Shown here piece by piece: positions 1 to 38,425 of a stretch of 38,425 bases of DNA. Location: positions 1 through 38,425 of the IMG/VR virus record IMGVR_UViG_3300000553_000113; one strand, written 5' to 3'. Position numbers and translations under genes: made by a program. This DNA comes from a virus. The notes beneath the pieces were generated by a model. It worked only from the letters and a program-made list of their open reading frames with translations. It did not search any database and was not told where the DNA came from. Positions within the stretch are counted from its first letter, which is position 1; every line of letters starts with the position of its first letter.

Positions 1-226
1 ATTTGGATTTTTTTGTTGTTTGCTTGCTGACTGATCTACCATAGATGGTTTTCTCACGGATAGATTCAGGCAATCCCTGAACAAAGATTTTCAGACGAAG
101 TGAATTGTTGGGATCAAGCAAGGCAACAAGATGACTGAACTCCTCACCTATTGCGGCTAGCTTTGTTGCTTCCATGTACGTGTGTCTTTGTAGTTGGTCG
201 TATTGATTATACATCTCGCTTGCCAT
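1..226 (-). CDS. Partial minus-strand hypothetical protein (C-terminus off the left edge)
   Basis: An open frame reads leftward from an ATG at 226-224 to the window edge, 75 codons without a stop. The start reads MASEMYNQYDQLQRH and later parts include FSHLVALLDPNNSLRLKIF and a Lys-rich stretch at the edge. Composition is normal and soluble, mostly helical by eye. It is the only gene I trust on the minus strand. It diverges from the terminase across only 30 bases, so it may be the end of the early or replication arm. I do not recognise the family. No Shine-Dalgarno sequence precedes the ATG. Confidence 0.7.
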   Translation of the reverse strand, partial: MASEMYNQYDQLQRHTYMEATKLAAIGEEFSHLVALLDPNNSLRLKIFVQGLPESIREKTIYGRSVSKQTTKKSK

Positions 227-228
227 GC

Positions 229-244
229 TTATCACAAATGATAA
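229..244. promoter_or_regulatory. Perfect dyad in the divergent gap (operator or hairpin candidate)
   Basis: The 30-base gap between the minus-strand gene and the terminase holds a perfect inverted repeat, TTATCA-CAAA-TGATAA. It sits three bases upstream of the minus-strand ATG and twelve upstream of the terminase ATG. It could be a repressor or activator site controlling both genes, or an RNA hairpin in either leader. No convincing -10/-35 pair fits in the gap. Confidence 0.4.
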
Positions 245-252
245 TGATCTGC

Positions 253-269
253 ACGCATGAATAAAATTA
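253..269 (+). repeat. 17-base direct repeat, copy 1 (copy 2 at 2229-2245)
   Basis: The string ACGCATGAATAAAATTA spans the terminase start codon and recurs exactly at 2229-2245, inside the last codons of the zinc-ribbon gene and in the same reading phase (MNKI). The two copies bracket the terminase gene and could be a duplication or recombination scar. Chance cannot be excluded in AT-rich DNA. Confidence 0.5.
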
Positions 270-2134
270 AAGCTCCTACGAAGATGGTAGAGAATGCCAT
301 CAAGTTTGCAGAGGAGGTGAGAGCTAAAGCAGACTCCGACGAGAACATGGGCATCCTGTACGCCGCAGAACACATCCTAGCAGATGGAGTAGAGAATCCA
401 CCGGACGGAATCACACTCACGGAGAATGCGGCAAAATCAATCGTTCAGCAATTCGTTCAACACTTGCTTGAGAAGGATCACTTTGAAGCGGCGGCAACAA
501 TTCTATGGGGAAGTGATGTTTACGATTGGCGTCCGAAGTCGAGCAGGGACACATGGAGATGTCTTTTTAATTACGACAAGGTTCTTGTTCAGGGAGCAGG
601 TGCTATGGGTAAGTCATTTGGTGCGGCGGCATGGTTCTACCTAGATTGGTACAGAGATCCATTCTACACAAATATCAAGGTGATTTCTTTGACGAGGGAA
701 CACGCAGAGAGAAACATTTTTGCCAGCATCAAGAATTTCCACAGGACTGCTCTAGTCAAACCTCAATGGGATAGAACAGACGAGTTGGTGACGAGCATCC
801 AAGCTAATAGCGACAACAAGCAAGGAATTCACTTGGTTGCAATTCCCAAGGGTGAGTCAGGACATGGAACACTTCGTGGATTCCACCCTACTCCAAGATT
901 TGGTGCGGCTAACAAAAAGTGGGGAAGGTTGTCTCGCACACATGTGATCTTGGATGAGGCAGAAGAAGTTCCTGCCGGCGTATGGGAAGGTATCAACAAC
1001 ATTATTTCCACAACGGATAGCGATGGACACAAGGGACACATTAAAATATTCGGAGCATCAAACCCTAAAGATAGGACGAGTGACTTTGGTCAGAGGTGTG
1101 AACCAATAGATGGATGGGGATCAATTGACTGCGAGGAAGATTTTGAATGGGAGAGCAGGGAAGGATTCCATGTGTTGAGACTAGATGCGGCACAATGTGA
1201 GAATGTGGTAGAGAAGAAAGTGGTCTATGCAGGGTTGCAGACCTACCAAGGATTCATGGGATACATGAGTAGAGGTAGGACAGCAGAAGCTATGACGATG
1301 GCACGAGGTTGGTTTCCAGAGGAGGGACAGGCAATGGGAATCATCACTCCTACAATGATGGACAATGCATTGGGTAATGTGAGGTTCATCGGTCCTGTTG
1401 TGGCACTGGCGGCATTTGACTTGGCATTGGAGGGTAATGATCAGGTGATGTGTTCATATGGAAGATTTGGATTGTCTGATGGGTGGACACCACAATCAGG
1501 TCAGTTCATAGAATTCAAGTCACCAAGAATTGTGCTACAATTAGATTCACAAATTCCATTTCCCAAGAAGGCAACGCTTGAGCAGACACAGGCAATCATC
1601 AAGTTTGCTAGGCAGATGAGAATTTCACCAAATTGGTTATGTGTTGATAGAACAGGTAATGGATCAGGCATTCATGATTCACTCTGCACTTTGTTTGGCA
1701 CAGAGGTGTTGGGAGTCAATTACTCATGGGCGGCAACAGACACGCACATCCTTGGAGATGATTCACAACTGGCAAGTGAACTATATAACGGAGTTGTTAC
1801 AGAACTTCTGTTTGGATTGAGCAAGTATCTTGAGTTTGAGTATTTGAAAATTTCACCATCATTTAGAAATGAGGATCTTATCAGGCAAGCTACTGCAAGA
1901 AGATACAAGCAGAAGGGAAAAGGCATGGTGCGAGTTGAGAGCAAGCAGGATTACTGCAAGAGGACAAGGAGCAAATCACCAGATGCCTTGGATTCTCTTT
2001 CATTGCTTGTGTTCCTGATGCGTCAAAGGGGTGGAGCAAATGCAACGATGACAGAACCTAAAGCACAACCTCATGCAGAGGACAGGTTGAAGAGCATTGT
2101 TGACAACATGGAGTTTGTTGACTTCTCTGAATAG
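257..2134 (+). CDS. terL: Terminase large subunit (packaging ATPase/nuclease)
   Basis: This is the DNA-packaging motor, which cuts concatemers and pumps DNA through the portal. The 625-residue protein has Walker A GAGAMGKS at residues 113-120 and Walker B with the catalytic pair D233/E234 in HVILDEAEE. The C-terminal RNase H-like nuclease shows acidic residues in AAFDLALEG (D388), LCVDRTGNG (D464) and SPDALDS (D576). About 100 residues precede the ATPase core. An in-frame stop at 245-247 makes 257 the first possible ATG. No small terminase subunit is recognised in the window. The gene sits directly ahead of a tRNA and the base-modification genes rather than next to the portal. Confidence 0.95.
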   Translation: MNKIKAPTKMVENAIKFAEEVRAKADSDENMGILYAAEHILADGVENPPDGITLTENAAKSIVQQFVQHLLEKDHFEAAATILWGSDVYDWRPKSSRDTWRCLFNYDKVLVQGAGAMGKSFGAAAWFYLDWYRDPFYTNIKVISLTREHAERNIFASIKNFHRTALVKPQWDRTDELVTSIQANSDNKQGIHLVAIPKGESGHGTLRGFHPTPRFGAANKKWGRLSRTHVILDEAEEVPAGVWEGINNIISTTDSDGHKGHIKIFGASNPKDRTSDFGQRCEPIDGWGSIDCEEDFEWESREGFHVLRLDAAQCENVVEKKVVYAGLQTYQGFMGYMSRGRTAEAMTMARGWFPEEGQAMGIITPTMMDNALGNVRFIGPVVALAAFDLALEGNDQVMCSYGRFGLSDGWTPQSGQFIEFKSPRIVLQLDSQIPFPKKATLEQTQAIIKFARQMRISPNWLCVDRTGNGSGIHDSLCTLFGTEVLGVNYSWAATDTHILGDDSQLASELYNGVVTELLFGLSKYLEFEYLKISPSFRNEDLIRQATARRYKQKGKGMVRVESKQDYCKRTRSKSPDALDSLSLLVFLMRQRGGANATMTEPKAQPHAEDRLKSIVDNMEFVDFSE

Positions 2135-2136
2135 TA

Positions 2137-2253
2137 ATGAACGAGAAACATAAATGTCCATCATGTGGAACTGAATGCAAGCCACATCAGTGCAAAAAGT
2201 GTCAAGAAAATGCGGTTTTAATCTACAAACGCATGAATAAAATTAGACTCTGA
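2137..2253 (+). CDS. 38-residue zinc-ribbon protein
   Basis: A short frame starts two bases after the terminase stop, with an ATG inside TAGTAATG. It encodes MNEKHKCPSCGTECKPHQC and then KKCQEN. The CPSC...C...CKKC pattern is a classic four-cysteine zinc ribbon, and nearly all of the protein is metal site. Such mini-ribbons usually bind nucleic acid or a protein partner; the partner here is unknown, though the terminase is the obvious neighbour. The last codons repeat the DNA found at the terminase start. It may be a real micro-gene or the leftover ribbon of a longer gene. Confidence 0.65.
   Translation: MNEKHKCPSCGTECKPHQCKKCQENAVLIYKRMNKIRL
2229..2245 (+). repeat. 17-base direct repeat, copy 2
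   Basis: Exact copy of the string at 253-269, here overlapping the end of the zinc-ribbon gene just before its TGA. Confidence 0.5.
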
Positions 2254-2287
2254 CCTCATTATAGAATCGTATTTACTCTGTAAAATA

Positions 2288-2296
2288 TGCTATAAT
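2288..2296 (+). promoter_or_regulatory. Extended -10 promoter for the tRNA
   Basis: TGCTATAAT is a perfect extended -10 element (TG-N-TATAAT) 19 bases upstream of the first base of the tRNA. A start near 2303 would give a short tRNA leader. No good -35 box lies 16-18 bases upstream, which is usual for extended -10 promoters. It implies transcription by a host sigma70-type holoenzyme. Confidence 0.65.
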
Positions 2297-2315
2297 GGGT
2301 AAAAAAATTTCATAT

Positions 2316-2389
2316 TACCCTTTGGTGTAATGGTAACACATCTCCCTTTGGAGGAGAGATTCATGGTTCGAGTCCATGAGGGGTAGCCA
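2316..2389 (+). tRNA. tRNA-Gln (anticodon UUG)
   Basis: A full cloverleaf can be drawn. The acceptor stem is 2316-2322 with 2379-2385 (one G-U). The D arm is GTGT/ACAC at 2325-2339. The anticodon stem TCTCC/GGAGA flanks the loop CTTTGGA, with anticodon TTG at 2348-2350. The variable loop has 4 bases, the T arm is CATGG/CCATG with loop TTCGAGT, the discriminator is G2386 and CCA is encoded at 2387-2389. It reads CAA, fitting the very Gln-rich virion proteins of this phage. It follows a strong promoter and precedes a non-coding stretch. Confidence 0.95.
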
Positions 2390-2528
2390 ATTATAGGGAG
2401 TTTAGGAAGTTTAGGGACTTTACAAAGGCTTGACAGATATTGATAAATGAATAGGATTTGTAATCTCGTGGGGATCTTCGGTGAACCACTGCTCTAATTG
2501 ATCTGAAAAGAATCGGTTGGACGCTAAT

Positions 2529-2600
2529 AATCGGGGAGGCATTGAGGGGTTTACAGGGGTTATCCCAGTGAGTAGCGACCTGAACCTCCTCCGATTTTTT
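2529..2600 (+). terminator. Long-loop inverted repeat with T-tract, terminator-like
   Basis: AATCGGGGAGG at 2529-2539 pairs with CCTCCTCCGATT at 2585-2596, with one base unpaired, and the arm runs into six T at 2595-2600. The loop is long (about 45 bases), so it is not a textbook terminator. It would end a transcript from the promoter at 2288 carrying the tRNA and about 200 further bases. Those bases, 2390-2528, hold no plus-strand gene that I can see. Confidence 0.35.
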
Positions 2601-2639
2601 ATACCATTCAGCAATGGTAAATGTCATCTACCACTTTTG

Positions 2640-2812
2640 TGTAGTGATGCACTCTACATAGAGCGAGTGTAGTGATCATGCTACATATATCAAAATTGTG
2701 TAGCAGATCGTAGACATCTGTAAAATGTTGATGATCGCAGACACCTGATTATTCACCGCATTATACCTGATTGGGTATGATTCATGAGTTATAAATCACA
2801 ATTATCACCGCA
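2640..2812. repeat. Repeat-rich non-coding control region (operator or origin candidate)
   Basis: This stretch lies in the 500-base gene-free gap before 2894. It holds two dyads of the form TGTAG-N8/9-CTACA (2640-2658 and 2668-2685) plus a half site at 2699-2703. A direct repeat pair follows, GATCGTAGACATCTG (2706-2720) and GATCGCAGACACCTG (2733-2747). A third pair is TTATTCACCGCA (2749-2760) and TTATCACCGCA (2802-2812). TTATTCACC differs at one base from a DnaA-box consensus. Such stacking of short repeats suggests a protein-binding control site or a replication origin. No function is proven. Confidence 0.45.
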
Positions 2813-2893
2813 AGGGTATATTGTAAATGTTTTAGTAGTTGAACATAAATAATACTTGCCAACTTTATTTCTCCATCTACAAATCAAACATTC

Positions 2894-3079
2894 ATGAATA
2901 CCTCTACATCAATAGACGAAAAAGAAATCGTTTATCAATGTCGACCATTTAACACAATCAGTGGATGGTGGGCATATTACAAAGATGAAATAATTGCACT
3001 CGCAGTAGATCCAAATTTGGAAAGAGCAAGGATTTTATGTAAAGAAAAAGCATTGAAATGGATTAAAGAACAAAAATGA
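2894..3079 (+). CDS. 61-residue hypothetical protein
   Basis: Small charged protein, MNTSTSIDEKEIVYQC...ISGWWAYYKDEIIALAVD, ending in a Lys-rich helix. It is the first gene after the control region, and its stop overlaps the next start as ATGA, so it heads the base-modification operon. It has no membrane segment. The family is not recognised. The Trp-Trp-Ala-Tyr-Tyr patch and the helical C-terminus suggest a small adaptor, but that is only an impression. Confidence 0.7.
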   Translation: MNTSTSIDEKEIVYQCRPFNTISGWWAYYKDEIIALAVDPNLERARILCKEKALKWIKEQK

Positions 3080-3723
3080 AAAAACAAAATATCCACAACA
3101 TTGAGAACATCTCAATAGAAAAACTCATACCATACGCACGCAACAGCAGGACACATAGCGAAGCTCAAGTTGCACAGATAGCCGCAAGCATCCGAGAGTT
3201 TGGTTTTACTAACCCTGTGTTAATAGGAAACGACAACGACATCATTGCAGGTCATGGACGAGTTCTTGCTTCACGCAAACTAGACCTAAAAGAAATCCCT
3301 TGCATCCGGTTGTCACATCTGACAGATACGCAGAAAAAAGCGTATATCATCGCAGATAACCGACTAGCATTGAACGCAGGGTGGGATGACGAGATGCTAA
3401 AATTAGAGTTGCAGGATCTTATGCATCAAGGCGTCAATACAGAGGTATTGGGTTTTAGCGAGGAAGAGATTGCATACATGACGAGTGACGGAAGCGAATC
3501 GGAAACGCTTACATCAGAAGAGACATCACGCACTCCAAAGGACAACGCAGAATCCGTAAAAGAGGCAGATTCAAGACAGATCATCTTTGTTTACTCGCAG
3601 ACAGAATATAACAAGGTGATAGAAGCAATGGAACAATACGCAGAAGCAAATCAACTCGCTAACAATTCAGAAGTGTTGAGTCACTTGATGAACAATGAAG
3701 AACATGAAAATACAGAAATCTAA
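3076..3723 (+). CDS. ParB/Srx-fold protein 1, DNA-modification associated
   Basis: The N-terminal 110 residues are a ParB-type nuclease/CTPase-fold domain. It contains EKLIPYARNSRTHSEAQV, FGFTNPVLI, the GHGR box in DIIAGHGRVLA (where ParB has GERR), and KAYIIADNRLALNAGWD. In phages this form is usually fused to or encoded beside DNA methylases and base-modifying enzymes, not partition ATPases. Here no methylase domain follows. The acidic C-terminal half ends in a region rich in TEYNKVIEAMEQYAEA. It overlaps its paralogue by 29 bases and lies just upstream of the TET/JBP gene. A role in choosing or preparing DNA sites for modification is inference. Confidence 0.85.
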   Translation: MKKQNIHNIENISIEKLIPYARNSRTHSEAQVAQIAASIREFGFTNPVLIGNDNDIIAGHGRVLASRKLDLKEIPCIRLSHLTDTQKKAYIIADNRLALNAGWDDEMLKLELQDLMHQGVNTEVLGFSEEEIAYMTSDGSESETLTSEETSRTPKDNAESVKEADSRQIIFVYSQTEYNKVIEAMEQYAEANQLANNSEVLSHLMNNEEHENTEI

Positions 3724-4306
3724 AACAGCACATCTAGTTCCTTACGCAAGGAATTCACGCACACATAGTGAGAGTCAGGTAGCGCAAATAGCAGGAAGCA
3801 TCAAAGAGTTCGGATTTACAAATCCAGTTCTTATTGATGATTTCAATACGATTATAGCAGGACATGGCAGAGTTCTTGCGGCGCAGATGCTTGGACTTGA
3901 AGAGATCCCGACGATCGTTTTGGAAAACTTGACGGAGACACAACGCAAAGCGTATGTGATAGCCGACAACAAGATTGCTCTTAACGCAGGGTGGGACGAA
4001 GAGATGTTGAAATTGGAACTTCAAGATTTGAGTGAAGCAAAATACGATTTCAAACTTCTTGGCTTTAGCGAAGCAGAATTTGAAATTTATTCCAAGCAAC
4101 CAGACGAACCGGAAGAGACAGACATTCCGACAGAAGATAGCAATATTCGGCAAATCATCGTCAATTATCCGCTAGAAGAATACGCAGAGATTATTGAGAA
4201 GATGTCGAACTACGCAGAAAAATTTGCGCTTTCAAACAACACAGAAGTATTAAATCATCTACTGGAAAGCAACGGATATGAAATCAATCAACGCCAAGAA
4301 GCGTGA
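3695..4306 (+). CDS. ParB/Srx-fold protein 2, tandem paralogue
   Basis: This is a close paralogue of the preceding protein with the same motif order: HLVPYARNSRTHSESQV, FGFTNPVLI, TIIAGHGRVLAA, KAYVIADNKIALNAGWDEEM, LLGFSEAEF. Its C-terminal part also matches (EYAEIIEKMSNYAEKF against EYNKVIEAMEQYAEAN), so whole genes were duplicated. Starts at 3695 or 3704 are both possible; both overlap the upstream gene, as expected for coupled translation. Two ParB-like copies side by side suggest a heterodimer or two site specificities. No ParA-like ATPase is nearby, so chromosome-style partition is unlikely. Confidence 0.85.
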   Translation: MKNMKIQKSKTAHLVPYARNSRTHSESQVAQIAGSIKEFGFTNPVLIDDFNTIIAGHGRVLAAQMLGLEEIPTIVLENLTETQRKAYVIADNKIALNAGWDEEMLKLELQDLSEAKYDFKLLGFSEAEFEIYSKQPDEPEETDIPTEDSNIRQIIVNYPLEEYAEIIEKMSNYAEKFALSNNTEVLNHLLESNGYEINQRQEA

Positions 4307-4547
4307 AATAAACATTAAGGAGTTCCGTCATCGGAGAGCAGAGGAGAAGGATTTCTCCACGCTAATTGATGAGGATACTTGCGTTTACATTGACGGAAAG
4401 TTGGCGATCGTTTATGTGGCGGCAGTCGAAGAGGATATGTCCTCGTTCTACACAGCATTAGAGAGCATCCGGTATGATAAGTCTACACGCACAAGCGGTC
4501 TGGTGACTACGAGCAGAATATTTGGGTACGCTCACGCAATGTCATAA
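4278..4547 (+). CDS. N-terminal fragment of a TET/JBP-family dioxygenase (frameshifted gene)
   Basis: This 89-residue frame ends in STRTSGLVTTSRIFGYA and then reads out of frame to a stop. The SGL...SR.FGY stretch is typical of the segment before the catalytic core in phage TET/JBP dioxygenases. The next frame (-1) continues with RNVIRNAPCRASSLAGD and into the catalytic domain at 4610-5101, so the two frames are one gene. Restoring one base near 4530-4535 (for example GCTCCACGC for GCTCACGC) gives FGYAPRNVIRN and a single 274-residue protein. The start overlaps the upstream ParB gene by 29 bases. Confidence 0.75.
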   Translation: MKSINAKKREINIKEFRHRRAEEKDFSTLIDEDTCVYIDGKLAIVYVAAVEEDMSSFYTALESIRYDKSTRTSGLVTTSRIFGYAHAMS

Positions 4548-4609
4548 GAAATGCGCCTTGCAGAGCATCCTCGCTTGCTGGCGATGCACCGGAGCATCAT
4601 GATGCAATC

Positions 4610-5101
4610 GTGCGTGCCGCCGCAATCGCAGGGAAGTATTACCACAAATACAATCCCGAACTGGCAACACTTCACCAACAACTAACGGACGAAAAGGTTC
4701 TCGGCAACTATAAACTAGGTAAAACGATGTTCACGAGTGGGATTATCAATGACAATAATCCGTTGCTGTACCATTTTGACGCAGGTAACTACAAAGGAGT
4801 TTATTCAGCAATGTTCGGATTCAAGAAAGGCATCGAAGGAGGATTCTTGTCGGTTCCGGAAATTGATCTAGGATTCAAGATAGGAAACAAGTCACTTACA
4901 CTTTTTGACGGACAGGGATTGATTCACGGAGTTACGCCGATCAAGAAAACACATCCAGACGCAAAGAGATATACGATTGTTTATTACTCGCTACAACAAA
5001 TGTGGAATTGCAAAACTCCGGGTACGGAGCTAGAGATATTAAGAGAGAGGCGGACATCTTTAGAAAGAAGGCGTGCAACAGAGGTAAAATCAAAAAAATA
5101 A
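4610..5101 (+). CDS. Catalytic fragment of a TET/JBP-family Fe(II)/2-oxoglutarate dioxygenase
   Basis: Family members oxidise the 5-methyl group of thymine or 5-methylcytosine in DNA to hydroxymethyl. The iron triad is visible: H and D of YHFDAGN (codons 4772-4780) and the distal H of LIHGVTP (4925-4927). The likely 2-oxoglutarate Arg is in KRYTIVYYS (4967-4969). The conserved GGFLSVPE and LTLFDGQ strands lie between. The GTG at 4610 is only the first start codon of this frame; coding-like sequence extends upstream to about 4535, so this is the rear of the gene beginning at 4278. It sits between ParB-like genes and the pyrophosphorylase/kinase pair, the known phage context. No DNA methylase is in the window, so thymine may be the substrate. 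Confidence 0.8.
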   Translation: MRAAAIAGKYYHKYNPELATLHQQLTDEKVLGNYKLGKTMFTSGIINDNNPLLYHFDAGNYKGVYSAMFGFKKGIEGGFLSVPEIDLGFKIGNKSLTLFDGQGLIHGVTPIKKTHPDAKRYTIVYYSLQQMWNCKTPGTELEILRERRTSLERRRATEVKSKK

Positions 5102-5104
5102 ATT

Positions 5105-6238
5105 GTGATCGAAATACAAGAAATTGGTCGGTGGTGTGAAAAAAACAATTTTGGTTTTGAAGATAAAAATCTTGTATATGGATGCGATTTTAGAAAACCA
5201 ATTTTCAGAAGAGAAGTATTCCTAAGATTTTACGAATTTCATTCAAAATACAAATCACATCCTGGAGCAGTTTATATCGCATTTCCTTGGTTATCAACAC
5301 ATTACACAATGTCAGTTGAAGATAAATTATGGTTGGCATTTATCAATGGATGTTCACAAAACATTGTAACATCAACAATCATATACAAACATTTTCCAAG
5401 TCTAAAAAACTTAAATATGTTCAAGTTGGAAAAATGGTGGAATCAAAATCACATGAAATTCAAAGCAGGATCTGGTTGGGATGCAGACAGGAAGTATTTC
5501 AAAATAGGAAATAATGGATTTCCAAACTGCGTTGCGACATACCAAAAAATCGTAAGCAAATGGGGGAGTCAGGAAAATCTATTTAACGAACTTTGCAAAA
5601 CAAACAATCCGCACACGAACTTTGAAAGGACATGGAAGTTCGCAAGAAGTAATTTTATCACATTCGGAAGGTTGTCAACATTTTCATATCTTGAGTTTTT
5701 GAGAATCAATGGAATGAACATTGATTGTAATAGTTTATTTCTTGATGATATAGATGGAAGTAGATCACACAGAAATGGTTTGTGTAAAGTATTGGGAAGA
5801 GATGATTTAGATTGGTGGAAACAAGATCTAAAATACCAACCAAAGACTATAAAGTGGTTAAAAAATGAAGCGGAGTCTTTATTTGATGAAGCCAAAACAA
5901 GAATACCACATCAAGATTTAAGCCTATTCACATTAGAAAGCACGCTTTGCTGTTATAAGTCATGGCATAGACCAAATCGGAGATACCCCAATGTATACAT
6001 GGATATGTTCCACGATCGCATTAAATATGCAGAAAAAGAATGGAATGAACCTTTAGATGATTTCTGGAAAATGCGACGAGATTCACTGCCAATTCATTTG
6101 CGATTGGAAAACAACAAAAAAGATGTTGGAGTTGCTCCGGAAAAACAAAATCACTATCTAAAAACAGGACAAGTAATCATGATGCATAAAGATTGGCCTT
6201 GTTTTTACAACGATTACAACAAAAGCAAAACACTATGA
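5105..6238 (+). CDS. Alpha-glutamyl/putrescinyl-thymine pyrophosphorylase-like (amino-acid:DNA transferase type)
   Basis: A 377-residue protein with features of the aGPT-Pplase group: FLRINGMNID, then SRSHRNGLCKVLGRDDLDWW (about residues 218-237), then LESTLCCYKSW (about 276) and RRYPNVYMDMFHDRI. In this group a helix-hairpin-helix DNA-glycosylase-like fold displaces pyrophosphate from a 5-phosphorylated hydroxymethyl base in DNA and joins an amine or amino acid. It starts with GTG three bases after the dioxygenase, and its stop overlaps the kinase start as ATGA. Dioxygenase, kinase and transferase together supply a complete route to a hypermodified base. The clade assignment rests on motif memory; the chemistry of the adduct cannot be read from sequence. 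Confidence 0.7.
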   Translation: MIEIQEIGRWCEKNNFGFEDKNLVYGCDFRKPIFRREVFLRFYEFHSKYKSHPGAVYIAFPWLSTHYTMSVEDKLWLAFINGCSQNIVTSTIIYKHFPSLKNLNMFKLEKWWNQNHMKFKAGSGWDADRKYFKIGNNGFPNCVATYQKIVSKWGSQENLFNELCKTNNPHTNFERTWKFARSNFITFGRLSTFSYLEFLRINGMNIDCNSLFLDDIDGSRSHRNGLCKVLGRDDLDWWKQDLKYQPKTIKWLKNEAESLFDEAKTRIPHQDLSLFTLESTLCCYKSWHRPNRRYPNVYMDMFHDRIKYAEKEWNEPLDDFWKMRRDSLPIHLRLENNKKDVGVAPEKQNHYLKTGQVIMMHKDWPCFYNDYNKSKTL

Positions 6239-6774
6239 AAGTGATAGCAATAGGAGGAGAACCAGCAAGTGGTAAAACCACTCTGATGAAAAAAATTATT
6301 AGTTATATTAAGCCAGAACCACAATACAATGCTGTCAAAATGGTTCCCTACTTAAAAAAAGACAATGTATACATACTTGGAAAATACGAAGAAGGAGTAT
6401 TGTTTGCAGGAACAGATAAAATGTCTATGGCGGTTCAACCAGTAGCAATAAATTTTCTTTCTACAATCTCAACAAACTCAATCATACTTTTTGAAGGTGA
6501 TCGCTTATTTACGGAATCATTCTTGAAAGACTGCGCCAAAAAATACTTCACAAAAATAATTTACTTGTCTACAAAAAACCAAGTAAGAACAGATAGGTAC
6601 AACCAAAGAGGTAGCAATCAAAACAAAACATGGTTAGCAGGAAGGCAAAGCAAAATAAAAAACATCATCACCGATCCTATATTAAAAAATAATGTTTTCA
6701 AATTCCAGAACAACACTCTGGAAGAACAAAAAATTGCATTTGATTTTATAATTGGATTGATAACACCAAAATAA
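6235..6774 (+). CDS. P-loop kinase of the hydroxymethyl-pyrimidine DNA kinase type
   Basis: A 179-residue P-loop protein. Walker A GEPASGKT lies at residues 8-15. The stretch FAGTDKMSMAVQP and then ILFEGDRL are hallmarks of the phage 5-hydroxymethyluracil DNA kinase group, which phosphorylates the base hydroxyl to activate it. I chose ATG 6235 because it overlaps the upstream stop as ATGA and begins right before the P-loop; an earlier ATG at 6193 would add residues without any family feature. Its product would be the substrate of the transferase-like enzyme encoded just upstream. A general nucleotide kinase is the alternative, made less likely by the operon. Confidence 0.75.
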   Translation: MKVIAIGGEPASGKTTLMKKIISYIKPEPQYNAVKMVPYLKKDNVYILGKYEEGVLFAGTDKMSMAVQPVAINFLSTISTNSIILFEGDRLFTESFLKDCAKKYFTKIIYLSTKNQVRTDRYNQRGSNQNKTWLAGRQSKIKNIITDPILKNNVFKFQNNTLEEQKIAFDFIIGLITPK

Positions 6775-6778
6775 ACAT

Positions 6779-7357
6779 ATGGCACGACCAATAATCGGAA
6801 TGATTCCACCTAACGGATGGCATTACTTTCAGAGTGATGTTCGTCTTACAGGATACGACTACAATAGCTTAAAAAGAGCAGTCGAAAACTACCGAGCAGA
6901 GAATAATCTGCCTAGCGGAGATGTAGAGACTGATCTGAACGACTATATTTGCTCTAATTGGCCTAACTATTGCCATGGAGTTGACATGGTAACGATTACA
7001 TCAGTCAATCCTTCTACTCCAGCAACTGACCTGCTCAACGACATCACAACATGGGCAAAGAATTTATTGGAATCAAAGAAGATAATTAATTATGTGACTG
7101 ATGATGTTGCACTGAATAGGACAAAGGTTTGCTTGGATTGCAAACACAACGCAAACTGGCGTAGCGGATGTTCATCTTGTGTGATTTCAACCGAGAGATT
7201 GTGTGCTTCTGTGCGTCAGGCTAGAGATAACAAGCAGAGTCCAGTTTTGGGTGGATGTGCCATGATGAGACATGATAATAGGACAGCAGTATTCCTTGAA
7301 AAAGAAATGCTCGCAAAATCTGCCAATTTACCTCATAACTGCTGGTTGAATCTTTAA
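6779..7357 (+). CDS. Cysteine-rich zinc-binding protein ahead of the portal
   Basis: A 192-residue protein. The first 110 residues have no cysteine cluster (only isolated Cys) and include NGWHYFQSDVRLTGYDYNSL. The C-terminal 80 carry CLDCKHN...GCSSC...LC...GGC...NCW, enough Cys for at least one zinc knuckle. It sits between the modification cassette and the portal with only two bases to the portal start. No enzyme motif is seen. The layout resembles small metal-binding proteins found in packaging modules, but I do not know this family. Confidence 0.75.
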   Translation: MARPIIGMIPPNGWHYFQSDVRLTGYDYNSLKRAVENYRAENNLPSGDVETDLNDYICSNWPNYCHGVDMVTITSVNPSTPATDLLNDITTWAKNLLESKKIINYVTDDVALNRTKVCLDCKHNANWRSGCSSCVISTERLCASVRQARDNKQSPVLGGCAMMRHDNRTAVFLEKEMLAKSANLPHNCWLNL

Positions 7358-7359
7358 TT

Positions 7360-9783
7360 ATGGCTAATCTTAAACCTCTGCCTCCAAAAATGATTGAGCG
7401 TTTTGCTGATAAAGCACCACGCATAGCAGATCCGCATAGCAAACCTCGCATTCTTGGACTAGATGTTGTTAATCCAACAAATGCCACGCTGGATACTGTA
7501 AATAAAGATACTCTTCAGGTAAGGAGAACATTCAAGGATGCAACACAGGCACATGCCGCATATCGCAGACTGAAGCAGGAAAATGTCGAGAGGAATAGGA
7601 AGAACCAATTGATCCAAAAAAAGCTAAACAACGAACCTCCATATCAGGCAAAAAAGTTGGAGAGCATGGGTCAGAACTGGAGAAGCAATCGTCCTACTGG
7701 ATTCCTCTCGACAATAGTAAGTCGCATTCAACCTCCATTCAGGCAGGTAATTGAGCAAGCGGCAACCCTGACATTTGCAAAATATCCAATCGAATCAATA
7801 GATGCAGAGAACAAAACAAAGATTTTCCGTGAAGAAATAACTAAATGCATCCGTGGATGGAAAGGTCACGATGATCTTGTTGCACAGACAACTCACGAGA
7901 ATACAACATTTGGATTCTGCGGATGGGCATGGGATGACCTGCGTGATTGGAAGCCAGAATTCTTGAGGCAGGATTACACATTCTTCTCAATCGAAACTCC
8001 GCAGGATACAAATGCAACTCCAATCTGGGGACGCAAGCGTAGGTATCAGATTTCAGAACTTCTACCTATCCTAGAATCACCGGAGTTGTCTGCCATGGCA
8101 GGATGGAATATCAACAACTTGGTAAAATCCATCAATGCGGCAATCCCTGCTGGCAGAACACTTGACGCTGACGAGGACGCACGAAGGTACGAAGATTGGA
8201 TTAGGGAAGGAAGCTACGGAGCATCATACGAGAACGATGCAAAGTATGTTGAGCTAGGAGAGTTGTTAATCAAAGAACCTCACGGAAAAATTAGCCGATT
8301 CCTTTTCGATGATAAATCCGGTGAGGAAATTTGCACGCAGGTGGATCGCTACAACAACATGAGCGAGTGCCTTGCGCTGTTTTCCGTAGAAGTAGGTAGT
8401 GGTAGTTTGATGTCTAGCCGAGGTGCTGGTCGTGATCTTTACAACACGCATGTTGCCATAGACAAGGCTCGTAATTTAATCGTAGATAACACTTATCTCA
8501 AAGGATTACTTCTTCTCAAGAAAAGTCCCAACGCAAAAATTGGTGTCCCTCCTCTAACTGTTCATCATCCAATTGCCTATGTATCTGAAGGATATGAAGT
8601 GATCCCACAGAATATGCCAGCCGATACGGATGATTTCCTAAAGCTGGATCAGTTCATTAGTAATCTTGCAGAGATTCAAGTCGGAACTTTTCTTCCGGGC
8701 GCACCTATAGAATCCGGTGGCAAAAAGACAGCATCAGAAGTCAACCGAGTTGCAGCTATTGAGAACCAACTTCGTGAAGGTATTCTCTCTCGTTGGAGTC
8801 GCCAGTATAGCAGGGCGGTCGAGCGTATGCAGAGAGGAATCTGCCATCCCGAACACATTAAGTATGCAGGAGAATTAAAATCCAAGCTAGACGAAGCTAG
8901 GAAAACAGAACCTAACGCAGTATGGGCAAGACGAGAAGTGGTCGATGCTTTCGATCGTAGCATGATGGATTTGCCTCCGTTCATGATTCCTTTTGAAGTT
9001 CCGGAACACTTGGATGAAGATGCTATCAACTGCGTATTCAACATGCTAGAGCGCAACCTGCCTCCTAGCGACATCCTTTTAATGGCATACTCACCAGCCG
9101 CCGAGCTCCTCCAAGATACAACGCCACAGGACACAATGGTGCTTGATTCTCTCATCCAGCGTTATACTGGAAACCCGAATGTAAATCAGGATGAGTTACT
9201 TAAACTGGATTGGAGCAGGAAGATGGGAGAGACTGTCGCTAACTCTGTAATTCTTCCTAAAGATCAAGTTGAGGCGATTGCAATCGAGGCAACAAGACAG
9301 CAAGTAATTGAGCTTCAGTCAATTATAGCTGGTCAGGATGTTCCAGTATCACCAAGGGACAATGACATGGTTCACCTTGACACAATGATGCAGAAACTGG
9401 TTCCAGTTGTAATGCACATACCAGAAGGAGGATTGCCACCAGAAGGCGTTGCTCCTCTTGCACAGGCAATGAAGCATTTCTCCGAACACATGAGTGCCGC
9501 AGAAGCAAAGGGAGCAAATCCTGCCGCATTGAAAAAATACAAAGATGCTTTCAAAATGGCAACGCAACACCTAATGAAAGGTCACGGAACACCTCCTCCA
9601 CCGGAAGTTTCTCCTGCTGCCGCAATGCAAGGTCACCACAAACCTCATCATGCCGCAGGGATGCACCGACCACCAGTAGCACAGCAAAAACTCAACGAAC
9701 AAAACTATTCATCACAAAATCCTAGCCAAAGCGGAGTAATAAATGCTATTAGTAATCCACCTAGACCTCCAACTGCCGCATAA
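7360..9783 (+). CDS. Portal protein
   Basis: The portal is the dodecameric ring at the capsid vertex through which DNA enters and leaves. At 807 residues it is in the size range of P22-like podovirus portals. Supporting features are the N-terminal helix-rich region (residues 60-180), the central wing with FSIETPQDTNATPIWG, and the GGKKTASEVNRVAAIENQL helix, typical of portals (TASEV/TATEV motif), followed by a long crown helix. The last 120 residues are Pro/Ala/Gln-rich low complexity. The start ATG follows the upstream stop as TAATTATG. The assignment also rests on position before the scaffold and capsid. Confidence 0.85.
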   Translation: MANLKPLPPKMIERFADKAPRIADPHSKPRILGLDVVNPTNATLDTVNKDTLQVRRTFKDATQAHAAYRRLKQENVERNRKNQLIQKKLNNEPPYQAKKLESMGQNWRSNRPTGFLSTIVSRIQPPFRQVIEQAATLTFAKYPIESIDAENKTKIFREEITKCIRGWKGHDDLVAQTTHENTTFGFCGWAWDDLRDWKPEFLRQDYTFFSIETPQDTNATPIWGRKRRYQISELLPILESPELSAMAGWNINNLVKSINAAIPAGRTLDADEDARRYEDWIREGSYGASYENDAKYVELGELLIKEPHGKISRFLFDDKSGEEICTQVDRYNNMSECLALFSVEVGSGSLMSSRGAGRDLYNTHVAIDKARNLIVDNTYLKGLLLLKKSPNAKIGVPPLTVHHPIAYVSEGYEVIPQNMPADTDDFLKLDQFISNLAEIQVGTFLPGAPIESGGKKTASEVNRVAAIENQLREGILSRWSRQYSRAVERMQRGICHPEHIKYAGELKSKLDEARKTEPNAVWARREVVDAFDRSMMDLPPFMIPFEVPEHLDEDAINCVFNMLERNLPPSDILLMAYSPAAELLQDTTPQDTMVLDSLIQRYTGNPNVNQDELLKLDWSRKMGETVANSVILPKDQVEAIAIEATRQQVIELQSIIAGQDVPVSPRDNDMVHLDTMMQKLVPVVMHIPEGGLPPEGVAPLAQAMKHFSEHMSAAEAKGANPAALKKYKDAFKMATQHLMKGHGTPPPPEVSPAAAMQGHHKPHHAAGMHRPPVAQQKLNEQNYSSQNPSQSGVINAISNPPRPPTAA

Positions 9784-9785
9784 TT

Positions 9786-10133
9786 ATGGGATCATCACCT
9801 ACACCAGAAATCAACTCTCCTCTAACTCCTGAACAGGAGGCACAGCAAGAAGCTACTTATTCTAGGCTAGAAAAACAGGGAATGAGTGATCAAGGTATTG
9901 TTTCTCCAGAAGAACTGAATAAAGAACTATTAAGTCTTGGATCTGATATTAAAAAAGGTTTCCAAAAGAAAGTTATAGATCCACTGATGGGTAAATCCCC
10001 AAGTGCTAGCCAAGCAGGAACTGCTCGTGAAGCAACTACTGGTGAATTTAAGGGAGTATCTCAAACAAAAGCTCCTACGAAAAGTTTAATTAACACATCG
10101 GCTGAAGAAGCGATGGCAATGGGATTGCAGTAA
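9786..10133 (+). CDS. Small MGSS-starting protein with AMAMGL tail
   Basis: A 115-residue hydrophilic protein beginning MGSSPTPEINSPLTPEQEAQ, with a helical centre and the C-terminus TSAEEAMAMGLQ. That tail resembles the C-termini of the scaffold and of two other small proteins (AID-x-GL). It is the first of four consecutive small genes opening with MG[SG]. No known domain is seen. A minor head or internal virion protein is the best guess, from position between portal and scaffold. Confidence 0.7.
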   Translation: MGSSPTPEINSPLTPEQEAQQEATYSRLEKQGMSDQGIVSPEELNKELLSLGSDIKKGFQKKVIDPLMGKSPSASQAGTAREATTGEFKGVSQTKAPTKSLINTSAEEAMAMGLQ

Positions 10134-10135
10134 TT

Positions 10136-10489
10136 ATGGGTGGGTATAATCCAAATGCTCCTAGTGAATTTAATCGCCTAAATGTTACTCCTAGAGGTGG
10201 TCAGGGAGTAAACATTGAAGCCACTCCTGCGTTTGCGTTTGGTAATACTCAACAACAACAGAACAACCAAGGAGTAAATAAGTTTGCATCTTCATTGGGC
10301 GGTTACCTCGGCCAACAATCTAATTATACTCCCAATCAGAACACTTCAGATCCTCTGAATACATCTGTTGGAGGATATTCTTCTTTGAGTCAGGCACAGC
10401 AAGCCGCACCTTACGCATCTGGATATATTCAAGATCCACAATACGGATATATTCCAGTTGCGGCTCCAGTTGGAAACACCAATACCTAG
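10136..10489 (+). CDS. Small MGG-starting Gln/Asn/Gly/Tyr-rich protein
   Basis: A 117-residue low-complexity protein beginning MGGYNPNAPSEFN and rich in Gln, Asn, Gly and Tyr (NTQQQQNNQGVN, YIQDPQYGYIP). It looks intrinsically disordered and has no predicted enzyme motif. The junction with the previous gene is TAATTATG. Disordered QN-rich proteins of this kind often act in virion interiors. I cannot assign a function. Confidence 0.7.
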   Translation: MGGYNPNAPSEFNRLNVTPRGGQGVNIEATPAFAFGNTQQQQNNQGVNKFASSLGGYLGQQSNYTPNQNTSDPLNTSVGGYSSLSQAQQAAPYASGYIQDPQYGYIPVAAPVGNTNT

Positions 10490-10491
10490 TC

Positions 10492-10917
10492 ATGGGTGGG
10501 GCGAATTCCCAACAGAATACGCAAATCCCATCGGTAACACCAAATGTTATCCGTGGTACGGAGAAAAACGACTACAACACTCCGCTAGGTCATCTTGAAC
10601 CAGCATATCAGATGTATCGTGCTAACCTTGGCGACCAAGGTAACGATCAGAATTACGATTTGCGAGGATATTGGCTCAATAATGTGTTCATGAAGAACAA
10701 TGGTGAGCATGTAAAAGGAGAACATTTCACAGATTTTTACAAAAAACCTAGTCATCCTACTGCTAGCGATGAATCTCAATACATGATTGGCAAACCAGCA
10801 GGACATTGGGTAGACGATCACTCATTTAGACCAGCAAGCGGAACAGATATTAACAAACTACGCACATATCTTCAATCTCCAGAGGGAGAAGGAATGGCAG
10901 TTCAAGATGTAAAATAA
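10492..10917 (+). CDS. MGG-starting protein with the phage YDLRG...KKPxHPT domain
   Basis: A 141-residue protein. After a 20-residue disordered start (MGGANSQQNTQIP) comes QNYDLRGYWLNN, then GEHFTDFYKKPSHPTASDES, then AGHWVDDHSFRPA. This motif chain (YDLRG, H-x-TD-x-YKKPxHPT, G-x-W) is one I recognise from many phage virion-region proteins, alone or fused to internal proteins. Its biochemical role is not known to me. It lies between portal and scaffold. Confidence 0.75.
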   Translation: MGGANSQQNTQIPSVTPNVIRGTEKNDYNTPLGHLEPAYQMYRANLGDQGNDQNYDLRGYWLNNVFMKNNGEHVKGEHFTDFYKKPSHPTASDESQYMIGKPAGHWVDDHSFRPASGTDINKLRTYLQSPEGEGMAVQDVK

Positions 10918-10918
10918 T

Positions 10919-11905
10919 ATGGGATCTTCACCACAACAAGAGAATACAAATCCTGCGTCTGATGCGTATAACTTTTTAACGCCAAGGTCGCCACTACCTC
11001 GTATGCCCCAAATGCAATCTACTCCAGCACAGATTGCGGCAGGAATTTACAACGGAGCTATCCTTCCAACGATGGATTTCATGGCATCACCCACTGGAAT
11101 TGCAACTGCTGGAATTCCAATAGTAGGAGGATTACCAGCAAAAGTAATGCAAACTGCTTTGACTCCAGTAATGGCAAAGAACGCATACGACACAACCAAG
11201 AATGCGGTTAAAACCATCCAGAATCCCAATGCAAGCACTCAAGATATAGCTACAGCAGGATCTGGAGCATTACTAGGAATGGCAGGATTGGGAGTAGGTA
11301 AAGGCAAGTCAAAAGAAATGTCGATTGATGATGCAGTTTCCATAATCAATTCAAATCTAGGAGAAGATCCAAAAGGATTTTTCTCGCCGCATGAGGTAGC
11401 GTTAAAAGCACTCAAACCAGTTTCTCCTGCCATTAAAAAATTACTTACTTCTGATGAAGCAAGAGAAAATGGAGGACAAGATCACAATGTTTATTATGAT
11501 CCAGAGACTAAAACTTGGTTGAAAATGACGGTTGCAGGAAGGTATGGATCACAATCAAAAGACACTCCTGTTGATTATTTGCAAAATTTAAAAAGGCTAG
11601 ACAATCTCAACAATGACGCATTGGGATACAAGGTTGTTGGTACAATCAAAAACGAAAGTGGATTGCCTCCAAGCATTGTAACAAGAGTCAATCACATCGC
11701 AGGAGAACATCCCAAAGATGAAGCTGAAAGGGATGCATTTTTAACTACACATGGGTTTACTCCTGTCGGGTATAATAAGTTTACAATACCTGATGGAAGA
11801 GGCATAATTGAGGACGCACACACACAGAATGTTAAAGTAGTAAATCACCCTGAAGGAGGGACATTTCCAATGTTCATCGACGGATGGGTACAACCAAATG
11901 AATAA
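10919..11905 (+). CDS. MGSS-starting protein with polyvalent-protein kinase-like domain
   Basis: A 328-residue protein. Residues 1-125 are disordered and then hydrophobic Ala/Gly-rich (about 40-125), possibly membrane-active. Residues 175-328 look like the kinase-fold domain of phage polyvalent proteins: GGQDHNVYYDPETKTWLK with a candidate nucleotide-binding Lys near residue 201, DTPVDYLQNLKRLDNLN, SIVTRVNHIAGE, the loop IEDAHTQN (D-x-H-x-x-N, near 300) and FIDGW with a possible metal-binding Asp. Such domains normally sit in very large injected proteins. Here it is stand-alone, in the head cluster. A host-directed phosphotransferase is inference. Confidence 0.65.
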   Translation: MGSSPQQENTNPASDAYNFLTPRSPLPRMPQMQSTPAQIAAGIYNGAILPTMDFMASPTGIATAGIPIVGGLPAKVMQTALTPVMAKNAYDTTKNAVKTIQNPNASTQDIATAGSGALLGMAGLGVGKGKSKEMSIDDAVSIINSNLGEDPKGFFSPHEVALKALKPVSPAIKKLLTSDEARENGGQDHNVYYDPETKTWLKMTVAGRYGSQSKDTPVDYLQNLKRLDNLNNDALGYKVVGTIKNESGLPPSIVTRVNHIAGEHPKDEAERDAFLTTHGFTPVGYNKFTIPDGRGIIEDAHTQNVKVVNHPEGGTFPMFIDGWVQPNE

Positions 11906-12112
11906 ATGAAAAACCAATCAAAGTATCACGACCTAGTTAAATCTTTTGCTCATCAGCATGTCGCAAATTTTCAAGCAATGGACAAAGACGAAGCACACAA
12001 ACAAGCAATCGGTGAGATGCGTCGAGGTCATGAATATCGACAAAAGCAAGAGGCAGAGAAAAACAGAACTACAAAGAATTCAATAAAAGCAATCGACGCT
12101 GGATTGAAATAA
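11906..12112 (+). CDS. 68-residue charged protein with AIDAGLK tail
   Basis: The start codon follows the upstream TAA directly. The protein is highly charged and helical (YHDLVKSFAHQHVANFQ, RGHEYRQKQEAEKNR) and ends NSIKAIDAGLK, the same tail type as the scaffold C-terminus. No domain is known to me. Short, helical, with a scaffold-like tail, it could be a procapsid guest protein. Confidence 0.65.
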   Translation: MKNQSKYHDLVKSFAHQHVANFQAMDKDEAHKQAIGEMRRGHEYRQKQEAEKNRTTKNSIKAIDAGLK

Positions 12113-12115
12113 TTT

Positions 12116-12163
12116 AGTTGACAGGTCGTTTACCTTGTCAGAAAACCTACGGGTCAACTGACA
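12116..12163 (+). ncRNA. Structured intergenic RNA with competing stems
   Basis: The 65-base gap holds a hairpin TGACAGGT / ACC-t-TGTCA (12119-12140, 8 bp with one bulged T and loop CGTTT). Two alternatives overlap it: AGTTGAC (12116-12122) pairs with GTCAACT (12153-12159), and TGTCAG (12136-12141) pairs with CTGACA (12158-12163). These pairings are mutually exclusive, as in an RNA switch. It precedes the gene at 12178. A perfect TTGACA is present, but no -10 follows at the right distance. I do not recognise a known riboswitch. Confidence 0.4.
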
Positions 12164-12177
12164 CATAAAAATAAATT

Positions 12178-12417
12178 ATGAAATGGGAAACATCTGATTC
12201 TGCTCGGTTTCGTGAATATCATCAAAAATCTGGAGGACGCCTCTTGTCTTACCTTTCCTCGTTGATCCCATTGACAACTGGAAAAACAATCGAAGAAGTT
12301 GCACTGGAAGCAAAATATAAAGAAGGCGCAGAGTTCATCATTAGGCAGATGTATGACATCCTCAACGATAGGGAAAACCAAGATGATGCGGCTAATGCTT
12401 CATTCGTATCAATGTAA
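12178..12417 (+). CDS. 79-residue protein upstream of the scaffold
   Basis: A small soluble protein, MKWETSDSARFREYHQKSG...LEAKYKEGAEFIIRQMYDIL, with a central helical hairpin and an acidic tail. Genes of this size commonly sit just before the scaffold in portal-scaffold-capsid clusters, but I cannot name the family. It follows the structured gap and ends four bases before the scaffold start, so it may be translated with it. Confidence 0.7.
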   Translation: MKWETSDSARFREYHQKSGGRLLSYLSSLIPLTTGKTIEEVALEAKYKEGAEFIIRQMYDILNDRENQDDAANASFVSM

Positions 12418-12420
12418 TTT

Positions 12421-13755
12421 ATGGAAGAAAACGACAACATAGTACCAGAACCGAGTGTTACCAATAGTAGCTTCGGAGCACCATCACTTGATCCAGATCG
12501 TCTTACTGACGATGTTCACGCATCAATAGATGCGGCATTGGATCAAGCAGAAGCAGAAACACAACCAGAACAACAACTGATTCGTCATTCAGAATCATAC
12601 AACGAAAACAACTATGAACGCATTACGGAAACTAACAATTCAAACACTCCGCAACCTGCACCAGATCCTGCCTCTCAAGTTGAGGAACAGGTTAGCACTA
12701 CCAATGTTCAAACTGATTCTGCGAATCTCACCGGAGATGTATCTGGACATTCTCTCAACGGAACGGAAGCCAAGCAAATCGAAATCGATCCAGAAATTCT
12801 GTCCATCGAACAACCGAGGAACTTGTCGGAGAAAAACCAAAACAACTGGCGTAAGCTCCAAGAAACGGCAACGACCTACAAGCAAGAAGCTCAAGCATTA
12901 AAGCAACAACTTCAGCAGTCAGCACAGCAAGCAATTCCTCCAGATTACGAGGAGCTAAAAACATTCAGGAAGATTTTTGACATCAAGAACGATCCTGAAT
13001 TTCGTAGCAAGTATGCTGAACCGATCCAGAATGCTCATAACAACATTATCGGGATCATGAAGCAGAATGGTGCTAGCGATGAACTGATTGCTGGCATCGA
13101 AAAGGCAGGAGGGATCGACAAGATCGACAAGGATTGGTTTGCACAGAACATTCTTAACAAACTGCCTTTCGATGACAAAAAGATGATGGAGGATGACTAT
13201 GTTGCTCTCAAAAAGCTGAAGCAACAGCAGGAAGGCGAGATTAAGAATGCCGCAGAGAATGGAGAGAAGATCCTAGCGGAGAAGGAAACACAGGCAAAGA
13301 ATTGGTTTCAAAACGAAAACACGGCAATCCGTGATTATGTCGAAGAAATCACAAAGCAAGCTCCTTGGGCTAGGTATCAAGAAATTCCAGAGAATGCCAC
13401 GCAGGATCAGATTGAAAAAATCCAACAGCACAATCAGAATGTGCAAAAGTTGGAAACCAAGTTCAACTCTGCTCTTTGGCCTCAAACTGCACAGCAGAGA
13501 GCATCCATAGCAGCAGCCGCAGTATTGAGCGACAAGCTAACTGGAGATGTGCAATCACTAGAGAGCAAACTTGCAACTCTTGATGCACAACTGAAGAAAG
13601 TAACGGAAGAAAACAATCGCTTGAAAGGTGCAAGCAGAATGCCAAAACAGAATGTGCAGACTCCGAATAAGAGCAAAAACTATTCGGTCAATGACAGGAT
13701 AAAGATGAATGCCAGTGATGCCATTGATCTTGGTCTTGATGAAGCAGGTCTGTAA
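12421..13755 (+). CDS. Scaffolding protein
   Basis: A 444-residue acidic, Gln/Glu-rich protein without cysteine. A disordered N-terminal 130 residues is followed by coiled coils (TATTYKQEAQALKQQLQQSA at about 150; SLESKLATLDAQLKKVTEEN at about 380). The basic linker PKQNVQTPNKSKNYSVNDR and a C-terminal helix NASDAIDLGLDEAGL end the chain. Scaffolds line the inside of procapsids and leave before or during packaging; their C-terminus usually contacts the coat. Position between portal and capsid fits. Unusually, six sugar and methyl-transfer genes separate it from the capsid gene. Its tail is shared with three other proteins here. Confidence 0.8.
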   Translation: MEENDNIVPEPSVTNSSFGAPSLDPDRLTDDVHASIDAALDQAEAETQPEQQLIRHSESYNENNYERITETNNSNTPQPAPDPASQVEEQVSTTNVQTDSANLTGDVSGHSLNGTEAKQIEIDPEILSIEQPRNLSEKNQNNWRKLQETATTYKQEAQALKQQLQQSAQQAIPPDYEELKTFRKIFDIKNDPEFRSKYAEPIQNAHNNIIGIMKQNGASDELIAGIEKAGGIDKIDKDWFAQNILNKLPFDDKKMMEDDYVALKKLKQQQEGEIKNAAENGEKILAEKETQAKNWFQNENTAIRDYVEEITKQAPWARYQEIPENATQDQIEKIQQHNQNVQKLETKFNSALWPQTAQQRASIAAAAVLSDKLTGDVQSLESKLATLDAQLKKVTEENNRLKGASRMPKQNVQTPNKSKNYSVNDRIKMNASDAIDLGLDEAGL

Positions 13756-13757
13756 TT

Positions 13758-14822
13758 ATGGCAATTCTTGATCCTGTAAGCACTCCGATGGTGGAGAGGA
13801 CTCTCCGCGCGTTAGATTCTGCTAATCCATTCATGACTCCTCCTGTAAGGGTTAGGAGAATGGACGGAACACCAGTAAAGCAAGAAACTCCTGTAGCTCC
13901 ACCTGCACCTCCTGTCGAAGCAACCTCACCAGTTGCACCAACAGAAGATAAAAACGCTCTAGCAGAGGTTTTAGAACCATTGGAAGTCATTCCTGACGAT
14001 GTTGCAGAGTTCCTAGCACAGCAAGCATCACAAGAAGAAGCTCCTGTGCCAGATAAATCATCAGTTTCCGTAGAAGAGGAATTTGAAAACCCTGTCAAAG
14101 AATCACGCACAAAAGAGGGATTGCCATCGTATCGTTGCGAGTTTGAAGGCAGGGACATTTTCATGGGATGGCCGTGGTACAAAACTACCAATCCTGTAAC
14201 TGCGGCAATCGCTTTCTCGGTAGGTCAGGATTTTGGAAAAGACAAGCTACGGATGGATATGTCAATCGGAGACAGCAAGATTGAACACGCAAGGAATAGG
14301 CTAGCACACAAATTCCTTGAAACAGATGCCAAGTGGTTGCTGATGATTGACGATGACATCATACCTTCCATTGGAAGACCAGTATGGATGAGGCATTGGG
14401 TTCATGCCGCAAGGACACTTCAAGACATACCTCTTCAAAGGCATTTCTTGCACAGGCTAATCGGAGCAAACAAGACTCTAGTAGCAGGAGCATATTTTGG
14501 TCGGCAGGAGGGAGGAGCAATCATGTGCAGTGACCTGACGCTAGCTCCTCGTGCAAAAGCATACGAAGATAAGGTTCTTCCTGTTGATTGGGTTGCAACA
14601 GGATGCATGCTTATCCATCGCAAGGTGTTCCAAGACATTCGTGCAAAATATGGAGACAAACTTGTAGTAAAGGCAGTTGACTACGATTATGACTACTTCC
14701 GCATCGACGATAGTGTAGGTGGTGAGGATGTAGCATTCTGCAAAAAAGCAAAAGCATCAGGACATCAACCACACATTGACATCGGAATCCCAATCTTCCA
14801 CCTCGGATACAAGACATACTAA
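13758..14822 (+). CDS. GT-A-type glycosyltransferase with Pro-rich N-terminal extension
   Basis: Residues 1-125 are Pro/Ala/Glu-rich and disordered. Residues 130-354 look like a GT-A fold: ITNP-like start region, DMSIGDSKIEHARNRLA, KWLLMIDDDIIP with the DxD-type metal site at residues 198-200, then VDWVATGCMLIHRKVF and GGEDVAFCKKAKASGHQP ending in a possible metal-binding His in IFHLG. It would transfer a sugar from a nucleotide sugar. The long disordered extension is unusual for such enzymes and may tether it to a virion or scaffold partner. First gene of the sugar cassette. Confidence 0.75.
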   Translation: MAILDPVSTPMVERTLRALDSANPFMTPPVRVRRMDGTPVKQETPVAPPAPPVEATSPVAPTEDKNALAEVLEPLEVIPDDVAEFLAQQASQEEAPVPDKSSVSVEEEFENPVKESRTKEGLPSYRCEFEGRDIFMGWPWYKTTNPVTAAIAFSVGQDFGKDKLRMDMSIGDSKIEHARNRLAHKFLETDAKWLLMIDDDIIPSIGRPVWMRHWVHAARTLQDIPLQRHFLHRLIGANKTLVAGAYFGRQEGGAIMCSDLTLAPRAKAYEDKVLPVDWVATGCMLIHRKVFQDIRAKYGDKLVVKAVDYDYDYFRIDDSVGGEDVAFCKKAKASGHQPHIDIGIPIFHLGYKTY

Positions 14823-15406
14823 TGAAAAAAATCTATTCTTACTACGAGTCAATCGCTACTGCTAACCAACCGGAAGAGTTTACTTGTTCTAATTGGTGGA
14901 AGAAAAGCTGGACGGAGAACGGATGGGAACCAATCATGCTAAATCGCACGCACGCACAGGGAAGTCCTCTTTACAACAAGTTGATTCAGAAGATCATGAA
15001 CTGCAATCTTGGGTTGCCTCCAGAGTTGGCAGGTAGATTCCACTGGTTTTCGGCTAGGTACGCAAGATTGTGTGCTTTGCATGCGGCAGGAGGAGGTTGG
15101 ATGTGTGATTATGATGTCCTGAACAAAGGTTTTAAGCCAGAACAGGCAGATAACACTGAAAGTGATGGAACTTTGCAGATTAACGCAGGATCAGCATACA
15201 TTTTTTACGCAACAAAGGATCATTTAGCAAATGCAATTAAAAAAATTGTAAATTCTGATCTTTGTGATAAAAAAAGTTTCTTTACCGAGGATAAGATTCT
15301 TCAAATTAAGGGAGGATTAAAACCGATTTGCAAACTTTTGGTACACGCAAAAAGTAAGAATGGAGTTCCGAGGTCAGGAATCATGCAAAATTCTTACGAA
15401 AAATGA
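14822..15406 (+). CDS. GT32-like glycosyltransferase (DxD sugar-binding type)
   Basis: A 194-residue protein. RYARLCALHAAGGGWMCDYD holds the motif GG-x4-DxD (D96 and D98), which matches the sugar-binding region of OCH1/GT32-type transferases; FHWFSARYARL precedes it as in the family. Start overlaps the previous stop as TAATG and the stop overlaps the next start as ATGA, so it is translationally coupled on both sides. The donor and acceptor are unknown. It is shorter than cellular members but keeps the core. Confidence 0.7.
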   Translation: MKKIYSYYESIATANQPEEFTCSNWWKKSWTENGWEPIMLNRTHAQGSPLYNKLIQKIMNCNLGLPPELAGRFHWFSARYARLCALHAAGGGWMCDYDVLNKGFKPEQADNTESDGTLQINAGSAYIFYATKDHLANAIKKIVNSDLCDKKSFFTEDKILQIKGGLKPICKLLVHAKSKNGVPRSGIMQNSYEK

Positions 15407-16131
15407 TTAGTCCTTTCCAAAAAAAGACAACTTTTATTCACACTGGTCACATAGGTGACATAATTGCGTTTCTTCCGATATATTACATGATTGGAGGTAC
15501 GCATTTAGTGATTTGTGATGATGCTGGCATGGAACCGATGTCAGGATATAAATACAATTCGTTAAAACCACTTCTTGAAAGTCAAGGCATACCAGTATCG
15601 TTTAATGATGCGGTTTGCGTAGATTATGATATGTCAGGATGGAGAGAATGTTATAGCGATTACATTTCTTTGACCGATTCTCAAGCTAGATATGTCAATC
15701 TTGTGCCAAGGAACGGAAAACTTACCATAAATCAACCTTGGATCAGAGTAGAAGATGATCCTAACGGCAAAGATAGGGTAATCTTTAACAGAACACCAAG
15801 ATACAGGAATCCTGAATTTAATTGGAAGAAAGTCCTAAAACATTTCGGCAAAAAGGCACTCTTTGTAGGAAGAAAAGAAGAGCATGATGATTTTTGCAAA
15901 GAAGTTGGAAATATAGAATACTATCCAACTGAAAATTGCCTTGATGTTGCAAAAGTAATTTCGGCATCAGATTTTTTTGTCGGAAATCAATCAAGTTCTT
16001 TCTGGATAGCGGCAGGATTACGAAAGCATTTGCTTCAGGAAACATTTGCTCCAGCACCAAACAGCATCGTAGAATACCAAGGTGCTTGGTATTGCTTGGA
16101 TGGTAAAATAGATTTTGATAAGTTAGCGTAA
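15403..16131 (+). CDS. GT-B/GT9-like glycosyltransferase
   Basis: A 242-residue protein starting with TFIHTGHIGDIIAFLPI, the N-terminal loop of heptosyltransferase-type enzymes (G-x-IGD-x-x-x-x-P). A C-terminal half follows with RVIFNRTPRYR, KKALFVGRKEEH, DVAKVISASDFFVGNQSSS and LRKHLLQETFAPAPNS, typical of a GT-B donor-binding domain. Overlapping starts and stops place it in the same operon as its neighbours. The sugar is not deducible. Confidence 0.7.
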   Translation: MISPFQKKTTFIHTGHIGDIIAFLPIYYMIGGTHLVICDDAGMEPMSGYKYNSLKPLLESQGIPVSFNDAVCVDYDMSGWRECYSDYISLTDSQARYVNLVPRNGKLTINQPWIRVEDDPNGKDRVIFNRTPRYRNPEFNWKKVLKHFGKKALFVGRKEEHDDFCKEVGNIEYYPTENCLDVAKVISASDFFVGNQSSSFWIAAGLRKHLLQETFAPAPNSIVEYQGAWYCLDGKIDFDKLA

Positions 16132-17120
16132 TGAATTTTTACTGCACATCTTTAAGCAAAGACAAAGTAATCGCATACGACAGCACGGAGATAACAAAAC
16201 ATTTTCACAAAACTTCACTGAATGAAGCGGATCTAGTCTGCTTGGAAATAACCAAACGAGACTCTTTCATATTTGATGAAATAGAATTTAATTCGACGCA
16301 AGGAAAAGAATTCGTTGTAATTGATTTTACAGAATATGGATATGACAACACTGATGTTGATCATTTTTACGGAGTAAATACATCAGAACATGCTGGAAAA
16401 TTTCCAAACACAGAGTATCTAAAGCTAGATGAAGCATTGAAGAAACGCAAAATAAAGTGTTACTTCAAAAGAGAGTTGCCTAGTAACCACGCAAAAGCTG
16501 AATTCACTATTTACCCGATAGAATATCCTTGTTTGCATAGAGAAGAACCAGAAAACAACTATGAATCATTTTGTGGAAGGTCAACGGATGTTTTCTTTAA
16601 TTGGGGATGGAGCAATCCCTCTCGTCCAAAGCTACACGCAGAATTTTACAATTCGGCACATCCGTTGAACTATTCAGTCGTTAGTCAAAGAAGTCATCTT
16701 GAAGGTCAGATCAAAGATTCAAGGGGATTGCCAGTGATATTCACTCAATTTATACCTCATCACTCAAGATTACACATGGATGAGGTTTTACATCTTCAGA
16801 GATCGTCCAGAATAAGCGTTAGCCTTAATGGATGCGGAGTAAAATGTTTCAGACATGCCGAATCACCTGCTAATTCTTTAATGGCTTTACAAGAAAACTC
16901 TTTGAAGTGGACTCACGAATGGACAGATGAAAACGCAATCATTTTGCCAAACAAACCTAATGGTGAAATAGACGCAAAGGCATCTGTAGAAAAGATCATC
17001 AACTCACTCAAAAACAAAGAGGAATTGTATGCTAGATATTTGAATTGCGTCAGGACAAACAACAAATATAGAAAAGAGAATTACGCAAACCAAATCCTGT
17101 CTCTCATTTCTGCATCTTAA
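16131..17120 (+). CDS. Glycosyltransferase-like protein (exostosin-like C-terminal region)
   Basis: A 329-residue protein. The N-terminal half is a divergent alpha/beta domain. The C-terminal half has LQRSSRISVSLNGCGVKCFR, then HAESPANSLMALQENSL and ENAIILP, resembling the donor-binding end of GT-B or exostosin-like enzymes, where an Arg and a Glu lie in similar places. It has no signal peptide. It continues the coupled cassette (TAATG overlap). The family call is less certain than for its neighbours. Confidence 0.55.
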   Translation: MNFYCTSLSKDKVIAYDSTEITKHFHKTSLNEADLVCLEITKRDSFIFDEIEFNSTQGKEFVVIDFTEYGYDNTDVDHFYGVNTSEHAGKFPNTEYLKLDEALKKRKIKCYFKRELPSNHAKAEFTIYPIEYPCLHREEPENNYESFCGRSTDVFFNWGWSNPSRPKLHAEFYNSAHPLNYSVVSQRSHLEGQIKDSRGLPVIFTQFIPHHSRLHMDEVLHLQRSSRISVSLNGCGVKCFRHAESPANSLMALQENSLKWTHEWTDENAIILPNKPNGEIDAKASVEKIINSLKNKEELYARYLNCVRTNNKYRKENYANQILSLISAS

Positions 17121-17128
17121 TAAAATAC

Positions 17129-17827
17129 ATGGAAAAGATTATTTATGACATCGGGGCAAATAATGGTGATGATCTTGCGTATTATTTGAAAAAGGCAGAT
17201 GTTGTCGTTGCTTGCGAAGCAGATCCAAATTTATGTGACTTCATGGGAGAAAAGTTCCAAAAAGAAGTTGCTGACGGAAGGTTGATAATAGAAAACTTTG
17301 TAATCTCTGAAGGGATAGAATCAGAAAGAGTTCCTTTTTATAGGCATCTTCAAGCAAATATCTTGAATCAGTTTCCAGAACCGAGTCAGGACAAAATTCA
17401 TGAATATGAAAAAATATATCTCCCTGCAAAGACTGCCTCATCAGTAATAAAGAAATACGGAGATCCTCATTACATTAAAATCGATGTAGAATTTTACGAT
17501 CAAGCAATTTTAAGGGATCTATTCAAAAATGAAATTCGACCAGAATACATATCTGCCGAGTCTCACAATATTGAAGTATTCTGTATTCTAGTTGCAGTTG
17601 GAAACTACAAGAATTTCAAACTAATAGACGGACAATCTGTCAGTGACATCTATAAAAACCATTTCATCAAGACCAATGATGGGCTAACAGAAGAGATTAC
17701 ATTCCCTCATCATGCCGCAGGTCCGTTTGGTGATGACATCAAAGGAGAATGGTTAGATCAAAACGATTTCATAAATCTATTAGTTTCAGAAAAGCTAGGA
17801 TGGAAGGATATACACGCAAAAAAGTGA
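17129..17827 (+). CDS. FkbM-family methyltransferase
   Basis: A 232-residue class I methyltransferase. The SAM-binding loop is DIGANNGDD at residues 7-15, followed by VVACEADPN (acidic end of beta-2) and HYIKIDVEFYD, the FkbM hallmark KID-x-E. FkbM enzymes O-methylate sugars or small molecules. With the neighbouring glycosyltransferases it most likely caps a glycan. It lacks DNA-methylase motifs such as PCQ or DPPY. It follows the upstream gene by eight bases. Confidence 0.8.
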   Translation: MEKIIYDIGANNGDDLAYYLKKADVVVACEADPNLCDFMGEKFQKEVADGRLIIENFVISEGIESERVPFYRHLQANILNQFPEPSQDKIHEYEKIYLPAKTASSVIKKYGDPHYIKIDVEFYDQAILRDLFKNEIRPEYISAESHNIEVFCILVAVGNYKNFKLIDGQSVSDIYKNHFIKTNDGLTEEITFPHHAAGPFGDDIKGEWLDQNDFINLLVSEKLGWKDIHAKK

Positions 17828-17831
17828 AACC

Positions 17832-18500
17832 ATGAAAGAGTACCCAAATTACATCATCACTCCTGAAAAAAGCTATAAAAGCATAGCGTTTGATGATCCA
17901 AACGAGATATACAACGATCAATACTGGTCGGCACATCAGAATCACTCAACGATTGATGAGCAAGTAACCAATGTCATAGGCAAAAATGAGTTGGTAAAAG
18001 CAGAAATATGCTATGGAAATCCAAAAAGGATATTGGAGATTGCGTGTGCTCCTGCATATCTCCTTGGAGAACTTGAAAAGGATTTTGAATGTCATGGAAT
18101 CGAAATTGATCCTACATACAAAGATGAAATGCAAAAATATTGCCCTAATAGCACTTTGCATTTTGGTTTTTTCCCACAAGTTACACACGATTGGTCTGAT
18201 AACTTTGTCTGCAACATTATTGCTCTGGATGTGTTAGAGCATGTGGAGGATGGGATAGGATTCCTTAAAGAGTGTCATAGGTTATTGGCAAACAACGGAA
18301 AAATCATCATTCAATCACCAATCATTTTGGAGGATAAAGAAATGGTGGATAGGATGTTTTTCGCTAGAGAGCATATTTGGATTTACGATTACTTGCACCT
18401 CCAGAAATTGATGGAAGAAGCAGGATTTGAAGTCACAGGGTTCAGTAGATTCCAAGTAGGTCACGAACAGGTTGTAGGAATTTGTAAAAAAAATAGTTGA
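17832..18500 (+). CDS. Class I SAM-dependent methyltransferase
   Basis: A 222-residue protein with RILEIACAPAYLLGELEKDF (SAM loop), HGIEID (acidic beta-2 end) and IIALDVLEHVEDGIGFLKEC, the pattern of Methyltransf_11/23-type enzymes. Substrate unknown; sugar or small-molecule methylation is the best fit with the cassette. It is the last gene before the capsid leader, and its TGA overlaps the start of the inverted-repeat leader. Confidence 0.75.
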   Translation: MKEYPNYIITPEKSYKSIAFDDPNEIYNDQYWSAHQNHSTIDEQVTNVIGKNELVKAEICYGNPKRILEIACAPAYLLGELEKDFECHGIEIDPTYKDEMQKYCPNSTLHFGFFPQVTHDWSDNFVCNIIALDVLEHVEDGIGFLKECHRLLANNGKIIIQSPIILEDKEMVDRMFFAREHIWIYDYLHLQKLMEEAGFEVTGFSRFQVGHEQVVGICKKNS

Positions 18501-18725
18501 CTCCATTTGTGTTTTGTAATAGAAACGCAACAACTCGGTGTGCCTTCTCCGTATGAAGGTGACTCGGTAAGGGTCGCAAAGACTTACCAAATCTGGCCGC
18601 AAACAAAAGCTAGAGCGTGCCGCTAGCGACAAACCAAACCAAACTTCGTATCGTGACTGCACGCAGTCTCCGTACACCCTTGGGGTTGTCGCTACCAAAA
18701 TTGGTTGTGACCACTTCAAGTCAAC
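18496..18725 (+). ncRNA. Structured leader RNA upstream of the major capsid gene
   Basis: The 238-base gene-free stretch before the capsid gene contains many stems. They are CCTTC/GAAGG (18543-18559), GGTAAG/CTTACC (18566-18588), GACTG/CAGTC with loop CACG (18655-18668) nested inside TAGCGACAA/TTGTCGCTA (18624-18632 with 18686-18694), and GTTGACT/AGTCAAC (18496-18502 with 18719-18725), which would close the whole domain. The repeat ACTCGGT occurs at 18533 and 18562. The density of perfect arms argues for a folded RNA controlling stability or translation of the capsid mRNA. I recognise no known family. An alternative local hairpin lies just before the start codon. Confidence 0.5.
18497..18525 (+). 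promoter_or_regulatory. Candidate sigma70-type promoter for the capsid gene
   Basis: TTGACT (18497-18502), a 17-base spacer, then TAGAAA (18520-18525) give five and four matches to the -35 and -10 consensus. It sits at the head of the capsid leader and would produce a long 5' untranslated region. The -10 is weak, and the same TTGACT also takes part in an inverted repeat, so the call is tentative. Confidence 0.3.
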
Positions 18726-18738
18726 CAAACAAAACAAA

Positions 18739-20115
18739 ATGGCAAGTCCCGGATATGGCGTAAACCCGTCACAAGTAACGACTGGTAGTCCAAACTACGG
18801 ATTCGTTCCTAACACCGAAACTAATGCGGCAGTATATGCTAATACTTTCGCAGGAGCAACGGCACAAAACAACTTTACCACTAGCGGAATCACCACTGGC
18901 GGTAATAACTACAGCAACTGCATTCCACTGGCGACGATCCAGAACTTTGCATCGAAGGATGTAAACAGGATCATCGGTCAGATTGCGAAAGTCCTTGCTC
19001 GTAAGAGTCCCTATATCAACTCCATTGATGGTGGTACGATTCCCAATGTCTCTGATGTTGTTCGTACGGTCGTTGAGGAAATGGCAGTCCCTGCCGCTTC
19101 CCTTGCGGCTCCATCCTTCGTGGATGACACTACTCTTTGCGGAGTTGGTGCTACTCCCGATCAGGTTGGTTCAACCGAGTATCAGTTCAGCCTCCAGACG
19201 CTCCGTGGTGCTGGTCCGAGGATCTGCGTCAAGCAAGCTCGTACCGCATTCAAGGGTAGCTACCTTCAGGCTCAAGTCTCGCTTGAAAAGACCATCCTTC
19301 AAATCATCAATGCTGACATCCGCTACCAGTACCTGATTCAGTCGGGCATCAAGTATGTTGTTAACAGCACGCAGTCCTTCACTTCAAACCTGAAGGGTGA
19401 CATGCAACAGATCGGCACGCAGTTCGCACAGATTCTTCCTGATTCTGCTCTGAACTTCAAGACGCTCTATCGCATCGGCACTTTCCTTCGTGAAGAGATG
19501 CTGGCTGAACCTTTCGCCTCCAAGGAGGGAGAGTTCTTCCAAGTGATGCTGTCTGCTGACGCTATCGAAAACATCCGCAACGATGCCGATGTCAAAGAGG
19601 ATCTCCTCTATTTGACTGCTGGTTCGTTCAAGTTGGGTGAGGACAGCATCAGTGGCTATCAGTTCATGGGTTATCGTGGGTTCGCCTTCGGTATTGATCA
19701 GCAACCTCTTCGTGCCTCTGGATTCGGTTCCGATGGCAATCTGGTTCTCATCAACCCAATCATCAGCACCGCAGTTACGAACGGATTCGCTCAACGCCGC
19801 AACCCTACTTGGGTGAACGCAGTGTACGAGGTCGGTTTCGTGATCGCTGGAGATGCCTTCAAGCGTCTCGTTCCAGAGCAGTATGTTGGAGAAGGAACTT
19901 TCCGTTTTGCTCCTCAACTCGCTATGGGCGAACTTGAGTGGACATACTTCCGTGATAACGATTGCAACCTGTATGGTGACTTCGGTCAGCATATCTACCA
20001 GATTCAGCGTGCGATCCAACCGATCCGTCCGCAGAATGTCTGTGCGATCCTCTATAAGCGTTGCCCATTTGATGGTGCACCTCTTCCTTGCTCGACCTCT
20101 TCGACAGGTCTGTAA
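18739..20115 (+). CDS. Major capsid protein
   Basis: A 458-residue protein that forms the head shell. It has a Gly/Asn/Thr-rich N-terminal arm (residues 1-60), a long helix region after NCIPLATIQNF, and large mixed alpha/beta parts (AFKGSYLQAQVSLEKTI, EEMLAEPFASKEGEFFQV). It ends with several cysteines near CPFDGAPLPCS. Evidence is position after the scaffold, size, a long structured leader, and codon use shifted to GGT, CGT, CTC, ATC and AAG, unlike its AT-leaning neighbours, as expected for the most expressed gene. No Shine-Dalgarno; the start is preceded by AAACAAAACAAA. Confidence 0.85.
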   Translation: MASPGYGVNPSQVTTGSPNYGFVPNTETNAAVYANTFAGATAQNNFTTSGITTGGNNYSNCIPLATIQNFASKDVNRIIGQIAKVLARKSPYINSIDGGTIPNVSDVVRTVVEEMAVPAASLAAPSFVDDTTLCGVGATPDQVGSTEYQFSLQTLRGAGPRICVKQARTAFKGSYLQAQVSLEKTILQIINADIRYQYLIQSGIKYVVNSTQSFTSNLKGDMQQIGTQFAQILPDSALNFKTLYRIGTFLREEMLAEPFASKEGEFFQVMLSADAIENIRNDADVKEDLLYLTAGSFKLGEDSISGYQFMGYRGFAFGIDQQPLRASGFGSDGNLVLINPIISTAVTNGFAQRRNPTWVNAVYEVGFVIAGDAFKRLVPEQYVGEGTFRFAPQLAMGELEWTYFRDNDCNLYGDFGQHIYQIQRAIQPIRPQNVCAILYKRCPFDGAPLPCSTSSTGL

Positions 20116-20119
20116 TAGG

Positions 20120-20178
20120 TAGTTAGTTATCGGTGATCGATGCAGGATAAAACTTGCATCGGTCACCTCAACTGATTA
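20120..20178 (+). other. 22-bp stem-loop after the capsid gene
   Basis: The outer arm 20120-20128 pairs with 20170-20178 (9 bp, two G-U). After a short internal loop the inner arm GGTGATCGATGCA (20132-20144) pairs with TGCATCGGTCACC (20155-20167), 13 bp with one G-U, around a 10-base loop. No T-tract follows, so it is not a standard intrinsic terminator. It probably stabilises the capsid mRNA 3' end, attenuates read-through or marks a processing site. Confidence 0.65.
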
Positions 20179-20200
20179 GCTTTCACAAAACTTTACTACG

Positions 20201-20779
20201 ATGACGCCACAAGAATACCAACTCACTACCACACTTGCTTCTGGATCTGCCACTTGGAGGCATTATGTCAGGAATCTTGTGGCAAATCCGCAGATTGTTA
20301 ATATATCCAATTACGGAGCATTTTTTTCTACTGCAACGCAAAATTCTGGTGGTGTAAATTCCGCAAATAAAGTTTTGCTTGATAGCGTTGACACCACAAA
20401 TGGCATATCACTTGTTAACAATGGATTGGTTATTTCCAATGCTGGTCAATATTTAATCAATTGGCTAGGTCAGTTTAAGTTTGTTGGAGGTGGTTCTAGC
20501 ACTCAAGGTAATATCACAACTTGGTACACTATAAACGGAGTCGCCGCACCAAACTCATCTTTTACTTTTTTCTTGCCATCAACCAATCAGTTTCAGGTTC
20601 TTACAAATGTTGAAGATATAAATTCTTTCAATGTAGGAGACAGAGTTGAGTTCTATTGGTGGAGTGATATTCCGCAAAACGGATCAAATTATGTATCTTT
20701 GAATTATACTCCTGCCGCTAGCAACCCTACTCGTCCTGCTTCACCAAGTGCTAAAGTTACAATCTCCCAACTGAACTAA
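20201..20779 (+). CDS. C1q/TNF-like jelly-roll head fibre or decoration protein
   Basis: A 192-residue protein matching the C1q-like pattern: YGAFFSTATQNSGG, a central GISLVNNGLVISNAGQYLIN, WYTINGVAAPNSSFTF and NVGDRVEFYWWSD. These beta-sandwich domains trimerise and cap fibres. Following the capsid gene, it may be a surface decoration or short fibre that binds glycans. It lies after the stem-loop with its own start and no SD. Confidence 0.65.
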   Translation: MTPQEYQLTTTLASGSATWRHYVRNLVANPQIVNISNYGAFFSTATQNSGGVNSANKVLLDSVDTTNGISLVNNGLVISNAGQYLINWLGQFKFVGGGSSTQGNITTWYTINGVAAPNSSFTFFLPSTNQFQVLTNVEDINSFNVGDRVEFYWWSDIPQNGSNYVSLNYTPAASNPTRPASPSAKVTISQLN

Positions 20780-20783
20780 TACC

Positions 20784-21137
20784 ATGTCACAATTCCCTGA
20801 AATATCTTCCAATCTCTCGACTGCTAATTTTAGAGCAAGCGTCCTCACTTTCCTTAAAAATGGAATTGAAGTAGACAATACCAGTGGTGGTCCGCTTACC
20901 GTAAAAGATCACAATGCGGCGATTTCAGGATCAACATTTTTTAACGACACAACTGCTCGCACAGGAAACTGGTATGCCATTCAGGTGCTAGCTACAGCAG
21001 TGTTTACAACGCTTACTGATTCTACTCGCACAGGTACTGCCATTAGCACATTCAGCTTCCCTGCTGGAACTATTTTCTTTGGTAACTTCTCTGCTATCAC
21101 GCTGGCAAGCGGAACGATTATCGCATACAACGCTTAA
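20784..21137 (+). CDS. Small beta-rich decoration-like protein
   Basis: A 117-residue protein; the end TGNWYAIQVLATAVFTTLTD...FPAGTIFFGNFSAITLASG..IAYNA resembles a compact beta domain I have seen in phage capsid and fibre regions (W-x-AIQV, PAGT-x-x-x-GxF-x-x-ITLxSG). Position right after the jelly-roll gene suggests a capsid or fibre accessory. No enzymatic motif. Confidence 0.65.
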   Translation: MSQFPEISSNLSTANFRASVLTFLKNGIEVDNTSGGPLTVKDHNAAISGSTFFNDTTARTGNWYAIQVLATAVFTTLTDSTRTGTAISTFSFPAGTIFFGNFSAITLASGTIIAYNA

Positions 21138-21140
21138 ACC

Positions 21141-22718
21141 ATGCCATATCTTGGTCTAAAGCTAACCCTCGATGCTTGGCTTTACAGAGTATCTGCGGCA
21201 GTTCCGTACTCCATTAACCTTGCATTAGTTGGTGGTGGCGGTGCTGGTGGTGGCAACTGGGGTGGTGGAGGTGGTGGAGGTCAAGTCCTTCAGTCTATAA
21301 CAACTCTTCAGCCGAATACGCTTTACCTTGTAAGCGTTGGCGATGGTGCGGTGGGAACTTCATATGGAAATCCAAGTAATTTTAATTATCAGGGTAAATC
21401 TAGTTCATTTAATGGCATAACAGCAATAGGTGGTGGGTTGGGTGGAAATGGTTTGTATGGATATTTGAATGGAAATGCAGGAGCTTCCGGAGGTGGTGCT
21501 TCAACGCAAAAAGCAACTGGTGGTACACCAGCATCATACACAGGAGGAACTGCTTCATATGGAAACGCTGGAGGAAATTCAACCTATCCTAATGTTTCTG
21601 GTGGAGGTGGTGGTGCTGGAAGTGCAGGAGGAAATGGCACTGCAACTGCATCTGGAAACGGAGGTGCTGGAATTGCATTAACTATTACAGGGTATTCTGC
21701 TGGAACATTTGCTGGAGGTGGAGGCGGCGGTGCTTACACTGGATATACTGCTGGAACTGGAACTAATGGCGGTGGAAATGGAGCAACAGGAGTAAATGTT
21801 TCTGGTGGTAATGCCACTCCAAATACTGGATCTGGAGGAGGTGGAAATTCTGGTGGAGGTGGTGGTGTGGGAGGAAATGGAGGATCAGGGATTGTTATCC
21901 TATCCATTCCTACTGCTAACTACGCTGGCGATTCTTCTATAAATGGAGGAATTGTTGATAGCTCCGTTTGGACAAAAACAATTTCTGGATCTAATACCAT
22001 TATTACTTTCTTAAAAAATTCCATCTATCAAAGTGGATCATATAACACAAACGGATTTACTATAAATTCACTTGTAGTAGGTGGTGGTGGTGGTGGTTCA
22101 GATGATAACGCTACAGGTGGTGGATCTGGTGGTTATGTAGTTTCTCGATCTATCCTAGCTGTGTCTGGAGTTGTATTCACAATAAATGTAGGAACTGGAG
22201 GTCAGAATACACAATGGAATACAAACAATAGTAATAATAATGTATCATCTGAAGCAACTGCTGGACAACCATCAACATTAACTTACTACCAAACTATTAC
22301 TGCAAATGGTGGTGTTAGTGGTTTAACTAATGGAACTACTGGAGGATATGGTGGTGGAAATGTAAATCCTCCAACTAATGATCCAGATCCAAATGCATCT
22401 CCTGCACTGATTGATGGTGGTATTGGAGTAATTTCTTCAATAACTGGAGTAGGAACTTACTATGCTGGTGGTGGTGGTGGATATAATAATGATTCTAATT
22501 CCTCTGCACCTTCTGGTGCTGGTTTAATTGGTCAAGGTGGAAATGGTGGTAATCATGGAAATGGAACTGGTTCTACTGCTGGTGCAAATGGTGTAGTTAT
22601 ACTTTCAATACCAACATCAAAATACTCTGGAATAAAAACAGGAAATCCTGTGGTTACAACTGATGGTTTAGGAAACACAATATTGACCTATAACAACGCT
22701 GGAACTTACACTGCTTAA
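21141..22718 (+). CDS. Glycine-rich protein with tandem duplicated domain, tail/fibre type
   Basis: A 525-residue protein dominated by Gly runs (GGGGAGGGNWGGGGGGG). Two related halves end in GSGIVILSIPTANYAG (about residue 250) and GANGVVILSIPTSKYSG (about 485), so a glycine-rich domain was duplicated. Related glycine-rich folds are known from phage adhesins, where polyglycine-II-like sandwiches present variable loops for receptor binding. The short N-terminal MPYLGLKLTLDAWLYRV could be the attachment peptide. Adhesin or fibre tip is inference. Confidence 0.65.
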   Translation: MPYLGLKLTLDAWLYRVSAAVPYSINLALVGGGGAGGGNWGGGGGGGQVLQSITTLQPNTLYLVSVGDGAVGTSYGNPSNFNYQGKSSSFNGITAIGGGLGGNGLYGYLNGNAGASGGGASTQKATGGTPASYTGGTASYGNAGGNSTYPNVSGGGGGAGSAGGNGTATASGNGGAGIALTITGYSAGTFAGGGGGGAYTGYTAGTGTNGGGNGATGVNVSGGNATPNTGSGGGGNSGGGGGVGGNGGSGIVILSIPTANYAGDSSINGGIVDSSVWTKTISGSNTIITFLKNSIYQSGSYNTNGFTINSLVVGGGGGGSDDNATGGGSGGYVVSRSILAVSGVVFTINVGTGGQNTQWNTNNSNNNVSSEATAGQPSTLTYYQTITANGGVSGLTNGTTGGYGGGNVNPPTNDPDPNASPALIDGGIGVISSITGVGTYYAGGGGGYNNDSNSSAPSGAGLIGQGGNGGNHGNGTGSTAGANGVVILSIPTSKYSGIKTGNPVVTTDGLGNTILTYNNAGTYTA

Positions 22719-22721
22719 TTT

Positions 22722-23618
22722 ATGTCAACATTTACTCAACTAGATTCTAACAATATTGTTATTAATCTCATCCCTGTTTCAGATGCAGATTCTCCAACAG
22801 AACAAGATGGAATTAATTTTTGCACACAAACATTTGGTGTAGGAAATTATGTAGAAACATATCCAATTGGAAACAAGAGACGCAGATTTGCTCGTATTGG
22901 AGATATGTATGATGCAAAAACTAATGCGTTTTATAGTCCAAATATAACTCAAAACTATAAAAACCAAGTTCGTTATATAAATCTACCTAATGGAGATTCA
23001 TTTTGTGTTTTGTATCGTTGTGCCAGTTCGTTGTTTACAGGACTTATTGCACAAACATACTTTGGGAAAGCAGGGAATGGACAAGCTGTATCAAATATTC
23101 ATGGATTGCCAATGACTCCCACTCCCACAGGAACTCCTTATGCCATTATTCGTGATCCTGTTAGCAGGTTTGTTTCTGCTTATGCACTAGGAACAGGTGG
23201 TGTTCCTGCATGGTATCCAGTTGGTGATTTTATTGATTGGCTTATCCAGCAAGACCAAACAAAACTGAATGCTCACTTTGTTTCTCAAACACGACTCCTT
23301 GGAGACAGCATACCATCAAACATTGTATTCCAAGATTTTTCCAAGGATCTTACTCCGCTTGCAGTAACTCTCGGATTGCCAACTCCCTTGAAAGTTAAGA
23401 ACGCTTCCAAACCAGAAAAGAAACCAACACTCACAGCAGATCAGATTTCAACACTTCAAAATTTCTATGCTGACGATGTTGCACTTTATGCACAAGTATC
23501 AGCACAACCTGCCATAGTTACTCCGACTCCTGCTCCTGCTACGGATTCAACGACCACGGATGCGACTGCAAATCCAGTTGATAATTCAGCAAATCCTGAT
23601 ACAACAACTACACCATAA
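22722..23618 (+). CDS. Sulfotransferase-like protein with virion-type N-terminal domain
   Basis: A 298-residue protein. Residues 1-75 resemble a short domain common in phage fibre regions (NNIVINLIPVSDADS... IGDMYDAKTNAFYSP). Residues 85-255 resemble a PAPS-dependent sulfotransferase: YRCASSLFTGLIAQTYF in place of the 5'-phosphosulfate loop, and YAIIRDPVSRFVSAYA with R144 in the 3'-phosphate motif RDP-x-SRF-x-S-x-Y. The usual Lys of the first loop appears as Arg, so activity is uncertain. The last 40 residues are Thr/Pro-rich. The fusion of virion domain and sulfotransferase is unusual. Confidence 0.65.
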   Translation: MSTFTQLDSNNIVINLIPVSDADSPTEQDGINFCTQTFGVGNYVETYPIGNKRRRFARIGDMYDAKTNAFYSPNITQNYKNQVRYINLPNGDSFCVLYRCASSLFTGLIAQTYFGKAGNGQAVSNIHGLPMTPTPTGTPYAIIRDPVSRFVSAYALGTGGVPAWYPVGDFIDWLIQQDQTKLNAHFVSQTRLLGDSIPSNIVFQDFSKDLTPLAVTLGLPTPLKVKNASKPEKKPTLTADQISTLQNFYADDVALYAQVSAQPAIVTPTPAPATDSTTTDATANPVDNSANPDTTTTP

Positions 23619-23779
23619 TGCATTCTTCAGGACAAACACCTCTCCTTGGAGCCGCAACGAGTGCTAGTTTTTTATTGTTCTCGTTTGTCCCTGAAGTCCC
23701 TCCTCTTGCTCAATGGATCTGCCTTTTGCTGTCAGCAACGGCATCTGTCCTAACGATCATCAAGCAGTCACACAAATGA
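23618..23779 (+). CDS. 53-residue membrane protein, holin-like
   Basis: A short gene whose ATG overlaps the upstream stop (TAATG) and whose TGA overlaps the next start (ATGA). It encodes MHSSGQTPLLGAATSASFLL followed by a turn (PEVPP) and a second hydrophobic segment WICLLLSATASVLTII, ending KQSHK. Two membrane helices, small size and place at the head of the lysis block suit a class II holin. The family is not recognised. Confidence 0.65.
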   Translation: MHSSGQTPLLGAATSASFLLFSFVPEVPPLAQWICLLLSATASVLTIIKQSHK

Positions 23780-23967
23780 AAAAGACTTGGGAAGCATTAC
23801 TTCCATTTCTAGGAACAATACTAATGATTCTAGGAGGTTGTACGCATGTCCCATCTTCAATTTCAGTAGCTCCAGCAGTAGACAACATTTCTGCGGTTCA
23901 AGGAAATCTTTCTGCGGTTGACAGCAAGTCAGTCGTGATCGAACAATGGCTGAAAACACAGAAATGA
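23776..23967 (+). CDS. Rz1-like outer-membrane spanin lipoprotein
   Basis: A 63-residue protein with a lipoprotein signal: MKKTW, hydrophobic LLPFLGTILMI, lipobox LGGC with C22. A short periplasmic part follows (NISAVQGNLSAVDSKSVVIE). The ATG at 23776 overlaps the upstream stop; a longer frame from 23713 lacks any signal ahead of this point. Outer-membrane spanin subunits are small lipoproteins like this and help fuse inner and outer membranes at lysis, which implies a host with two membranes. Confidence 0.65.
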   Translation: MKKTWEALLPFLGTILMILGGCTHVPSSISVAPAVDNISAVQGNLSAVDSKSVVIEQWLKTQK

Positions 23968-24401
23968 AAAGAATAGCATTAGCAATTTTATTTGTCATGG
24001 CAGTCGGTGTTCAAGCTACAACGATAACTAAAAATGACATTATCAAGACGATTGAACATCAGCGTCAACTAGTCCACCAAGCTCAAGATGAAGCGTCTGC
24101 CGCCAAGCAGGAGCTTGTGGTAGTTCAGGAAGCAGTCAACGCACAGACGGCGAAGCTACATAACACTGAAAACCAACTAGACATCACTCGCAAGGAGTTG
24201 TCAGATGTTCGTCATCATTTCCACCTATTGCTATTGATCTGCTCTAGTTGCATTGGGTTCATTGTGTTTGCCAGCATTCAGAGGTTTTCTTCAATTCTCC
24301 TTGCCTTCTATCCTCCTGCACTAGCCTCTGACTGGTTTATCTCTATCGGTGCTGGAATTGTAGCAGGAGGGGTGGCATGGAGCCTTCTAGGTCATCTGTA
24401 G
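23964..24401 (+). CDS. Coiled-coil protein with signal peptide and C-terminal membrane segments, possible inner spanin
   Basis: The preferred start 23964 overlaps the lipoprotein stop as ATGA and gives 145 residues: signal peptide MKRIALAILFVMAVGVQA, a coiled coil (HQAQDEASAAKQELVVVQEA, KLHNTENQLDITRKELSDV) and two hydrophobic segments at the end (LLLLICSSCIGFIVF, FISIGAGIVAGGVAWSLL). An ATG at 23946 would add six residues ahead of the signal. The coiled coil next to a lipoprotein suits a spanin partner, but the membrane segments are at the opposite end from lambda Rz. Function is inference. Confidence 0.6.
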   Translation: MKRIALAILFVMAVGVQATTITKNDIIKTIEHQRQLVHQAQDEASAAKQELVVVQEAVNAQTAKLHNTENQLDITRKELSDVRHHFHLLLLICSSCIGFIVFASIQRFSSILLAFYPPALASDWFISIGAGIVAGGVAWSLLGHL

Positions 24402-24766
24402 TCAAGAACAAGCTAGAGCAAAAGCCACTTGGCTCAAAGAAAGCGATCTATGCAATCTTTGCCTCGGTTTCTGTCCTGATTGTTTTCATTGGTTCTGCGT
24501 TTTTGATCCTAACCCACGCAGAGGTGGCAAAAGATATTGTGGAATTGGCGAATCTTGTAGTTCTTTTCTTCGGAGCGATAACAACAACCCTAATCACAGG
24601 ACAAGCAGCAATGGATTGGAAGGCAATATCGGCACTTCAACACATGGATCAGGATTCTAATGAAAGAATAGAAAGCAATCAGGCATTACCTGAATACGAA
24701 TCTAACACAACGGAGCTTCGGCGTGATCCAAAAGACTATTTGATGTCACATGACACCTCGTTTTAA
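24377..24766 (+). CDS. Holin-like two-helix membrane protein
   Basis: A 129-residue protein with a short basic N-terminus, helix one AIYAIFASVSVLIVFIGSAF, helix two LANLVVLFFGAITTTLI and a hydrophilic acidic C-terminus. It overlaps the upstream gene by 25 bases and the endolysin by 17. Size, topology and direct contact with the endolysin gene suggest the holin; the 53-residue protein upstream is the competing candidate. Confidence 0.6.
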   Translation: MEPSRSSVVKNKLEQKPLGSKKAIYAIFASVSVLIVFIGSAFLILTHAEVAKDIVELANLVVLFFGAITTTLITGQAAMDWKAISALQHMDQDSNERIESNQALPEYESNTTELRRDPKDYLMSHDTSF

Positions 24767-25241
24767 GAATTTTCTGCCATTCATATTTGAGCATGAATGC
24801 GAATTTGCAAAGGGGCATTATGGCGACTACAACTATGTCATATCTGAAGAAGTTCAGGGAGATGACGGAGGAGTAACAAAGTGGGGATGTGACTACAGAG
24901 AATTTAGCCAACCTCCATTTAATCTAACCGAGGACGATATACGCAATCTTACAATGCAAGGTGCTACTAATTTGTATTGGCAGAATTGGAGTAGATTGAA
25001 TGTCGAGCAATTACAATATCCATTAGGAGAAGTGTGGTTTAATTGCAAAGTGGTTTGCGGAAAACACCAAGCAAATCTAATACTAGAACGAACAGGACAA
25101 AACGCACTTGCATTTATAAATGACCAAAAACGAGTCAACTCATTGATTGTAAAGGCACATCCGAATGATCAGAAATTTTTAGCAGGGTGGAACAATAGGC
25201 TTGACGATCTTATTAAATATCTGCATCTCCAACAGGCGTGA
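24750..25241 (+). CDS. Endolysin, GH108-type N-acetylmuramidase
   Basis: A 163-residue enzyme that cuts peptidoglycan at the end of infection. FLPFIFEHECEFAKGHYGDY carries the catalytic Glu (E16 in the HEGG-equivalent HECE), followed by QGDDGGVTKWGCDYREF, the DpGG-x-TxxG motif of the GH108 family. The C-terminal half (VWFNCKVVCGKHQANLIL ... FLAGWNNRLDDLIKYL) matches the peptidoglycan-binding domain usually joined to GH108. No signal peptide, so it relies on a holin. Confidence 0.8.
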   Translation: MTPRFKNFLPFIFEHECEFAKGHYGDYNYVISEEVQGDDGGVTKWGCDYREFSQPPFNLTEDDIRNLTMQGATNLYWQNWSRLNVEQLQYPLGEVWFNCKVVCGKHQANLILERTGQNALAFINDQKRVNSLIVKAHPNDQKFLAGWNNRLDDLIKYLHLQQA

Positions 25242-25504
25242 ACCATCCCAAACCTGAATCCGTGACGCAAGAAGCATGGGATGCGTTAAGGAATTCAATG
25301 CTAATCATTACGGAACATTTTTCCAATGTGGCAATTTTTGTGAATTGGGTAAATGACGATGGAGAAACAAAGCACGGAGAAATATTGGAAGGTAATGCAT
25401 TCGCATTACGCCATCATATTGAGAAATACCTAGATGGTGATTTCCTGCCAGATGAAATTGATGCTGAAGATGAAGATGATAAACCAAAACAAACGAAAAT
25501 ATGA
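25238..25504 (+). CDS. 88-residue acidic hypothetical protein
   Basis: Starts at a GTG that overlaps the endolysin TGA (GTGA) and ends at an ATGA overlap with the phosphoesterase. It has NHPKPESVTQEAWDALRN, a central beta part FVNWVNDDGETKHGEILE and an acidic tail DAEDEDDKPKQT. No membrane segment. The family is not recognised, and coupling on both sides is all that can be said. Confidence 0.65.
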   Translation: MNHPKPESVTQEAWDALRNSMLIITEHFSNVAIFVNWVNDDGETKHGEILEGNAFALRHHIEKYLDGDFLPDEIDAEDEDDKPKQTKI

Positions 25505-26394
25505 TAAAAATAAAAAAGAAGAGTTGGAAATTTAGTGAGTCAAATAGGAATGTTCATGTATTAGACATAAATCTTCCCTATGTAGGAGATGAGCAGTGGG
25601 TATTGCTACAAACTGATTGTCATTGGGACAATCCAAAGTGTGACAGGGATAAAATGAAAGAGCATCTTGATTTAGCACTGGAAAGGAACGCACCAGTAAT
25701 TGATGCAGGAGATTTTTTCTGTGCCATGCAGGGAAAGTACGATAAACGCTCAAGCAAAAAGGATCTGCGACCAGAACACGCAACAGGTAACTACCTTGAT
25801 TCACTGGTCAACACTGCGGCAGAGTGGCTAGATCCTTACAAGCATTTGTTGACCGTCAGAGGCAACGGAAATCACGAGTCAGCAATTCAAAAAAACCATG
25901 AGACTGATCTGAATGAAAGATTGGCAGAAAGGTTGCGAGTAGCAGGTGGAATCGCTAGGCGTGGTGGGTATTCAGGATACATACGTTTTTCAACAACTTG
26001 TGGAGGCAGAACAACATCACACAAACTCTGGTATTTCCACGGATCAGGAGGTGGCGGTCCTGTAACTCGTGGCGTAATTCAAACATCACGACAGGCAGTA
26101 TATATTGCTGATGCTGATTTTGTTTTCACAGGACATACTCATGATAGTTGGGTAATGCCAATCGAAAGAATCAAACTTGGAAGTGCAGACAACATTCAGC
26201 GATTTAGGCAGACGCATATAAAGGGAGCAGGATACAAAGAAGAATTTACAGATGGGTTTGGAGGATGGCATGTTGAAAGAGGTGGTGCTCCTAAACCAGT
26301 TGGAGCATGGTGGATGAGATTTCACTTTCCAAAAGGCACGCTAGAAAGCGGTCACACAAAGACAGCAGAAGTTGAATTAACAGAAGCAAGATAA
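25501..26394 (+). CDS. Calcineurin-like metallophosphoesterase
   Basis: A 297-residue enzyme with the full metal-binding set: D39-x-H41 in TDCHW, G70-D71 in DAGDFF, G-N-H-E at 123-126 (GNGNHE), H180 in YFHGSGG and G-H-T-H at 211-214. Such enzymes hydrolyse phosphodiesters or phosphomonoesters with two metals; phage versions have unknown substrates. It separates the lysis block from the tail-fibre gene. A link to nucleic acid processing or to cleaving cyclic-nucleotide defence signals is possible but unproven. Confidence 0.85.
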   Translation: MIKIKKKSWKFSESNRNVHVLDINLPYVGDEQWVLLQTDCHWDNPKCDRDKMKEHLDLALERNAPVIDAGDFFCAMQGKYDKRSSKKDLRPEHATGNYLDSLVNTAAEWLDPYKHLLTVRGNGNHESAIQKNHETDLNERLAERLRVAGGIARRGGYSGYIRFSTTCGGRTTSHKLWYFHGSGGGGPVTRGVIQTSRQAVYIADADFVFTGHTHDSWVMPIERIKLGSADNIQRFRQTHIKGAGYKEEFTDGFGGWHVERGGAPKPVGAWWMRFHFPKGTLESGHTKTAEVELTEAR

Positions 26395-26443
26395 TTGAAA
26401 ATCGTCTTTACAACCTAGCACCAAGACAATAGGATTCGGCATT

Positions 26444-28129
26444 ATGTCATGTGGATGCAATACTAATAGCGGATATGGTTATGGAGGGATTTGCCCTGAC
26501 ATTCCTTATCCTTCTATATCTGCTGAATCAGTACCTTCAGCAATCAACAACCTAACCTATTCTCTTTATGGGTTGGTTACGAAGAGCATCGTAAATGGTC
26601 AGATCGTTTGGACTACTCCTTGTGATGGGACATACCCTAATTTTACAGGCACAATCAACGGATTGACTCGCAACGCTGGTGAGGGACTTCTTTGCTACAT
26701 CCTGCGTGGAATGAACACTCTTGTTACTCAAACACCAACATTTACAAGTGTTACGGCAGGGAACTATATTGCGAATGAATCACTCTTGCTTCCTTCCAAC
26801 ATTGGAGCATATAGCTATGGAACTTTAAGCTACAACGACACAAATGTTGTTTCTAGCTACTCTGCAAGCGTTAATTCATACCTTCAGAGTGTTTTCCAAA
26901 ACACCAGTAACGGATATTTGGCATCTACTGACATTGTCCTTTCAAACGACAAGGGAACTTACTCAACATATTATGGAAATCTAGGAATCAATAGTTCTGG
27001 ATTCAATTTGTTTACTGGAGTGGGAAGCATTTCAGGAACAACGATGACAATTACTTCAGTTGTCAGTGGTGGAATTGCTGTAGGAATGAACATTACTATT
27101 CCATTACATGGTTTTGTCGTTACTGCACAGACAAGTGGAACTACTGGTGGAATTGGAACTTACACAATCACTAATCCTGATGGTGCATCTGCTGGTGCAG
27201 GAACAACTCTAACTGGAGCAGGAATCGGTAGTTTCAATATCGCTAATGCAACATATTTGTCTGCAACTAATGGTGATCTTGTTATAGGAACAACTGGCAC
27301 TAACGCAATTCATTTTGCTATTGCAGGAGGGTCTGCAACGCCAACAATATCATCAACAAATGCCACATACGATGCTTTAACTATTGGCACTGATAATAGT
27401 TTAACATTTTATGGGAAAATTATATTAAGAAATACTATTTCAGGAAATACTGGAGTAGGTGTTTCAGGTAATATTTTCACAAGTGGAGGAACTACAAATC
27501 CTCCTTCTTGGACTGATCCAACAACTATTACTATTGGAACTGCTACGAACATCGCAGGAGGAACAGCAGGAAGTGTTCCTTATCAAACTGCGGCAGGTGC
27601 TACCAATCAACTATCAATCGGAACTGCTGGACAAATCCTTGTAGTAAATAGCGGAGCAACTGCTCCTTCTTGGGGAACAGATCACTCTGGAATCACAACA
27701 TCAGTTTCTGGTGCATCAGCAGGATATGTCGGAGAAGTAATCAAACTCACTCTTGTTGGAGCAGGCACAATGAGTTCTGGAACAACTGGAACGCTTTTTA
27801 ACTCAACAAGTCTTACAGCAGGTGATTGGGAAATTTACGGAACTGCAAGTGTTGCGGCAACTGGATTGTCAGTTGCAGGGAACACAAACATTTTAATTGG
27901 TGTGACTGCTGCTGGATCAACCACTGCTCCTGTCGCTGGTCAAAGGTTCTCTTTCCCAATAATTACTGCTCTTACCACTACATCTTTTGGTTTTGAGCAA
28001 GCACTTCCTCCAATTCAGTATCTTCAAACGACTGCAAATGCCACTATTTATTTGCAATATACAATGCCAACCTTTTCAGCAGGATCAGCAACCGCTAACG
28101 CAAACATTTGGGCACGCAGAATGCGATAA
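26444..28129 (+). CDS. Tail fibre protein
   Basis: A 561-residue Gly/Thr/Ser/Asn-rich beta protein. It starts MSCGCNTNSGYGYGGICPD (Cys-rich), then an attachment-like region, then SSYSASVNSYLQSVFQNTSN...DIVLSNDKGTYSTYYGNLGINSSGF and NGDLVIGTTGTNAIHFA, a pattern I know from marine phage tail fibres and baseplate spikes. The rear third is a different beta domain (EVIKLTLVGAGTMSSGTTGT) ending NIWARRMR. It probably binds the host surface. Preceded by a 49-base gap without an evident site. Confidence 0.7.
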   Translation: MSCGCNTNSGYGYGGICPDIPYPSISAESVPSAINNLTYSLYGLVTKSIVNGQIVWTTPCDGTYPNFTGTINGLTRNAGEGLLCYILRGMNTLVTQTPTFTSVTAGNYIANESLLLPSNIGAYSYGTLSYNDTNVVSSYSASVNSYLQSVFQNTSNGYLASTDIVLSNDKGTYSTYYGNLGINSSGFNLFTGVGSISGTTMTITSVVSGGIAVGMNITIPLHGFVVTAQTSGTTGGIGTYTITNPDGASAGAGTTLTGAGIGSFNIANATYLSATNGDLVIGTTGTNAIHFAIAGGSATPTISSTNATYDALTIGTDNSLTFYGKIILRNTISGNTGVGVSGNIFTSGGTTNPPSWTDPTTITIGTATNIAGGTAGSVPYQTAAGATNQLSIGTAGQILVVNSGATAPSWGTDHSGITTSVSGASAGYVGEVIKLTLVGAGTMSSGTTGTLFNSTSLTAGDWEIYGTASVAATGLSVAGNTNILIGVTAAGSTTAPVAGQRFSFPIITALTTTSFGFEQALPPIQYLQTTANATIYLQYTMPTFSAGSATANANIWARRMR

Positions 28130-28141
28130 AAAAACAAAACT

Positions 28142-28561
28142 ATGGGATACGAAACAGAAAAAATGGAAGTGCCAGAAGATTTCACTGATCTTGGCGAGGA
28201 CATGACGAAAATGCACGGAATGCATGCAGTAGATGCATCTGCCGCCGCAGAGAAAAACCATGACACTCCTAAAGTTTACTATCCAGAACTGCATTTTGAG
28301 GGAGAACACGCTCAACACCTTGCTAAACACCTAAAGGATCACGGAACTGCTGTTATTCACTACAAAAAAGTAAGTGAAAGCACTCACCATGATACTCGTC
28401 ATGGAAAAAGTGAGACTCGTCACAAGGTTGGAATCCAAATTCACGGAATTCGTGCAGAGGAAGCCAAAGGTGATAAGATGACTCGGGAAACAGAAAAAGA
28501 ACCATTGAGCGATTCTGATGCAATCGACAAGGGATTAGAAGCAGCATCAGAAAACGCATAA
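28142..28561 (+). CDS. Staple-like small capsid protein with AIDKGL tail
   Basis: A 139-residue His-rich protein. KVYYPELHFEGEHAQHLAKH followed by a beta stretch AVIHYKKVSEST...KVGIQIHGIRA resembles small phage proteins annotated as capsid staple proteins (YP-x-L start, short barrel). The C-terminus LSDSDAIDKGLEAASENA repeats the scaffold tail motif. The gene lies between the fibre and the neck adaptor. The staple match is from memory of short motifs and is moderate; the shared tail supports a head location. Confidence 0.55.
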   Translation: MGYETEKMEVPEDFTDLGEDMTKMHGMHAVDASAAAEKNHDTPKVYYPELHFEGEHAQHLAKHLKDHGTAVIHYKKVSESTHHDTRHGKSETRHKVGIQIHGIRAEEAKGDKMTRETEKEPLSDSDAIDKGLEAASENA

Positions 28562-28565
28562 CAAT

Positions 28566-28928
28566 ATGGCCGACAAAACAATGCCTCCTAACGATCCTAA
28601 CGAAAGCTCCGAAGGAAATCCTCAAATGGGTTCTGACATAGCTCCTGAAATGCCTCAAGATGGACAAGGCGAAGGATCTGTCATGATTTCTGTTCCTGAA
28701 AGTGCATTCAAGACAATGCATCAGATGATTGTTCAGATTGCACAGGGATTTGACCAACTTGCTCAAGGTGTTTACCAGCAAGCACAAGGTCAAGCTCCTG
28801 CACCTCAAGGCGAAATGGCTCCGCAAGCTCCTCAAGGTGGCATGGGTGGATCACAAGCTCCACAGGCAGGGTCTGACGAAGATTTCTTGAACGAGATTGC
28901 TCAACAAGGAAGCCAACGCAACCGCTAA
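28566..28928 (+). CDS. Pro/Gln/Gly/Ala-rich low-complexity protein
   Basis: A 120-residue protein, acidic and disordered at the start (PPNDPNESSEGNPQM), with a helical centre FKTMHQMIVQIAQGFDQLAQ and a PAPQGEMAPQAPQGG tail. No known domain. Following the staple-like gene and preceding the neck adaptor, it may be a minor head protein. A GGATC-rich stretch precedes the next start. Confidence 0.65.
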   Translation: MADKTMPPNDPNESSEGNPQMGSDIAPEMPQDGQGEGSVMISVPESAFKTMHQMIVQIAQGFDQLAQGVYQQAQGQAPAPQGEMAPQAPQGGMGGSQAPQAGSDEDFLNEIAQQGSQRNR

Positions 28929-28941
28929 AAGGATCTAACCG

Positions 28942-31900
28942 ATGTTCGTCTCGCAAATCATTGACGAGGCTAGCGAAATTCTTGCTACAACTGATCAAAC
29001 CAAGGTATTTCGCAAGCTAACTCAAGCGTTACAGGTTCTTATGGAATCTGGACACTATTTCCACACTAATGCGGAAGTAGATGTCTGCACAGGTTGGGAC
29101 GGACAAACAATTACTCTACCTCGTGGTATTGAAGTGCCACTAGCAGTCAATGTTGATGGATCTCCTTCTTATTTCAGAGGCAGACTCTTTCAATATCATG
29201 TAAACAAGGGAGGAATGTATTCTCCTGTGTCGTGGGCATGGGATGACAGAGGTTTTGTAGCGACTCTGATGGACATCAAGCTACCTAGCCAACTTATTGC
29301 AGTGGCAGAGCATCAAAGTGATGTTGGAAAAACTTTGCGTATCCTTGGAAATGATTCCAACAATCGACCACTACGCTCAACTGCCGCAGATGGCACTCCT
29401 GTGGATGGTTTAATAATACCAATTCACTCACGGAGTGATTTCCCATTTGGAACGATACAACCAGATGGAGTGACAATTAGCACTCGGTCAGCATCCATCA
29501 CGCCAATCAGCGAACTTCAATCATCGACGGCACACAATTTCCAATCAGGTCAATCAGTAGCATTCACCTCTAATTCTGGAACAATTCCTACTGGCTTGTC
29601 ATCAGGACAAACTTATTATGTCGGAGTAGTAAATTCTCTTGTTGTTCAGCTATATCAGAATGCTCTTGATGCACAAAACGCCAACAATCCCATTTCTTTC
29701 TCCAGCATTGTTGGTTCAACAACAAATGGATTGAAACTAACGGATGCAAGGACAACGCAATTACTGACTGCAATCAATCTGCAAGCAATTCCTACAATTT
29801 CGATTACCTCTGCTAATGAGGTAACATTTTCACTTGGTTCTGCAACTGCTTTGCCTTCTCCTCTTGTTGCATCTCAAGTTTATTTTGCACAATCTCTTGA
29901 TCCTTCAAATTTGCAAATCTACGGATCTCTTGCTGATGCAAACAATCAAACAAATCCAATTTTGCTTACTGGCAATAGCATAGGAGGTCAGCAACAATTC
30001 AATGTGGACATCAGAAAAGCGATGTCTCCAGTTACAAAACTTACTTTCTCTGTTCCTGATTATTTCTCAACTGGAGATGTTGTAGAGGCATACACGGCAG
30101 GAGGAACGCTACCAACTCCTCTTATCCAAGGACAGAACTACTATGTATATTCGATTGATCCTTACAACATCACACTGCACACAAATTCAGTAGACGCATC
30201 GACAGGATCTAATCCGATCATTTTCACAACTTCAGGAAGTGGTCAGAATTCAATCGTTAAACTGATTCCTGCATCTGTGAATGTCGGAGTAACAAATAAT
30301 GTTGCGTATACTCCTAGTGCATTCAGTTTGCAGACTCCAACAGGTAGCGGAGCAAGTGCGTTAGCAGTAGCAGTAGGTTCAGTAACTGCTGTTTCTATTA
30401 CTGCCGCTGGATCTGGTTACAATTCTGCTCCTACAATCAATTTTACTGCTCCTCCTGCTCCTCCTACTGGCACAAATCAGGAGACTAGGGTTGCACAAGG
30501 ATATGCCGTCATGGTTGGTAGCGGATCAAGTCAGACTGTCGGTTCAATCGTCATAACCGATGGTGGATTGGGATATACTTCTGCACCTGCAATTACTTTT
30601 AGCGGAGGATCGCCAACGACCACGGCATCAGCAACGGCAACGCTTACAAAATCCTTTATTTCTTACTTCTTAATCCTTTCTGGAGGTAGCAATTACACGA
30701 CTGCACCTCAAGTAACAATCACAGGAGGTGGAGGAACAGGAGCTACTGCAACGGCAAGTGTTGCAAATGGTCAACTTACGGCAATTAACATTGTTACAGA
30801 GGGAACAGGATACACCTCAAATCCATCAGTAACACTCACGCCTTCAACTGGTGTATTTGTTCAGTTTGCAAGCACAGGGACACTCCCATCTCCTCTAGTT
30901 GCTGGCACTGCATATCGTGCTGAAGCTCCTCTTTCTTCTACAAATGGCACATTCACAATCAAGGATGCATCATTCAATCCAGTTACGATTACTGACAATG
31001 GATCTGGTCAGTTCTACATCCAATTAAGTAGGACATTCGCAGTTACATTCAACAACGAATGGTCAGGAGATTTTTCAGGCAACACAAATGGAGATAAATT
31101 GTATTTCTCTTCTGATTATTTGTTCCCTGCAACGAATTCATCTCTAGGGTATGGATACATCACGAAGATCAACAACAACCTTGCTAAATTTTTTGCATCT
31201 CCCACAGATGCTACTGCTGGATTACCTGTAAAGACAGGATCTGTTGTGGTGACAAACGGAGGATACGGATACAGCAATTCTCCTTCAGTTTCATCAAGCG
31301 GAGGAGGAGGATCGGGTGCAACATTCAGTGCTTCTGTAACTGGTGGCGTAACTTCTTATACAATTAGCAAATCGGGAGCAGGTTATTTAACGCCTCCTGT
31401 AGCAGTTTTCTCTGGAGGAGGGGGAACTGGAGCAAGTGCTGTTACAACGATCGCTGGAGGCATTGTAACGAGCATACAGGTGCAATCAGCAGGAAGTGGA
31501 TACACAAGCAATCCAACTTTAACGCTAGGTTCACAATGGTCGGGTGCAATTTCAGGAGTTACTTATGTTTCTGGTCAAGCAGTGATACTGAATCAGCAAT
31601 TTACTGCAACAAGTGGTAATCTCTATACGGTCACTACGGCAGGAACACTTTCTAGCACATCTCCAACTGACACAACTGGCAATCCAGTATTAAACGGAAC
31701 TGCTTATGTTGCATACGCAGGATCTGGAGCAACTGCTAGCGTAAATGTTACCAATGTGATTTCTGCAATTAGCGTTACGGCAGGAGGTAGCAACTACGCA
31801 ACAATGCCTGTTCTAACGATCACAGATTCTACTGGAGTTGGAGCAACAGCAACTATTACTGACAATGCAATCCAAGTAACAGGAATCGGCACAGGACAGG

Positions 31901-32994
31901 CTTATTACGCAGTCAGGGAGTCAGCATACGCCAAAGCATACATCCCTTCTGACAATTCTACAAACGGAGCAAGCCTACTCGTTCCTAGTTCGACTCAATA
32001 TCTTACAAATGGTCAGAGCGTAACTTTTACAACTACAGGCACGCTACCATCACCTCTTGTAGTAGGCACAAGCTACACTCTTAATCTCTATGGTGATTAC
32101 ATTTATCTCACCAGTTCAGGAAATCCTGTAATTTTTGCAGTTTCAAATGTTCCTACTCTTGCAAACGGAACAATGACCATGAACAACGCAGTGAATTTCA
32201 CTGCACTTGGTTCAACAACTCTTGCTGTTCCTAATTCTACTTATGAAACAGGGATGCAAGTCATGGTTCGTCCAAATCCAAATGACTCGTTGCCAAATCC
32301 TCTTTCTCCAGAGGCATCATCCACCACAAATTCCTATATCGATGCATTTGTTAATGGAGGAATAGTCAACCTCTACAATGCAAACTCGTATTACGCTCGT
32401 TTTGTAGACGGAAACACAATTTCACTCTACACAACTCAACAGCAAGCAATCGCAGGAGGCACGACAGGATTGGTTACCTACCTTTCCACAGGAAATACTC
32501 TTTCAAGTTCTTTCCAGATTGATGCAATCCTTCCACCAATCCTTGTAAAGTCTGTTGCTCATGTTGAAAAACCACAGACAAACGGATATGTGAGTTTGTA
32601 TGCATACGATTACGGCAGGAACAATGACACAACATTGATTGGTCAATATCATCCTGCTGAAGTAAATCCTCAATATCGCAGAATTCGTATTGGTCAATCA
32701 TGTGCTTGGGCAAGAATCCTGTATCGTGTTAGCCGACCTGACATTACCAGTGTTTACGATTACATTCCTTTAGAGAACACTCGTGCAATTCTTTGTGCTT
32801 TGCACGCAGTTGATCTTGAAGATAAAGATTTCTTTGAACAGGCACAAAAATACATGGCGTTGGCTATCGGTTATCTGCACTCACAGAACGAGAGCATGGA
32901 GGGTCATGCGATGATGCCTCCACAGATTAACAATATCACTTATGGAGATGGAACCGATCCTGTGATTGATTCTGACTTCTATGGCACATACTAA
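28942..32994 (+). CDS. Head-tail adaptor/neck protein with a giant repeat insertion
   Basis: A 1350-residue protein. Residues 1-185 (VSQIIDEASEILATTDQTKV, ITLPRGIEVPLAVNVDG, YFRGRLFQYHVN) and 1195-1350 (YRRIRIGQSCAWARILYRV, CALHAVDLEDKDFFEQAQKY, MMPPQIN) match the two halves of a phage neck/connector family that is normally about 330 residues. Between them are about 1000 residues of beta repeats of two kinds: GSGYTSNP-type with GGGGTGA linkers, and GTLPSPL...YY...NPI-type. The ends argue for a virion connector, the insert for a surface-exposed appendage. Few K or E in the insert, many Thr, Ser, Gly. The stop overlaps the next start as TAATG. Confidence 0.75.
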   Translation: MFVSQIIDEASEILATTDQTKVFRKLTQALQVLMESGHYFHTNAEVDVCTGWDGQTITLPRGIEVPLAVNVDGSPSYFRGRLFQYHVNKGGMYSPVSWAWDDRGFVATLMDIKLPSQLIAVAEHQSDVGKTLRILGNDSNNRPLRSTAADGTPVDGLIIPIHSRSDFPFGTIQPDGVTISTRSASITPISELQSSTAHNFQSGQSVAFTSNSGTIPTGLSSGQTYYVGVVNSLVVQLYQNALDAQNANNPISFSSIVGSTTNGLKLTDARTTQLLTAINLQAIPTISITSANEVTFSLGSATALPSPLVASQVYFAQSLDPSNLQIYGSLADANNQTNPILLTGNSIGGQQQFNVDIRKAMSPVTKLTFSVPDYFSTGDVVEAYTAGGTLPTPLIQGQNYYVYSIDPYNITLHTNSVDASTGSNPIIFTTSGSGQNSIVKLIPASVNVGVTNNVAYTPSAFSLQTPTGSGASALAVAVGSVTAVSITAAGSGYNSAPTINFTAPPAPPTGTNQETRVAQGYAVMVGSGSSQTVGSIVITDGGLGYTSAPAITFSGGSPTTTASATATLTKSFISYFLILSGGSNYTTAPQVTITGGGGTGATATASVANGQLTAINIVTEGTGYTSNPSVTLTPSTGVFVQFASTGTLPSPLVAGTAYRAEAPLSSTNGTFTIKDASFNPVTITDNGSGQFYIQLSRTFAVTFNNEWSGDFSGNTNGDKLYFSSDYLFPATNSSLGYGYITKINNNLAKFFASPTDATAGLPVKTGSVVVTNGGYGYSNSPSVSSSGGGGSGATFSASVTGGVTSYTISKSGAGYLTPPVAVFSGGGGTGASAVTTIAGGIVTSIQVQSAGSGYTSNPTLTLGSQWSGAISGVTYVSGQAVILNQQFTATSGNLYTVTTAGTLSSTSPTDTTGNPVLNGTAYVAYAGSGATASVNVTNVISAISVTAGGSNYATMPVLTITDSTGVGATATITDNAIQVTGIGTGQAYYAVRESAYAKAYIPSDNSTNGASLLVPSSTQYLTNGQSVTFTTTGTLPSPLVVGTSYTLNLYGDYIYLTSSGNPVIFAVSNVPTLANGTMTMNNAVNFTALGSTTLAVPNSTYETGMQVMVRPNPNDSLPNPLSPEASSTTNSYIDAFVNGGIVNLYNANSYYARFVDGNTISLYTTQQQAIAGGTTGLVTYLSTGNTLSSSFQIDAILPPILVKSVAHVEKPQTNGYVSLYAYDYGRNNDTTLIGQYHPAEVNPQYRRIRIGQSCAWARILYRVSRPDITSVYDYIPLENTRAILCALHAVDLEDKDFFEQAQKYMALAIGYLHSQNESMEGHAMMPPQINNITYGDGTDPVIDSDFYGTY
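29500..32520 (+). repeat. Protein-level beta-repeat array inside the adaptor gene
   Basis: Two interleaved repeat families are visible in the translation. Family A: GSGYNSAPTINF, GLGYTSAPAITF, GSNYTTAPQVTI, GTGYTSNPSVTL, GYGYSNSPSVSS, GAGYLTPPVAVF, GSGYTSNPTLTL, GSNYATMPVLTI, often followed by GGGGTGA. Family B: GTIPTGLSSGQTYY, SALPSPL-like, GTLPTPLIQGQNYYV and GTLPSPLVAGTAY, each with a later NPI/NPV strand. Such arrays grow and shrink by recombination and are typical of receptor-binding or glycan-facing surfaces. Confidence 0.75.
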
Positions 32995-35135
32995 TGAAAT
33001 CTCCAAACATCACAGCAGGGAGACAACACAAAGTCACTGCGGCATGGATTCATGGTGTAAATAGCGTCAGAAACCCTTGGACACTCCCTCCTGATCAATT
33101 CAAATGGGGAGTAAATCTTAATTGCAGAGGAGGAATAGCTCAAACTCGCAACGGATTCGGAATGCGGCTATCTCTTCCAAACGGAAATTTCCAAGGTGGG
33201 ATAATTTTCAAGTCAAACAAGCAATTTACTGCTCAATCAAGCGTTACAAATCTTTCTGGAGTAGTTATCAATACTCCCAATCAAATATACACTCCAGAAG
33301 GAACAGGAATCACGGCAACTGAACAGCATTATGCGGTTTTTTGCGTTGATGGGAAAGTTTACTGGTCACCTTTTCCTTTAGTTCAGCCTGAATCGTGGAC
33401 TGACTATCAGTTAACAGGCATCACGCTTGATCCAAATGTTCCAGAGGTCAATTTCTGCATCGCAACGCAGTCTGCACAACTGAATAACACGACAAGTTCA
33501 ACATCTGTCACTCCTTCACACAAAATCCTTATCATTCAAGACGGAATAAGCAAACCTGCATATTGGGATGGGTCAGATAAAACAGGTGGACAATCCACGA
33601 GTATGCCAATCGGATATTGGATGGCATATTCAGGAAATCGTTTGTGGATAGCAAATGGGAATATCGTATCTGCCTCTGATTTAGCCAATCCTCTAGGATG
33701 GACAGAAAGGACGCAGGGAGCAGGGAGAGGAGATTTCAATATAGAAGGTGTAGTGACAGGATTGTGCGACTACATCGGTCAGAACACTCAAACCAATCTG
33801 TTTGTTTTCACAAACAAATCAACTTACACGCTAGAAAGCGGAGTTTTAGATAGAGCAATGTGGGCTACCACAGCAAATTTCCAATCTACGCTTTTCCCTA
33901 CGGTCGGTTGCATCGCAGGAAAGAGTATTGCCTTCCAAGCAGGAATGATGTGGTGGTACTCACAGGGAGGTCTAGTCAGCGTCGATGTCGCTACATCAAA
34001 TTATTTGTCTAGTCAGGTGTTGTTCAAAGATACCGAGATGGCAAAAGCAAAACGATTGATGGCATCTGACTACACAGGAATTTGTGCGGCATCGTTTGAA
34101 AACTATTTGATGGTTTCAATTCCTTACCTTGAGCCTCTCAATAGTGCCACGATGGTCTTGGATTATGCGGCGGCAAGTGAGTGGAGAGATGGAAAGATAC
34201 CAGCATGGGCAGGAGTTTGGAACGGAATCAGACCTATCAACTGGTCAAGTGATGTGATTGATAGCCAACCTCGCATATTCGCTTTTTCAGTCGATTACGC
34301 ACCTACAAACGATGGTTCATTTAATCATTTGTGGGAAGCATTCTTGCCAGAGAGATATGACACATATCTTCACATCAATCAGGACGGCACAACTCAAGAT
34401 TACATCAGCAGGATTTATTGTCAGATGGAGACTGCTTTGCTAGGTGATGAAATGGATCTCAAGCAAATAGCTTACGGAGATTTAGACTGCTCACAAATTG
34501 CAGGTACGGTAGATGTAAAAGTTTCGTATCGTGGCACAAAAGGAACATATCAACCGATCCTGAATACAAGGATTCTTGCTGTAAATGATGCCTATCAATA
34601 CGACACAAGTTCCAGTGATTCTACTATCAATTCTTTAGGGATACTTCAGACGCAACAACGCAGACTAACTACAGAGAATGTTCAACGCAATTCAACGGAC
34701 AAGTCTTGCGAATCCCCACTGACTCTGGATGTAGACAAATGTTTTTCTTTCCTAGTGGAATGGTGTGGTCAATTCGGTTTGGATTCGATTCGTATGTACA
34801 TGGATCCGTGGCCTGACAAATCAGTTGGAATGCCTAGTTCTAATGAAACGACAGGATGTGTCGTGGGAGAAAACGGATCAACAATCAATGTGAACTTAAA
34901 CCCTGCACCACAGGAATCAGCAGGTAATAAAATTACAACTTGGAATAGCACACAAACACGAACCTACACAAACAGGTGCAACTCTGGTTCAGTTCCTGCT
35001 GTTTCTGCTACGGCAACGGCATCGTATGTTTCTTACATCTCACAGACTGATGCAGACACACAGGCAGGAATGCTAGCGTTGCAAAATGCTACTAATGCCG
35101 CTAATCAGTATCGAAACGCACATCCTTGCTCATAA
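32994..35135 (+). CDS. Tail nozzle/hub protein (beta-propeller-like)
   Basis: A 713-residue protein. Several blades with W and Y are seen: YWDGSDK-type loops, RLWIANGNIVSASDLANPLGW, DYIGQNTQTNLFVFTNKSTY, MMWWYSQGGLVSVD, NYLMVSIPYLEP, EWRDGKIPAWAGVWNGI. These features and its place after the adaptor match the nozzle or tail tubular B type of podoviruses, which closes the short tail. The C-terminal 80 residues (CNSGSVPAVSATATASYVSY, SQTDADTQAGMLALQNATNA) resemble a DUF5977-like tail. The start overlaps the upstream stop. Confidence 0.7.
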   Translation: MKSPNITAGRQHKVTAAWIHGVNSVRNPWTLPPDQFKWGVNLNCRGGIAQTRNGFGMRLSLPNGNFQGGIIFKSNKQFTAQSSVTNLSGVVINTPNQIYTPEGTGITATEQHYAVFCVDGKVYWSPFPLVQPESWTDYQLTGITLDPNVPEVNFCIATQSAQLNNTTSSTSVTPSHKILIIQDGISKPAYWDGSDKTGGQSTSMPIGYWMAYSGNRLWIANGNIVSASDLANPLGWTERTQGAGRGDFNIEGVVTGLCDYIGQNTQTNLFVFTNKSTYTLESGVLDRAMWATTANFQSTLFPTVGCIAGKSIAFQAGMMWWYSQGGLVSVDVATSNYLSSQVLFKDTEMAKAKRLMASDYTGICAASFENYLMVSIPYLEPLNSATMVLDYAAASEWRDGKIPAWAGVWNGIRPINWSSDVIDSQPRIFAFSVDYAPTNDGSFNHLWEAFLPERYDTYLHINQDGTTQDYISRIYCQMETALLGDEMDLKQIAYGDLDCSQIAGTVDVKVSYRGTKGTYQPILNTRILAVNDAYQYDTSSSDSTINSLGILQTQQRRLTTENVQRNSTDKSCESPLTLDVDKCFSFLVEWCGQFGLDSIRMYMDPWPDKSVGMPSSNETTGCVVGENGSTINVNLNPAPQESAGNKITTWNSTQTRTYTNRCNSGSVPAVSATATASYVSYISQTDADTQAGMLALQNATNAANQYRNAHPCS

Positions 35136-35380
35136 TGCCAACTATTGCACAAGCCAGCATTCCTGTTACGAAATTTGCCAATACCTACATGAGTCCTTAT
35201 GGCAATGATGGTGTTATTCCATTGTATTCCAGTATTCCTATAAATTATCAGACTTCTGGCGATTGTTTGCCTTGCGTTTTGTGCGGAAATTCGATTACTA
35301 GACAAAATACGATTAGTCAAACAGCAACAACATTACAACCAACTACACCTACAGGCATTCAACTAGCAGTAGGAGTATAA
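35135..35380 (+). CDS. 81-residue protein with CxxCxxC motif
   Basis: The ATG at 35135 overlaps the nozzle stop (TAATG); a TTG nine bases earlier is the alternative. The protein is MPTIAQASIPVTKFANTYMS...DCLPCVLCGNSITRQN with a Thr-rich end. The three cysteines (C-x-x-C-x-x-C) could bind a metal or form disulfides. Family unknown; a small tail accessory by position. Confidence 0.65.
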   Translation: MPTIAQASIPVTKFANTYMSPYGNDGVIPLYSSIPINYQTSGDCLPCVLCGNSITRQNTISQTATTLQPTTPTGIQLAVGV

Positions 35381-35384
35381 ATTC

Positions 35385-35771
35385 ATGAGAGATCCAATCA
35401 CATATAAATATGTTCCCAATACTACAGAAGAGTATTCTAAACTCCAAAATTTTGCTGAATCGTTTGAGCATAAAATTACTCCTCATCCGAATGTCAGCAC
35501 TTTTGCTCATTATCGTGGGAACGAACTTTTTGGATACTCTGACCATGTGTTTTTACCTACAATATATCCAGCATTTCATCCCGAATTCACTCGACCAAGA
35601 GATGTAATTCAAGTCATGAGTGATTGGCGTGCTCACACTCAATTATCAGGCAAATTAAGCTACATTGGCGTGCCAATTCCATCAGATAAACAGAGAGCTA
35701 ATTTCCCACATGAAATTATGGGAAAACTTGGACTTGTCAGATTAGAACGAGAAGTATATTCTCCACAATAA
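35385..35771 (+). CDS. 128-residue hypothetical virion-region protein
   Basis: A soluble alpha/beta protein: SKLQNFAESFEHKITPHPNV, FAHYRGNELFGYSDHVFLP, IYPAFHPEFTRPRDVIQV, LSYIGVPIPS, ending LGLVRLEREVYSPQ. The order (strand, GNELFGY hairpin, helix, strand, LGL-x-x-x-x-x-VY) is reminiscent of a GNAT-like protein such as those found among podovirus internal proteins. I cannot see a convincing acetyl-CoA loop, so it remains unassigned. Confidence 0.7.
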   Translation: MRDPITYKYVPNTTEEYSKLQNFAESFEHKITPHPNVSTFAHYRGNELFGYSDHVFLPTIYPAFHPEFTRPRDVIQVMSDWRAHTQLSGKLSYIGVPIPSDKQRANFPHEIMGKLGLVRLEREVYSPQ

Positions 35772-35773
35772 TT

Positions 35774-36730
35774 ATGGGTAGCTCCTCTGTAAATCCTAGT
35801 CAGTATATTTCAACTCCTGATAATGCCACGGAGTTGCAATTATTGGGCAATTTTGGTCAATCGGGTGCAAATGCATTACGAAACCAAAATGCTCTTTTGG
35901 TGGCAGGATCAAAGATGCCATTTGAGACTTACAATCCTGATCTTTTCAGTCCTGTTGGAGCAGGAAATCAGGCAACTCAATTAGCAAATATAGCGGCATA
36001 CAGGAATCGCCAACTTGAGCAACAGCAGAATCCTAGTGCTTATGCGGCTAGGCAAGCATTGTCAAAAGCGGCAGAGCAGGATGTGTCTCCTGATTTTTGG
36101 CAGAAACAGATGGATCAGTGGGCTAAATCAAAAGGTCTAGAAAACGCTTTACAAACAGGGACTGCACCTACTTCATCTTTCGGACAAAGTGCGTTTGCAG
36201 ATGCCGCTACTCCTCAAGGAATGGCATTTAGGAATGCAAACCTTGCACAAGCTCAACAACTTATTGGTAATGCACCTACAGGTGGGTATATCGATCCTGC
36301 GGCGGCAATAGCGGCACAGCAAGCGGCACAAGCACAAGCAGTTCAGGCTAGAAACGCTAGAAATGCGGCAGTTCTCGGTGCTTCTCAAGGAATCAACCAA
36401 TCAAATATGGATTGGATCAACTCGTTGATGGGATCTACCTCAAGTGCGTTGAATGCAAACAATAAAAACTGGCAGAATTACCAACAGGCAATGCTTCAAG
36501 GAGCAGTCAACAATGCGGCATCACGCAATTCCATGTTTGGCAACCTGCTAGGTGCTGGTGGAACACTTGGATCTGCATACATACAAGGAATGGGTGGATT
36601 GGGAGGAGCAGGTGCTGGTGCTGGTGCAGGAGCAGGTGCGATTGGTGCTGATGCTGGAGCAGGTGCTAGCGGAGCAGGAATGAGTTCTGGAATGCTTGAT
36701 GCGGCACTTGCGGCAGATGCGGCGGCATAA
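35774..36730 (+). CDS. Internal virion (ejection-type) protein, Ala/Gln-rich
   Basis: A 318-residue protein starting MGSSSVNPSQYIS. The middle is Gln/Ala-rich helix (AAAIAAQQAAQAQAVQARNA), and the last 60 residues are a Gly/Ala-rich hydrophobic stretch (GAGGTLGSAYIQGMGGLG, GAGAGAGAGAIGADAG). Disordered MG-start plus helices plus a Gly/Ala hydrophobic end fits podovirus ejection proteins that enter the cell envelope with the DNA. Position after the nozzle agrees. The family cannot be named from sequence alone. Confidence 0.65.
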   Translation: MGSSSVNPSQYISTPDNATELQLLGNFGQSGANALRNQNALLVAGSKMPFETYNPDLFSPVGAGNQATQLANIAAYRNRQLEQQQNPSAYAARQALSKAAEQDVSPDFWQKQMDQWAKSKGLENALQTGTAPTSSFGQSAFADAATPQGMAFRNANLAQAQQLIGNAPTGGYIDPAAAIAAQQAAQAQAVQARNARNAAVLGASQGINQSNMDWINSLMGSTSSALNANNKNWQNYQQAMLQGAVNNAASRNSMFGNLLGAGGTLGSAYIQGMGGLGGAGAGAGAGAGAIGADAGAGASGAGMSSGMLDAALAADAAA

Positions 36731-36765
36731 AAATTTAACAAGTGAACAACTAACCGATTAAACTT

Positions 36766-37341
36766 ATGGGTGGACGAAATAGTTTCGCAAGCAGTGTATT
36801 CAATCCAAACAATATGTATGGATGGAATGGAAAAAAAGGTGGAAATGCTAGTCCATTAGCAAATGGTTTTACTGCGAGTCCGGAGTGGATTCAACAAGTC
36901 CAGATGCAACAATTTTTGTCCAATCAAGCCACTCAACAACAGCAACTTCAGAATCAAGCTATTCAGGCAGAACGGCAAGCTATTAAGAATACTGAAATTC
37001 AAAACGCTCAATCGGCTCAAAATCAAGGAGAGCAACAGGCAAAACAGCAGTTGGGTCTGGAAAACCAAGCTCAACAGGCTAAAGATGCTGGTCAATTAGC
37101 CGCAGAACAGAAAATGGCTCAAGGTGCAGGTACTGCCGCAACTGGAGGTGCATACAACATTCCTAATGCCATGACAAATCAACTCTCCAACCTTCGTGGT
37201 GCGGCGGCAGGATTGCCTCAAACTGCGGCTAATCAGGCGGGAAGTCAAATGCCTCCTGTGAATCCAGCAGGAAGCCAAATAGGTAACTCTGCAAACACAA
37301 TTCAGCCTACCAATCAAGGCAAACAATTCGGAGGTTACTAA
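36766..37341 (+). CDS. MGGR-starting Gln-rich internal virion protein
   Basis: A 191-residue protein beginning MGGRNSFASSVFNPNN. Its centre is an extremely Gln-rich helix (MQQFLSNQATQQQQLQNQAI, then AQSAQNQGEQQAKQQLGLEN). The tail is Asn/Gln/Pro/Gly low complexity. Most Gln codons are CAA or CAG in runs, so supply of tRNA-Gln matters; the phage encodes one. Likely an ejection or internal core protein, by neighbours and composition. Confidence 0.65.
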   Translation: MGGRNSFASSVFNPNNMYGWNGKKGGNASPLANGFTASPEWIQQVQMQQFLSNQATQQQQLQNQAIQAERQAIKNTEIQNAQSAQNQGEQQAKQQLGLENQAQQAKDAGQLAAEQKMAQGAGTAATGGAYNIPNAMTNQLSNLRGAAAGLPQTAANQAGSQMPPVNPAGSQIGNSANTIQPTNQGKQFGGY

Positions 37342-37342
37342 A

Positions 37343-38425
37343 ATGGCAACTTCCGTAGAAACAGGAGGTGCTTCATTCAATCCGATTGCAGTATCTGGTT
37401 ATGTTCCACCTCTTGCGGCACTTAAACCTCTTTCTTTCAAGCCAGCAGTAGAGTTTGCTCCGTTGGCAGGATGGTCTGTGCCTAGCAGTCAACCTGAACT
37501 GATTTCAGCAGGATTGCAAACTGGTCTGAATGCTATTTCACGAGGAATTATTGCCAAGTATCAGGATCAAGCGTATGTGCAGGGACAGAAAGAAAGAGGT
37601 CTTGCGGCGGCACAACTTGGAAATGCTCGACTTCAAGAAACTATCCGTCATGACAAAGCAATGGAGAACAGAGTCAACTCTGCACTTCCTCCTGACTATA
37701 CTATTGGAGAAGATGGGCAAAGTGACACAGAACAAACAAGCACGGATGATTCCGATTCAACATTTGCTCCTTCAAACATCGGTGGAGAAAATCCTTTTAA
37801 CACAATAAATCTTCCTGACGATCAGAATGGTTTTGATACAGGTATTCTTCCATTAAGCCGCACAGGATTATCAACTACGGCAAGCAATTATTCAGCAACC
37901 CAAAATCCTGCTCTTGCGGCACTTTCTCAAGTAAATTGGGGTGATGTTTCAGCACAATACAAGGGAGCAGGAACACCAGCAAATAGTTTTGTTCCTACAA
38001 CTACAGCATCATCTGATTGGTTGAGGAATCCAAAAGCAGTTACTGGACAACTTGCGAATCTTGGAGGTATTCCTAATAACGCAATGCCAGTAGTCGGTCA
38101 GATGATAAATCAACTCGGCAACGAACCACAGCAACAACAGCAAACTGCTCCTGCAACAAAACAAACTTGGGGAGTACCTCGTGCGGCATTCAAAGATTAT
38201 CAATCAGCACAGAAATACATTGATTCACAAAGAGGCAATCCTGATTGGTATCCATCAGGAACACCTAAACCTGATAAATTTGGAAACTTCATTATCCCTT
38301 GGAAGGCACAAAATCCTCTTGCAGTTCAACAACACAAGGATTTAGCAAGTCAAAGAGACTCAAGAATCAATTTGCTTATTGGAAATCAACTTTCACAAGA
38401 TCCAAGAAGGTTTGAGGGAGAAGAT
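37343..38425 (+). CDS. Partial large internal virion protein (cut by the right edge)
   Basis: An ATG two bases after the upstream stop opens a frame that stays open for 361 codons to the window edge. It begins MATSVETGGASFNPIAVSG and continues through LQTGLNAISRGIIAKYQDQA, a helical AAAQLGNARLQETIRHDKAM segment and Asn/Gln/Ser-rich parts. Near the edge are WGVPRAAFKDYQSAQKYIDS and NPDWYPSGTPKPDKFGNF. Composition matches the two upstream virion proteins. Function is inferred from position only, and the gene is incomplete. Confidence 0.75.
   Translation, partial: MATSVETGGASFNPIAVSGYVPPLAALKPLSFKPAVEFAPLAGWSVPSSQPELISAGLQTGLNAISRGIIAKYQDQAYVQGQKERGLAAAQLGNARLQETIRHDKAMENRVNSALPPDYTIGEDGQSDTEQTSTDDSDSTFAPSNIGGENPFNTINLPDDQNGFDTGILPLSRTGLSTTASNYSATQNPALAALSQVNWGDVSAQYKGAGTPANSFVPTTTASSDWLRNPKAVTGQLANLGGIPNNAMPVVGQMINQLGNEPQQQQQTAPATKQTWGVPRAAFKDYQSAQKYIDSQRGNPDWYPSGTPKPDKFGNFIIPWKAQNPLAVQQHKDLASQRDSRINLLIGNQLSQDPRRFEGED

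Follow-up and report, generated by a model that had tools for sequence, protein, structure and literature searches.

A conserved C-terminal tail on a putative scaffolding protein and on several unrelated proteins of an uncultured bacterial virus family

Why would a putative scaffolding protein end in the same short peptide as several proteins that otherwise bear no resemblance to it? The locus that raises this question is in IMG/VR virus record IMGVR_UViG_3300000553_000113, of which 38,425 bases—referred to here as the window—were analyzed; the tail-bearing genes, the untagged cassette genes, and the portal-like and capsid candidate genes are on the + strand. The initial annotation had picked out four proteins with a shared tail and described their bodies as otherwise unrelated; all four C-termini were found at the genes to which it had assigned them, and comparison of the tailless bodies with one another using BLASTP gave nothing better than an E-value of 0.39.

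The locus and its relatives

In the window the head genes run from a terminase-like and a portal-like gene through a cassette encoding small proteins to the genes for a 79-aa protein and a putative scaffold, followed by transferase-like genes and a capsid candidate. Because the family libraries are almost silent, gene functions were assigned from position, size, and sequence character; family searches with the scaffold, the portal-like protein, and the guests (mosaic proteins encoded between portal and scaffold; those with the tail start with MGG in nearly all cases) gave Kinase-PolyVal as the sole significant match, and PDB profile searches gave nothing significant. The portal-like protein (7360–9783), recognized from its position, its length of about 800 aa, and synteny in relatives, forms the left border of the guest cassette. 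The putative scaffolding protein (444 aa; 12421–13755) lies between the portal-like gene and the capsid candidate in relatives, and consists of an acidic N-terminal part (19% D+E, 3% K+R), a middle part, a coiled-coil-like stretch, a flexible linker, and the tail; it has no significant match in PHROGs, Pfam, or PDB, and its gene order and composition fit a tailed-phage scaffolding protein. The major capsid protein candidate (18739–20115) is a highly conserved protein of the locus with no Pfam or PDB sequence match; the best 11 Foldseek matches to its poor model (mean pLDDT 42.6) are all phage capsids, at E-values of 0.48 to 1.7, which gives only a hint of a capsid fold.

Several other features were observed. 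A group of genes resembling sugar and methyl transferases (13758–18500) separates the scaffold from the capsid candidate, and such genes hold the same place in relatives. Two adjacent, overlapping genes (3076–3723 and 3695–4306) are related to each other and fall in the same cluster; by our own reading they are ParB-like. Conserved C-terminal peptides of other kinds are present in the portal-like protein (NPP[RK]PxTA), in the 79-aa protein (12178–12417; DD[AS]S..F.[TS]M), and, in relatives, in the families of 28566–28928 (DxFLxGIAxEGNKR) and 36766–37341 (GI[TK]FGG).

The source group is an uncultured family of bacterial viruses. Searches of 50,697 named phage records by tblastn with the scaffold, capsid candidate, portal-like, and beta-hairpin proteins found nothing, the terminase gave weak matches only (below 60% identity, the best rows at 26 to 32%), and no occurrence of the capsid candidate in bacterial genomes was confirmed. 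The comparisons below use 369 related loci (labels such as L004, L009, L031, L041, L046, L053, L063, and L064 denote single relatives), together with a set of 80 relatives fetched by means of the capsid candidate and a set of 23 whole records (57–71 kb); for the later counts, genes in relatives were called on the + strand. The relatives share ancestry, and all counts and the Fisher value of the matrix test are therefore descriptive and do not represent independent events.

A conserved tail confined to C-termini

The scaffold tail is RIKMNASDAIDLGLDEAGL (13696–13755, including the stop codon), and no other 11-column window of the scaffold alignment is as conserved as its segment DAIDLGLDEAG (3.96 bits, the mean being 2.73). 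When scaffolds were collected by homology of their bodies, the tail was present in 92 of 93 unique sequences, the exception reading AIDLGI. Among 108 unique scaffolds with the tail—a set gathered by the tail itself—the corresponding DNA takes the form of 83 distinct 18-mers; since the codons of the tail differ freely, selection acts on the protein. The same variation in codons rules out an element acting in DNA or RNA at the ends of genes.

AIDxGL proper ends three proteins of the window: the putative scaffold, a 68-aa protein starting at 11906, and a 139-aa protein starting at 28142. A degenerate nucleotide pattern for AIDxGL matches the window three times (at 12089, 13720, and 28520, all at gene ends) compared with 0.04 matches expected from shuffled sequence, and a control pattern has no matches in the window. 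AIDxGL is never internal to a called gene in the 80 relatives. Unique scaffold tails alone were used to build a 10-column matrix, with which all non-scaffold proteins of the 369 loci were then scored; at a threshold of at least 14 bits there were 56 matches no more than 25 aa from a C-terminus and one elsewhere, among 660,824 positions. The pattern is present in all 23 whole records, and the places that were read are the scaffold, the beta-hairpin protein described below, cassette guests, and a few chance frames; the extra AIDxGL-coding matches, when read, were five beta-hairpin proteins and four chance frames. Scanning 2.9 million viral contigs for SYDAI[DEKN]xGL yielded 34 stretches, 26 of which are C-terminal tails of the same kind (an MGG start is visible in 25, and the remaining one is cut by the contig end) and eight of which are chance occurrences, four meeting a stop codon within the motif and four lying inside other proteins. 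The shuffles and the confinement to C-termini rule out a chance origin. The tail, of the general form [DE]AI[DEN]xGL, is thus a real, shared, and strongly conserved C-terminal tag.

The 139-aa protein (28142–28561) lies about 15 kb from the scaffold. Its tail, SDSDAIDKGLEAASENA (28508–28561 with the stop codon), scores 21.3 bits against the scaffold-derived matrix. In an AlphaFold2 model it is predicted to form a beta-hairpin (residues 70–86 and 89–105) followed by a low-confidence linker (109–123) and a separate helix (127–136) that corresponds to the tag; the last two blocks have mean pLDDT values of 54 and 61. The name 'staple' given to it in the initial annotation found no support in any library or fold search, the latter giving no match at an E-value of 0.001 or better and a best match of 0.023 to an unnamed protein; we refer to it here as the beta-hairpin protein. 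It is present in 21 of the 23 whole records, with a strict tail in 17 of the 21 and in 20 of the 21 if one substitution is allowed (three of the non-strict tails read DEIExGL and one is decayed). The tail is better conserved (3.68 bits) than the folded domain (3.20 bits) and much more so than the linker preceding it (2.19 bits). Up to about 20 mostly acidic residues extend beyond the motif, unlike in the scaffold, a difference that counts against the docking reading set out below.

Exchangeable bodies between portal and scaffold

Within the window, the 68-aa guest (11906–12112) ends in NSIKAIDAGLK (12077–12112 with the stop codon; 18.9 bits against the scaffold-derived matrix). It has no MGG start, and phmmer finds only itself among the fetched loci. 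The 115-aa mosaic guest directly after the portal-like gene (9786–10133) has an MGS start and a degenerate tail, TSAEEAMAMGLQ (10095–10133 with the stop codon). At 5.9 bits its version, SAEEAMAMGL, would not count by itself, and we accept it as a degenerate member because homologues carry clear versions: those in L009 (L009_4737; SSQQAIESGLR), L041 (L041_4308; SMNAIDEGL), and L046 (L046_4436; SADDEIEMGL) are tagged MGG guests, and the tail is decayed in L053 (ITAEEAMRDL). The other three cassette proteins with MGG or MGS starts (10136–10489, 10492–10917, and 10919–11905) are untagged; the last of these carries the match to Kinase-PolyVal (Pfam PF18762) at an E-value of 1e-8.

With their tails removed, the tag-bearing bodies of the relatives fall into groups that do not match the scaffold body. 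In L063, three guest genes in a row encode unrelated bodies that end SSYDAINAGL, followed by further residues, SSYDVINAEL (decayed), and SSYEAIDVGLK, the tagged scaffold being next; in L064, which has the same genes, the tail is carried by all three of these guests (decayed in one), by the scaffold, and by the beta-hairpin protein. A zincin-like protein with an invariant HEVGH motif (L031, 2303–3247; L063, 3422–4336; and relatives) has both an MGG start and the tag, and although it was found on 11 contigs only, the tail is present in all 11 copies. The collection scan likewise found one tail on proteins ranging in length from 85 to 222 aa, and one N-terminal module with different tails.

The start of these proteins is also distinctive. 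MGG begins 139 of 3,568 unique genes, whereas GG follows 102 of 15,223 internal methionines, a roughly six-fold lower frequency. Within the portal-to-scaffold interval an MGG or MGS start is present in 33 of 34 strongly tagged proteins versus 47 of 233 others. About half of the MGG guests of this interval (45 of 80, including three of the window's own) have no recognizable tag, so not every cassette protein requires one. In the window an MG[GS] N-terminus is common to the proteins starting at 9786, 10136, 10492, 10919, 35774, and 36766. The late proteins at 35774 and 36766 look ejection-like by position, which suggests that the cassette guests belong with them to one class of internal proteins. 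A further element, the box N-x-[FY]-G-R-D-x-S, recurs before the tail in many cassette proteins (for example, guests of L004, L009, and L046), and in untagged ones too.

The guests are mostly encoded immediately upstream of the scaffold, with tails shuffled between one guest and another, as would be expected if scaffold 3' ends had been copied into neighboring genes by chance or recombination and left there without function. Such leftovers should not give the outcome of the matrix test, a tail better conserved than the linker, divergence at the codon level, or a tagged beta-hairpin gene 15 kb away, and we regard this origin as extremely unlikely.

A processing or degradation signal by which the scaffold is cleared—through cutting by a prohead protease or recognition by a host protease—is also very improbable. 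LxE is the site of the T4 prohead protease, and the scaffold sequence GLDEA(G/L) resembles it; some guests, moreover, contain HExxH. However, the LxE-A pattern is missing from most guests, the HExxH guest occurs in few genomes, and the motif lies up to about 20 aa from the C-terminus, unlike a degron that requires a free end. The 23 whole records contain no match to either prohead protease family, Peptidase_S78 or S77, the S77 model being of uncertain sensitivity, as it scored above its cut-off in no control genome.

Possible binding partners of the tail

The identity and conservation of the tail, its confinement to C-termini, its modularity, and the constraint on it at the protein level are direct observations. 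It is kept in homologues (scaffolds, nearly all beta-hairpin proteins, and every zincin-like guest) and moves between unrelated bodies. Such behavior is in keeping with a docking tag and speaks against chance, an element in the DNA, and a degron that acts from a free C-terminus. We consider it probable, at roughly 60%, that the tail is a docking motif for the inner surface of the head, used by scaffold and cargo alike. The capsid-docking tag proposed in the initial annotation is thereby partly supported: the tail is conserved and modular, while the capsid partner and packaging into the procapsid we infer.

The series S/D-x-x-D-A-I-D-x-G-L resembles a capped short helix closed by a glycine and a hydrophobic residue. 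The tail would thus be a short helix ending in Gly-Leu, placed after a flexible linker, and binding of it inside the head is proposed by analogy with the scaffold C-termini of 80alpha, P22, and herpesviruses, which bind coat. It would bind one site inside the growing head, most likely on the inner face of the major capsid protein, so that the scaffold could hold coat subunits through it during assembly; guests with the same tail would compete for a minority of the scaffold's sites and become enclosed in the procapsid. Those with MGG starts would probably be ejected later with the DNA, and the beta-hairpin protein may remain as an inner head component.

A close likeness is that to bacteriophage 80alpha, whose scaffold folds its 16 C-terminal residues into a helix and hook that occupy a cleft of the capsid protein; the satellite protein CpmB of SaPI1 uses the same RIIK motif (PMC5644958). 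There, as here, otherwise different proteins have a short common C-terminal motif and a preceding helix; in that case docking in one capsid-protein cleft, between the A and P domains, has been demonstrated. The 80alpha case involves two proteins, one of a phage and one of its parasite, while here one phage tags its own scaffold and several types of body, one of them enzyme-like; nor is the RIIK sequence found here. The guests might similarly be assembly regulators that compete for the scaffold's site as CpmB does: CpmB and the 80alpha scaffold have the C-terminal docking motif in common (PMC5644958), and small guests such as the 68-aa protein are similar in size to CpmB (72 residues). Some guests, however, are enzyme-sized with HExxH and their bodies are highly variable mosaics, so cargo fits better and a regulatory role is improbable.

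Docking on another part of the head is a somewhat stronger contender, although still unlikely: the tail could bind the portal or the scaffold core, in which case guests and scaffold would be brought to the portal vertex and not to coat. The guest cassette adjoins the portal-like gene, and the P22 scaffold hook, which binds coat, contacts the portal too, with P22 ejection proteins thought to dock on scaffold (PMC12005531). A partner in the scaffold core would nevertheless leave the scaffold with no need to carry that tail itself, the beta-hairpin protein is encoded far from the cassette, and the copy number of the portal is presumably low for a tail carried on every scaffold subunit.

Other systems compare with docking on the inner head surface to differing degrees. 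The herpesvirus scaffold binds the major capsid protein through its C-terminus, which the UL26 protease and the UL26.5 scaffold share (PMC12474303); these identical C-termini come from overlapping genes, whereas the tails here are encoded by separate genes with diverged codons. In T4 a capsid targeting sequence directs unrelated proteins into the prohead, as proposed here for the tail, and it too is short and terminal; it is N-terminal on internal proteins, however, and is removed by the head protease (PMC7697877), whereas the tail is C-terminal and the 23 whole records gave no match to the prohead protease families S77 and S78. The targeting (cargo-loading) peptides of family 1 encapsulins, with the consensus SDGSLGIGSLKRS, are likewise short, modular, and C-terminal on unrelated proteins, and the encapsulin shell is related to phage capsids (PMC8346489). 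When compared by eye their consensus is a different motif from the tails, and encapsulins have no scaffold, portal, or genome, while here the scaffold carries the tail as well; the shell is not an encapsulin either, as the capsid candidate stands within a tailed-phage gene order and matches nothing in Pfam or PDB by sequence. The tail likely works as known cargo and scaffold docking peptides do, by analogy, and by sequence is a member of none of these groups. A search of open papers turned up these precedents but no account of the tail, which is weak evidence of novelty.

A further proposal, which we put forward tentatively and at somewhat less than even odds, is a modular cargo system in which an MGG start, an exchangeable body (the zincin-like peptidase included), and a scaffold-type tail together would serve head loading and delivery to the host. 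Encapsulins are thought to derive from HK97-type phages, and such a system, if true, would parallel in a phage the way in which encapsulins load cargo. If these readings are right, members of a natural phage family mark their cargo with the docking peptide of their own scaffold. This would offer a testable parallel to cargo loading by encapsulins, a sequence rule for predicting head-cargo genes among unknown genes, and an address tag by which proteins could be loaded into phage shells.
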